Positions 1 to 64,000 of a DNA stretch of 64,000 bases are shown here, one piece after another. Each line of letters begins with the position of its first letter. Position 1 is the stretch's first letter. The notes under the pieces are model-generated. The model was not told the DNA's origin and did no database searches. It worked only from the letters and a program-made list of their open reading frames with translations. Both the position numbers and the translations under genes were made by a program. Source of the stretch: Narthecium ossifragum (Eukaryota > Streptophyta > Magnoliopsida > Dioscoreales > Nartheciaceae); assembly GCA_963920575.1 (NCBI GenBank), contig OY986971.1, positions 18,962,492-19,026,491 of the forward strand, written 5' to 3'.

Positions 1-637
1 ACTAACTCAAGTAGGTAGAAACCTACGGGAAACACACTCCTTGGCTGATTTCTCGCGGTACGGCCCCCAAGCCGGCTTCCAACCAAGCCAAGGATCTTCC
101 TCTCGCTGTCACGAGTCCAACAAGCCTTCAAGCACCCAAAAAGATGGTCGGAGGAGGGAGAACGGAGGGGAAGACGAAGATGGGAAGCAAACCGGAAAAA
201 CAGAGGAAGGTCGCGGGCTATTTATAGGCTCGAGTCCTATCGATCGGTCCAAGGACCGATCGGTTGGACTGGGCCAGGTTAAGTCGGTTCATGTCCTTAT
301 CCGGACACGTCAACCGCGCCGACCACTGACACAAGTCCGATCGATAGCTCCAAGGAGCGTCTGATCGCACACAGGTCCGATTGGTCGTTCCAAGGAGCGT
401 CCAATCGCACACGGGCCGCCAGCTACACCAAAACCAAGCTTCTGTGGGCCCGAGCTTGGATCTTTCGATCCCAAACCCACCTAGGGTTCTAGCAAACACG
501 TAAATCAAACATAGGAACTGTGTGTGCACCACGCGGGTGTGAAACAAACCGACAGGGCGCAATTTAACAAATTGCCCTTGCGGTCCACAACGAGCAACAG
601 GCTCGACCCAAGCAATCGACCCAGGAATGGAGGGATA
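1..637 (-). mobile_element. Family X LTR copy Xa, 5' part, runs off the left edge
   Basis: Read on the minus strand, this is the promoter half of a family X unit. It contains the block around 500-637 shared with all other copies, a TATA-like ctatttatagg at 218-228, a purine-rich leader (CT-rich on the sense strand) at 120-210 and a gtaggt/acctac hairpin at about 12-30. Palindromes of the CGATCGGTCC type lie at 238-270, upstream of the TATA in sense orientation. The usual terminal CCTCACA is not complete at 637, where LINE-1 sequence resumes, so the last few bases are lost or mutated. The rest of the copy lies left of the window. Confidence 0.75.
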
Positions 638-1528
638 GGTCCTGCTCCAGTTGATGCAAAACCACCGTTGGAGGTAACTACCCCTGATGTTGTAGCTGTT
701 GTTGCCGGCGAGTGGCATGTAGTCCGGCGGAACCGATTTGGCCGGAAAGGGGAGCTGCAAGGAGGAGTGCGTCATGTTGCAGGGTTTGTCAAACCTGAGA
801 GGGGACAGACTGGTACACGTGGCGAGTGGAGGAACGTTGGCATTAATGGTGATGGGAGAAGTCCATCTGGGTTTGGCCAGGCGACAGTGACTCTGGGTGG
901 CGATGGCAGGGGTGGGGGGGTGGGTGTCGGTCACGTTAGAGGTAAAGGGGCTTTGGCGGATGGGACTGGCGGCGGCGCCCTAGCTAAGAAGGGAGAGCCT
1001 CTTCTGGATGGAGAGGGGAGGGGGTCAACTCGTGGCTTCTTTCCACCGGTTGGGGGAGTTACCCAGGCTAAGCCATCTAACGGGCTGCGAGATGGTCGGA
1101 CCGGGTTTGATGGTGATAATGGGCTGCGAGCTGGGCTTGGTAAGTTAAATATCTCTAGGCCTTTGTTACCGGGCCAGTCAAGTGGAGGTTCTACATCTTG
1201 GTTGCGGAGAGTAGATCCAGTTGTGAGGCCTAGGTTCAATGCAGTTAATGGCCCAAACTCTATCAATATAGCTGAATTGGATGAATGGCTTGCACAAGGG
1301 GTGCAACTTATGGAAAGAGCTCTTGATGGGAGCTTGCTATCCTACTGTGCGGTAGAGACCATGGAAGAAGGTGAAGAGGAGCTCCAAGATGGAGATGGAA
1401 GCACTGCAATGGTGATGTATATTGATCAACAGTCAGATACTTATGATGGGAGGGTTCAGCTTGTGCAGTGGAAAAGGAAGTGTGGTCCTACATCGGAGGA
1501 GCAACCGATTCCTGCTGCAAGTGTTTAA
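638..1528 (+). pseudogene. LINE-1 ORF1 protein, C-terminal part
   Basis: An open frame runs through this stretch, but its first codons (from 524) belong to the neighbouring LTR, so only the part from about 638 is LINE. The protein is Gly/Arg-rich and low in complexity, then ends in an acidic tail, as in the C-terminal half of plant L1 ORF1 proteins (nucleic-acid-binding chaperones). The identification rests mainly on position: it ends directly before an endonuclease frame on the same strand. The stop at 1526-1528 is followed by GG, whereas the equivalent junction in LINE-2 reads TAATG with ORF2 starting inside it. The N-terminal DUF4283 and zinc-knuckle regions are not in the window. Confidence 0.6.
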
Positions 1529-2777
1529 GGTTGAACATAATTTTTGGAATTGTAGGTCAGTAGGGGCGAAGTGAGTTGTGGATTCTTGTTTTAGATTATT
1601 TGCTGACAATAATTTGTCATGCCTTTTCCTTCTTGATACCTTTGTTGCAGAGGATACGATGGTATGGATACATAGCAAGCTGGGGCGGCTTTTTGAATGC
1701 TTTGTGATTCCAGCTCAGGGCGGATGTGGAGGGATTGTTGCTGTTTGTAAGCCTATTGTTGGACGTGTCTCTGTCCAATTTCACTCAGTGCAAGCTATGC
1801 ATGTGGTCCTAACTACGACCAATTGTGGTCAGCTGTCGGTGTCTATTGTCTATGGTGCTCATACGTGCCGGGCGAGGCGGGAGTTATGGGAGATGTTCGA
1901 CTTGTTCGGGACAACTGGGTTGCCACATTTAGTCACTGGGGATTTCAATGTTTTGTTATCGGCGGAGGAGAAGAAGGGTGGTATTCCTTTGGCTTTTGGG
2001 GAAGAAGAGCAGGAGTTCTTGCAATATATTTGCAGTAATGGCATGGTCGATCTTGGCTTCTCTGGTCAGACCTTCACTTGGTCTAACTGCCAACAAGGTG
2101 ATGCTAAGGTTTTTGAGAGATTGGATCGGGCTTTGTGTAATCAGCAGTGGACGGATCTTATCCATTATACTGAGGTTCGGCAATTAGCGAGAATTCAGTC
2201 TGACCATTCACCTTTGTTGGTTACTTTGAAAGATTTTGAAGTCTATTGTGGGGCTTCAATTTTTCGTATGGAACAACACTGGATCAACTCGGATGTTTTT
2301 GGAGGGGTTGTGGGCTGAATATGGAGAGGTAGCTTTACTGGTTCAAGGCAGTACAAGTTTACGTCTAAGATCCTGGCTGTAAAGAAGTTGGTGAAGAATT
2401 GGGACCGTAGGGTTGGAGCTTTGGATATGTTTGGAGTAGGCAAACAAATTGAGATGTGCTTACAGGACCTGCATGAATTGGAGGAGAAAGGGCTGGCATC
2501 TTCTAGGGAGGAGGATTAGATCAAAGAGCTTGAAGGTCATTGGGAGGAAGTTATCGAGAGACAAGAGTAGTTTACTGCACAGAGGGCTAGGCAGTTGTGG
2601 TTATGCACAGGAGATAGAAGCTCGAAATTTTTTCACAGATTAGTGGAAGGACGATCACATAAATCCTTGTCCGTGAGATCATTGATGAAGCTAGGGAGTT
2701 TACCTCTGAGCCTAAGACAATGGGTAAGGTGCTTGCGAACTATTTTTCCGCCTTCTGGATAGATGAGTGAGGTGATC
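1529..2777 (+). pseudogene. LINE-1 ORF2, apurinic endonuclease domain and linker
   Basis: The exonuclease-endonuclease-phosphatase fold of plant L1 ORF2 is recognisable. An N-terminal FWNCR motif lies near 1545, the catalytic GDFNV at 1938-1952 and SDHSP at 2199-2213. The frame from 1578 to 2318 is open; flanking parts carry stops (for example a TGA shortly before 1578 and one at the end of that frame). Downstream, degraded frames still show the FFHRLVEGR-type region that precedes RT. The domain would nick target DNA to prime reverse transcription. It is cut at 2777 by insertion X1, which is flanked by TGATC duplications, and resumes at 9630. It is dead as a gene. Confidence 0.85.
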
Positions 2778-2873
2778 TGTGAGGACCTGTCCCTCTACTG
2801 GATCGACCGCGTGGGTCGGGCCCGTGGCTCGTTGTGGACTGCAAGGGCAATTTGGTAAATTACGTATTGTCGG

Positions 2874-4500
2874 TGATAAGACGTGAAAAGTGCACAAATC
2901 ACCCTTTTAACTAGGTCTCGTTAGTCTCCGAGCAATGCTATTTTGATTGTCTTTTCCCCATTTCAGGCTTAAGGACCCTCAACGAAGATTAGATCAAGTT
3001 TGGTGCTAAAACGAACAAATAAAGAACCTGCTAGGAGCAAAAGAGCAAAGGAGCAAAGATGGACCATCTTTGACATCAAAACTGTACCTGCTCAGGAAGA
3101 ACCAGATGATGTGCTATACATGGTTGGAAAGCTCTTGAAGTCTAGATTTCAGAACTTTTTACGGTTCATGATTTGGAGTTTCCTAGAGGAAGATATGCTA
3201 TTTTTAGTACAGAGGTGCAGAAGAAGCAGTTACGGAAAACCAGATCGATCTCATCCCAAAGGAGATCGATCTCCTTGGGCGCTGCGGGAAAAATAAAAGG
3301 AAATTGACTAATCCGAGTTAGGGTTTGTCGGATGCTATAAATAGCCTTCTTTGGGGGCGTTTTGGCAGCCTTCCATGGCCGAATTTTCGTCATCTCTTAG
3401 GGTTTCTCTTAGTTTCTTTTCCACAAATTAGGTTAGATCTTTGGTGGAAGATCCATGGGTGGAGCGCGGCGACAACTTTCATCGATGGATCTCCTTCCTA
3501 AGATGAGTAACTAATCTCTAGCCTAGGGATTTATATGATGTATTAGAGAATCTTTCTAGGGACTTTCATGGATCTGAGCATGTATTCTTTTAATGGTTTT
3601 TAATGGAATAATCTTTTATTGTCATATCTATTGGTAATATTTATTATGGTGAATGGATTGTTTGTTCGCTGTGCCCTAATTTCGGTCTGTCTTGTCTTGG
3701 TTTTTCCGTGGGTATACAGCCGGATTTTGTGAAAGCTCAAAACATAAAAGTTGTAGATCTCTTCCTTAGCTTTTCAACGAATCTTGAATCACCTTGTTTC
3801 GAGTTCGGATGTGAAAGTTACGCTGAGATTACACTCGCTGGTTTTGAGCATTGCATGTTAGAAGCTAGGGTTAGGACTTGTTCAAGATGCTTTCATGCTA
3901 GAACCATGTTAGATCTTTGGATTGGATTCTAAACCCTAGATTATGATTGTAGGAGTGCTAGAACCACTGTCTTAATGCTAGAACCATTAAGACCTATAAT
4001 TGTAACCTTCGATTCGATCTTTATCTTTATTGATTAGGCGATCTCAAAGTGCTAGAACCACTTTGATTATTCTCATACCAATTATCCGCTGATTTGATCT
4101 TCGTTCCGATGAAGACTTCTTACGAATCTTTGTTGAGTGATAGGTAGATCTAGCCATTCTCCTATCAACTTTTGGAAAACCATCTCTGATTTATGGTTTT
4201 GCTCTCATTCTAGGAAAGCCTAGATAGTTCTTTATTATTGATTAGAAATCTCTTGACCATTTATCCTATTATTATTTAGTTTAATCTGAGTTAAGAGTAG
4301 TTTAAACCCAAAAATCATTTCCTTTATCAATCTTTTGATTTAGAACTATACGAGGTAATTAGACTTAACACTTCTTTTCCCTGTGGATTTGACTCGGACT
4401 CATTGCTATCTACCCATAAAGTAGTTAGTCAGTGATTCATATTATAAATTTGTAATTTTGGCATCCTTGTTAAGGTAACGACACTTTTCAAGGCGTGTCA
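2874..4500 (+). mobile_element. Solo LTR L1, Athila-type (same family as L4 and L5)
   Basis: It begins TGATAAGACG and ends GGCGTGTCA, 1627 bp, with exact GTCGG duplications at 2869-2873 and 4501-4505. The first 300 bp contain a module shared with L2-L4, L6 and L7 (about 3110-3190). A GATCGATC palindrome pair at 3243 and 3264 lies upstream of the TATA ctataaatag at 3335-3344. The end region, with 'cttgttaaggtaacgacac', matches L4 and L5. There is no internal region, so this is a solo LTR left by LTR-LTR recombination. Confidence 0.9.
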
Positions 4501-4538
4501 GTCGGTTTGTTTCGCAACCGCGTGGTGCACACACAATG

Positions 4539-6174
4539 TCGCGCCCCGACCCGCGAAAGCCCAACCAAGACGGGCGACGTGAACCGGAACCTAACAAACT
4601 ACGGAAATTATTGGCGAGGGTTCCCTCTAACCTAATGGTTTCCCTAAGCAATTCATCAAAAGCCCTCAATTACAAATTCAAAGATTTAAGAAACCTCAAG
4701 CTGAAGATTATCAAAACCCAAAATATAATACACAAAACCTCGAAGAGGGGAAGATCAAGTACAAACATATATACTCTCCTGTAGGAGACTAACTATATAA
4801 GGGTTAAGGAAAAACAGATCACCTCTCCTCAGACTCCGCCAGGCGCCGCCGCACCACTGACCAACTGCCCGGTAGGGGCCACCGAAGAAAAGCTAACGCC
4901 TGCACCTGCAAAACACAGCTCGGGTAGGAATGAGCACTAAGCTAAGCAGGGAAACTACACTAGGACACACAGAAGGAAGAGAGAAACGCAACAGTGTCGC
5001 CCTCTAGTAAGGCCTGGGTGTACACATGGGCCCCATAACCCCACCGCATGTCCCTGAGGTCCACGATCATGGTCTTCCAGAAGAACTGATCACATAATGG
5101 GTCACGCTCAGTAAGCAGGAAAATAACACGGCTGACTCACAAGCAGGAAACTGGCACTGCTGGCAGGAAATGGCACCGCTGAGTAAGCACACCCTCTACT
5201 CAAGAGTCGTCACAACTGAACACCGGCTACACCTCAGATGCCGACTCGAGGCCGACACCACCTCTACAATCATCAATCAACATGTGTTCAAGTCATCTAG
5301 GCCTATCCTCGAAAATCCACTGAACACCACCATTCAAACCTGGACCAAGCTATCGCACCTCGACCCGCGAAAGCCCAACGGGGCTGGGCGACGTGAACCG
5401 AAACCTAATAAACTGTGAAAAATATTGATGAGGGTTTCCTCTAACCTAATGGTCTCTCTAAGCAATTCATCAAAATCCCTCAATTACAAATTTAAAGATT
5501 TAAGAAACCTCAAGCTGAAGATTATCAAAACCCAAAATATAATACACAAAACCTCGAAGAGGGGAAGATTAAGTACAAACATATATATTTTCTCGTAGAA
5601 GGCTAACTATATAAGGGTTAAGGAAAAACAGATCACCGCTCCTCAGACTCCGCCAGGCGCCGCCGCACCACCGACCAACTGCCCGATAGGGGCCACCGAA
5701 GAGGAGCTAACACATGCACCTGCAAAATACAGCCTGGATAGGAATGAGCACTAAGCTCAGCAGGAAAACTACACTATGACACACAGAAGGAAGAGAGAAA
5801 CGCAACAGTGTCTCACTCTAGTAAGGCCTGGGTGTACACAGAGGCCCCATAACCCCACAACCCCACCTCGTGTCCCTGAGATCCATGATCATGGTCTTCC
5901 AGAAGAACTGGTCACATGATGGGTCACGCTCAGTAAGCAGGAAAACAATACTGTTGACTCACAAGCAGGAAACTGGCACTGCTGACAGGAAATGACACCA
6001 CTAAGTAGACACACCCTCTACTCAAGAGTCGTCACAACTGGACACCGGCTACAACTCAGAACCCGACTCCAGGCCGACACGACCTCTACAATCATCAATC
6101 AACAGGTGTTCAAGTCATCTAGGCCTATCCTCAAAAATCGACTGAACACCACAATTCAAACCTGGACCAAGTTA
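4539..6174. repeat. ~0.81-kb direct tandem duplication inside X2
   Basis: The segment 4539-5352 is repeated at 5353-6174. Both begin with a tcgc...cgacccgcgaaagccc stretch and both end in 'cctggaccaag'. The copies differ by scattered substitutions and small indels (814 versus about 822 bp), so the duplication is not recent. Other family X copies carry this block once. Confidence 0.9.
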
Positions 6175-6683
6175 CCTAACCCCGGTCCTAGGGCTAAATC
6201 CAAGCTTCCAAGCCTCGGGATGGCGGCCCACAGATTGCCCACGTCCTATCCTATGCAACTAATGCACAACCAGAAATGCATGCTATGCACATACGCATGG
6301 AAGCAGATAAGCATGGAACATATGTGACGATTTAAAGAACAAGGTCTGGGCTCGGCACCCTGCCCGCCCGGGATGGTGAACAGTAAAACAGGTCAAGGAG
6401 TTGCTGCAGTAGAAGCCCCACCAACTGCAGCCAGTCCGCCAAAAGACAGCATGTTACGGGAAACAACCCTGACAAAGAAGATTAGCAGTACAACATGCTA
6501 TCTAAACATCCCGGAAGTCGTCACTCTCCCGGTTCACCATTACCCCTCATTATGGTGCTAACATGCTCAAGATTATGTACAAGTTGATAAAATGGTAAAG
6601 AAAACAGCATACGCGAAGCCCCGCGGGCAAATCCATTGAAAACGCCTCTCAACCACAAAGAGATGAATCCCTCTCCCAGAGAA

Positions 6684-7366
6684 GATCGATCTTCTTTGTG
6701 CTTGAGGAAAGCCTCGTCCCAGTCAACCGGAAGAGATCGATCTTCTCCACCATAAGGATCGATCTTCTTCGTAACTTGGAACCCGCCCATGCCAACCAAG
6801 CAAGGATCGATCTTCTCCAACAGAAGGATCGATCCCGCTTGGGCTGGGCATGACGCCCCACAAGAGATCGATCTTTCCTCAAGAAAGATTGATTCGGATG
6901 GATTCACCGGTGAACCGCCGGTGAGAAAATACTGCCGGAAAACTCCACCAAACCCCACAAAACCTTGGGATCTGGTAGTACGAAGGATCATGAGTCCAAA
7001 ACCAGAGATTTCATTGAAAATAAACTTGTATTTAATCAGATCTAAGCAAAACAAACCTCAAGCAAACTCAAACCTCACAAAATCCAGAAAAACAAGTAGG
7101 TAGGATCCCTACCTAGACTAGAGCAACTTCAATCCCAGCTGCTAAGACTTGGATCATCCTTAAACTCTTTCAAATCCAGCCGGATCTCAGCTCAAGAACG
7201 CTGATTTGCGAAAGAATCAAAGAAGAGGGTTTCATTCGTTTTATAGACGGACGAACCGACCTATGAGAGATCGATCTTTTCTCAAAAAGAGATCGATCAT
7301 TCATGACGAACCGACATAACTTTCTGGCGCTAAAAGATCGATCTTCTTAGCAAGAGAAGATCGATT
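6684..7366. repeat. Paired GATCGATC palindrome arrays in the X2 promoter region
   Basis: Palindromes start at 6735/6757, 6805/6827, 6866/6887, 7269/7291 and 7336/7359, giving spacings of 22, 22, 21, 22 and 23 bp, plus a lone site at 6684. Flanks are mostly AAG/CTT, so many sites read AAGATCGATCTT. In X2 sense orientation (minus strand) the 7269-7366 group lies upstream of a TATA-like element near 7236. Confidence 0.85.
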
Positions 7367-9629
7367 CTCTTTGCCCAGAAAGCTAGACTTGGGCTAAAAG
7401 ACAAGCCCAAGGTAGGATCCTTCGATCCCGGGTCCACCTAACCGTTCTAATTAAATATTTACACAAACACGGTCAGTGTGTGCACACGCGAGTGTGAAAC
7501 AACCCAACAATGTGTAATTTACCAAATTGCCCTTGCGGTCCACAACGAGCCACGGGCCCGACCCAGCCGGTCGGCCCAGGAGTAGAGGGGCAGGTCCTCA
7601 CACACAGCCCCTATATTTGATTTATGTGTTTGCTAGGACCCTAGGTGGGCTTGGGATCGAAAGATCCAAGCTCGGGCGCGCAGAAGCCTATTTTTAGTGC
7701 AGCTGGCGGCCCGTGTGCGAGGAGCGACTGATCGGACTTGTGTCGGTGGTCGGCGCAGCCGACGTGTCCGGATAAGGATGCAAACCGAGTTAACCCGACC
7801 CAGCCCGACCGATCGCTCCCTGGACCGATCGATCAGACTCGAGCCTATAAGTAGGCCGAGACCTCCCCTGTTTTTCCGGTTTGCTTCCCTTCTCCTTCTT
7901 CACCTCCGTTCTCCCTCCTTCGGCGATCGTTTTGAGTGCTTGAGGTCTGATTGGATTTGTGGCAGGAAGAGGGATTCAATCGAGGTTTGCGTTCCCGGTA
8001 GGTTTCTACCTACTTGAGTTGGTTTAGGGGTTTTCTCTTAATCTAGCCGGTAGATCTAGATGTTCTTGGTGTTATTCTATGCCTCTTGGTTAAATTAATT
8101 ACTTTTTTTAAGTTTGATAAGATTTGATTGAGATTTTAGTAGGTTTTTAGCATGTTTAAACTCGGATTTTTCCGGTTTCTGTGTTCTTGAAGAACAACCG
8201 GTTTTTGGCGTGTTGTCTGATCTGTACGTGCATGATCTTGATTTATGATGAACATGAGAGTTGTAGATCTTTAAGTCTACTCTCAGACCCAATCGGTTTC
8301 ATAATTTTCTGATTTGCTTATGATTTGTTATGATGTTCCTACGGATGGGCTGCATTGTAGCAATTAAAGGTAATTATTGAGATTAGTGGTTTTGATTAGT
8401 GTTTTTCGGGTAATCGAGCCGTTGGATGTTTTCTGGTTTTGGATATGTTGATCCCAGCATGTTTATCTACAGGTATCTAAGTTGGATCTCGAATCCGACG
8501 TCGTTTAGATGTCGGATCGACGAGGTCACTTAGCCCCTAATTAGAGGATCTTGGTGCTTTAATAATATTATATGTTCTGAACATATAATATTATATTCAT
8601 TGTTCATCTGAGTTTTCGGGGTTACTTTACGTTGTAGGAGTCCGCGGTTGACGATCTCGGTACCATCGTAACGCCGGTATCCGCTGCGGATTGGCTGGCA
8701 GAGGTCGGTAGTATCGATGCAGCGATCCAGTTGGGTTTATGTGTTACTTTATCATACTGTTGAATGCTTACCTCTTATCTGCGCATGATCATAGCATGCA
8801 TTCTGTTGTTCATTAGATGCATAAGGATAGAGTGTGAGCGATGGGTTAATCGCCGATCCGAGGCTTTCAGGTAGCTCGGATTTAGCTCTAGGACCGTGGT
8901 GGGTAGCAAGGTCCAGGTTGGAATGTAGTATTCAGTCGATATCGATGATAGGCTTAGATGACTTGAATATATATTGATCGATGATTTAGATGTCGTGCCG
9001 GCCTCTAGCCGGGTGCTTAGGTGCAGCCGGTGTCCGGTGATCCATGTCTCTTGAGTAGAGGGTGTGCCTACTCAGCGAGTTGGACTCCCGCTAGCAGAGC
9101 CCGTTTCCTGCTTGTGAGACAGCAGTGCTGGTTTCCTGCTCACTGGGACACGCGGTGGGGTTATGGAACCCCTGTGTTCACCCAGGCCTTGCTTGAGGAC
9201 GACACTATTGAGCTCCCTCCTTTTCTGTGTGCCGTAGTGTAGAACCCTACTGAGCTTTATGTTCACTCCTAACCGGGCTGCGTTTTGCAGGTGCAGGCGT
9301 TAGCTCTTCTTCAGTGACCCCTACCGGGCAGGTGTTTGGTGGCGCGGGGGAGTCTAACGGTGCTTGAGGAGCGGTGATCATTTGTCTACCCTTTCTGTTA
9401 GATAATCTCCTACGAGAGTCTGTTGTATAAGCTGTTGTACCCTTTTGAAGATTTCAATATTATATTATATCATCTTAGGTTGTTAATTATTATTAAATTC
9501 GGGTACTTGTGAATTGTTTAGGGAGACCTATAGATTAGAGGGAACCCCTCGCCAAAATTATTCCACATTAGTTAGGTTCCGGTTCGCGTCGCCCGGCCCG
9601 GTTGGGCCTTCGTGGGTCGGGGAGCGACA

Positions 9630-9875
9630 TGATCCTCGCTGTCATCTGCCGGATCTACCTAGAGTTCCAGACTCTTTTTCATGACGATCTGGTTCGTGAG
9701 GTCAGTGTCGAGGAAATCAAGCAAGTTGTCTTTGGAATGGGTAGGTCCAAATACCCTGGACCTTATGGGATTCCAGTTGAATTTTTTTTATCAAGTATTG
9801 AAGGGTGATTGGTGAGGAGTTTGTTAACCTCATTTGCCATTTCTTTCATACTAGTTGCCTCCCTGATCAGTCACT
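9630..9875 (+). pseudogene. LINE-1 ORF2, N-terminal fragment of reverse transcriptase
   Basis: After X1, LINE-1 resumes with a region matching the start of the L1 RT domain. The frame reads VSVEEIKQVVFGMG followed by a degraded PGPDGIP motif (here PGPYGIPVEFF), then CLPDQ. A TGA after SSIEG breaks the frame. Roughly 60 residues expected before the next LINE-1 piece at 15372 are missing, lost where element A and its neighbours inserted. Confidence 0.8.
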
Positions 9876-10525
9876 AAATATTCATACTTAAACCCCTTAA
9901 TTTACCTTTGTTAGCCCGAAAGTGTTTGTATTTGATAGTTTGTTAGTTTATTTCAGGTTTAATGAAGATTCAAGTTATAAAATACAGAAACAGACTAATA
10001 TGTGGAAATTACGCCGCTCCGCTGGCAGTTTGAAAAGAATTCGTCAAATTCTCCAGATAAATTCTAAATTCATGAACTTTGTAGGACCTCTAGAAGACAT
10101 CAATACGAACAACTTTTATGTTGGACACTTTACGATATTCCTGACAGATTAATACCAGTTTTAAAGACTATGAAGCTAAACTGATGCTGAAAAACTGGTC
10201 CGTCGACATTCAGGAGAATATTCGCCAAATATTCCAAATAAGTCAGAATATTATGCAATCTTCGGGATCTAACAGAAGGCTTCCTAAGCTACATCTTTCA
10301 TGTTTAGCACATTTCCATATTATGGCTTGATTGGACCCAGGTTCGATCGGAGTAAGACAGCCAGGAGTTAATCCAAGGAATCCGAGTTGTATTAGGAGGT
10401 CCCCATAGAGAGAAAAGAGAGAATTAGGGTTTGGAGGATTCTCTGGAGAAGATGGAGTTGCAGCGTGGATCCCAATCGTTCTTCATCGAATCTATGGCTT
10501 CCATCACAAATGGCATAGATTTCTA
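9876..10525 (+). mobile_element. Truncated LTR-like fragment, family not assigned
   Basis: AT-rich sequence resembling the left part of an Athila-type LTR in plus orientation, ending in a leader-like stretch around 10430-10490 (agggtttggagg, then a Cys/His-free region with ATCGAATCTATGGC). It has no palindrome array and does not align by eye with L1-L7. It abuts the opposite-facing gag-protease remnant of element A, so it cannot be that element's own 3' LTR. Ends are approximate. Confidence 0.4.
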
Positions 10526-11156
10526 ACAAGAATATAGAATATGACATGACAATGATAGAAGCTCTTAAATCTAACATGGCCTTCTCAAATTTGGTGTTAC
10601 CAATTGTATATGGGATAGTAAACATACCTGGATCTTTACATTTTGCAGGAATTTTTTTTTGAAGAATTGCAGAAACATTTTCACGTACTCTCACCTTCTC
10701 ACATTCTTTAAGTTTCTGTTTCCTCTTAATTGTGCACAATTCTTTCAAGAATTTAGCATAACGAGGTATTTGTTTAATAGCATCTAAGAGTGGAATATTT
10801 ACCTCGCATCGGTGAAAAGTCTCATATAGATCTGAATTCTTCTCATATCTTCTAGATTCTGCTAAAACCTGAGGAAAAGGAGGCACTGGTTTATAATCAG
10901 AAAGAGGTGGAAACTTACATTTAGGAATGTCGTCGTCATCGGGAAAGTCTTTGTCCGCAACAATGTTTTGCTCTTTTCCTTGCGGTGAAGGTGCAGTGAC
11001 TTCCTTTGCTGGAATCTCAACTTCTTTACCACATCTCAAAACAATTGCACTTGCATTTTCTCTTGGATTTATTACCGTTTGAGAGGGTAATTTTCCCGAA
11101 CTTTGCACCTCCAGCTTACTAATTGCATTCGCCATCTGGCCCACCTGATGTTCCAA
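10526..11156 (-). pseudogene. Element A: gag C-terminus and start of aspartic protease
   Basis: The minus-strand frame contains a spacer rich in charged residues, then the conserved block CKDPGMFTIPYTIGNTKFEK, which precedes the retropepsin active site in Athila-type polyproteins. The active-site motif reads DLRAS, where element B in this window has DLGAS, so the glycine is replaced. The sequence ends abruptly just after this motif, at the join with an unrelated LTR fragment. RT, RNase H and integrase are absent, so element A is gag-only. Confidence 0.8.
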
Positions 11157-12455
11157 ACCTTGAATACTGGCCTTTGCCTCCTATTGAAATTGTAAAGTAT
11201 TAGTAGCAAGGGATTTAATAATATGTTCTATAGACATATCAGAATTAGAAGTTGGGTTTGGTTGTTGTCTCGGGGGGTATGGCGATCTATATTGTTGATA
11301 TTGCTGGCCACTTGGATGGAATTGAGTTGTGGGCTGATTTACTTAAGGATTCCTATAGTTGAGATTGGGGTGATCACTCCATCCCGGATTATACGTGTTT
11401 GAATATGGATCATACTTCCTTTGTGGTAGTCCAGGGAAACTACTCGCTGCATTCACTTGTTCACTGAGCTCCTCTTGAAGAGTTGGGCACATATCGGTTG
11501 GATGTCCTGCCACCGAACAAATCCCACAACCCTTCGTTGTTTGCATATTACCTACAGCCAATTGATGAAGAAGAGAAGTTAGACTCGCAATCTATTATTC
11601 AAGGGATGAAACATTTACCTCATTAACATGTTTTGAATAAGAATAAAGTCTAGTATTAAATTGTTGAGAATTAGCAGCCATATTTGCTATCAAGTTCCTC
11701 GCGGCTTCAGAAGTTTTATCCACCAAAGCTCCTCCACTAGCGACATCAATCATACTCCTGTCAGTGGTTAGTAAGCCTTCATAAAAATATTGGATAAGTA
11801 ATTGCTCACTAATTTGATGATGGGGACAGCTTGCACATAATTTCTTGAAACGTTCCCAATACTCGTGTAGAGACTCTCCGTTATGCTGCCTTACATCACA
11901 TATTTCTTTCCGAATGTTGGCCGCCCTTGAAGCTGGGAAATATTTCTCCAAAAATAACCTCTTCATCTCGTTCCATGTGATAATACTCCCTGAGGGTAAA
12001 TAATAAAGCCAATCCTTAGCCGAATCCTTCAAAGAAAATGGGAAGGCTCTCAATTTGATATGATCTTCAGTCACCCCCATAGGTTTCATGCTTGTGCACA
12101 CAATATGAAACTCCTTTAAATGCTTGTAAGGATCCTCACCTGCAAGTCCATGAAAAGTAGGTAAGAGATGTATTAGTCCAGATTTCAATTCAAAAGTAGT
12201 AGCAACATCCAAAGTAGGGAATGTAATGCATAAGGGTTGTTGATTCAAATTTGGGGTTACAAGCTCTTTCAAAGTCCGATTTCTGGCCATGACTCCTTCC
12301 TCTTCTAATCCAAAATCACTAGCAAATGGGAAATCAAGATCCAAATCATTCTACTCAAAGTTTTTCCGAGCTTCCCTCCTTAACCTGCGCAAAGTTCTTT
12401 CTATCTCTTGATCGTACTATAAATCAACTTGATTAAAAGATCGAGCTATACTCAT
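11157..12455 (-). pseudogene. Element A: Athila-type gag (capsid and zinc knuckle)
   Basis: The frame from 12344 to 11595 carries the retrotransposon gag domain with LKDSAKDWLYYLPSGSI, RLFLEKYFPASRAA and ESLHEYWERFKKLCASCPHH motifs; it would form the virus-like particle capsid. The next frame (11561-11343) contains a CCHC knuckle, CGICSVAGHPTDMC, for RNA binding. The best start is the ATG at 12455 (MSIARSFNQ), about 160 bp after the primer-binding site. Two stops lie between it and 12344, and a further break separates the knuckle. It is non-functional but well preserved. Confidence 0.85.
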
Positions 12456-12617
12456 AAACAATCAAGAAGACTCCGATGAATCGAGAGAAACAAATCAAGA
12501 AAAGGTCTAGAGTACTGAAGATAAATAAAAATTCTATGCTAAAACACTAATAAAAGAAATAAACTCTTTTTTTATGAAATAAAGATCACAATAAGCACAA
12601 AAATCAACTAGAATCAC

Positions 12618-12635
12618 TCCCCGGCAACGGCGCCA
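12618..12635 (-). other. Primer-binding site of element A (tRNA-Asp type)
   Basis: On the minus strand this reads TGGCGCCGTTGCCGGGGA, the 3'-end complement of plant tRNA-Asp used by Athila elements. It lies five bases from the end of LTR L2 and upstream of gag, which fixes element A as minus-strand and L2 as its 5' LTR. Confidence 0.88.
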
Positions 12636-12640
12636 AAATT

Positions 12641-14026
12641 TGATGTGTTGTGGCAAGCAACCAAAAATAAAACAAATACTCGTTAAAATAAATGTAGTAG
12701 TGCGAGTACGAGTCGATCCCATGAAGAGTGTCTAATATAAGTTTTGTGCTATGTGAACAAAGATGGGGGGTTTTGAGTAAAATGAAAACAATAAAGAAAC
12801 AATCTAAAGCGGAGAATCGAATTGAATCAAGAGAACAAACCTTGGTCTAAGTCAACATCCACCATCAGAATCTTTTTAACTGATCATCGATGCAAGTATA
12901 TATCAATTCACACCTTGAATATTCCCCGTTTGAATTAAATTCGAATCTCTCCTCGATCATAGTTAATTAGAAACAAGCGATTTAATCAACCCTAACTAAA
13001 CAACCTAAAACAAGCGCTGTAGGTTTAATCTAGTAGCAGCCTTAAGGATAAGGAGATCGGTGAAGCTAAACAACACAAGCACACGCAGTTGCATTTAATT
13101 TAGTCGAACGTTCTTCCTAAGATCTAACAATCTCTGAAACACAGTAGATCATTACACCCTAGTTGCCTCGCAGATTAGAGGGATCAAACAATTACGGATT
13201 TGATATCCAACCTAGCAGTAGATTGCGATGAATAATAAACTAGTAGGCTTCCTAGCAATTAGACAAGACAATCATGAATATAATCACAGAAAAACATTCA
13301 ATACTCAAGTATAAACTGAACAATAAAAATAGATTAGATCTCACAGTTCATGGATTCCGAGGTTTCAGTTTCCTCGACCAAGAATTAAGGTTTAGCCCCG
13401 CAGGGCCATCAAGAACAATCCTTTAAAGAAGAAAGAAGAACTCTAGAAATATCAAAGAAATAAAAAGTGGCAGCAAAAATTCTCTAGAATTCGCCCCCCT
13501 CAATCCCTAAAAAGAACCATATTTATAGCCCATAAGTTTCCTATCCTCGGATTAAATCTGAGCCCTTAATTCTACAAGGTCGGTTAACAAAGATCGATCT
13601 TGTATGGAAAGAAGATCGATCTTTTCTTCCCAAATTGTGGCTACACCCCGACTCAGATCGATCTCTTCTGAAAAGACGATTGATCTCTTTATTCTCTGCA
13701 TATTTCTTCTGCTATTCTGCCCTATGCTGGTTGTAGTAAAAACACTGTAACTTTCTCTAGGAAGCTCCAAATCACGAACCATAAAATTATCCAGAAATTA
13801 GACTTCAAGAGCTTTCCAATCATATATGACACATCATCTGGTTCTTCATCAGCAGGTACAGTTTAATCTTTAAAGTTGATCCATATACTCTTTTCAGCTT
13901 CTTTTCGAACTTAAGAACTTCAATTGCATCCTAAATCAAAATATAAGAATAATGAGTGTATTTAGGTACCAAATAAGCACAGGAGACTAGTATTAAGGGA
14001 TAAAAATATAACATTATGCATCATCA
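12641..14026 (-). mobile_element. LTR L2, 5' LTR of element A
   Basis: On the plus strand it runs from TGATGTGTTG to ATGCATCATCA (right end uncertain by three bases because of a TCA repeat). In sense orientation it begins TGATGATGCAT, contains the U3 module shared with L1, L3, L4, L6 and L7, a GATCGATC pair at 13592/13614 and then a TATA-like element at about 13519-13530. The primer-binding site follows directly. No matching 3' LTR remains. Confidence 0.85.
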
Positions 14027-14029
14027 TCA

Positions 14030-15371
14030 GCTACTGTTACTCTTTAATGCCCTCCGTCTTCCTCTATTTAATTCCTGTGATTTCTTGTTGGTTACTTCAG
14101 TTATGTGCTAATATATCATATTCATGCCTAGGGACGGTGGTGTGCCCATTTCTATTTTATTTTTTGGGTTAACCAAGGGAGTGAAGCCCTTGGGAATGTC
14201 TAGATTTAATTGGGCCGAAGGTGTGCCCTGTGTGTTGAATGATTATGCCTGATTTGGATACGTGAATGCCATGTGTGTCTCATGTTAGCCCTTTAATGAA
14301 AAATCTACTCTATAGCTATGTTATATCCTGTTGGACAACTAATTGATGATTTGGCATGTAGAGACACATAGGCCTAGTTGCTTGAATAGGCTCATGCATA
14401 TGGTATGCATTAGAAGCATTAAGGTTAGGTGCGGGCGATGGATTCGATCGGCGATCCGGGGGTCTCGAGTAGCCCGGATCTAGCCCTAGAGCCGGGGTTT
14501 GGTTAGTTGAGCAATAGGGCGAGATTGTGTGGTTATGATCTTATGTTGATCGAGGTTGCAACCTAGAAATATTCATTTGAATTATGATATTGAGGAATAG
14601 AGGTCGTATTTCCGTTTGTCCCAAGGGCCTAAGTGTGGATGTCGATGTTCATGACGTATGTCCCCGTACAAGGGGTGGTGTACGGTGAGAGCTCCGGCGA
14701 TGAGTGCAGCGGCAATGCACTGACCCTGGGTCCGGGCTCGTGTTGGCCGTCCTCCTTGTTTCGTCGATTGGGTGAGGGTGACCCTATGTAGGGGCTCATT
14801 CTGGATCGACGAGGTGTGATGCTTCCAGTGGCACCGTAGACTTAGGATGGAGGATGATATTGTTATAGTTTCTCCTTCCTTGAGTGTGACGTAGAGTAGA
14901 ACCTTACTGGGCATTGTTGCTCACCCTACCTGGGCTGCATCGGCGATGCATGTCGATGTAGTTCCTTATTTCAGGTGTTTTTCTAGAAGATGACGCGATA
15001 TTTTGATGTGACCGAGGACTTGGAGCTTCGAGGAGTTCTTCGACAGTTAATTTACAGTTTTAATCAATGATGTACAAATTATTGTATAATCTGATGTATC
15101 CAAGAACATAATTCTATGATTATTAATTCAGTTGTATTTGAGAAATGTTGTAATATTCTTTAATGTTGATGTTGAAGTTGTAAAATTGTAAAATGTACAA
15201 GGTTATTGTGTTATAATTATAAAAGAGATTCTGCCGACTTTTTTATGAACTTGAGGACCAAATTGTTCAAAATTCATAGTAGTTATATACTTGTGGGCCT
15301 ATTGATGATGTAAACATGTTTAGGTGACTCACGCCTCGATCTGGATGGGTTTTCTGGGTCGGGGCGTGACA
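14030..15371 (+). mobile_element. Family X copy X3, 3' half only
   Basis: The right end GGGTCGGGGCGTGACA and the conserved block at 14888-14950 (gtagagtagaacct, then a cctacctgggctgc stretch) mark it as family X. The middle part resembles X5 (aaccaaggga...ccttggga and gggccgaaggtgtgccc) more than X6/X7, so X3 and X5 form a subgroup. The 5' half is missing, removed at the junction with element A. LINE-1 resumes at 15372. Confidence 0.82.
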
Positions 15372-15692
15372 GCTCTTGAACATGTTATAAGGTTTGAGCA
15401 GTCTACCTTTATGCAAGGTCGGTCAACACATGATAGTATTGACACTACAAAGGGGATAATGCATTCAATGCACCTAGCACCACAAACTAAAAGCTTGATG
15501 ATCCTCAAGTTCAATTTACGGGCCGCATATGATCGGGTTCGGTGGAACTTTTTATAAGAGGTCTTGGTAGCCATGAATTTTCCAAGGATTTGGGTTGCTT
15601 GGGTTTTGGCCTGTGTATGTGGGCCTCTATTTTCATTGGTAGGGCTCATGGCGCAGTGCGGTCTGGGCGGGGGATGTGTCAGGGAGATCCTT
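15372..15692 (+). pseudogene. LINE-1 ORF2, central reverse transcriptase fragment
   Basis: The translation reads FEQSTFMQGRSTHDSI, then LMILKFNLRAAYDRVRWNFL, which is RT motif A; the usual catalytic Asp-containing DLxxAYD is seen as NLRAAYD. A TAA stop follows, then the fingers/palm region up to GMCQGDPL. It is cut at 15692 by X7 (TCCTT duplication) and continues at 18303. Confidence 0.85.
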
Positions 15693-18302
15693 TGTGAGGA
15701 CTCGTCCCTCAGACCTGGCTCGACCGGGTGGGTCGAGAGCCGGTTTTCTTTTGGTCTGGTTCCGCGTCGGGCACGATCGGGCGATCGTGTGGTGGTTTGG
15801 ACCCCAGGGGCATTTTGGTAAATATGCCCCCTGGTGGTCGGTTTCACATCCGCGTTGCACCCACGGCCTTGGATTGATGTATGTGGTTGTTTAGAATGGT
15901 TAGGTGGACCCGGGATCGGAAGATCCCAGCTCGGGCGCGCTGAAGCTTGCCTTTGGGCAGCTTACGGCCCTTGAGCGACTGATCGGGCTCATGAGCGGGT
16001 CGGTGGGCTTTCGGCCCGTTAGTTAGACCCGGCCCGTTAGTGGCCTGTTAGTGGGGGCAGTTGGAGCAGTTGGCTCCAACTCCCTTTTTCCCCCTCTTCT
16101 CTTTTCTTTTCCCCGGTTCTCTTCTCCTCTCTTCTCTCCCTCCTTCTCTTCTCCTCCCGCCAACGCCCATTCTTCTTCTCTCTTCTCCCCTTCTCCTTCG
16201 GCTGGGCTAAAGCTTGGAGGGCTGAGCTTTGCGGAGTGGACCTTCACGGCACGACTGGCTGGACGCGTGGAGAGGCTTCACTGCTTGCCCAGGTAGGTGT
16301 TTCTACCCCGATCCTTGGATCGGGTTCTACTAGGTTAGGTTGTATGTGTTTTTGCTGTGGAATACCTAGTAGAATGCTTGTAGATCCTTGCATATGTGGT
16401 GTGCTTCTTTCCCTTGTATTCTTACACCATGAATCCATGTTTTAGCCAGTCGTTTTCCGTATTATCGAAGCTTCGTCGGTTTCTGTCCATTTTCCACCTA
16501 GATAGGAGATTTCAAGATTTAACCGTCAAAAACGGGATTTCTTTACATCGTTGGATTCCCCATAGTTAAATACTCTTGCCTACAAAGTTTCATTGTTTTT
16601 AAACATGTTTTGATCCTTGAAAACCTAGAAATAAGATTTCTGGCATGTTGCGTCGCGAGCTCGACGGTCGATCGGTGCATCGACCGTCAGGCTCGACGAT
16701 CGATCGATGTATCGACCGTCAGGCTTTAATATGCTTACTCTGGACCTGACGGTCGACCGTCGGATCGACCGTCGGGCTCTGTCGGGATTTTAGCCTCCCA
16801 CGGTCGATGGGTCGATCGACCGTGGGTCCTCTCTCTTTTTCATCCCGCCTCACGGTCGACCGTCGGATCGACCGTCGCATCGTCCGTGAGGCTCTGTCCC
16901 ATTTTGGGCTCTCGACGGTCGATGGGTCGATCGACCGTCGCCCATGAGGTTTTCTTCGTTTTGGCCTCACGGTCGATCGGTGGATCGACCGTGACATCGT
17001 CCGTGGTCTCACGGTCGATCCCCGGATCGACCGTGACATCGTCCGTGACCACTTAGACTTGGTTTTTCCGGCTCTTCTTGGATGGTTTTGATGGGGGGGT
17101 TAATGTCTAAACATGTTGGGAAGCATGTAGGGGAATTTGATGAGGTTTTCAAAGGAATTCCACTTGGTTTGAGATTAATTCAATGTTCTTTCCTTTTTAG
17201 AAAACCTATGGTTCTACTTGCAGTTAATACATGATTGATGGTAGTTAAGTGCTTAGTTAATTGCTTAGCCATTATCTAGCTATGAGTGCTAGTTAATGAG
17301 AAATTGTGGAACCTTAGCCTCTTGCCGGCGAGTGCCGAGGGCTATTGTATATCTGTTGGACTTATAACTGTTGATGTGGCATATAGAGACACCTAGGATA
17401 GATGTTTGCCTAGGCTCATGCATTGTATGCATTAGAGGCATTTGAGGTTAGGCGGGCGATGGTTTGGGTCGCCGATCCGAGGCTCTCTGGTAGCTCGGAT
17501 CTAGCCTTAGGGCCGTGGCTGGGTAGTCAGGATTAGGGTGTGATTGTTGATCTGAATCTCTGGTGTTGAGGAGTATGCGATAGTTGGCTTGAATCAGTGT
17601 TGAGGTTTAGAGGTTGTGTTGCCTCCCAAAGCCAAGTGCTAAGGATGCAACCGATGTGTTCCCGACGTGGTCCCCAGGCAGTGGTATCCCTGCTGGGTAA
17701 TGGTGATCCTGCATGATACTGTTCCCCTGTCAGTGCTCAGGGTGATCTTGGTAGAGTGACCAAGAGAGAGGTTCTTGACAGGAGCCCTTGGGGCATCGGT
17801 GGGTTATGGGACCCGTGGCATTCGTTAGACTTGAGCTGGGAGACAACACTGTTGTTGTTTTCCTCCTTTCAGTGTGCCGTAGAGTAGAACCCTACTGAGC
17901 TTATCGCTCATTCCTACCCGGGCTGCGTTTGCAGGTGCAGGCGGCAGTTCTTCGTCCGTGGAGCCGGCGGGATCTGCCTTTGGCGGCGCGAGTACCTCCA
18001 GAGGCGTCTGAGGTTTTGTTGGAGGATATGACTGTTGCACTTTTTGATATATATATGCATGTTGTAAACCCTTGAGGAGTTTTGGAAATCTTGTATCATA
18101 TATGTACCTTGAAGAATTTTTGTATCAAATGTTAGACAGTACAACTTGATGTTATATGAATTAATTATCTGTTTGCCTCTGGATTATAGCTTTGTTTAAA
18201 TTTATCCGTCTTTCCGCAATTGTATCGCGCCAATTGAAGATGAATAGTGATAGGAACCCTCACGCCCCGGTCCGGATGAGTTTTCTGGGTCGGGGTGTGA
18301 CA
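15693..18302 (+). mobile_element. Family X LTR copy X7, complete
   Basis: 2610 bp, TGTGAGGACT to GGGTGTGACA, with exact TCCTT duplications at 15688-15692 and 18303-18307 inside the LINE-1 RT. A CT-rich leader lies at about 16080-16200 and a TAGGTGTTTCTACC hairpin-like site near 16293. A GGTCGACC/GGTCGATC palindrome array spans 16655-17045. The conserved block with cctacccgggctgcgttt is at about 17876-17945. No open frame of interest was found. Confidence 0.92.
16655..17045. repeat. GGTCGACC-type palindrome array in X7
   Basis: Many copies of ACGGTCGAYCGNNGGATCGACCGT-like units, spaced about 11-12 bp, separated by 'aggctctgtc'-like spacers. The same motif reappears in X6 (46504-46855) and in the unrelated Athila-type LTR L7 (57578-57830). 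Confidence 0.85.
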
Positions 18303-18840
18303 TCCTTTGTCTCCGTATCTTTTTCTAACGGTTCAGGAGGTTCTGTCACGGCTTTTAAAGAGGAGGAATGGTCTGAGGGGACTCCGCTTTCCTCATTTAG
18401 AATTTACTCTATCGCACTTACTTTATGCAGATGATTGTATGATTGTCTCTGCAGCTACTTGCTCGGAGGCTCGGAAGCTTAAGCAAATCCTTATGGCCTT
18501 CAAAGCATTGTCGGGTTTGGAAATGAATACTATTAAATCTAGTATTCAGTTCTCACCTACAGTGGATGGGGATAGAAAGCTTACTATTTGTCATATTCTG
18601 GGTTTGGCGGTAGTCGAGGGTACTTGGGAGTATTTGGGTGTTCCTCTGTGCATCAAGAAGCCTCAAAGAGCTTATTTTGAGAAGTTGCTGGATAAGATGA
18701 CCAACCGGGTGCTATCATTGCAGGGCAAGTATATTTCTCAACCGGGGAGGGTTGTGTTGGTGCAGTCGGTACTCCAAGCGATTCCAGCTTTTGTCATGGC
18801 TACCACTGAGATCCGGTGGGGCTTTTACGGTGTATAGCGA
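18303..18840 (+). pseudogene. LINE-1 ORF2, RT palm with YADD motif
   Basis: The frame resumes after the TSD with SLSPYLFLTVQEVLSRLL. It carries the RT catalytic motif YADD at 18424-18435, then the thumb region KFKALSGLEMN-like and YLGVPL (LGVPLCIKK) typical of plant L1 RT. A frame break and stop occur at about 18837. In the intact element this domain would reverse transcribe the LINE RNA at the nicked target. It is inactive here because of stops and five separate insertions. Confidence 0.9.
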
Positions 18841-20358
18841 AGATTTGCCATGATTTTCTATGGCAAAGAAGGTGATCGGAGATGACTGTTGTTGCTTGGA
18901 ACAAGGTTTGCTTGTCTAAAGAAGTTGGAGGCTTGGGGCTACGGAACTTTCGGGTTTGGCAGTCGGGTTTGAAGGCTAGAAGAATGTCATGTTTTCTTGA
19001 GAATAAGTCTAATGTTTTGACTTGTTTGGCTCGCGCCAAATATGCATGGAGGGAGGTGTTACCTTCGATTAGAGGCATCCCTGCCTGGTCGGTCCATTAG
19101 AGAGATCTCTGTCGAGCGGCGGATCAATTGCGTAAAGGGCTAGTTTGTTCACCAGGGGAAGATAGTTGACTTAGTGCTTTAAGTGACTATTGGATTCTTG
19201 AAGACCCTTCGGATCGCAGGCCTTCATATTTTAATATGGAGGTGGATTGGGATAGGGAAAGGCTGAGCCATTTTCTACAGGATGGTGTCTGGAATGAGGG
19301 TCGTTTGAACTCTTGCTTTCATCCATTACTTACGGAGCATATTAGACAAGTCGAGGTGCGATGAGGTATGGACAGCTGTCGGTGGGCTTACGGGGCTCCC
19401 GACATGATCACTTCTAAATCTATTTATTTGTTCTTAATGAAGTTTGGGGGTCTTGTGAAGGAGAGCATGAAGGATGAGTCATGGAGCAATATTTGGCATC
19501 TTCCGGTTGGACCACGTGTTAAGCACTTCATATGGCGGCTATGTCATGGTAAGTTGCCGGTGCATGACTTGTTATGGCGTTATTGCAATTTTTATGAGCG
19601 TGGTTGCCCAAGGTGTGGTGCGGTTGAGACATTCACTCATGCTATTTTAAATGTCCCTACGCGCAAGAAGTGTTGCAGCTGGTTTTGTCACAGGAGTGGG
19701 TTCTTGGAAGAGAACTGTCGGTTGATGAGATTTTTGGCGCGTTGACATCGGCAGGATCTACACAAGGAAAGTGGGAGCTGAAGGCGCTGATTGGATATGC
19801 ATTATGATGGATCTGGCGAGATCGGAATGATGTGATATTTCAAAGGAAGGGGATAGCGGTGACTGCTCTTGCAAGGCGGGTAGGCAGACAGGTAGCTGAA
19901 TTTTTGAGAAAGCTCAAGCCTGGTGGAGAAAGACAACGAATATGGAGTGAAGGTGTCTTGACCGTTCAAGTAGATGCTTCTTACTGGGAGGGTAAGGCGG
20001 CTGTCGGCATGGTCGGTCTCCTACACGACGCTCTCTTAAATGGGCTTATGGCAAGATGGTGAAGGCGAGTTCAGTCTTACAGGCGGAGCTTCAAGCTATT
20101 CATTTTGCTATTATAGTGGTTGCTCCAGATGATCGTGACCGGTTAATTATCGAATCCGATTCACTGCACGCGGTTGACATCTTGAGGGGACGCCGGTCTT
20201 GGGATAATGAATCAGTTGCCTTTCTTCGTGAGATTTGGTCCCAAATTTTTTATTTTACTTATGTTGCTTTTGTGTTTATCCCTTGGGAATGTAATGAGAG
20301 AGCTGATGGTGTAGACGGCATGATGGTTGCTTTGCCTAGTTGGAGTTTGATGGACTAG
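18841..20358 (+). pseudogene. LINE-1 ORF2, zf-RVT and RNase H domains
   Basis: Successive short frames show EVGGLGLRNF, then a zf-RVT domain (19490-19690) with PRVKHFIWRLCHGKLPV and a CPRCG zinc-binding pair. These are followed by a plant L1 RNase H-like domain (19960-20358) with VQVDASYW, LQAELQAIHFA and IESDSLHAV, which are the D-E-D catalytic neighbourhoods. Several stops and shifts separate the pieces. The RNase H domain at the ORF2 end is a plant L1 hallmark. Confidence 0.88.
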
Positions 20359-20430
20359 GTGTTTTAAATAGTATGATGTAAGTTGTACTACTAGTTTTCG
20401 AGCTGAACTAATCAAACAGAAAAAAAATCT
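20359..20430 (+). other. LINE-1 3' end with short A-rich tail
   Basis: About 60 bp of 3' UTR follow the ORF2 stop and lead into cagaaaaaaaatc near 20420. This is the likely poly(A) end. The partner TSD would lie left of the window, so the exact end cannot be confirmed. Confidence 0.6.
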
Positions 20431-21176
20431 TAAAAAATATCATGTGGGTTATGCATTGATATTTTACACTAAAGTGGGCTTATCGGCAACTATGCCTTAT
20501 TGTTATTTGAATGGTAGCATGTTATCATCTTTTTACACGGAATAAATAATTTTATTATTGATAGATATTTTGTAATAATCTAGCAATCAAAGTAAGAATC
20601 CTGGTTCCATCCCCGCGCGTGAAGGGCACGACCGCACGACACACTAATTTAACATAAAACTCACTTTCACTTGACAAAATCCACCCCTACCTTGTTTTAT
20701 GATATCAAAGGGTGTGTCGAGTGCTAAACAGCTTTAGCATCATGACACATAAGCCGAAGGTCATCGCCGGCAGCTCTCGGCGGCCGCCTTATCTCCACCT
20801 CCACCGGCCACCACTTACGCCGGAAACTTCCAATGCAAACGGCCGTCCTAGCTGTCCCAATTTGACCAGATAGGTCACACGTTTTAAACCAATTTGTTAC
20901 ATTCCCATAACGGGTCGAAAAATCCCAGTCATGAGCCCGTTTTTAATCCGATCCCTCTTCGCACGTACCACCTCCCCCCTCCTTCTAGACGTCACGGACG
21001 TAGAGCGGCTAGAGCCACCATACCATTGGCGACCGGACTCTCCTAAACCCTCGAAGACCGTTGACCGCCCCCGCTTGGAGTCCTGGTCACGGCACCGGCC
21101 CTTCTCTTTTTAGTCACCTCCTCACCTCACTCCTCCCAATACCGGTTCGTATCCAATCACCGCCGACTCATTGCTC
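20431..21176 (+). promoter_or_regulatory. Host intergenic DNA and promoter of the ATL gene, with two W-boxes
   Basis: Unique-looking sequence with no transposon similarity. Two TTGACC W-box cores occur at 20862-20867 and 21061-21066, the second about 110 bp before the start codon. WRKY factors bind such sites, and ATL6/ATL31-type genes are induced by elicitors, so a defence-responsive promoter is plausible but inferred. No clear TATA box was seen; the leader before the ATG is C/T-rich. Confidence 0.5.
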
Positions 21177-22502
21177 ATGGCGACGACGACGCTCCTCTTC
21201 CGCCGGATAACCGGGGCCGGCTCCGGCAGCGCCGTGTATCTCCTCCTGCTCCTGGTTCTATTCACCGCCTCGTTCGCCGAAGCCCAGTCGCCGCCGAGCA
21301 ACAATAACAACGGCAGCAGCAACAACAACAACATCAATAGCGGGATGACGAACTTTAACCCGTCGATGGCGATCGTGATCGTGGTGCTGATCAGCGCGTT
21401 CTTCTTCCTGGGGTTCTTCTCGATATACATCAAGCAGTGCGCCCGGGGCGGGAGCGTCGGCGGGGGGAGGTCGTGGAGGGGCGGCGGCGTGGGGTCGATG
21501 AGGGCGAGGCTGCAGAGGGGGCTGGATCCGGAGGTGCTGGAGACGTTCCCGACGCTGGTGTACTCGGAGGTGAAGGGCCTCAAGATCGGGAAGGAGTCTC
21601 TGGAGTGCGCGGTGTGCCTGTGCGAGTTCGAGGACGAGGAGACCCTCCGCCTTCTCCCCAAGTGTAGCCACGCCTTCCACCCCGACTGCATCGACGCCTG
21701 GCTCGCCTCCCACGTCACCTGCCCCGTTTGCCGGTCCGATCTCACCGCCGTTAAACCCGATGAGTTCACTCCCGATTCCTTCCCCGTTTCCGTCGCCGCC
21801 GGAGCCGATCTGGTGGAGACGGAGACGACGCCGCTGCCGCCGCCGCAGGTGGTGATCTCCGTGGATGAGGAGGACAAAAAGCAGGAGATGGCCGAGCTGC
21901 TTCGGATTGGGAGCCAGAAGAGGGCGCTGAAGGCGAAGTCGATCCGAGCGGGGGCGAGGTTCCCGAGATCGCACTCGACGGGCCACTCGCTGCTACAGCC
22001 GGGGGAGAACCTGGATCGGTACACCTTGAAGCTACCTGCTCACATACACAAGGAGATCATGGCGGCGAGGGAACTAAAGAGGACGACGAGCTGCGTAGGG
22101 TTCCCCTCCGGCGGAGAGGGGAGCTCGAGGCGAGGGTACAGAGGAGGAGGAGGAGAGGGGAGTTTCGGGCGAGGGAGGAGCATAAGGTTGGGGAAGCCGG
22201 AGGGGCTCCTCCCTTCCTTCTTAGCGCGGACGTTCTCCGCCCGGGTGCTGTCATGGCGGTCGGGGGAGGGATCGACGAGGAAGGGCGCCGCCGCCGCCGC
22301 CGACTTCGAGGGGGGTTCCAGCAAAGGGAGGTTTCCGTCATTCAAGAACCCGTTCGAGTCGCGCAGCATCGGAGGCGGCGGAGCAAGGCCGGATAATCTC
22401 CGGCCCTTCCCCGCCTCCGGCGGAGGGAGGCCGGAAAGTCCTCGCACCGCGGCCGGCAAGTCGACAGAGCTGGTGTCAACGAGCCCACGCGCCCGAGTCT
22501 GA
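21177..22502 (+). CDS. ATL-family RING-H2 E3 ubiquitin ligase (ATL6/ATL31-like)
   Basis: Intronless, 441 aa, starting at the ATG at 21177; a TTG six bases upstream is in frame but not a plausible start. Residues 1-36 look like a signal peptide, followed by an Asn/Ser-rich stretch and one membrane segment at about 64-86. The ATL-specific GLD motif is at 115-117. The RING-H2 ligands are C144, C147, C163, H165, H168, C171, C182 and C185, with the ATL spacing (x2, x15, x1, x2, x2, x10, x2), W175 and P183. The region RSHSTGHSLLQPGENLDRYT is shared with ATL6/ATL31 relatives. The protein should act at a membrane, recruiting an E2 to ubiquitinate targets; ATL6/ATL31 act in carbon/nitrogen and defence responses, which is family knowledge, not proof here. 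No breaks. It is very GC-rich, unlike its surroundings. Confidence 0.93.
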   Translation: MATTTLLFRRITGAGSGSAVYLLLLLVLFTASFAEAQSPPSNNNNGSSNNNNINSGMTNFNPSMAIVIVVLISAFFFLGFFSIYIKQCARGGSVGGGRSWRGGGVGSMRARLQRGLDPEVLETFPTLVYSEVKGLKIGKESLECAVCLCEFEDEETLRLLPKCSHAFHPDCIDAWLASHVTCPVCRSDLTAVKPDEFTPDSFPVSVAAGADLVETETTPLPPPQVVISVDEEDKKQEMAELLRIGSQKRALKAKSIRAGARFPRSHSTGHSLLQPGENLDRYTLKLPAHIHKEIMAARELKRTTSCVGFPSGGEGSSRRGYRGGGGEGSFGRGRSIRLGKPEGLLPSFLARTFSARVLSWRSGEGSTRKGAAAAADFEGGSSKGRFPSFKNPFESRSIGGGGARPDNLRPFPASGGGRPESPRTAAGKSTELVSTSPRARV

Positions 22503-23130
22503 CTCACCGAGTCACCACCGAGTTAGAGACATCTTTATCGCTCTCTTTTATAAATACACATATATCATTCTTTTCAATACGATAGACCGTAATCAGGATG
22601 ATTTTTTAAGAAATGGAGCTGACGTTGGCTCTTGGGAGCCGTTGGATTAAAGGCATCCTGTACTAGATGGTTGTTTTTTTGTATTACGTCATCCTGAAAT
22701 GTACATAGGTTGTTTAGAGCCGGGAAGGTGTCAGAGATGGCGGCGGTTGGTTGGTACTCTTTTGCTGGGTGTCCGCATGCGTGTGGGAAACTTCGAATTA
22801 TGGGGATATACTTTTACAGTGCCGGAGATGCTTCTTTTGGAGAGACGTGTGGTTGGTTGGTTGGATCGGGTATTTGCTTTGGAGGAAGTGCATTAATATC
22901 ATGTTCGAAGTTTGGGTTTTGGTATCGGTTTCAGTGATTTCGGCTCTGGTTTCGGGATCGATAAGTACCGAACCTTGTTTTGATACATTTTGAAGTTTTG
23001 GATTAAAATTGGTTGAAATTTCAAATCATGATTAATAATATTATAGGGAAAAGATTGTTGCTGATTTTCTTAAACTTAGCAGGGATGGTAGGTACCGGCA
23101 ACCTTGTCCATTTTGAAGGTGGGGGAATCG
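22503..23130. other. 3' flank of the ATL gene, no gene seen
   Basis: AT-richer host sequence with a tataaatacacatat stretch shortly after the stop, possibly part of the polyadenylation region. Short open frames around 22700-22990 have no recognisable domain. It ends at the LINE-2 target site. Confidence 0.5.
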
Positions 23131-23146
23131 GTCCAAGGAGAAGTCT
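23131..23146. repeat. LINE-2 target-site duplication, 3' side
   Basis: GTCCAAGGAGAAGTCT is identical to 35969-35984. It is followed directly by a T run (23147-23155), the LINE-2 poly(A) tail on the minus strand. Confidence 0.95.
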
Positions 23147-25552
23147 TTTTTTTTTAACAGCTAAGCCCGTAGGCTAAGGGTAACACACCCCGCACTAATC
23201 TACCTCCCCATCTAGGCCATGACCAAACAAAACAGAGGTTATGCAACTGACATTCCTGGCAATTAGATCTGCTCGTTCATTAAAATTACGATGGATGAAT
23301 ACAAGCAAAAACTCAATGAATGCCCCTATATATCATCAATTGTCTTGAACAACAGACGCACATGAATTAACCCAAGGAGCCCCATTATGAACAAGCTCCA
23401 CCGCAATCAAAGAATCACTTTCAATTAATAGGCTTTTGATACCGCTATCCATAGCTGTGTAGTGCAAACTGTAGGGATTTCAATTCAGCTTCAAGAGAAG
23501 AGCTTGCCTTGTCAGCCTTTGATTGTGTCCACAAAACAACATTATCCTCATCAGTGCATACCATCCCCAGTCCAACTCGACTTTCACCATTACTAAAAGA
23601 AGCATAAGTTTGAATACACATCCCCTGCCATTCATGCCTTTGTATAGGCTCTTGTTTCCTATGAACAATTGTGTATTCTCTAACTTGCCACTTGATTGAT
23701 TGAGCAAGATGGATAAGATCTCTCTCTTCTTTACCAACAACAACACTACATCTTGACCTCCAAAGATTCCACAATGTATAACCAACATCAGATTTTAAAA
23801 GCCAATTATGATCCAATGATGAGGACCTGTCAAGAATCTCAAAGCAATCATCAAGAGTAAGGTTTGTAGCCACCATACCCGATCCCTCTAATACATTCCT
23901 CCAAACAAACTGTGCACAAGGGCATCAAATCAATACATGCTCAATTGATTCATCTTCAACCTCACACCGTGGACATCGAGATTCACTTGTCATGCATAAT
24001 GCCCAAAGCTTATCAAGAGTTGGCAGCTTAAAATTGCTTCGCTCGAGGGCCCACTGGCGCAGCCCATATCCTCTTCCACAAACTAGTATCATCGGCATGT
24101 GTCTTGAATTGACTATTCGCAACCATCAAAAAGGAATATCAGGAAGACGTGGTAATCACACCATTACATCCCCACATCCATCGAAAAGAGTCACCCTCAG
24201 CAGCTGGCCTAATTGGCAAGCTCATCACCCTCTTCGCCAGTTCCTCGTGAAAGAGACACCTGACTTCCAAAGCATTCCATTCCCTTGAGTCATCAAGGAG
24301 GTCTCCAACATACCAATTCAAAGCACCCTCCTCCACCGCAACTGGATAGGGAAACGGACAGATAGGCCCGTCAAAAACCCACCAATCCTGTAACACTTCA
24401 AGAGAACTTCCCACCGATGGCATCTACCTTAAACCGGAGCGGAGAGAACGAGCAGCTGCACATAGAGATATCCACAACGAAGAGGCACATCTTAGAGGCT
24501 TTGATGAAGGAATTGGGCCAGAAAACTTATACTTGGTCTTGACAATCAAACTCCAAATAGACGGTTTGCTGCTCAACAGATTAGCAACGCGCTTCATTCT
24601 AAGTGCCCTTTGCCAAACACACATATCTCGCAGACCTAATCCCCCATCCAGCTTAGGCCGCAACACTTGATCCCAAGCCACAGTAGAAATTCCACCGCGC
24701 TTCCCTTGCCATAAGTATATTCGGGGCAATTGCATAATTCAATGTAGAACTGAGATAGGAACTAGAGTAGCATCCATTACATAAACAAGTAAGGCTTGAA
24801 TCACAGCCTGTATCAAAGTTACCCTCCCAGCCTCCGAGACCCTTCAAGCCTCCCACGATGTCAGTCTCTCCTGCACTGACTCAATTAAATCATTAAAAGT
24901 AGGAGCACGAAGTCTGTTCTCATCAACAGGGACCCCTAGATAGCACCATGACCCACTTTTTTCCCCGAAGCCAAAGCATCTTGATACTCTTACCCTTCTA
25001 GCTGGTGACGCCGATGGAGAAAACTTGATAAATGACTTAATAGGGTTAGCTTTCAAACCAGTCATATTTCTATACCTCTTCAAAGCATTACCCAACCTCT
25101 TAGCCTCAAGACAGCTAGCACGCGAGATGAAAAAATAGTCATCTGCAAACAACATGTGATTGACCTATACCTCACCTCCGCCATAAGAAACACCATGAAG
25201 ATCAAAAACTGGCTACCAAAGAATACGAGAAAGAACCTCTTGAACCAAAATAAAAAGAAATGGAGAGATGGGGTCTCCTTGCCGTAGACCTCTCTTGGAG
25301 TGAAACAGACCACATACCTTCCCATTAAGGATGATGGAGAATCTAGCAGTAGTAACACATGTGATAACCCACTCCACCCATTGTACTGGAAAATTTATCT
25401 TTAATAGGACCTCCTGAAGGAACCTCCAATGCACAGAATCATAAGTCGATAGTAAATCAATCTTGACAGCCATTAAAGGGTCATTCTTTGAAGCATACTT
25501 CAATGAATGAAGGAGTTCTTGAGCTGCTCCAACATTATCATTAATGACCCTT
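23147..25552 (-). pseudogene. LINE-2 ORF2, C-terminal half (RT palm/thumb, zf-RVT, RNase H)
   Basis: Reading leftward: motif A region with VKIDLLSTYDSVHWRFL, then LRQGDPISPFLF, then the catalytic FADD (25138-25149) in place of YADD, then YLGVP. The zf-RVT zinc site CPRCEVEDESIEHVL is at about 23930-23975. The RNase H-like domain ends with a NERADLIAR-type motif. The frames are separated by stops and shifts at roughly 25205, 24843, 24735, 24423, 24123 and 23445. The poly(A) tail closes it at 23147-23156. Confidence 0.9.
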
Positions 25553-26524
25553 TGTTACGATGCACCTTTTATAGGGCTTTTGTACCTGGTCTCTTGTCTT
25601 GTCTGAGATCCTCTTTAGCCAAATCTATGGCTAGGTCGAAAGATACCTTTAGGGTTTTAGGAGAAGGACCCTAGGTATTCGACGAGGAAGGCGAAGACTA
25701 GAAGAGGAGACGGATGAGAAGAGGGATACCTTGTAGCTCCTCTAGAGTTGGTTGGCTTCTCCTGGAGATCCAAGCCAAGGGAGGTGGCGGAGGAGGTGCG
25801 GCGGCCAAGGATGGACGCCGGTGATGGGGACGTGCACCGTAGATGGCAGCGACGGGCGGTGATGGATGGCGGGCGGCTGGTGGAGAGAGAATCCGACAAT
25901 AGAGAGAGATGAAGGTGGATGAGGGATTTGTGGAAGATTAAGTTACAGCTACTCCTAAGGTTACAGCTACTCCTAAATTATCCTACTAATAACTCTATTT
26001 TATTCTCATAATTCGTCATGTATCCTAATACAAGCTATGGAGGTACTTTTATAGAGGCCTCAACAAGATCTAATGAGATAACTACTATCTTGCTATAATC
26101 AGCAAGTTACAATCCTTTTCTAATAAGACTCAATCAAGATAACTACTAATAGAAAACTGACTCAATCATAATCCAAACTAATAAATCAACTAATAACCAA
26201 CTAAGAAAGTGATCCAGCTAGGGATCAGGATCCCTAATGTCGGATTAGGCTTGGGATCCAAGGCCGAGACTATGGATCCATGCTTGGGCGTGGACTTGGT
26301 CTTGGCTTGGTCCATGGTCAGGTCAACTAGGAGGTGGGGTTCGACCTGCATGGGATCTCCTTAGTTCCTCCTGAGCGTGGGTCTTGGTCCACCCCATGCT
26401 CGGGCTTGGCCTTGAAGCCAGTTCAGCTAGGGCTCGGCTTGCACATCTAGGACTAGACTCGATCAAGTCCTTCCTTGGCGTGGGTTGGGCTGGCCCAGGC
26501 TGAGCTTGGTTCGACCTTGTATCA
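25553..26524 (-). mobile_element. Solo LTR, ~972 bp, probably copia-type
   Basis: It interrupts the LINE-2 RT between STYLSGR and INDNVGAAQELL. On the minus strand it begins TGATACAAGG and ends CATCGTAACA. A TATA-like CTATAAAAG lies near 26050 and AATAAAAT further on, then a CT-rich leader. Flanks CCCTT (25548-25552) and TCTTC (26525-26529) match only loosely as a TSD, so the end position may be off by one or two bases. No coding region. Confidence 0.65.
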
Positions 26525-27715
26525 TCTTCCACTCAAATATGTAGATTGCTCAAGACTTACCAAGGAATCCTTGCATGGCTTCATCCGATTAGCCAAGATT
26601 GAGGAGATTAACTTGTATGTGACATTGCATAGACTAATCAGTCGAAAGTCTTTAATCTTTCTAGGATTCCAACACTTTGGGATAAAAACAATGAAGTTAT
26701 CATTCCAATTTTTAAGCAACGAACCTGCATGAAAAAATTTCTACACCAATGCCACCAAATTCGGACCAATAATGTCCCAATGCTCAAGGAAGAATTTAGA
26801 GGGGATACCGTCTGGGCCTGGCGTTTTGTTATGTCCCATTCTACTCAAAACCAACCTGACCTCCTTCGCAGTAACAGGGACAAGAAGACCATAACTCTCC
26901 TCTTCCGTCAACATCGGCAAAACAGGTAGATTGAGATCTCGACCACGATCTCGGTGCTGCCACAGCCGTTGAAAGTGAGTAATGAATGCATATGCGATGT
27001 CCTCTTGGCATGTCAAGACTCTTCCATCATTAGTAAGAATCACCTCAACATGGGTGGTCATATTCACATTTTTCACAGACTGGTGAAAGAAATGACTATT
27101 CCTCTCACCATCCGATACCCATTTCTTCCTTCTATGTTGCCCTGCATAGATCCCTTGTTGTCTATAGATTGCCTCTAATTGATTTTCCAACATTTGTTGC
27201 CGATCTTCATCCTTCAGCAACAGCGGGGCCCTTTCCTCCTGCAAATATAAGCTTTGCAAATGAAGCTGGAGGTTCTTCTGCGTATTGAACAAGTCAAAGG
27301 AGTCAGATCTACTCCACGACTTAACATTGTTCCGCAACTCCATTAGCCGACCCTTGAAGACAAACTGATTAGAGCCCCTACGTCACCGACGCCAAGCATT
27401 AACAACAGCTTTCCGGAATACAGGTTGCCCAACCCAGAATTGTTGCATTCTAATCGGGCTCGGGCCTTGTAACCTCTGCTCAACCTTAAGGCGTACCATC
27501 AACGCTCTATGATTGAAACCAAACCTATTTAAATGATGAAACATTGCAGCTGGGAACCACTTCTTCCACTGAGAATTGCAGAGACCGCGATCTAGATGTT
27601 CTGAAATCTTAGTCGCACCGCGCAGCCTCTTGTACCAAGTAAATGAAGGGCCTTTGAAACCCAAGTCTTCAAGCAGGTCCTCTTTAATAAATGCAAGGAA
27701 ATCAGTAACTGTTGA
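26525..27715 (-). pseudogene. LINE-2 ORF2, endonuclease C-terminus and RT N-terminus
   Basis: The frame 27664-27383 gives the end of the endonuclease (FTWYKRL, LDRGLCNSQW, then NHRALMVRL where SDHxPL is expected). The frame 27343-26741 covers the linker, with SDGERNSHFFH, and the start of RT with NKTPGPDGIPSKFF. The frame 26719-26522 continues with FIVFIPK, FRLISLCNVTYKLISSILANRMK. Two short breaks separate these frames. It is cut on the left by the 972-bp solo LTR and on the right by L3. Confidence 0.9.
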
Positions 27716-29297
27716 TGTCGCTCAAATGTGTCACGCACAGCGGTCGCGGTGCAGTACAACATAAGAGAGGTTGAACCCACAGAGAGACAAGCAGGAAAGA
27801 TCCAGAAACACAGATAACAATGTATCGAAAACAATCAAGAGCATAAAAGTTAAGAAAATAGATCGAAGATGTAACGGTAAAATAAAGGTAACAAAGAAAA
27901 TCATGATTTGGTTAAGGCTAGACATCGGGAATCACTTAACTCGGACTTAGGTTTTTCTTCTACCAACGGTTCATTCGATATTCAGTTAAGGGATTCACAT
28001 CCCAATCACCTTAACCGGAAGATATGAAATTATAAACCTAACAAAATATATAAATATCTCTTCCTATGATTGATTCTTTCTTATTATAGTTCTAACTTCA
28101 TCCAACCCAAACCTAAGAATACACGATACCGACTGTCACTACAGGCAACGCGAAACAAAAGTTCATCAGGACAAAGCCCTAACTCTATCTAACCGGATCT
28201 CTAAGAATACACAATACCAACTCTCACAATCGGCAATGCATAGCAAAGATTTCACGAGATAAAGTAGGTAAAGAATAGATAAAACTATGGGATTATAAGA
28301 TCATGAAAGAAGCATGACTGGATTCATAATATTAATCATCCACATAGAAATCTATAATCTGAAAATAATCTTTGAAGATCCAATACATAGAAAAGAGTTT
28401 AACAATAAAGATTAAAACTATGAACCATTGTTGGAGAAGAAGCCCTAGTTCTCGCTAGATCATCCGTCCGCCATGCCCGTGGATTACTCGGTCATGGATG
28501 GAGATGTCTTCATCATCTTTCTTTAGAAAACGTCCAGAAAAGAGCCCCAAAAAATGTCCAAGAACTCCCCTTATATAAGGACATGAAACCCTAGCTTTTA
28601 TTTCAGCCTTTGGATTAAATCTGATGACTCGTATTCAGATCCGCCCAAGTAGGATCGATCCTTCTATAGAAGAAAGATCGATCCTTCTCCTCAAAATTCT
28701 CCGTAACCTGGGTCACCCGAGTAGGATCGATCATTTGAAAGAAGTAGGATGGATCCTACTATAGAGTAGGATGGATCCTACTATAGTAGGATGGATCCTT
28801 CTATAGAGTAGGATGGATCCTTCTATAGGAGAAAGATCGATCCTTCTCCTCAATATTCTCGAGTGAAAGGAGGATCGATCCTTCTGTGATCATCCGAAAA
28901 GTGTGTGTTCTGTCAGGTCTGTCTGCATAAAAGGATCGATCCTTGTAGGGAACATGATCGATCCGTCTTTCCTGGGTATTTACTGTTTTGCCATCCAGAC
29001 TGCGCCATTGGTACTAAAATTGCCGTAACTTCCTCTAGAAAACTCGGAATCATGAACCGTAAAATTCTCAAGAAACTAGACTTCAAGAGCTTTCCAACCA
29101 TATATGGCACTTCATCTGGTTCACTCCAAGAAGGTACAGCTTTGGCGTTAAAGACCTATCTTTGCTTCAATTTCCTGCATAATACAAATAACTTTGTGAA
29201 GCAACATATACGGACGAAATCATCTATATTAATCATGAAAACTAAACAAATAAGCTGCTTTTAGTTATGTTCAGAGTGCACTTTCATGCACTCATCA
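27716..29297 (-). mobile_element. LTR L3, solo, Athila-type (B-family U3)
   Basis: In sense orientation it starts TGATGAGTGCATGAAAGTGC, as L6 and L7 do, carries the shared LTR module (29020-29120), a GATCGATC/GGATCC-type palindrome array (28653-28963) and then the TATA cttatataagg at 28570-28580. The left end is either 27716 (TGTCG, giving GTTGA/GTTGC as TSD) or 27713 (TGATG). It splits the LINE-2 endonuclease. No internal region. Confidence 0.82.
28653..28963. repeat. Palindrome array in L3
   Basis: GATCGATC pairs start at 28653/28676 (23 bp) and 28934/28956 (22 bp). Between them a ~25-bp tandem of 'taggatggatcctactata' units has expanded, with GGATCC replacing the core. Confidence 0.8.
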
Positions 29298-29779
29298 GTT
29301 GCTTTTGTATAACGAAAGGGAGCGCCACCACGCTTCTCCGATGGGGCCATTTAGACATTGAAATCACCAACTATTAGGTGAGGCCACTCTGTATTGTTTA
29401 TACTTTGCAAAACATCCCAAAGTTGCAACCTGTCATCACGATTCCTCACTGCATAAACTACAGAGAATAACCATTGGACCCATTCATCAGAAGTGACCAG
29501 CCCGTGAATGGCTTGGTCAGTGAAGGTGTTAAAGGAGACCATCCCAATGGAGACCTTCCACAACGCTAGTATGCCCCCTTTGCGACCCCTGGATGGCAAC
29601 AGAAACACCTTCCAAACAGACCCAATCTTTGCTTGAATAGATGATAAATGCTCCTCTTTCACCACCACTTCCAAAAGAACCAGCATGTCCCATTTCTTAT
29701 CTGAGCAAATCCTTCGCCATGCACGAACTGCTCTCACGGGCCCAATCCCGTGGCAGTTCTAGACCACAATCTTCAACAT
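29298..29779 (-). pseudogene. LINE-2 ORF2 start, endonuclease N-terminus
   Basis: The ATG is at 29779, overlapping the ORF1 stop as TAATG. The protein starts MLKIVV, then a stop where Trp is expected, then NCHGIGPVRAVRAW, the usual L1 endonuclease beginning. GDFNV is at 29351-29365, followed immediately by a TAA. The arrangement implies translation of ORF2 by termination-reinitiation in the active ancestor. Cut at 29298 by L3. Confidence 0.88.
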
Positions 29780-30683
29780 TAAGCAGATTCCGTATGCCCC
29801 TCAGGACTAACATACCTCATCCTCTTAGCTTTCACAAGTCCAGTACCACTTCTAGCCACATCAACCATACTCTGATCAATGTCCGGTGGCCTGGCCTCCT
29901 CATCATCCTCCTCCATTGATTGAGACAGTTTGTTGAGAGCCTTAGGTGCAGGGGAGGAGCTTCCTTTCATCAATGCATCCATTAAGACTCTCTACCCATA
30001 CTTATGTTTCTCCTCCTGACTTTACAAAGCTTGGCCTGAGTCCAACATCTTGTCCTCTGGACCATGCCCAGTTTCCTCAAATCCAGCTTCAAAGCTTGTG
30101 TTCGGCCGATAGCCTCGCAAAATAACCAAGGGCCCAGGCCTGTGTGGAGGCCCATTATGCTTCACATACCAGGCAGCATCCTGTAGAGATAACGCTGGAA
30201 CCTCATTTCTCTGACTATCCTCTTTGCCCACATCCCTCAAGTTTGATAGTACTCCTATTACCATCAGGTGCATTGCCAGCTTGATCTCGAACCTTCCCTG
30301 GCACAGGTGCACTGCCAGTTTGCCCAACAAAATTTTTTCCAGCATGTAATAGGAGTACTGTGGTCCATATCTAGTGGTAAGATCCCCACGTTGCAAGATC
30401 CCCAACTTGCCCAAAAAAATTTTTTTTAACAAAATTTTTTCCAGCAAACCCGTCATTGTCTGCTTGCCAGCCTGTGTAATCACCTCTTCCCTCTCAAGAT
30501 TGAACCGCGTGGCAAGATCCCAACGCTTAACCCACGCCTGCGCCTGTGGTCCCTGTCTAGCGGTATGTTGTGCCTGCTATCCCTGCATACCATATCCTAC
30601 TCCATCGTCCTCCGGTAGTCCCCTCAGCACTTGGAACCTGCTACCAGCGCCGACAATCCCCAAGGAACCCACCGGACCCCTTC
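29779..30683 (-). pseudogene. LINE-2 ORF1, C-terminal part
   Basis: The final frame ends ...MRYVSPEGHTESA with a TAA at 29779-29781. An upstream frame (30483-30022) is also LINE ORF1 sequence with a repeated EKILLGKL segment. A shift lies between them near 30000. It contains an imperfect internal repeat (30290-30440) with aaaattttttcc runs. It is cut at 30683 by X8 with an exact CCTTC TSD. Confidence 0.75.
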
Positions 30684-33032
30684 TGTCACGCCCCGACCCA
30701 CGAAAGCCCAACCAGTTCGGGCGACGCGAACCGAAACCTAACAAACCGTGGAAAAATAATGGCGAGGGTTCCCTCTAATCTATTGGTCTCCCTAACAATT
30801 CATCATAAAACCCTCAATTTTAAAAGACATAATTAAATTACAAGCCTTGAACCTCAGATTACAAAACCCAAGTGAAATATAATATACATATCCTCGGAGA
30901 GGGGAAGATTCGAATACAACATTACTCCCGTAGGAGATTATCTAACATAGGGTAGAAAAACTGTAAAAGATCACCACCTCTCAAACTCCGCCTGGCGCCG
31001 CTGCACCGCTGCACCGCCAACCAACTGCCCGGTAGGGGCCACAGAAGAAGAACTGACGCCTGCACCTGCAAAACGCAACCCGGGTAGGAGTGAGCATAAA
31101 GCTCAGTAGGGTTCTACACTACGACACACAGAAGGAAGAGGGAAACGCAACAGTGTTGCCCTCAAGTAAGACCTGGGTGTATACAGGGGTTCCATAACCC
31201 CACCGCGTGTCCATGAGGCCCACGATCATGGTCTTCCAGCCGGGCTGGTCACATGTTAGGTCATACTCAGTAGCAGGAAACAACACTACTGACTCTCAAC
31301 AGGACACAGAACACTGTTTGGTGGGAAGAGACACCACTGAGTAGGCAACTCCACTACTCAAGAGTAAAGAACACCGGACACCGGCTACACCTCAGATCCG
31401 ACTCGAGGCCGACACGACCTCTACAATCATCAAGCAACACGTGTACCAGTCATCTACGCCTATCATCAAGTTTGACTGGACACTACAATTCGAACCGGGT
31501 CCAAACTACCCAACTCCGATCCTAGGGCTAAGTCCGAGCTTTCAGCCTCAGGACGGCGACCCACATATCACCCATGCCCTAACCAATGCAACTAATGCAC
31601 AACAGAGAATGCATGCTATGAACATACACAGATAGGAGATCAGCATGCAACAGTATATTAAAGCAACATACAAGTCCGACCGGATCGCTGCAGCGGTACT
31701 ACCAACAGCTGTCAGCCGATCCGCAGCGGGTCCCGGCATTACGACGGTACCCCCACCGTCAACCGCGGACTCTTGCAACGGGAATCAACCCCGAAAACGA
31801 CGATGAACAATAAAATATAATATTATATGTTTTGAAAATATAATATTATTTAAAACACCAAAAATTCTCTACCTAGAGCTAATGGACCCCGTCGATCCGA
31901 CATCCAAACGACGTTGGATTCGAGATCCAAGTTAGACTCCAGTAGACCAACATGCCGGGATCAACATATCCAAACTCCAGAAACATCCAACGGCTAGATT
32001 AACGAGAAAACACTAATCAAAACCGCTAATCAAACTAACTTATCAATTACTTGCTGCAACGCAGCCCTCTAGTAACAAATTCATAACAAATCGTAGGAAA
32101 ATCAGACAATTATGAACTCAGTTGGGTTTGAGAGTAGATTCAAATATCTACAACTCTTATGTTTATCACAACCCAAGAACATGCACGTACTAATCGGAAA
32201 ACTCGCCGCAAACCGGCTGTTCTTCAAGAACAACAGAAACCGGAAAATTTGAGATTAAACATGCATAAATCCTACTAAAATCTCAACCCAAGCTTATGAA
32301 ACTTATACCAGAAATTGTACTAGGCAAGAGGCATCCAATAACACAAAGAACAACAAGATCTAACGGCTAGATTAAGAGAAATCCATTAAACTATCTCAGG
32401 TCGGTAGGAACTTACCGGAAACACTAATCCTCGACTGATTCCCCGCAAACTTGTCACCAATAAGGCTTCAAACAATGCCAGGGATCTTCCTCACGTCGCC
32501 ACGAATCCAACGAGCTTTGGAACGCCCAGAACGGTGGCCGGAGGAGGAAGAACGGAGAAGAAGAAGCTTGCCGAAAAAACAGAGGAAACAGAACCGCGGA
32601 AGAAGAAGGAAGAAGAAAGAAGAAGAAGAGAAGGTGAAGGGGAAGAAGAGGAAGGGAAAAGGGAAGGGGAAAGCCGGGGAAGGAGGGGCAAGGGGGGAGG
32701 AGAGGAGGGAAAGTCCTGTCTCCCTCTGATAGGGGAGAGCGACGGGCGACGGTGGCCGTCCTCTCAAAAAAACCCACCGACTCGATAGCGATCGATCGCT
32801 CCCAGGAGCGATCGGTCGCTCACGGGCCGCCAGCCGCCCAAAAACAGGCTTCTGCGCGCCCGAGCTTGGATCTTTCGATCTCGGGTCTACCTAACCATTC
32901 TAATAAAAAATTAACACCAAACATGGTCAGTGTGTGCACACGCGAGTGTGAAGCAAACCAACAAGGCGCAATTTACCAAATTGCCCTTGCGGTCCACAAC
33001 GAGCCACAGGGGTAGAGGGGCAGGTCCTCACA
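30684..33032 (-). mobile_element. Family X LTR copy X8, complete, reverse
   Basis: 2349 bp from TGTCACGCCCC to GGTCCTCACA on the plus strand, with exact CCTTC duplications at 30679-30683 and 33033-33037 in LINE-2 ORF1. Purine-rich leader at 32520-32720 (CT-rich in sense), CGATCG palindromes at about 32788-32820, and an AT-rich hairpin at 31815-31852. The conserved block is at 31030-31120. Confidence 0.92.
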
Positions 33033-33528
33033 CCTTCTCCGTCGCCGGAGTGAGTGCACTGTCCTCCATTTACCACGAATACTCTCCTCCGAAGAAGAAC
33101 TAGCAGATCTACCTTAGCCTCCGCACGCCCCACCTCATTCACCCCTTTCCCCTTTGACATGCTTTGGTCAACAACTACCTTTTGAGAAGATGAATCACCC
33201 TGAAGTGCTCCTCCTGCCTCAGTACTACCCGTAGAAGCATCCCTCATATCAACCTCCACAACTTCATCCCCAACCTTGGGCACCCCAACTCTGCTACTCC
33301 TCTGATCGCAAAACCTTGCCCCATGCCCAAATCGTCCACAAGCAGCACATATTATGACATTCTCATAAATGAACGGCTGCGTGAAACATCCCTTCTCCAC
33401 CTCCGGCTATCCCAAACCAACAACCATGCCCAACCTCACAGGCTTCTCCAAAGGCATCTCAGCGCAAACCCTTGCGTACTTACTGCGGTCAACAAAGGTA
33501 GTTGCCGCATCTGCCCCTACTGGAGTAC
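33033..33528 (-). pseudogene. LINE-2 ORF1, zinc-knuckle segment
   Basis: The frame contains CAACGRFGHGARFC, a CCHC knuckle (33311-33352), preceded by YENVIICAACG as in zf-CCHC_4 of plant L1 ORF1 proteins. An acidic, Ser-rich region follows. It would bind LINE RNA. It is bounded by insertions L4 and X8. Confidence 0.88.
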
Positions 33529-35322
33529 TAATAAGGAGTGAAAAGTGCACAAATCACTACAAGGTCTCATTAGTCTCCGAGCAATGCTATTTTGATTGTC
33601 TTCTCCCCATTTCAGATATTAGGACCCTCAGCAAAGATTTGATCCAGTTTAGTGCTAAAACGAACAAATAAAGAACCTGCTAGGAGCAAAGAAGTCAAAG
33701 GAGCAAAGATGGGCCACCTTTGACATCAAAATTGTACCTTCTCAGGAAGAACCGGATGATGTTTCATATATGGTTGGAAAGCTCTTGAAGTCTAGTTTCT
33801 AGAGAATTTTACCATTCATGATTCCAAGTTTCCTAGAAGAAGTTACGACATTTTTAGTACCAATGGCGTAGTCTAAATGGCAAAACAGAAATTACGCAGA
33901 ATAAAGGATGGATCATCCTCCCCTAAAGGATCAATCCTTGTATTGTAGCAGAGATGACAGAGAGCCATATTTTACATGATCGATCATTTTCTTTCGAATG
34001 ATCGATCATACTCGGGCGCAACCAATTTTTTGGGTTCAAATGATCGATCTTTACCAGTAAAGGATCGATCATTTGATAGCAGTTATGTAAAATCAAAGGC
34101 CCAGATCTAATCCGACTTAAGGGGATACCTAGGCTATAAATAGGCATGTTCTAGGTTTTTTGGGCTCTCTTGTTCCTATCTTAGACGGGGCTTTCTAGAC
34201 TCTCTCTTGGCTGCTTGGAGGCCAAGGAGAGGGAACACTCTTTCTTAGTTTATTTTTCCTCTTTTTATCTTTTCTTTTTAGAATCTTTTGGGAGAAAATC
34301 CATGGCGGAAGAGCTTCATCAACCTTCATCCACGGATCAAACCCTAAAGATGAGTAGCTAAACTTTTTAACCATGAGATTCTTATGATGTGACTAGGGTT
34401 TCTATTAGGGATTCCTAAGATTTAGGACTTGTATACCTCTTTGAATGGTTTGTATGGATTGATCTTAATTTCTTTATGAACTTGGTGTGATTTTATTATT
34501 AGTGGATGAATGATTTGTTCCTTTATGCTTTAGATCTAGGTCTTTAGCATGTTAGGGCTTGAGATTAGAGATTCTCATTAAAACATCCATACTAGAACCA
34601 TGGATGTGAGGATTTACTTGTCGAGATTAAGAGTCTCGTGATGCTAGAACCATTACATGTAATGCTAGAACCATCATGACCAACTCTTAACCCATTATTC
34701 ATCTTAATTCAAGATTAGGGATTTCGTAGTGCTAGAACCACTAGGGTAACTGCTAATCCTTTATGCATTCTATTTGGTGACCTCAAAGTGCTAGAACCAT
34801 CTTGATTTTACAACTAAATTCATATTATACTATTTTCTTGGGATGAATTCAACCTGATCAGAGGATTCATTTGCGGTGATCATAACTAATCATTAGGTCA
34901 CTGACTTTTAGATAATTGCTCTCACCGACAAGGGATCCTAATCAGAACTTGTCGAGTGGTAGGGAAAATTAGCCATTCACCTATCAACCATCAGGAAAAC
35001 CATTCAGTTTGGTTAGCTCGTTCTAATCCTAGGAAGACCTAGTAGAATCATAGTTATTAATTAAGAATTCACTGGTACCTTTTCTCGTATTTATCAATCC
35101 TTTAGTATAAAGTTAGTTTAATTTCAATTCTGAATCTTTCTCAACTTATTGGTAGGAATACTTAGATTGAGTTTAGTAGTTTAATTATTTTCCTACGCAT
35201 TCCCTATTGATTCGATTCGTACTCACTGCTATCTACTCCCAAAGTAGTTAGTTAGTAGTTTGATTAGAAATTTGTAATTTTGGGCAGACTTGTTAAGTCG
35301 TGACACTTTTCAAGCGCTATCA
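33529..35322 (+). mobile_element. Solo LTR L4, Athila-type (C family)
   Basis: 1794 bp with exact AGTAC duplications at 33524-33528 and 35323-35327. The left end reads TAATAAGGAG, so the canonical TG has become TA; the right end is GCGCTATCA. It has the shared LTR module (33760-33840), GATCGATC pairs at 33978/34000 and 34042/34063, and a TATA ctataaatagg at 34134-34144. It splits LINE-2 ORF1. Confidence 0.92.
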
Positions 35323-35946
35323 AGTACCAGCCCTCGCCGCAACCGTCACTATTGAATTCTTCTCAAGGTACTCTTGAGGCATCCCGGGTAGCCGCATCCA
35401 CACCAAGATCTTGTCAAAATCAGCCACCGTTGGCCGGAAATTGTCCCTCGAATGAAGAAGGCAGAGGGTCTTACCATCCACAATCCACGGCCCTCTGGTC
35501 AGGACCAGCGCCAGATCCTCAGCAATCGAGAAATTGAATACGAAGATATCATCAAGCCTATCGGTGACGATGAAGGGATCTCGCGTGCGCCACATACTCG
35601 CCAACCGCCGACGGAGAAATTCCAGGCCTACACTTCCACCTATAAACCGGCCAAACAGGGTATGCCGCCATCGTTGCCTTCCTAGCTCCAGAACTTCCTC
35701 CGGGACTACCGCTCGGTCCGGATAGAAGTTTTGGATTCTCCGTAGCTCCTCCGGCAAAACCATCTCGCAAGGGTTCCTCCTCATGCTAGCAACCTAAGCC
35801 CAAGATGTTGGATTACCACCACCCTGGCCCATCCGACGCCCGCCGGAAACGCTCGCAGCCGATGCACTACCGCCACCCTTGTCCGGCAGAACCGACTCCG
35901 GACCCGGTACCAGCGGTGTCCAAGATTGCTCAGGGGCGTCACCCAT
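35323..35946 (-). pseudogene. LINE-2 ORF1, N-terminal DUF4283 domain
   Basis: The ATG at 35946 begins MGDAPEQSWTPL, followed by a Gly-rich linker. A TAG stop lies at codon 51 (35796-35794). The following frame (35784 leftwards) is a DUF4283 domain with RRRLASMW, DIFVFNFS, LTRGPWIVDGK and VWMRLPGMPQEYL. DUF4283 with a CCHC knuckle is the standard ORF1 layout of plant L1 elements. Cut at 35322 by L4. Confidence 0.9.
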
Positions 35947-35968
35947 TCTCAATTTCCTGATTGCTTCT

Positions 35969-35984
35969 GTCCAAGGAGAAGTCT
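35969..35984. repeat. LINE-2 target-site duplication, 5' side
   Basis: GTCCAAGGAGAAGTCT, identical to 23131-23146. It proves LINE-2 inserted by target-primed reverse transcription without 5' truncation. Confidence 0.95.
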
Positions 35985-36183
35985 GTTTTGGGTTTCCTGC
36001 GAATCAAAGCTAAACAAAACGGTCGTTCCTAGAATAAGCAAGCAGATTTTTTTTGCCGTGTTTTTTTGTATGTGTATATTAGTTCTTGTTGAATAATGAT
36101 CTAATACGTATGTCTATTGAATAGTTTGCGGTTTGTTATATCAGCTGCAAATGAATTGCATGTTCTTAATGTAGAATCCAGGG
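35985..36183. other. Host sequence, no gene seen
   Basis: AT-rich DNA that continues the host strand interrupted at 23146. Before LINE-2 arrived it was directly joined to the ATL 3' flank. Confidence 0.6.
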
Positions 36184-36417
36184 TGCAGTAGAGCTTCGAG
36201 AAAAATGAAGAATTTGGGAAACTAGCACACATTAAGCCAGGTCTCATGTTCTATTTATAATAGTAGAATTATAAAAGGATTAAGATAGTATTTATCTTGA
36301 ACCTAGACCATATAAGGACCAGGTACATTTATTCAAATTTCAAAAGAGATAAAACTAAGATAAAACTAAATGCAATTTAAGTTAGGATGAGGATAGAGTT
36401 AGAGTTGTCATCCAACA
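36184..36417 (-). mobile_element. 3' LTR of copia element D
   Basis: 234 bp; in sense orientation it begins TGTTGGATGACAACTC and ends TACTGCA. The purine tract TTGATGGGGAG lies directly upstream (36418 onwards), as expected for a polypurine tract. No 5' LTR is present. Confidence 0.8.
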
Positions 36418-36424
36418 CTCCCCA

Positions 36425-37346
36425 TCAATAATATTTCTCTAGTAATGAGTCCAAGCTGTCCATGAAACTTGATGAACTTCTGAAGTGAAAGTCCATTTGT
36501 GAAAATATCAGCAAATTGTTCCTCCGTGGACACCATGCAAGTGAGATTTCACCATTGAGAACCTTCTCACATATGTAGTGATGATGAACTTCGATATGTT
36601 TGGTTCTCGCGTGAAACACTGGATTTTCTGCTAGTCGAATTGCACTTTCATTGTCACAATGCAATCCAACTCTAAAGTCAATCTCCTCGCCAACGTCCCA
36701 CAATAGTTGAAGTAGCCATGTGCATTCTTGAGCTGCCATTGTAGTGGCACAGTACTCGACTTCAGTTGTAGATAGTGCAACTTTCGGTTGACGCTTGCTA
36801 CACCAAGAGACGCATGATCCACCACTGAACATATATCCAGTTGTTGATTTACGCGTATCTTGATCATCTGCATAACTTGCATCACAAAAATCATAGAGTT
36901 CAAATGGCACATCCTTTTCATAAAGGATTCCTTAATCAAGAGAGCTCTTCAAGTATCACAATACTTTGCGAGCTGCTTCAGGATGAGGGTTTCTTGGAGC
37001 TTCCATAAACTAACTCACCAGACTAAGTAAGCTAGATGGGGTCAAGTAAGAGTTAGATAGATCAAGCTTCCAACTAGACTTCGATAAATCTGACTATCAT
37101 CGAGTGGAATTCCATCATCTTTACTTAACCTTTGATTTGCTGCAATTGGAATAAAAATATGCTTACAATTCTTAAACCAAACTTTCCAAGTATGTCTGCT
37201 GCATATTTCTTTTGGCATAAGAATAGACCCTTGGGTTCAGCATCTACTTCCAAACCAAACAGCTGCTTAAGCTCTCCAAGATCTTTCATGTCAAATCTCA
37301 CATTTAGATTTTTCTTGATAGCTTTAACTGTCATCTCCCACCCCAA
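36425..37346 (-). pseudogene. Copia element D: RT C-terminus and RNase H
   Basis: The frame 37346-37125 carries LNVRFDMKDLGELKQLFGLE and GLFLCQKKYAADIL, the C-terminal part of Ty1/copia RT. After several frame breaks, 36910-36425 carries the copia RNase H with [40 protein letters not shown] and [20 protein letters not shown]. The catalytic Asp/Glu neighbourhoods remain but the frame is interrupted, and the 5' part of the element is lost near 37350. Confidence 0.9.
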
Positions 37347-37462
37347 TTAAATCCAAAATATCCCAAAAATTATTGAAAATTTTGACATGACCCTTGAGCA
37401 TGTGCGCGTGAATTCACAATTACAACTTGCCAATAGATACAAACCACACAACCTATGACATT

Positions 37463-39053
37463 TTGATGGAGCTTGAAAAGTGTCGTGACTTAACAAGTCT
37501 ACTCAAAATTACATATTTGTAATCGAACTTCAAACTAACTACTTTAGGGGTAGATAATAGTGAATCCGAGTCGAATCCACAGGGAAATAGGATTGAATTG
37601 AGATGCTTTATATAGTCTCCTACCAATGAGTTAAGGAATGTTTTGGAATTTGAATGAAAATAGCTTAATACTAAAGGATTTATAGATGCGAGAAAAGGGA
37701 CCAAGGAATTCTTAATCCGTAACAAGGGTTCTACCTAGTCTTTCTAAGATCAGGGCACACTAATCACATTGAATGGCTTTCCTAATGGTTGATAGGTGAA
37801 TGGCTTGTTCTCCCTATCACTCAATAAGTTCCGATTAGGATCCCTTGTCGGTGAGAGCAATTATCTAAAAGTCAGTGACCTAATGATTAGTTATGATCAC
37901 CACTAATAAATTCTCTGATTAGGATGAATTCTTCGTGAGAAAATAGTTATAATACAAATTTAGGTGTAAGATCAAGATGATTCAAACACATTGATGGGCC
38001 AAATCTAGAAAGATAGGATAAATGGAGGATTAGGAGTAGAATGTAGTGGTTCTAGCACTACTATAGTGGTTCTAGCACTATATAATCCCTAATCACGAAG
38101 AAGAATTCATCTGAGATACCATGGTTATAGTATGATCCTCCTATTAGATAAGTTCAATCCAAGCCCTAACATGTAATAGCTCTAGATCTATCACGCATTA
38201 GAACAATCCAACCATCCAACAGTAAATCAACACCAAGATTATAAAAGAATTAAGATTAATCCATATAAGCCATGCAAAAAGATATACATGCCCTAGATCT
38301 TAGAAATCCCTAATAAAAATCCTAGTTACATCATAAGAATCCCTTGGCGAGGGGTTTAGCTACTCATCTTTAGGATTTGATCCACAGATGAAGGTTGAAG
38401 AAGCTCTTCCGCCATAGATCTCGTCCAAAAGAATCTGCAAAGAAAAGTCTAAAAAAAAAAGAAAACTGTTGCTTCCGTTCCAAGTGAGCCCCTCATAGAC
38501 CTAGAAACTGCGTATTTATATCTTAGGAACATCCCTCTCCTGGATTAGATATGGGCCTTTGATTTTCTTCACTGGCAAACAAATGATCGATCATTCCATG
38601 AAGGAAGATCGATCATTTGGTCTTCAATTGCTAGCTACGTCTCGTAGATGATCGATCATTCCTATAGGGGATGATCGATTATTTCCTTGCGTTATTGATC
38701 ACGCCTCGTGGATGATCGATCATTCCATGAAGGAGGATCGATCCTTTTGAACTTTGCTCTTTGTCACTGTTGTCTTACATAAATGATCGATCATTTCATG
38801 AAGGAAGATCGATCCTTTGAATTGGTGCTCTCTGTCAAGTTAATACACTTAAATGATTGATCTTGTCATGATGTGATGATCGATCATCCATACTGGAATT
38901 GCCCAAATGAGCTCTTTTTGACTCCAAACTTGATCTAACTTATGCTAGGGTCTGTTGTACCAGAAATAGGATAAAAATAATCAGTGAAGCATTGCTCGGA
39001 GACTAACAAAGCGAAATTATAAGGGTGATTTGTACACTTTTCAAGTCTTATCA
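37463..39053 (-). mobile_element. LTR L5, 3' LTR of Athila-type element C
   Basis: On the plus strand it runs from TGATGGAGCTTG to AAGTCTTATCA (1591 bp). Sense start TGATAAGACTTGAAAAGTG matches L1 and L4. Next to it on the right is a minus-strand purine tract AGTTAGGGGTG, so it is a 3' LTR with internal sequence to the right. It has a dense palindrome array (38585-38890), then a TATA-like tatttata at 38513-38520. Confidence 0.85.
38585..38890. repeat. Dense paired-palindrome array in L5
   Basis: Pairs start at 38585/38607, 38650/38673, 38714/38736 and 38785/38807 (22, 23, 22, 22 bp), with another degraded pair to 38890. Cores are mostly TGATCGATCA and GGATCGATCC. Units of about 65-70 bp are separated by a 'tgctctNtgtc' spacer that is also present in the copia E LTRs. 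Confidence 0.88.
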
Positions 39054-42000
39054 CACCCCTAACTTGATCTTTCCTAGTCCTCGATCAAAGCAAAAGATAA
39101 AAATAAATCTAACTAGCCACTTTCGTAGGTCTCACGATTGCAGTTAGTATGTGCAACAAGCCTTTAAACCCCTGGGTTACCCCAGTGGAGGAGTTATAAT
39201 CTCTTATGGGTTTTCATGGATGACCCCCAAAAATATCTATACATTCCCTTGAATACATCATCAGAAATCAATTATAATATTCATCCATTCACATGTATGA
39301 CATAGAAATAATATCCATGAATAAACTCTTTAACTCATAATCATATAAAAATATAATAAGTCAAAACATGCCATAACATATTTCCAACACTTTAACATAT
39401 TTCCTCATGACTAAAAATAACTTCAACACTCCTGTGTGTGAATAGGGTTCCACATGCTTCAGAGCGTCGATTATATCTAAACATTTGAACTATTCACGAT
39501 CACCATCCTATACCAACACATATTTTTCCACTCATCACATAGCAATCTCTGTTTCTTTTTTTCTTTTTCTTTTTGAATTTGGAATTTCAACTGTTTTACA
39601 TGAACACCACGCTGGTTAGGCATACTGCCCTGTTACTAAGTTAAAAATCCCTTTTCTTTTCTTTTTTCCTTTAGGAATTTCAACTGTTTTCCGCGAACAC
39701 CACGATGGTTAGGCATGCTGCCTAGTTACTAAGTTGAAAATCCTTTTTTTTAGGTGATTGCATGTGTTCATGTATTTTCTGTGACATGATATACAATTGT
39801 AAATCTACCATAGTATCATGTTTAGAATCTAATCTCAACGCTTTAACATGTGAAAGTGAACATGTGCATTAGGATATGTCAAGCTATCCTTAAATCATGA
39901 TAAAAGTGTTAAGGTGTAGAAATAATGTCATGAATAACAAAAATTTACTATCCTTTATATGACATACCAGCCTCGGAATGATTCATAAGATAAATTTCTA
40001 AAACATGCATCTTTATGAATAATTACCATAATTCCATTTTTCTGACATAATTCAAGGGATGTATACAACTATTCTCATAATCCTAACCCCCAACTGAAAT
40101 GTAATTGTCCTCAATTACACTAAGTCACCAAAATAAAGCAAGGAATAACGGTTAGAAATCACCGGAATATCATGCCGTCTGTAGTCGTCTCATGCATGAT
40201 GATCACCACATTTCCAAACAGTAGATTGTCGCCACTTGAAGCTATTCTTGTCTCTCTAAGATACTAAAATAATAAATCCATAAAATGCCCCATGTTATAT
40301 GAGAGACAACTAACAAATAAGAAACCAATAAATAACACCAATATTGATTGATCATCCATTATTAAGGTGCACGGGAACACCTAGCATAAGAGCACCTCTC
40401 CAAAGATCCAATATACTAGCATGAACAATATAGAAGAAATAATAGAGAGGTATAAAAGATATGAAAACCTTGGCAGAATATCCCTTAAATTTATTGGCTA
40501 AGAATTAGTAAAATCAATGAAAATAGAAACTATAATCCTAAAAGGACAGAAAGTCCCTATACTAGTCCCCCTACAGCAGATCCTATTACCAAGCTAAAAG
40601 ACAACGTAGAGAATCATCAATCTATGAAAATAGTCCTAAAGATAAGCTGAGAATGACTCCTCAATCGTTGTCCATCTCATCATTGCTGTCTTCATCTTCC
40701 AAATCATAATACCGAGATGTTGAAGACGAAGATTCAGCTGAGTCATCACCACTAGACCCCTGGGATGGCGGACGGTTAGGGTCGTCCGACGCATATGGCG
40801 ATCCAGGTGGCGACAAGAGAGTCGGGTCAAACAAGGAACGTGGTGGCACGATGACCGCGGACCCGTCTTGAAGCCGAAAAGTTTCCCAAGGATCTTCAAG
40901 TTCTGGGTCATGCTGGATGTCATAGATGAAGCGGGCAAACGCATCAGGAGGTGGCATCAGCCCATAAAGCTCAACACCGATTGGATATTCAATAGCGGGT
41001 CCAGGAAGATCAGCTGGGTCAGTGGTTGCCTTAGGGGGAAAACAGAAGACTACCTGTGGAGAAGGTGGTCGCTGCGAATCTATTGTGCTCATGGAGTCGT
41101 CATCCGAAGAACACCCATATGCCAGTCAAACTGGAGATCCAGGCTCGAAGTCAAGTCCTGGCGACTGTGGTGGGCTACCGCTGGAAGAATACGATGACTG
41201 ACAAGATCGAGACATCTCGGAAGCTCGCCTGCAGACTGTAAGGTGCAGTGATGAGCCGAAAGGAAGATGAGCGATGGCTGGAAACAGAGGAGGGCATAAG
41301 GGTGGAGGGAAGGAAAACAGGGGAAGCAAGAAGGTGGACGTCGGCTCAGGTCGCTAGCGTCGTTGGTCGGAAAGCAATGGAGAGAACTAGATGGCTAAAG
41401 AGGAGAGAAACGTCGGTGATCTACGGTGCCAATGGAGCCATGTAACCGAACGGGAGTTCGTCGGCATCCATGGCGACGAAAAGAGAGGATGTTGGTGATG
41501 GATTACGGCGTGAAGAGGAAAATGAAGGAGAAGGTGAAGGCGGCTCACCAAAACCTGGTAACGGATGAAGGAGAACGAACGGAGTTGCTGACGAACCACG
41601 GAGGAGAAGCACACGGTGATTAAATATAGGATTGGCTAATTGGAGTTTAAGCAGGACTTAACCAAGAACAAACTGAATCCTAGAAGTAAGAGATAAATCC
41701 TAACAAAAATAAGACAAAAATTTGAAAACTAATAGGACAAGGACTAAGACATTGGAATAAAATAAAATAAAATAAAATGCAGAGTAACGGCTATAAACTG
41801 AAGTAAATACGTGTGAATTGAGGACATTGGTGGACGCTCAAAGAAAATCACTGAAAAATCACCGGAATGCCCTACCGTCATTGCTCGCATCATTAGATGT
41901 CCCTACCAAGCCAAGAAAATATGTAGAATAATACCGTGCCCAATCTATCCACTTCCCTCTCTTAAACTCTATGTGACTCTTTGTAGAATTAATAGTGCAA

Positions 42001-42836
42001 AACATAGAATTCAAGATAGATTAAGCAATTAAAATTAACCAGAAACCTAAAAAAAATTGACGCACTTTTAACTAAATTTATACCAAACACAGGTTACTCA
42101 TAATCATGATGAAATCATACCTCCCAACTTAAGGAGGGTTGTCCTCAAGCACGGAAAGAGGGTAAGGGATAGAGATAAGATGACGATGTTTCCAATGAAA
42201 TAGTACCTGCGTTAATTGTTAATACTGTATTTGCAAATCAAGCTAACTCGTGAAAACCACGCACGCTCGTGATGGCGTAATGCATCGCAGCAGTAGGCAG
42301 ACCAAAGTATAGAGACCCTGGAAAATAGTAGAAGAAATACCCCGTGATGGCAATGAAGTAAAGAATAAAATAAGCATGCAAAATTAGAGAAACATTGGGC
42401 AACTTCTCCTCTATTTATTCAAGAAGCACAAGGCCTACAAAGTTTGATTTAAAATCATCTCTACATATAGACATTCACATTCCCAATCACCTGCATACAT
42501 TACACATACACAATCTCATTTTCATTGTACATACCTAGGGGGCACACCCTCTTAGCCAACATCTACTATATAAAAATACTGTCAATCTGTCAAAAAAATA
42601 CAAAAGATGAGCACGGGAGTACAAAAATGTATCCAACCTCCATGCAAGACCAAAACAAGTCCCATCCGTCCAAATGTACAAAATTGACCCCTAGATACAG
42701 TCTACGTCAAGAATATCAAGCTCGTGGTACTACATTCGCCTAGGCACAAGAAACCTAACAAATAATCAAACAAATCAAGCAAGTACAAAGGCGACATGCA
42801 AACCGACAAGCTAGGATACCAATATCAGTCCTGGGG
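39054..42836 (-). mobile_element. Element C, 3' internal region between aORF and LTR
   Basis: Sense (minus) sequence of C downstream of its coding region. Two copies of a GAGGACAA...TTGGGRGG motif occur (about 42120-42155 and 40075-40115); the same motif lies in the 3' region of element B at about 59060-59095. A direct repeat of about 90 bp with a gttaggcat core lies at 39587-39750. Apart from the 40661-41215 frame, no coding region was seen; the remainder is AT-rich UTR-like DNA. Confidence 0.7.
40661..41215 (-). pseudogene. Unrecognised Ser/Pro-rich, acidic-tailed ORF in element C
   Basis: From the ATG at 41215 the frame runs 184 codons to 40661 with one internal TGA at 41128-41126. The start reads MSRSCQSSYSSSGSPPQSP, the middle is Pro-rich with EYPIGVELYGLMPPPDAFA, and the tail is Ser-rich then strongly acidic (YYDLEDEDSNDEMDND). 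No signal peptide, membrane segment or known domain is visible. Upstream (minus strand) lie a TATATTTA at 41622-41629, a CT-rich leader and a GCCATGG-context ATG at 41471 whose frame closes after 16 codons. It could be an extra retrotransposon ORF in the env-like position or a captured host gene. I do not recognise it. Confidence 0.45.
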
Positions 42837-43151
42837 TGTGAGGGCCCATCCCTCCAACCTGGTCCGACCACGTTGGGTCGAGGGTTTGGTTTTGTGGTTT
42901 GGCTCGGTTGGCCTTGTTTTGCGATCGGTTGATCGCAGCGCTGCTTTTGGACCCCAAGGGCAATTTGGTAAATTACACCTTGGTGGTCAGTTTCACACCC
43001 GCGTAGTGCACACACAGCCTTGATTGATGTATATGATTGAATATATCCAGTAGGAGCGCTCTTGATCGTCAGATCCGGACGAGATTACGATGAGATCGCA
43101 ATTTGGAGTCAAATCGGATTCAGTCCGATCAGTTGGCTCGTCTGAACCGGC

Positions 43152-43208
43152 TAAGCCACTTAAGTGGCTTAAACTCTCTCTCTCTCTGTCTCTGTCTCTC
43201 TCTCTCTT
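43152..43208. repeat. 20-bp perfect palindrome followed by (CT)n microsatellite in X5
   Basis: TAAGCCACTTAAGTGGCTTA at 43152-43171 is a perfect dyad. It abuts a CT repeat with TCTGTC interruptions (43173-43208) in the presumed leader. Confidence 0.85.
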
Positions 43209-43737
43209 CCCTTCCTTCTCTCCCGTGCCCGACCTCTCTCCTTCTCCATTATTCTTCCCCGCTCACGACCGCGCCGGCCCTCTCCCTTCTCCGGAGCTCC
43301 TTCGCCACCATCGTGGGCCACCGTTCTCCCTCGAGCTCCCTCTGTTGGGAATTTGAGGGGTCCCGATGATGCCGGAGATACGCCAGATAATGCCGGGATG
43401 TCGCAGCGAAAGAGAAACAACCAAACCACAAAGAAAAGAAAATAGTTGAGACAAGGATTTACGTGGAAAAACCTACCAGCAACAATTGGAAGGAAAAAAC
43501 CACAGGCAGCAGAGGAAATCTTCACTATGAGAGAGAGATCACAAAGCCCAAACCCTAGCAGAGACAAAGAGATCTCTTTAGGGTTGCCTACTTTCACACC
43601 GCTCACAATCCTCTAAACCATACAAAAGAAACCCTAGAAGCACTCTATTTATAGCCTCCAAAGAGTACAAATCCGGATTAGATCTGAGCCATCGAATTTA
43701 CCCATCCAATAGGAAGGGATCAATCCTATTGAAAGGG

Positions 43738-44080
43738 AAAGATCGATCCTTGTATGCTCGAGGTCGATGGATTCCAAAATCTCGATCCTAGTATATAGGA
43801 GAGATCGATCCTTTATATCCGAGCGTCCTCAAAATCTCAGCATCCCGAAGAGGATCGATCCTACCTTGATCTTTACAAAAGTGTGCTCTCTATCTCTTTT
43901 GTTTACAAAGTAAGATCGATCTTCTATTCCATTGAAGATCGATCCTATATATCCGTAGAGCTGCTACCTCCTGAAGAGGATCGATCACCTGGAGAGAAGG
44001 ATCGATCCTCTGATAAAGTGCTCTCTGTCTAGAATAATGCAAAGAAAGATCGATCATTTAGACTATAAATGATCGATCCT
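43738..44080. repeat. Paired GATCGATC array in the copia E 3' LTR (repeated at 50495-50870)
   Basis: Pairs start at 43914/43937, 43979/44000 and 44048/44071 (23, 21, 23 bp). They lie upstream (minus sense) of the TATA ctatttatag at about 43644-43655. Spacers include 'gtgctctctgtc', also found in L5. The same array is in the 5' LTR. Confidence 0.88.
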
Positions 44081-44717
44081 TTTTTTGCTGCCGTCATCCT
44101 CATGGGAGGAAAAGTCAACAAACTCCCCCATCCGACACATGAGGATACACCGTCGAACTCGGATACTCCATCAAACTCGGATACACCATCGAATTCGAAA
44201 TTGTGCCGCCGTCATGCCAACTCCAGTGCTGCTAGCTAGCCGCTTTTATGTTGCCGTCGAAGTTGGATAACACCATCAACCTCAGATCTACCATTGAACT
44301 CTCGATCTGACATCAGATTCAGATCACCATCATCGAGAACTGTCCACCAAAACTTGGATGTCGTCGTCAAGTCCTGATCTTCTCGGTTGCTTTCTTGCCT
44401 TCAAGTCACAATACATTCCGGGCTTGTAACTCAGATATCCTCGGTCGCTTCGATCGACCGGATACACCTCCTCGTGCTCCTAGCACGGAAGCTCCCCTGT
44501 CACCAGACAGCTGGGTCTAGCGTGACGTTCGCGGTGCTCTCATCTTCACCATCATCAACCTTGCCATCTCTGACGTCCTTCTTGTACTTCCTGCATGATG
44601 AATAAATTTTATATCTCGCAAGTATACGAATCGGTGTGATCAGTATAGCAGCAAGACGAGTATCGTACTCACAGAGATTTGTAGAGATTATTAGAGTAGA
44701 ACGCTAAAGAAAATAGA

Positions 44718-45503
44718 AGAAGCCCATTCCTTGTGAGAAAGTCACCAATAGAATAGGATTTCCAAGATCTTAAAAGAAGGATCTTCAAGAGGTTCCACTT
44801 GAGAAGTAAAGGGAATTTATTATTGGCCAACCTTCAATAAGTCGGGGGGCTTGGCTTTCCCAGCAGAGAGGGTAGGAGGGCAGTGACATATAAAGAATCT
44901 TCCTTCCGCCGCCTATCCTTCTCGGATTTGATCAGCTCATCCTCCGCGCGCTCTTGCAACCGCCTATTGGATTCTTGAGCTTAGGAGTGATGCCTATCGC
45001 AGTTGCCGAACGGGAATCTCATATGCAATACGGGGCGGCGCCCACCGCCAATGTTATCAATTATAGGCTCAAATTTCTATGTATGTCTTTAGAAATTCAT
45101 TCTTTCTTTCTTGTTCTACTGGTGTGGATGACACGCTTCTTTGAACAATTCTAGGCTCACTTCGACGTTCCGCTGTTGATGTCCACTTTTCTTCCACCAT
45201 AGCTCCGGTCCCTTGTTCATATCTTTCAAGAGCTTGGGACATCCCCCTGTGACCCTCCGATTTGGAGGAAAATAGAGGAGGTTTGAGAAACCAAAACCCC
45301 CTACGTCGTTTGCGAGTTGACTCAGAGACAGACGTGGGCGAAGGTTCGTCAATGATTAGCCTGTCCCCAGCCCAAGGTTCAGTATAAACAGACTGAGAAG
45401 GTTCCTCAGATCCTACCCTCGACAAAAAGTCCAATGGGACTCTACAGAGGCTGACTTATCTCATCGACTCACCGTGTCATTGATCTTCTGAACCAGGCAA
45501 GAC
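44718..45503. other. ~0.79-kb segment of unknown origin inserted in L6
   Basis: Absent from the sister LTR L7, where the flanking 'gctaaagaa' and 'ataaggaa' sequences are almost adjacent (near 56800-56825). Base composition is more GC-rich than the LTR, with a complex, non-repetitive texture. A 121-codon minus-strand frame (45434-45069) has no domain I recognise. No terminal repeats or TSD are visible, so it is not an ordinary transposon. Texture suggests organellar, perhaps mitochondrial, DNA used as repair filler, but I could not match it to a gene. Ends are approximate. Confidence 0.5.
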
Positions 45504-45674
45504 AATAAGGAAAGGAAAGTAAGAAATATGAAGTATCGAAAATAGATGATCTAATAACGAAATAAGAAAATGATGGAAATATGATGAATGAATACTAAGG
45601 TTTCGATTTCACCATAACATCCTCATTCTATGCATTGAATCAACAAAATCTCAATTTAATTCCAAGAGCTCGTT

Positions 45675-48104
45675 TGTGAGGACCCGTACCTCCAACCTGA
45701 TCCGACCGTATTAGGTTGAGGGTCTGGGTTTGTGGTTTGGCTCGGTTGGCCTTGGGATGCGATCGGTTGATCGCATCGCTGTTTTTGACCCCAGTGGCAT
45801 TTTGGTTAATATGGTCCCTGGTGGTCAGTTTCACACCCGCGTTGCACACATGGCCTTTGATTGATGTATGTGTTTGATTAGAACCTTTAGGGCGCTTCCG
45901 ATCGAAAGATCGGAGCTCGATCGGGAGAGATCGAATCGAACGGCTGTGATGGATTCCAGCTTTCTATTTAAGCTCTTCTCCTTTCTCCCTCTTTTTTTTT
46001 TCTTCTTCTCCTGTCATTCTCCTTCTCTCTCTCTCCAACCGGCGGTGCTAGGGCTTTGGAGGCGTGCCTTTGGAGGAGCGGATTCCGGCGATCAGAGTTG
46101 GGGGATGCGTGGAGGAGCTGCCCTGCTTGTTCAAGTAGGTGTTTCTACCTCGATCTTAGGATCGGGTTCTCCTAGGATAGGTTTAATGCCTTTGCACTGT
46201 AGGAGTACTTCTTAGAATGCTATGTAGCTCTTTGTGCATGTAATGTGAATGATTTGAAGTATTTCTATCTCGCGATTTCTGTATTCCAATGGCTGGTTTT
46301 CGTATTATCGCCATTTATCGGTTTTCGGCCATTTTAACCTAAATTGGTGATTTAACCGTCAAAAACATGATTTCTTCGCACCATTGGATTCCCCATCATC
46401 TTTTATGAATGCTTGCAAAATCTCATTGTTTTCCAACTTGATTTGATCCTTGAAATCCAAGAAATTAGATTTCCGGCACTGTTCTGATGAACTGTGCCTA
46501 AGGCTCGACGGTCAATCAGTGCATCGACCGTCAAGTATTGATTTGCATCTTTCGAGCCTGACGGTCAACCGTGGCATCGACCGTGGCCTCACGGTCGACC
46601 ATCGGATCGACCGTCAGGCTCTGTCAGGTTTTTGACCTCCCACGGTCGATGCTTGGATCGACCGTGGCCTCACGGTCGACCATCGGATCAACCGTCGCAT
46701 CGTCCGTCAGGCTCTGTTTGATTTCGAGCTTCCCAGGGTCGATGGGTGGATCGACCGTCGCCCTTAAGGTTTTCCTTGTTTGGCCTCACGGTCGACCGCC
46801 GGATCGACCGTGACATCGACCGTGGCCTCACGGTCGACCGTCAGATCGACCGTGGGGCCTTGAACAGTGTTTTCTGGTTTTTCTTGGATGTCTTTCACTT
46901 GGGTTTGATAATTAAACATGTTGGGAGGTTGGTATGAGGTTTTCATGGAGTTTTCAAGGGATTTCCATTGAGATTAAGGATTGAATCGGATGTTGATTTC
47001 CTTTGAATAAATTGATGATGTGGCTTGCTTTTAAATACATGTGTGGTCGGTATTCAATTGCTTATTTGTTTGTCTAACCATTAGCTAGCTATGAGTGCTA
47101 GCTAATGAGGAATTGTGGAACCTTAGCCTCTTGCCGGCGAGTGCCGAGGGCTATTGTATAACTGTGAACCTATAACTGATGATGTGGCACGTAGAGGCAT
47201 CTAAGGTAGATGTTTGCATAGGTCCACACATTGTGTGCATTAGAGGCTTATGAGGTTAGACGGGCGATGGTTTGGGTCGCCGATCCGAGGCTCTCGGGTA
47301 ACTCGGATCTAGCCTTAGGACCGTGGCTAGGTAGTCAGGATTAGGGTATGATCTTGTATCAACGAATCTCTTGTTAGTGAGGATTTGCGATAGTTGACTC
47401 TGATCAGTGTTTGAGGTTTAGAGGTCGTGTTTTTTTCCAAAGCCAAGTGCTAAGGATGAATGTTGGTGCGTTCCCAACGTGGTTCCCCAAGGGTTGGTAT
47501 TCCAGCTTGGGTAAGGGTGATCCTGCATGTTACTGTTCCTTGGCCTCCTGGTCACATGTTCAGGAGAGAGGTTTCATGACAGGAGCCCTTGGGACATCGA
47601 CAAGGTTGTGGGACCCGTGACATCCGTTAGACTTGAGCGGGGAGACAACACTGTTGTTGTTTTCATTCCTTCAGTGTGTCGTAGAGTAGAACCCTACTGA
47701 GCTTATCGCTCACTCCTACCCGGGCTGTGTTTGCAGGTGCAGGCGCCAGTTCTTCTTCAGTAGAGCCGGCGAGATCAGCTTTTGGCGGCGCGACTACATC
47801 CAGAGGTGCTTGAGGTTGTTGGAGGTCGATTGTTGTACTTTGGCAGTTTTGTAAATTGTAAACATATTTGAGGACTTTTGGGATTATTTGTGTAATATCT
47901 TTTCCTTGGAGGACTTTGTATCAAATCTTGTATCAGTACAATTTGATGTATATATATGAATTGAATTACTGTTTCAACTCTGAAATATAAATTGTTTTAA
48001 GTTTATCCGTCTTTTCTGCTTTGTATCGCGCCACTTGGAGATGAATAGTGTAGGTTTCCCCTCACGCCTCGACTCGGATGGGTTTTCTGGGTCGGGGTGT
48101 GACA
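45675..48104 (+). mobile_element. Family X LTR copy X6, complete
   Basis: 2430 bp, TGTGAGGACC to GGGTGTGACA, in L6 with flanks TCGTT (45670-45674) and GCGTT (48105-48109), a TSD with one change. An inverted repeat GCGATC-ggtt-GATCGC is near 45760, TATA-like ctatttaa at about 45964, CT-rich leader to 46040. A GGTCGACC array lies at 46504-46855 as in X7, and the conserved block at 47681-47760. Confidence 0.92.
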
Positions 48105-49334
48105 GCGTTCTTCCGGTATGATGATCCGTTCGATCACGGTCTTCACCAAGTACCCTCAATTAACCTTAGCTAATGAACCCATAACTAAGTGTTAATCAAG
48201 AATCCATTAAGCTCTGAAGAAAAAATTATGAACCAAGAGTTGTCTTAGCTTGAACCCGGCCTTGACATAAACTCATTCATTCATAGATCCTGCAAGATTA
48301 GGGAATGAACCATCGCCCAATCTCATATAAAACAATTAATAATACTTCTATTGGCTAGATAAAGGTATTTAAGATCTACGTTATAATAATGAATGAGACA
48401 AGGAAAATAAACTGATTAAATATTCATGATCTAATAACATAGAATGATTCAGTTAGGGCTACATCGGTTCTTTAGCAAAGGGATTAGCCACTCATGTTCA
48501 TCATAAAAACAACCAAGATATTCATAAGAAAGATAAGAAAGAAAAACCCTAGATCTTCGTGTGGTCTTCTCCCCTCTTTCCGGCCTCCAAAACTCCTTCA
48601 ATAGTGCTGGCCGACCCCCCTCTTTATGTCTTGGACGACTTCCTTAAATATGGGTAAGAAACCCTAACTTTACTTCAGCCTTCGGATTAAATCTGGTACG
48701 TTCGTTTTCAGGTCGTCGGACAAGAGATCGATCTTCTTAAGGATAAAGATCAATCTTCTTTCTAATCTCAATTTTCGTAATCTGGTTCGCCCCGACTAAG
48801 ATCGATCTTTTTTGGGAAAGGATCGATCTTATTTCTCCGTAGACTGGGTCACTTACAGATCGTGCAGGTTCAGATCGATCTTGTTTTGGGAAATGATCGA
48901 TCTTCTTATAATTGGTCCTCTGTCAACTCTCTTTCAGCGTCTGAGCACAAAAAGAGATCGATCTTCTTTGGCATCCGATCGATCTTCTTCTTCCGTAGTT
49001 GCTTGCTCCTGCATCTCTCGTACTAAAAATAGCATATCTTCTTGTAGGAAACTCCAAATCATGAATCGTAAAATTCTCCAGAAACTAGATTTTAAGAGCT
49101 TTTCAGCCATGGATAGAAGATTATCTGATTCATTCTGAGCAGGTACAGATTTGATGTTGAATTTGACATATCTTTGCTTCTTTAGCTCCACTTTCCTGCA
49201 TATTCCAAATAACTTTGTGAAGCAACATATAAGTATAAAAATAGAACGAAAAATACTAATTAAGGATGAAAAATCCAGTAATTAAACTAGTTATAAGGCT
49301 ATTCAGAGTGCACTTTCATGCACTCATCACTGCA

Positions 49335-50102
49335 TTGCTTCTTTACATGGCCTACTTTGCCACGGTAATAGCAAGTGACACTTTTTCTTCTCTCTTGGTT
49401 CATTGCCATCATAGATTCTGAATCTATCTGCCTTGCTCCAGCGGTCTTCCGTCTGGTCTATTCGTTCAGCAAATAGCCTGTAACTTGGCTCAGAGATACT
49501 GCTCCGTCAGGCACTGAGTTGCTGAGCGAGGCTACCAGACTCTCCCAAGAATCTGGCAAAGAGCTTAGCAGGAGAGATGCCTTCATGTCGTTATCCAAAA
49601 CCATCTTCATGGTTGCAAGTTGATTGACGATGCTCTGAAACTCATTCAGGTGCTCGGCTATTGACCGTCCATCTAGGTGCTTTAGATTCACGAGCTGTCG
49701 GATCAAGAACGTTCTGTTTCCAACAGACTTCCTCTCGTAAAGCTCATGAAGCTTCTCCCAAAGATCTTTGGATGTCTTCGTCGACACGTGGTGGTAGACG
49801 CAATCTTCCAAACACTATCGGATAGTTGCCAAGGCCGTCCTGTCAAGCTTGTTCCATTCTCCTTCCTCCATCTCTTTAGGCTTCTTTTCTATTCCATGCA
49901 GAGGCTTGTAGAGATCCCTGCAGAATAAAAGATCCGCCATCTTTGTCTTTCATAGGTTCCAGTTGTTTCCGTTGAGTAAAACCATCCGTCCAACATCGAT
50001 ATCCATCTCGCTTCTACCAGAATCCAACCCAGATGCTTCAGATCTTGATTAGGGACTTAGAATCTTGATCAGAGATTCGATTCCCCTAATCTTGGAACCT
50101 CG
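49335..50102 (-). pseudogene. Copia E gag (UBN2-type) with altered zinc knuckle
   Basis: After the primer-binding site the minus-strand frame reads NGNNWNLWKTKMADLL (copia gag start), then the UBN2 domain KDLWEKLHELYERKSVGNR, LVNLKHLDGRSIAEHLNEF, LLSSLPDSWESLVASLSNS. A stop near 49812 and one near 49457 break the frame. The zinc knuckle reads CYYRGKVGHVKKQC, so the second Cys of CCHC is Arg. L6 splits the frame just after the knuckle; it continues at about 44590 with RKYKKDVRDGKVDDGEDES and ends without reaching a protease. Confidence 0.85.
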
Positions 50103-53100
50103 GCTCTGATACCACTTGTTGGGAATCTGAGGGGTCCCGACGATGCCGGAGATACGCCAAATAATGACGGGGATGTCGCAGCGGAAGAGAAACAATCAAA
50201 CCACAAAGAAAAGAAAATAGTGGAGACAAGGATTTACGTGGAAAAACCTACCAGTAACAACTGGAAGGAAAAAACCATGGGCAACAGAGAAAATCTTCAC
50301 TATGAGAGAGAGATTACAAAGCCCAAACCTTAACAGAGATAAAGAGATCTCTATCTAGGGTTACCTACTCTCACACCTCTCACAATCCTCTCAACCACAC
50401 AAAAGAAACCCTAGAAGCACTCTATTTATAGCCTCCAAAGAGTACAAATCCGGATTAGATCTGAGCCATCGGATTTGCCATCCAATAGGAAAGGATCGAT
50501 TCTATTGAAAGGGAAAGATTGATCCTTGTATGCTCGAGGTCGATGGATTCGAAAACCCCGAAGAAGATCGATCCTATTATATAGGAGAGATCGATCCTTT
50601 ATATCCGGGCTTCCTAAAAATCTCAGCATCCCGAAGAGGATCGATCCTACCTTGATCTTTACAAAAGAGTGCCCTCTGTCTCTTTTGTTTACAAAGTAAG
50701 ATCAATCCTCTATTCCATTGAAGATCGATCCTATATATCCGTAGAGCTGCTACCACCTGAAGAGAATCGATCACATGGAGAGAAGGGTCGATCCTCTGAT
50801 AAAGTGCTCTCTGTCTGGAATAATGCAAAGAAAGATCGATCATTTAGACTATAAATGATCGATCCTTTTCTTGCTGCCGTCATCCTCATGAGAGGAAAAG
50901 TCAACACCCTCTCCTCAGATCCGGCTAGAGCTTCTCTCCCGCGAGCTCTATCTCTCCCGAGAACCCTAGATCCGAGATCCTCTCCGCCGATCTCCCTTCT
51001 CCGGAGCTTCTTCTCCGCCGTCATCCACCATCGCTCCTCTCCGAGGTCGTCCTCACCCCTCTCGAGCTGTGGAACCCCTTCTCCTCTCGGATCCGACACT
51101 CTCTTCCTCGCCGATCAATGAGCTCCACCGGCCACTTCGCGTCACCTCTCCACCGCCGCCAAGCTCCAGCGCCTGGAACAACGTCGGGAAGATCCGATCC
51201 GACCTTCCCTCTTCTTCTCCGAGCTCTGAGGTAGGGTTCCCACCTAGCTCTTTGATTGCTTCTCTTCTAGATTGCTCTGTGATGCATGTTCTTCATCTGG
51301 TAGATGCTTCTTAGGATTTGATTGTGATTTAATTGGGTTTTTAAGCATGTCTTTCCCGGATTTTCGTCGATGCTCTGTTCTTCGATGAACAGTCACGTTC
51401 AAGCCCGATTGGTGAGCTGTGTGAGCATGATCTCGTGAAACTTGCAAGATGAAAGTTTTAGATCATCGAGTTCTTTTTCGACTGCCGCTGGTTTCGTGAT
51501 TTATATACGATATTTGGAGAATTGTTTCCTAAATTGTTGCGAAACAGAGATTAAGAAATTGATTAGTAAAATTTGTGGAAATTAGACATCAATTAGATCC
51601 GATACTTGGGCTGCATGTTTCTACTATGCTAATATACATTTGCCCAAGTTTAATTTCCAATTCGACGTCGTTTGGACATCGAATTGATAAGATTTCATTG
51701 CCTCTAACAAGGGTTTAATATAGAAATCCGGAATTTGGCTTTTGGTGGTTTTTAGACGATTAATTGTTTGATGCCGGCATGTTTAGTTAGCTATAAATCA
51801 TTCTTGTTCAATTAGCAACTAATTGCATGTCATCCTTATTTACATCGTATAGTGTACATGTATCCTTAGCTTGTGGTTGAACCAAGGGAGTCACACCCCT
51901 TGGGATGTTTAGATAATTAAACGGGCCGAAGGTGTGCCCTAGATTATATACACTATATTTATTGTTGTTTTTGTGATTGTGTGGTCGGGGGTGTACCCAG
52001 TTGTAGAAATTGCGGTTGACGGCTGTGGATGTCGTTGTAATGCCGAAATTTAGATTGAATTGTATAGTTGCTTGTTTACGGCCTGTGTTGCCGTTATTTG
52101 TGTTAGACAGATCTTTATTTGATGTAGACCCATGCTATGCTTACCCTTCGGCAAGCTTCATGCTTCGCCTAGCCCGTATATGTTGCTCGACATATTATTG
52201 CATGTCTGAATTCCTCTTGATGTGTGTGTGAGCATTGCATGCATTTGATTGCATTAGAAGCATCAGGCTAGTTGGTAGGCAATGGATTCGATCGTCCATC
52301 CGGGGTTCTCGGATAGCTCGGATCTAGCCCGAGGACCGGGGTTCGGGTAGTCGAGGATTAGAACGTGATTGTCATCAATGATTATGTTTGATATCATTAG
52401 AGGATTATTAGGTAGTCGGACTGGAATATTATATTGTTATTGAGGTTTAATGGTCGTGTCGGTTCTCCAAGGCCAAGTGCTAAGGATGGTTGTTGATGTC
52501 ACTGACGTGTGTCCCAAGTAGTGGTTTCCTGCTGGGTAAAGGGTATTCCTACTAGTTCTGGTTCATTGTTTCGTCCCAGCGTGTTTGGTTGATGTTCCCA
52601 GCGTGGTCGGTTGAGAAGAGTAGGATCCTTTGGGGAATCGATAGGTGTTATGGGACCCCGTGACATCCTTTACACTTAGGCGGAGAAAAGACACTGTTGT
52701 TGCTCCCTTCCTTTCTATGTGACGTAGAATAGCGTAGAACCCTACTGCGCTTTCTTGCTCACTCCTACCTGGGTTGCATCGGCGATGCAGGTCGAAGCAG
52801 TCTTTTCCTTTCATGTGATCTTCTAGGCGTTGGCGCGCCATTCTCGAGGTGATCGTGGACTTGGAGTTTCGAGGAGTACTTGACGATCCTGGAGTTTTCC
52901 CTTTTGTTAATAGTTGTACATTTGCAGTTATATTACATGCATAATTTTCCCTTTTCGAGGATTTGATTGTCTGTATTAAATTATGTAATGAGGGTTGATG
53001 AAAGCATTGTATCAGAACCTGTACTAGATAGTGAAATTTGTGAAAGCAGATTCATATTCATGTTGAATTTTAGAACTGTTAGATTTATCGTCTTTATTTA

Positions 53101-53236
53101 TCGTGAAGATTATAAACTCTACAGTGTTCAAATTGAGAAATACAGGGGAAACTCTCGCCGTTTGTTTTTAGAAATAGTTTTAGGACCCTCATGCCCCGGA
53201 CCGGATGGGTTTTCTGGGTCGGGGTGTGACATGGGG

Positions 53237-53671
53237 TCTCGACTCTGTTGAAGAAGGAGGTCGGTACAGGACAATAGCAGTGACAGGTGCAGGAGGGTGG
53301 ATGTCATCAAGCCGCACACAACGGTAAGAGATCTCTTCTCAAAGTTGAGCATCCCACGTGTCTATCGCGTCCAAGCGACGATGTAACAATTCATTAGCTG
53401 CTCGGAACTCACGATAGATCTCACCCAATGTCGGGTGATCGACAGGACCAAATTCCGGTGTATGTTGTGGTCTAATGGGGTGTGGTTGACGCCGAAGCAT
53501 GCCGGCCTTCCTCATGTGTCCCAGAAACTTGCCCCAGGTGGCGGCACCGAAGCGTGCAAGCCTCAAAGCCTCGGGAGAGACAGTCGGCTCGCCGTCTGGA
53601 ACAAGACCCTGGCAGCGGAGGAAGGCAGAAATGAGATTCGGGTACGGGACCGCCTTATTGTCATAGGTCGG
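53237..53671 (-). pseudogene. Element C additional ORF, C-terminal piece
   Basis: The frame contains LARFGAATWGKFLGHMRKAG, then EFGPVDHPTLGEIYREF and ends WDAQL at a stop near 53339. Joined across X4 (GTCGG duplication) it continues the frame at 56402-56050. It is part of the sense-strand ORF that Athila-like elements carry between pol and the 3' LTR (env-like position). X5 follows at the left. Confidence 0.6.
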
Positions 53672-56049
53672 TGTCGCGCCCCGACCCGCGAAAGCCCAAC
53701 TGGGCCTGGCGACGTGAACCGGAACCTAACTAAATGCGAAAATAATGGCGAGGAGTTCCCTCTAACTTACTGGTTTCACTAAACAGTTCATAAAGCACCC
53801 CTGAATAATACAATAATTTCAAACCTCAACATAAATATTATAATAATCCAAAACCTCAAAGAGGTTACAACAGTTTATACATCATACTCCCGTAGGATGC
53901 TAACTATAACAAAAGTGTAGAAAATGATCACCGATCCTCAGACACCGCTAGACGCCGTCGCGCCACCAAACACCTGCCCGGTAGGGGCCACAGAAGAAGA
54001 ACTGATGCCTGCACCTGCAAAATGCAGCTCGGGTAGGAGTGAGCATAAAGCTCAGTAGGGTTCTACACTACGACACACAGAAGGAAGGGGAACACAAGAG
54101 TGTCGCCCTCAAGTAAGACCTAGGTGTACACAGGGGCCCCATAACCTCACCGCGTGTCCCTGAGGCCCACGATCATGGTCTTCCAGCCGAGCTGGTCACA
54201 TGTCAGGTCACACTCAGCATGCAGGAAACAACACTGCTGGCCCACAAGCAGGGAATGACACTGCAGGCGGGAAAAGGCACCGCTGAGTAGGCAACCCCTC
54301 TACTCAAGGGTCAACGCAGTGGGACACCGGCTACACCTCAGCATCCGACTCAAGGCCGACACGACCTCTATAATCATCAAGCAATATATGTACCAGTCAT
54401 CTAAGCCTATCATCAAGTTTGACTGGACACCACAATTCAAACCTGGACCAGGCTTCCCAACCCCCAGTCCTAATGCTAAATCTGAGCTTCCAGCCTCGGG
54501 ATGGTGACCCACAGATCACCCACGCCCTAACCATGTAACTATTGCACAACAGAGAATGCATGCTATGAGCATACACAAGTAAGAGAAATAGGCATGCAAC
54601 AGTATGATAAGGCAGCATACAAGTTCAACTGGATCGCTTAAGCGGTACTACCAACCGCTGCCAGCCGATCCGCAGTGGGTCTCGACATTACGACCGTCAA
54701 CCGCAGACTCCTACAACGGGAAGCAACCCTGAAAACCTCGATGAACAGTAAAAATATAATATTATATGTTTTGAACATATAATATTATATAAAACACCAA
54801 AAATTCTCTACATAGCAGCTAGTTGACTCCGTCAATCCGACCTCCAAACGACGTCGGATTTGAGTTCCAACTCAGATTTTAGTAGAGCCATATGCTGGAA
54901 TCAACATATCCAAAATCTGGAAACATCCAACGGCTGGATTAACGGGAAAACACTAATCAAAACCGCTAATCAAAACTAACTTACCATTGCTTGCTGCAAG
55001 GCAGCCCACCAGTGCGAAATCCATAACCAATCGTAAGAAAATCAGAAAATTATGAAATCAGTTGGGTCTGAGAGTAGACTTAAAGATCTACAACTCTTAT
55101 GCTCATCACAACCCAAGAAAATACACGTACCGATCGAAAAACTCGCCGCAAACTGGTTTTTTTTCAAGAACAGCAGAAACCGGAAAATCTGAGACTAAAC
55201 ATGCATAAATCCTACTAAAATCTCAACCAAAGCTTATGAAACTTAAACCATAAATTATACTAAGCAAGAGGCATCCAACAACGTAAAGAACAACAAGATC
55301 TAACGGCTAGATTAAGAGAAACTCAATAAACTAACTTAGGTAGGTAGAAACCTATCGGAAACGCTAATCCTCGGCTGATTCCCCGCTAAACAGCCGCTAA
55401 ACAAGCAACTAAACAACACCAGGGATCTTCCTCACGCCACCACGGATCCAACGAGCCTTCAAGCTCCCAAAACGGTGGCCGGAGGAGGGAGAAAGGAGGA
55501 GAAGAAGGGGCTGCCAGAACAGGGGAAACAGAGCCCGCGGGAAGAAGAAGAAGGAAGGAAGGAGGGGAAAGAGAAGAGGAAGAGAAGAGGAAGAAGAGTG
55601 AGGGGGAAGGCCGGGGAAGGAGGGGAAAAGGGGGAGGAGAGGAGAGGAAGTCCTCTCTCCCTCTGACAGTGGAGGGCGACGGCCACGACGGCCGTCCTCT
55701 CAAGCTCAATCGCCAGGACTTTCTGGCATAGAAGGATCGATCTTCTTCTCAAAGAAGAAGAAGATCGATCTTCTTATCAAGAAAGATTGATCTTCTAGCA
55801 AGGAAGATCGATACCCTTTGCCCAGAAAGCCAAACTTGGGCTAAGACACGAGCCCAAGCCCGGATCTTCCAATCCCAGGTCCACCTAACCATTCTAATCA
55901 AACACTAACACAAATAAGGTCAGTGTGTGCATTCGCGGGTGTGAAACAAACCGACAAGACGTAATTTACCAAATTGCTCTTGTGGGTTGCAACGAGCTAC
56001 GGGCTCGACCTAGGCGATCGACCCAGGAATGGAGGGACATGTCCTCACA
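53672..56049 (-). mobile_element. Family X LTR copy X4, complete, reverse
   Basis: 2378 bp from TGTCGCGCCCC to TGTCCTCACA with exact GTCGG duplications (53667-53671, 56050-56054) in the element C additional ORF. Purine-rich leader 55480-55650, GATCGATC palindromes at 55735-55812, AT-rich hairpin at about 54751-54790, conserved block at 53965-54075. Confidence 0.92.
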
Positions 56050-56689
56050 GTCGGTCTCTTGTCCCGCACCACAACTTGGTAGTACAGGGCCATAACCTCA
56101 ATGAGCTGCTGGGGCAAGCGAATTGCCCAATCCTTGGCCAGCAACCACAAAGTGCATAGCCAATTGCCAGAGCGATATTGATCGTGGCGGCACTGGTATA
56201 CGTTCCGGTGAAGGATATCATCGATCAACCACAAGTGGGCTGGCAGCTCGGCACGAGTGAAAGTGCCCTTGCTCGTGCGACCTGGGTGGAGGAGGACGTG
56301 AGGAACGGAGTCGTGAACGTACACCTCCTCGGGTCGAGGTTTGTGAGGACCTGGGCAACGGGAAGGGATTGCCAAAACTTGATAGATAGGCTTGGCATTC
56401 AAGGTGACCTATGTACCGTCGATCGTGGATGTGAAGCCAAGGGCTGGGTAGCGCACATCAACGGCCTCATCTCGCCTATCTCCATAGAGGATGGCCTTCA
56501 TGTTCTGGTAGAACATGCAAACCAACCATTGGTACACCGTGGTGGACTGAGTGCAGATGGGTAACAAGCCACAACGCTCGAGGATGAAGATAGAGTCATG
56601 TGCATGGCCTACTGTTCGGAAATAATCGATGTCAAATGTAAACTCAAGGTTTACCTCCCGCTGCTATCGCGGTTGGAGACCTCGGACGA
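56050..56689 (-). pseudogene. Element C additional ORF, resembling the plant transposon protein domain PF20167
   Basis: Sense translation gives FDIDYFRTVGHAHDSIF, then VPHVLLHPGRTSKGTFTRAE, LPAHLWLIDDILHRNVYQC and LLAKDWAIRLPQQLIEVMAL. The TRAELPAHLWLIDDIL-type core recalls the 'putative plant transposon protein' domain found in Athila-type elements; the assignment is by memory of the family, not a search. In-frame stops occur near 56430 and 56665. Its N-terminal part was separated by insertion of element B at 56690. Function of this ORF in the family is unknown. Confidence 0.55.
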
Positions 56690-58165
56690 TGATGTAAATT
56701 TTATATCTCGCAAGTATACAAATCGGTGCAATCAGTATAGTAGCAAGACGAGTATGGTACCCACAGAAATTTGTAAAGATTATTAGAGTACGACGCTAAA
56801 GAACAGAAAAGAAAGAAAATAAGGAAGGGAAAGTAAGAAATATGAAGTATCGAAAATAGATAATCTAATAACGAAACAAGAAAACGATGAAAATATGATA
56901 GATAAATACTAAGGTTCCGATTTCACCATAACATCCTCATTCTATGCATTGAATCAATCAAGATTTCAGTTTAATTCCAAGGGCTCGTTCTTCCGATATG
57001 ATGATCCGTTCGATCGCGGTCTTCACCAAGTACCCCCAATTAACCCTAGTTAATGAACCCATAACTAAGTGTTAACCAAGAATCCATTACGCTCTGAAGA
57101 ACAATTAAAAACCAAGAAGTGTCTTAGCTTAAACCCGGCCTCGACTAAATCTCATTCATTCATAGATCCAGCAAGATTAGGGAATGAACCCTCGCCCAAT
57201 CTCACATAACACAATCTATAATACTTCTATTGGCCAGATAAAGGTATTTAAGATCTCAATTATAATAATGAATGAAACAAGGAAAATAAACTGATTAAAT
57301 AATCATGATCCAATAACATAGAATGATTCAGTTAGGGCTACATCGGTACCTTAGAAAAGAAACTAGCCACTCATGTTCATCATGAAGACGACAAAAGTGT
57401 TCAAAGAAAAATAAAGAAAGAAATACGAAGAAAACAAAACCCTAACGCGGCTTCCTCTCCTCCAGATGCTCCAGAAAAGTCCTCCCAAAAGCTCCCCTTT
57501 GATAACCCTAAGTATCCTATTTATAGGCCTAAACTCGGGTTAGATCCGGCTCATTATATGCTCCCTGCTGATCTGGCGGTCGACCATGAGATCTCACGGT
57601 CGACCGTCAACTGTACAAAATAATTTGGAAGAGCGACGGTCGATCTTCGGATCGACCCTGAGAAGAATTTTCTTTAATAGAGGCTGACGGTCGATGCCAC
57701 AGATGATGCCACGGATGATGCCACGGTCGACCGTGGGAAGTTTTGCATGTGACGGTCGATGCGACGGTCGTTCGGGGGAATTTTTGGGCGCGACAGTCGA
57801 CCGTGAGATCTGACGGTCGACCGTCACTATTCATTCAGCCTGCGCACTGTTACGAAAAATGTTGTAACTTTCCTTGGAAAACTCGGAATCACGAACCGTA
57901 AAATTCTCCAGAATCTACACTTTAATAGGTTTCCAACCATATATGGCACATCATCTGGTTCTTCATGATCAGGTACAGTTTAATCGTTCAAGTTGATCCA
58001 TGTAATCTTTTCAGCTTCTTTGCTCCTTTTTCCTGCATTTTCCACACAACTATGTGAAGCAACAGATAGATATAAAAATAGTAATAAAGATTTTGATTAA
58101 GGATAATAATCTAGCAATTCACATGGTTATAAGATTATTCAGAGTGCACTTTCATGCACTCATCA
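56690..58165 (-). mobile_element. LTR L7, 3' LTR of element B
   Basis: 1476 bp; on the plus strand TGATGTAAATTTT to CACTCATCA. Immediately right is the minus-strand polypurine tract GGTTGGGGGGTG. It shares both ends with L6, and has the shared LTR module (57850-57965) and a TATA-like ctatttatagg at 57518-57528. Its palindrome array (57578-57830) is of the GGTCGACC type, unlike that of L6. Inserted in element C in the same orientation; left flank GACGA. Confidence 0.9.
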
Positions 58166-60441
58166 CACCCCCCAACCAGCTTATTGCTAGTCTCTAGCAA
58201 TTTTAAGCGCATAAAATCTTAAGCACACCAACGGTCTAAGGTTGTAGACATGCATAATAAGAGTTCTACCTTGTCAAGTCAATAGTGTTATACACCATAC
58301 AGAGCACGAAAACTTCTTATACTCATACACATACTACCAACATATGAAATCAACTTCTACACTTCAAACATGCTAATCACCATCCAGAAGAACACATGTG
58401 ACGTGAGAAATAAATATTACGTACAGAAGCAACTTCTACCCACCATTAGTCCAAACACACTACTATCTTCATAACCAATCATCCAACCCTCGCACTTTAA
58501 GTACAACATGCTCTTTTTCTCTTTTTTTTTCTTTTTTTTTTCAACTATCAGACATTTTGCCTTTTTACACGAGCACTCTCCGCTTCATGAGGCACAGAAA
58601 CCCGGTTACTTAACAAAACACTGAGTAGTTTTTTTAGCTATTAGTGATTCTACCTTTTTACGCGAGCTCCCCGCTTCCTGAGGCAAGAACACCCGGTTAC
58701 TCAGCAAATCACCTAATAGGTGTTTAGGCACAGCTTAATCAAGCTCCAGAACTTTTTCTCTCTTTTTTTTTTTCTTTTCTGCATGCAATACTCAACACTA
58801 GCTAATGCTGCAATCATGGTCTAGATTGACAATAACATGGTCATTTCTCTGGTGGGTATAATTACCATTGCACAGAACGTGTTCGTGTGTGACTCACATA
58901 ATGTTCTACCTTCAGGTTATCACACATGCAATCAATGTATAGGCTAATCCATATGAATACAACATGTATAATACGCATAAAAATTTCAACTCATGTACAA
59001 TTTAACACTATTAGACCCACAAGGTAGTATGACTAAGGTCATAAATGTCTACACCCCCAAACCTGAAATCAACATTGTCCTCAATGTGTGCATTTATCCA
59101 ATAAAATATGTAGGAGGTGGCTATCCAAAAATTTCCAGAGAAAGAGGAGATATAGATAATTTAAATAAGAAAGAGGCCACCTGATAGAGTAAGCGAACAT
59201 CTCCTCAAGGATCCTCAGGGTGGCTGAAAACGTAAAAGAAAACAAAAGAGAAACATAAGACTGAAAACTAAAACTTAAACTTAAAAACATGTTACCTTGG
59301 TGGGTTGCCTCCCACCCAGCGCTGTATTTAACGTCTAGGCAAGATGTACTGCGAAGTTTATGGTTCAATAAAATCAACTGCATCCACCACTTCTGAATGT
59401 CCTTCCAATTACAATTTCAAGCGGTGCCCATTGACTTTGAATTTGCTCCCATTCCTTTCATTCTCAATTTCAACAGCACCATGAGGAGATACTTGTGTCA
59501 CTTTGAACGGGCCCGTCCATCTGGATCTTAATTTACCTGGAAAGAATTTCATTCGTGAGTTATAAAGTAAAACTTTCATACCTGGTTTGAACTCCTTCCG
59601 TTGTATTGCTTTGTCATGATAGAGCTTGGTCCTTTCTTTGTAGATTTTAGCGTTCTCGTATGCTTCATGAGGCGCAGAGACCCGGTTACTTAACAAAACA
59701 CTGAGTAGTTTTTTTTTCTTTTTTTTTTAGCTATTAGTGATTCTACCTTTTTACGCGAGCTCCCCGCTTCCTGAGGCAAGAACACCCGGTTACTCAGTAG
59801 ATCACTTAACAGTCGTTTAGGCACAGCTTATTAAAGCTCAAGAACTTTTTCTCTTTTTTTTTCTGCATGCAATACTCAACACTAGCTAATGCCGAAATCA
59901 TGGTCTAGATTGACAATAGCATGCTCATTCCTCTGGTGAGTATAATCGCCACTGCACAAAAAGTGTTCGTGTGTGAATCACATGATATTCTACCTTCAGG
60001 TTATCATACATGCAATCAATGTATCGGCCAATCCATATGAAAGCAGCATGTAAAATAAGCATAAACATTTCAGCTCATGTACAATTTAACACTATTAAAC
60101 CTACAAGGTAGCATGAATAAAGTCATGAATGTCTACACCCCCCAACCTGAAATCAACATTGTCCTCAATGTGTGCATTTATCCAATAAAATATGTAGGAG
60201 GTGGCAATCCAAAAATTTCCAGAGAAGGAAGAGACAAGATACTATAAATAAGAACGAGGCCACCTGATAGAATAGCGAACATCTCCTCAAGGATCCTCCG
60301 GGTGGCTGAAAACCTAAAAGAAAAACAAAAGAGAAACATAAGACTGAAAACTAAAACTTAAACTTAAAAACAGGTTACCTTGGTGGGTTGCCTCCCACCC
60401 AGCGCTTTATTTAACGTCTAGGCAAGACGCACTGCAAAGCC
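58166..60441 (-). mobile_element. Element B 3' non-coding region with partial integrase duplicate
   Basis: Between the pol stop and the 3' LTR. It contains the GAGGACAATGTTGATTTCAG motif (followed by a G-rich tract) twice, at about 59065-59095 and 60145-60175, and an extra copy of the integrase C-terminal coding segment (59409-59665) made by a tandem duplication of about 1.08 kb (58589-60752). A poly-T/CT stretch lies near 58510-58550 and 59705-59730. No other gene. Confidence 0.85.
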
Positions 60442-60752
60442 TTAAGGTTCAACAAAATTTGCTGCATCCACAACTTCTGATTTTCCTTCCAAATACCGCT
60501 TCAAACGGTGCCCATTGACTTTGAATTTGCTTCCACTCTTTTCATTCTCAATTTCAACAGCACCATGAGGAGATACTTGTGTCACTTTAAAGGGACCCGT
60601 CCATCTTGACCTTAATTTACCTGGAAACAATTTCATTCGTGAGTTATAAAGTAAAACTTTCATACCTGGTGTAAACTCCTTCCGTTGTATTACTTTATCA
60701 TGATAGAACTTGGTTCTTTCCTTGTAAATCTTAGCATTCTCGTACGCTTCAT
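58589..60752. repeat. ~1.08-kb tandem duplication at the pol 3' end of element B
   Basis: Unit 58589-59668 is repeated as 59669-60752. The breakpoints all fall at the 7-mer GCTTCAT (58582-58588, 59662-59668, 60746-60752), suggesting microhomology-mediated duplication. The right copy keeps the real reading frame; the left copy leaves a truncated integrase tail followed by UTR. Confidence 0.9.
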
Positions 60753-62372
60753 TCCGCAGCTCATCCAATTCATTCAATTGCATCTTTCTCATATCCCCCG
60801 CTTCTCTCGTGTCAAAATTCAGCTGCTTTATTGCCCAATAGGCCCTATACTCCAATTCCACCGGTAGATGACATGCTTTTCCAAAGACAATGCGATAAGG
60901 GCTCATACCAATTGGAGTTTTATATGCAGTGCGATACGCCCAAAGAACATCATTCAATTTCACTGCCCAATCCTTCCTTGTAGTGCCAACAACTCGTTCC
61001 AGGATTGTCTTTATTTGCCTATTGCTCACCTCCACTTGGCCCAACGTTTGAGGGTGGTAAGGAGTTGCGACCCGATGAGTGATGTTGTATTTCTTCAACA
61101 ATGCATCAAACGCTCTATTGCAAAAGTGTGATCCCCCATCACTTATAATCGCCCGAGGTGTACCAAACCTTGTAAAAATCATATCTTTCAAGAATCCCAC
61201 CACGGTCTTGCTGTCATTGTTCCTGGTTGCAATTGCTTCAATCCACTTAGACATGTAATCTACAGCAACAAGAATATACGTGTACCCGTATGATGGAGGA
61301 AACGGTCCCATAAAGTCTATGCCCCAAATATCGAACAATTCCACCACTAGATTATTTGTAAGAGGCATCCCATTCCTTTTGCTTACGTTCCCTGACCGTT
61401 GACATCTGTCACACTTAGCAACAAAATTAAATTCATCTTTGAATAATGTAGGCCAAAAGAAACCAGATTGGAGAACTTTAAAAGCAGTTTTCTTACCTCC
61501 AAAGTGTCCTCCACAAGTTAATTCATGACTAAATTTCAATATATCATCATGCTCATCTTCTGGGACATAACACCTTATTATTTGATCAGGACAATGCTTA
61601 AATAAATAAGGATCATCCCAAAAATAATATCGAACAGTAGATAAAAATCTTTTCTTTTCCTGTGAACTCAATTCAGTACGCAGAACATTACTAGCTAAAT
61701 AGTTAACAATATCCGCATACCAGGGCTCTTTACCATTCACAGAGAAGTGTTGTTCATCGGGAAAGCATTCTTGGATGGGTTGTACATCCTTAGGGCCGTC
61801 CATGTGCTCCAATCGTGACAAATGATCTGCCACTACATTGTCGCTCCCTTTCTTGTCCCTTATTTCCAAATCAAACTCTTGCAACAGCAGGATCCACCTG
61901 ATTAACCTAGGCTTGGTATCATTTTTGGTTAGTAGATATTTCAATGCTGCATGATCTGAATAAATAACAACTTTAGATCCAATCAAATAAGAGCGAAATT
62001 TCTCCAATGCAAAAACAATAGCAAGTAATTCTTTCTCAGTGGTTGAATAATTGATTTGCGCATCATTGAGGGTACGACTTGCATAATAAATAGCATGAGA
62101 CACCTTATTCACCCTTTGTCCTAACACAGCCCCTATAGCATAATCAGACGCATCACACATTATCTCAAAGGGCAACGACCAATCAGGAGGCATAATAATA
62201 GGTGCTGTAATCAATTTCTCTTTTAAAGCATTAAAAGCATCAAGACAGGCTTTACTAAACTTATACTCAGCATTCTTGGCCAATAAATCACACAAAGGTC
62301 GTGCAATCTTAGAAAAATCTCTAATGAATCTGCGATAAAATCCTGCATGGCCCAAAAAACTTCGCACACCCT
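60442..62372 (-). pseudogene. Element B pol, second part: RT end, RNase H and integrase
   Basis: The 641-codon frame begins in the RT connection region ([20 protein letters not shown]). RNase H follows with [34 protein letters not shown] and [11 protein letters not shown]. Integrase has an HHCC zinc site ([14 protein letters not shown], then CDRCQR), and the DDE core: [19 protein letters not shown], and [13 protein letters not shown] carrying the Glu. The C-terminus ends without a chromodomain, as in Athila/Tat elements. No internal stops. It is separated from the first part only by a one-base shift near 62370. Confidence 0.93.
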
Positions 62373-64000
62373 TTACAGAAGTAGGGGCGGCAATTTCTCA
62401 ATCAAATCTATTTTTGCCCTGTCAACTTCAATACCTTTACTGGAGATAGCATGTCCTAAAACAATACCTTGCCTTACCATGAAGTGACTCTTCTCCCAGC
62501 TCAATGTCAAATTAGTCTCCTCACATCTCTTAAGCACCAATGTTAGATGTTCAAGACAATTATCAAAAGAATTCCCAAAGACAGAAAAGTCATCCATAAA
62601 TACCTCGACAAACCTTTCTATCATGTCAGAAAAAATCGATATCATGCATCTTTGAAAAGTTACAGGTGCGTTACATAATCCAAATGGCATCCGTCTATAC
62701 GCAAATGTTCCAAAGGGACATGTGAATGTAGTCTTCTCTTGGTCCTCCGGGGCGATTGCTATTTGATTATAACCTGAAAATCCATCAAGAAAACAATAAA
62801 ACGCATGGCCAGCTAAACGTTCAAGTATTTGATCAATAAAAGGTAAAGGAAAGTGGTCCTTTTTAGTCGTTGCATTAAGCTTGCGATAATCGATATAGAC
62901 CCGCCATCCAGTTGTCATCCTCGTAGGTATAAGCTCATTGTTCTCATTCTTTACAACTGTTATCCCAGATTTCTTAGGGACTACATGAACTGGACTTACC
63001 CAATTGCTGTCAGAAATAGGATATATAACACCAACATCAAGTAATTTAAGAACCTCTTCCCGAACAACTTCTTTCATGTTTGGATTAAGGCGACGCTGGG
63101 CATCCCTTATAGGCTTGGCGTCTTCTTCCAAAATAATGCGATGCATGCACATAGTAGGACTTACTCCTTTAATATCTGCAATTGTCCAGCCTATTGCAGT
63201 TTTATGCTCTCTAAGAACTCTCAATAATTTTTCCTCTTCCAATGGAGTAATATCAAAAGCAATAATAACAGGAAGGGTTTCATTATCACCAAGATATGCA
63301 TACTTCAGATTACTAGGAAGAGGTTTTAACTCAAGCTTTGGTGGAGATACTATTGATGAATTTATTTTCGAATGAGAGGTGTCAAGCATGTCTAACCGAA
63401 CTCCACCAAGGGGGTATGGATGTACTGACTCAAGGGCTGCTGTGACCTCCTCTACTCCATCATAGCTATGCGCGTCATCCTCTTCCATCATCAATGCCGC
63501 TTCCAATGCAGTTTTAACTTGCTCCTGTCTAAAATTAGAAAACACCATTGAATCTAATACATCTATTGAGAAACAATCAAAAGAATTTGATGGATATGAC
63601 ATAGATTCGAATACTTTAAATTCAACAGTTTCACCTAAGATTGTCATGCTTAGCTTGCCATCCTGCACATTAATCATAGTCTTTGTTGTAGTCATAAATG
63701 GACGTCCAAGCAAAATTGGTAAATTTCTATCATGCAAGGGTGCATCATTCATTTCCAATATCACAAAATCAGTAGGGATAATTAGTTTGTCAACTTGTAC
63801 CAAAATGTCTTCTACAATGCCTAACAGATATTTAATTGAACGATCTGCAAGTTGTAAAAACATCGTAGTAGGTTTTAATTCACCAACACCTAACTGACGG
63901 AACACAGAGTAAGGCATCAAATTAACACTGGCTCCTAAGTCAAGCATTGCCTTCCCTATTTTTGTATCACCAACAGTAATACTAATGTTAAAACTCCCTG
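62373..64000 (-). CDS. Element B pol, first part: aspartic protease and reverse transcriptase (open at right edge)
   Basis: The frame is open to the window edge, with the upstream gag-pro sequence beyond it. Protease motif [14 protein letters not shown] lies at about 63905-63946. A variable acidic linker follows, then RT with [58 protein letters not shown] and the catalytic FMDDF at 62589-62603. RT motif order and [12 protein letters not shown] point to the Athila lineage of Ty3/gypsy. The frame stops at 62373 because of a one-base loss in a C-run after EKLPP; the other frame continues directly. The element was active recently by these standards. Confidence 0.92.

What the first reader, a model, noticed from the sequence alone, without database searches (positions are those of the whole stretch)
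3243..57830. Paired palindrome cassettes upstream of the TATA box in unrelated LTR families
Across the window, LTRs of Athila-type (L1-L7), copia (E) and family X carry short perfect palindromes just upstream of the TATA-like box. GATCGATC sites come in pairs with start-to-start spacing of 21-23 bp in at least 20 cases (for example 3243/3264, 7269/7291, 13592/13614, 33978/34000, 38585/38607, 43914/43937, 48726/48748). That is about two helical turns. The flanking bases vary but keep dyad symmetry (AAGATCGATCTT, TGATCGATCA, GGATCGATCC). Array type does not track family: sister LTRs L6 and L7 carry GATCGATC versus GGTCGACC, while L7 shares its type with X6 and X7. Spacers such as gtgctctctgtc occur in both L5 (gypsy) and E (copia). 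This suggests an exchangeable promoter cassette or strong convergent selection for a dyad bound by a host factor.
Basis: partly seen in the sequence, partly recalled or inferred. Interest (0 to 1): 0.86.

Follow-up and report, generated by a model that had tools for sequence, protein, structure and literature searches.

The report
Shared palindrome promoter module in retrotransposons
In this plant genome, two unrelated kinds of LTR retrotransposon (copia and gypsy) carry the same layout of paired 8-base palindromes at fixed distances from a predicted promoter box, which likely serves as a docking array for a host protein and has probably been swapped between elements.

Summary
GATCGATC occurs 60 times in the 64-kb window (0-4 in 20 shuffles). 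GATCGATC pairs 21-23 bp apart occur 68,158 times in the 379-Mb genome, the reversed pattern 10 times.

In the window's gypsy LTRs (L1-L6) and copia LTR (E), and again in 20 other regions of the genome, palindromes are paired about 22 bp apart and phased at 10.2-10.5 bp, the DNA helical repeat. Copia and gypsy LTRs share a grammar: GACAGAG 22 bp before a pair; last palindrome 30-34 bp before AGATYTAATCC; TAATCC 21 bp before TATAAATA. In the 20 regions TAATCC-TATAAATA distances are 21 (10 cases), 22 (3) and 13 (1). A second copia family has the module in its LTRs, and a second gypsy pol lies beside one.

L6 and L7 match on both sides but not in the array-promoter block, where GATCGATC becomes CGGTCGACCG: a swap within gypsy LTRs. 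Exchange between superfamilies is inferred; convergence is not excluded.

Closest known: palindromic motifs of Sirevirus LTRs, one (Vitis) being CGGTCGACCG, reported as Sirevirus-specific. X-family claims hold only partly.

The parts
3243..3271 (+). L1 array: one GATCGATC pair (spacing 21)
3306..3343 (+). L1 core: GACTAATCC (truncated motif), 21 bp, TATAAATA
13592..13685 (-). L2 array: 3 exact GATCGATC plus one GATCAATC, two pairs
13520..13559 (-). L2 core promoter AGATTTAATCC-21-TATAAATA, 0 mismatches
28653..28963 (-). L3 array: 7 exact GATCGATC plus four GATCCATC
28612..28622 (-). L3 core motif AGATTTAATCC, 30 bp after the last palindrome; no TATAAA 21 bp on
33907..34070 (+). L4 array: 4 exact and 2 one-mismatch palindromes in three pairs; GACAGAGAGC at 33956, 22 bp before pair 2
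34103..34142 (+). L4 core promoter AGATCTAATCC-21-TATAAATA, 0 mismatches
38585..38885 (-). L5 array: 8 exact and 2 one-mismatch palindromes in five pairs; GACAGAGAGC (38827-38836) 22 bp before pair 2
38513..38552 (-). L5 core promoter ATATCTAATCC-21-TATAAATA, 1 mismatch
43718..44078 (-). E (copia) LTR array: 9 exact GATCGATC and a last GATTGATC; GACAGAGAGC (44020-44029) 22 bp before pair 2
43646..43685 (-). E core promoter AGATCTAATCC-21-TATAAATA, 0 mismatches
50566..50864 (-). Array of the other E LTR (92% identical copy), 6 exact GATCGATC
50423..50462 (-). Core promoter of the other E LTR, 0 mismatches
49461..49814 (-). copia-type gag ORF inside E (Retrotran_gag_2, E 9.6e-29)
48726..48984 (-). 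L6 array: 7 exact GATCGATC plus one GATTGATC, four pairs; GACAGAG (48918-48924) 22 bp before pair 2
48684..48694 (-). L6 core motif AGATTTAATCC, 31 bp after the last palindrome; no TATAAA 21 bp on
57577..57823 (-). L7 array of the other palindrome type, CGGTCGACCG (3 exact); first and last pairs 20 bp apart
57518..57547 (-). L7 core: GGATCTAACCC, 11 bp, TATAAATA
60445..63998 (-). gypsy-order pol (protease, RT, RNase H, integrase) upstream of L7 on the same strand
15693..18302 (.). X16, LTR-like repeat with TGTGAGG...GTGTGACA ends and 5-bp target duplication TCCTT; CGGTCGA/TCGACCG inverted-repeat array at 16664-17035
45675..48104 (.). X46, same family, inserted in L6 (flanks TCGTT/GCGTT), with CGGTCGACCG array at 46500-46850
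6684..7343 (.). Nine further GATCGATC sites in or beside X-family repeats, with three 22-bp pairs; long spacers not significantly like the L and E ones

Best explanation
The arrays are most likely the enhancer part of a U3 promoter module, in which pairs of palindromes two DNA turns apart would be docked by a dimeric host DNA-binding protein on one face of the helix, at a fixed distance from a second motif (AGATYTAATCC) and the TATA box. Shown: the palindromes and their 22-bp pairing, here and genome-wide; the phase near 10.4 bp; the fixed distances; the same grammar in copia and gypsy LTRs; and, among the gypsy LTRs, replacement of the array-promoter block as a unit (L6 versus L7). Inferred: that a protein binds, that it is a host factor and dimeric, that it drives transcription, and that the block also passed between copia and gypsy elements by recombination or template switching during reverse transcription. 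Array types (aGATCGATCt, tGATCGATCa, gGATCGATCc, CGGTCGACCG) differ by symmetric changes, as would be expected if sites for a symmetric dimer were retuned or exchanged.
For: Enrichment and 22-bp pairing in the window and genome (68,158 versus 10). Phase: window arrays, pair distances removed, best period 10.4 bp over 7-16 bp (R 0.38; 3 of 2000 nulls in 10.3-10.5); 20 other regions, one array per each of 11 similarity clusters, best period 10.2, R 0.48, 0 of 1000 nulls in either band. Motif-TATA exactly 21 bp in L1, L2, L4, L5 and E; palindrome-motif 30-34 bp in L1-L6 and 32 in E. AGATYTAATCC-N21-TATAAATA with up to 3 mismatches: 6 window matches against 0.08 expected. In the 198 kb, TAATCC-TATAAATA distances of 0-60 bp are 21 (10), 22 (3), 13 (1). 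GACAGAG 22 bp before a palindrome in L4, L5, L6 and E (4 of 13 listed); in the 20 regions 10 of 47 at 21-22 bp, reversed word 0 of 18. E spacers versus L spacers 61 against 45.8+-3.0, 0 of 500; reverse-complement control 42; window pieces 41.3+-3.0. Second copia family with the module in its LTRs, second gypsy pol beside one. Block swap, mosaicism.
Against: No binding or expression data. Of 39 arrays with at least two sites in the 20 regions, only 13 strict cores were found, in 11 of 20 regions; these regions were picked from the first pairs listed for one contig, so they are biased to pairs. Window phase: 72 of 2000 nulls in the wider band 9.8-11.2 bp; without L6 it fails with exact sites (67 of 500, best period 7.2) and weakens with one-mismatch sites (24 of 500). 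L3 and L6 lack TATAAA at 21 bp; L7 has 11 bp. In E the last palindrome is a one-mismatch site. Flank symmetry is not significant within arrays. L2 alone shows no spacer similarity in the positive control (9 versus 8.1). GACAGAG was not found 22 bp before a palindrome in L1, L2 or L3.
Confidence: 0.6

Rival explanations
1. Convergence: copia and gypsy LTRs reached the same grammar independently because one host factor set and core promoter layout works best; no cassette passed between superfamilies.
For: Motifs and distances are kept while intervening bases are not: the 21 bp between motif and TATA agree at 7-11 positions between E and L1, L2, L4, L5 (random mean 5.3). Published Sirevirus palindromes recur in divergent elements of monocots and eudicots.
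Against: Five features agree in order and distance, including a non-palindromic spacer motif; GGCYCAGATYTAATCCG differs at one base between E and either L4 or L2. E is as close to the L promoters in that 21-bp stretch (7-11) as they are to each other (7-11), and the gypsy L4 array-promoter matches copia L132 (66% over 259 columns) no worse than gypsy L129 (63% over 202), although palindromes inflate these scores. Block replacement among gypsy LTRs shows that exchange happens.
Confidence: 0.27
2. The palindromes act at the RNA level: U3 transcripts fold into hairpins that feed small-RNA silencing or are otherwise selected as structure.
For: RNA folds are stronger than shuffles (L5 z -5.28, E z -5.61); Sirevirus palindrome clusters in maize attract small RNAs (as cited in PMC10760457, passages read).
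Against: Any palindrome array folds well; spacer complementarity inside pairs does not clearly exceed that from dealing right halves among spacers (94 versus 81.9+-6.3, 185 of 5000; without L3 66 versus 66.1); helical phase and fixed distance to TATA are DNA-level features.
Confidence: 0.08
3. The array is the target of an element-encoded protein, as VANC targets are in VANDAL transposons, and the palindrome type switches when that protein's specificity changes.
For: Related LTRs carry different array types (L6/L7), as tandem targets differ between related VANDALs (PMC5735166 abstract).
Against: The same array type occurs in copia and gypsy elements, which would need one protein to serve both; no candidate among the 20 of 56 ORFs (at least 115 aa) scanned against Pfam, though element interiors are mostly incomplete here.
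Confidence: 0.05
4. Neutral tandem duplication: the arrays are slippage products without function.
For: E has an internal duplication offset by 134 bp (about 64% identity), L3 a short tandem of GATCCATC units, and some sampled regions tandem repeats.
Against: Spacers within arrays are mostly unlike, while positions relative to the core promoter are held across clusters.
Confidence: 0.04

Closest known systems
Sirevirus repeated motifs (RM), Bousios et al. 2010, PMC2829016 (passages and section 9 read)
   Same: [quoted passage not shown] The Vitis Sirevirus RM is CGGTCGACCG, identical to the L7/X palindrome; Tnd-1 has ACAATCGATTGT, sharing the ATCGAT core with GATCGATC.
   Different: Reported as Sirevirus-specific and absent from the classic copia elements compared; here L7 is a gypsy LTR by its adjoining pol and L1-L6 by homology in the L family. 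The parts read do not mention 22-bp pairing, helical phase, or a spacer and core-promoter grammar shared between superfamilies.
Palindrome clusters in maize Sirevirus LTRs and small RNAs, Bousios et al. 2016 (not held; known here through passages of PMC10760457 and recall)
   Same: Palindrome-rich region of the LTR with strong predicted secondary structure.
   Different: Copia only; no small-RNA data here.
VANDAL tandem motifs bound by VANC, PMC5735166 (abstract and outline read)
   Same: Repeated short target motifs in transposons that differ between related elements.
   Different: The binder is element-encoded and the elements are not LTR retrotransposons (recalled); motifs here are shared across superfamilies.

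Membership tests
Sirevirus RM arrays | Palindromic repeats with dyad symmetry upstream of a conserved TATA box in the LTR | tested here: met
   L1, L2, L4, L5, L7 and E; L3 and L6 lack TATAAA at the usual place
Sirevirus RM arrays | At least eight RM copies per element | tested here: inconclusive
   Exact copies per LTR: L1 2, L2 3, L3 7, L4 4, L5 8, L6 7, E 9 and 6; L7 3 exact CGGTCGACCG; most elements are fragments
Sirevirus RM arrays | CGG-CCG signature in the palindrome | tested here: inconclusive
   Met in L7, X16 and X46 (CGGTCGACCG); not met in GATCGATC arrays, as in the published exception Tnd-1
Sirevirus RM arrays | RM cluster starts 200-400 bp after the LTR start | tested here: inconclusive
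   Slices of 169-371 bp, as I cut them, precede the arrays in L1-L7 (L2's LTR start not located); 42 bp in E
Sirevirus | Host element is a Ty1/copia Sirevirus | tested here: not met
   L7 adjoins gypsy-order pol with PF00078, PF17917/PF17919 and PF00665 and starts after a purine-rich tract; L1-L6 by homology
Sirevirus (element E) | Multiple AGGGGGAG polypurine tracts upstream of the 3' LTR | tested here: inconclusive
   One TGGGGGAG next to the 3' LTR, no exact AGGGGGAG in the 1.4 kb searched; E lacks most of its interior
Ty1/copia (element E) | copia-type gag inside a matched LTR pair | tested here: met
   PF14223 E 9.6e-29 between LTRs of 92% identity
Ty1/copia (second family, L132 and L139) | copia-type gag inside a matched LTR pair | tested here: met
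   Matches to E's gag, 40-42% over 98 residues, between direct repeats of 91-97% that hold the arrays
Athila lineage (L elements) | RT phylogeny and primer binding site of Athila | not tested
VANC target repeats | Element-encoded sequence-specific binding protein | not testable with these tools
   No complete element interior with this array was examined

The most novel reading that the evidence does not exclude
A portable promoter plug-in: one palindrome-array-plus-core-promoter block has spread through a whole plant genome by being captured and swapped between copia and gypsy retrotransposons, with a switchable palindrome key (GATCGATC or CGGTCGACCG) read on one face of the DNA helix by a host dimer, so that unrelated elements share one transcriptional entry ticket to the host.
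Probability: 0.37. Interest if true: 0.87.

Novelty: new variant of a known kind. Interest (0 to 1): 0.7.

Why it matters
Palindromic LTR arrays were reported as a Sirevirus peculiarity with no known binder. A module laid out alike in copia and gypsy LTRs, helically phased, swapped as a block between sister LTRs, and built from a palindrome pair present 68,158 times in one genome, would point to a single host factor used by unrelated retrotransposons. It gives a concrete site, a spacing rule and a core promoter to test, and could explain how families keep or regain expression by exchanging promoters.

Tried and rejected
Public collections: the pair pattern gave 104 viral stretches; 28 of them passed a filter of at least 4 GATCGATC or the core motif, and only 1 held the core motif, so I take them as chance. 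The core pattern gave 14 prokaryote and 2 viral loci, none holding GATCGATC or GGTCGACC. The RT-bearing protein found nothing in viral contigs.

Rejected: a cassette shared by X family and L7 beyond the palindrome letters (masked spacers score 8-11 against null means of 7.8-8.7). Rejected: significant sharing of long spacers by the arrays at 6684-7343 (shuffles reaching the score: 51 and 369 of 500 read on the minus strand, 455 and 208 on the plus). Rejected: covarying flank symmetry inside arrays and hairpin-type covariation of pair spacers. Symmetry counts per pair (within-site 17 of 30, outer-outer 11 of 15, inner-inner 5 of 15) were not decisive.

Candidate binders (GATA, type-B ARR, TCP, telo-box factors) were considered from memory only; none is claimed.

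Literature: nine answered searches. One search (five motif strings and 'retrotransposon', at least two per paper) found only Bousios 2010. One search listed 17 papers with GATCGATC and 'retrotransposon'; I looked at the passages of three (a Hi-C junction, a primer, an example string) and not at the other 14. Most subscription papers, including Bousios 2016, are not held. So absence in print is not shown.

Not done: a random sample of the genome, and genome-wide counts of the core pattern and of copia elements.

Full report
What the window is. It is plant DNA dense in nested LTR retrotransposons: among the 120 listed relatives (of 7972 scored) of the RT-bearing ORF at 62376-63998, every organism named is a plant, at 45-82% identity. 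The genome held has 379.4 Mb and the window lies on contig C9. Self-comparison gives three LTR groups. L: seven LTRs linked by homology (L1, L4 on +; L2, L3, L5, L6, L7 on -). L7 starts after a purine-rich tract and lies downstream of a pol with protease, RT, RNase H and integrase in gypsy order. E: a pair of 92% identical LTRs (43343-44128, 50117-50914, minus strand) enclosing a copia-type gag (PF14223, E 9.6e-29). X: long LTR-like repeats; X16 has TG..CA ends and a 5-bp duplication, and X46 is inserted in L6, which lies inside E.

The palindromes. GATCGATC occurs 60 times; 20 Markov-1 shuffles gave 0 to 4. 46 copies lie in the L1-L6 and E arrays, the other 14 in or beside X-family repeats. 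In L1-L6 and E3 (the near-identical other E LTR set aside), 15 of 33 adjacent exact gaps are 21-23 bp against 2.8 expected (maximum 8 of 5000); allowing one mismatch, 25 of 44. L5 then reads as five pairs, L6 as four, L4 as three, L2 as two. Of the 11 one-mismatch sites, 5 are C>T or G>A at the central CpG and 4 are the GATCCATC units of L3.

Genome-wide. GATCGATC-N13..15-GATCGATC occurs 68,158 times, the reversed pattern 10 times. From the first places listed, all on contig C1, I took 20 regions (198,020 bases), so this sample is biased to pairs. It holds 232 GATCGATC and 4 CTAGCTAG, in 39 arrays of two or more sites that fall into 11 similarity clusters; with one array per cluster, 43 of 72 adjacent gaps are 20-23 bp.

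Helical phase. In the window, with 20-24 bp distances removed, the remaining 93 within-array distances up to 260 bp have their strongest period between 7 and 16 bp at 10.4 bp (R 0.38); with long gaps jittered by up to 6 bp, 3 of 2000 sets reach this in 10.3-10.5 bp and 72 of 2000 in 9.8-11.2 bp. Leaving out one array at a time gives 1-15 of 500 with exact sites except for L6 (67 of 500, best period then 7.2), and 0-7 of 500 with one-mismatch sites except for L6 (24 of 500). The 20 regions repeat it with separate arrays: one per cluster, best period 10.2 bp, R 0.48, 0 of 1000 in both bands. Distances within an array are not independent.

A grammar shared by copia and gypsy LTRs. Read in the LTR sense: pair, spacer with GACAGAG, pair, spacer(s), last palindrome, 30-34 bp, AGATYTAATCC, 21 bp, TATAAATA. 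The 21 bp is exact in L1 (motif truncated to GACTAATCC), L2, L4, L5 and E; in E the last palindrome is a one-mismatch GATTGATC. AGATYTAATCC-N21-TATAAATA with up to 3 mismatches matches 6 times against 0.08 expected: L2, L4, L5, both E LTRs and a site at 33635 in the L4 LTR. GACAGAG lies exactly 22 bp before a palindrome in L4, L5, L6 and E3, 4 of 13 listed; in E5 the palindrome has decayed. TTCTAGG follows TATA at the same distance in L4, L5 and E. Long spacers of E (5) score 61 against those of L2-L6 (13); dinucleotide shuffles give 45.8+-3.0 (0 of 500 reach 61), reverse-complemented L spacers 42, other window pieces 41.3+-3.0. As positive control L3, L4, L5 and L6 exceed all 200 shuffles when compared with the other L arrays; L2 (one spacer) does not.

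The grammar elsewhere. In the 198 kb, TAATCC-to-TATAAATA distances of 0-60 bp are 21 (10 cases), 22 (3) and 13 (1); the 13 cases at 21-22 bp have a palindrome ending 36-38 bp before TAATCC, the spacing seen in the window allowing for the longer motif. GACAGAG occurs 47 times, 10 of them 21-22 bp before a palindrome; the reversed word GAGACAG occurs 18 times, never within 192 bp before one. Regions L132 and L139 hold a second copia family: a match to E's gag (40-42%) between direct repeats of 91-97% carrying arrays, with the core in one LTR of L132 and in both LTRs of L139. In L129 an array and core lie downstream, on the same strand, of a gypsy pol (RT 73%, RNase H-integrase 64% to L7's). The other 17 regions gave no match to the five protein queries, so their superfamily is unknown. 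Strict cores were found in 11 of 20 regions. Array-promoter similarity does not clearly sort by superfamily: gypsy L4 matches copia L132 at 66% over 259 columns and gypsy L129 at 63% over 202; copia L132 matches copia E at 70% over 176. The palindromes themselves inflate these values.

Cassette replacement among the gypsy LTRs. In 60-column steps L6 and L7 agree at 68-85% in the 5' part of U3, at 28-56% through array and promoter, at 64% in one transition step, at 86-95% downstream, and at 63% in the last step beside the X46 insertion. L6 and L3 agree at 65-85% in U3-5', 41-70% through array and promoter, and 34-61% beyond until L3's slice ends. U3-5' parts of L1-L4, L6 and L7 are 79-88% alike, L5 matching only L1 and L4 over more than 23 columns; R-U5 parts group as {L1, L4, L5} (79-84%) and {L6, L7} (90%), with other pairs aligning over at most 61 columns. 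In L7 the array has CGGTCGACCG with end pairs 20 bp apart, GGATCTAACCC in place of the motif and TATAAATA 11 bp on, ten less than in the others.

Symmetry. At the base next to GATCGATC symmetric flanks are in excess over all 60 sites (33 versus 19.3+-3.4) but not within arrays (31 of 57 versus 28.6+-2.1). Pair spacers are more self-complementary than letter shuffles (94 versus 56.7 of 209) but not clearly more than when right halves are dealt among spacers (81.9+-6.3, 185 of 5000; without L3 66 versus 66.1). RNA folding of the L5 and E arrays is strong (z -5.28, -5.61), as any palindrome array would give.

X family. X16 and X46 carry CGGTCGA...TCGACCG inverted repeats; all 11 found are 22 bp long though the pattern allowed 14-26. 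They share CGGTCGACCG with L7 but no significant spacers, and no TATA[AT]A[AT] or AGATYTAATCC lies within 1 kb.

Known work. Bousios et al. 2010 describe palindromic motifs in Sirevirus LTRs upstream of a conserved TATA box; their Vitis element has CGGTCGACCG and Tnd-1 ACAATCGATTGT. The L elements fail the host-lineage criterion, so I do not file them as Sirevirus motifs, but they look and probably work alike.

Reading. I favour a host-factor enhancer array coupled to a fixed core promoter, exchanged as a block among gypsy LTRs (shown) and probably, long ago, between superfamilies (inferred). Between motif and TATA, E agrees with L1, L2, L4 and L5 at 7-11 of 21 positions, as these do with each other (random mean 5.3): no sign of a recent transfer, and no sign that superfamilies form separate groups. 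Against the draft before checking, confidence and interest rose because of the genome-wide results.

Noticed in passing
45675-48104 within 43343-50914: Three-level nesting: an X-family LTR-like repeat sits inside gypsy LTR L6, which sits inside copia element E.
   Followed up: partly
16664-17035 and 46500-46850: X-family arrays are built of 22-bp inverted repeats CGGTCGA-N8-TCGACCG (11 found, all 22 bp) with no TATA box within 1 kb.
   Followed up: partly
219-226, minus strand: A further TATAAATA stands a short way after an ATCGAT sequence beside X-family repeats.
   Followed up: no
58582-60752: Tandem duplication of about 1.1 kb (89% identity) between the gypsy pol and L7.
   Followed up: no
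4539-6174: Two adjacent copies of an 0.8-kb X-family segment, 90% identical.
   Followed up: no
21114-22499: Open 462-codon frame (counted stop to stop) with a RING-H2 finger, a probable host gene among the retrotransposons.
   Followed up: partly
18301-18834: Reverse transcriptase fragment (PF00078); it looks LINE-like to me, which was not tested.
   Followed up: no
28719-28848: In L3 the palindrome unit has become a short tandem of GATCCATC and CTATAG units.
   Followed up: partly
L145:4414 and L138:4447 (own-genome regions): Denser arrays of 10-13 GATCGATC sites that form their own cluster; only L145 shows the strict core.
   Followed up: no
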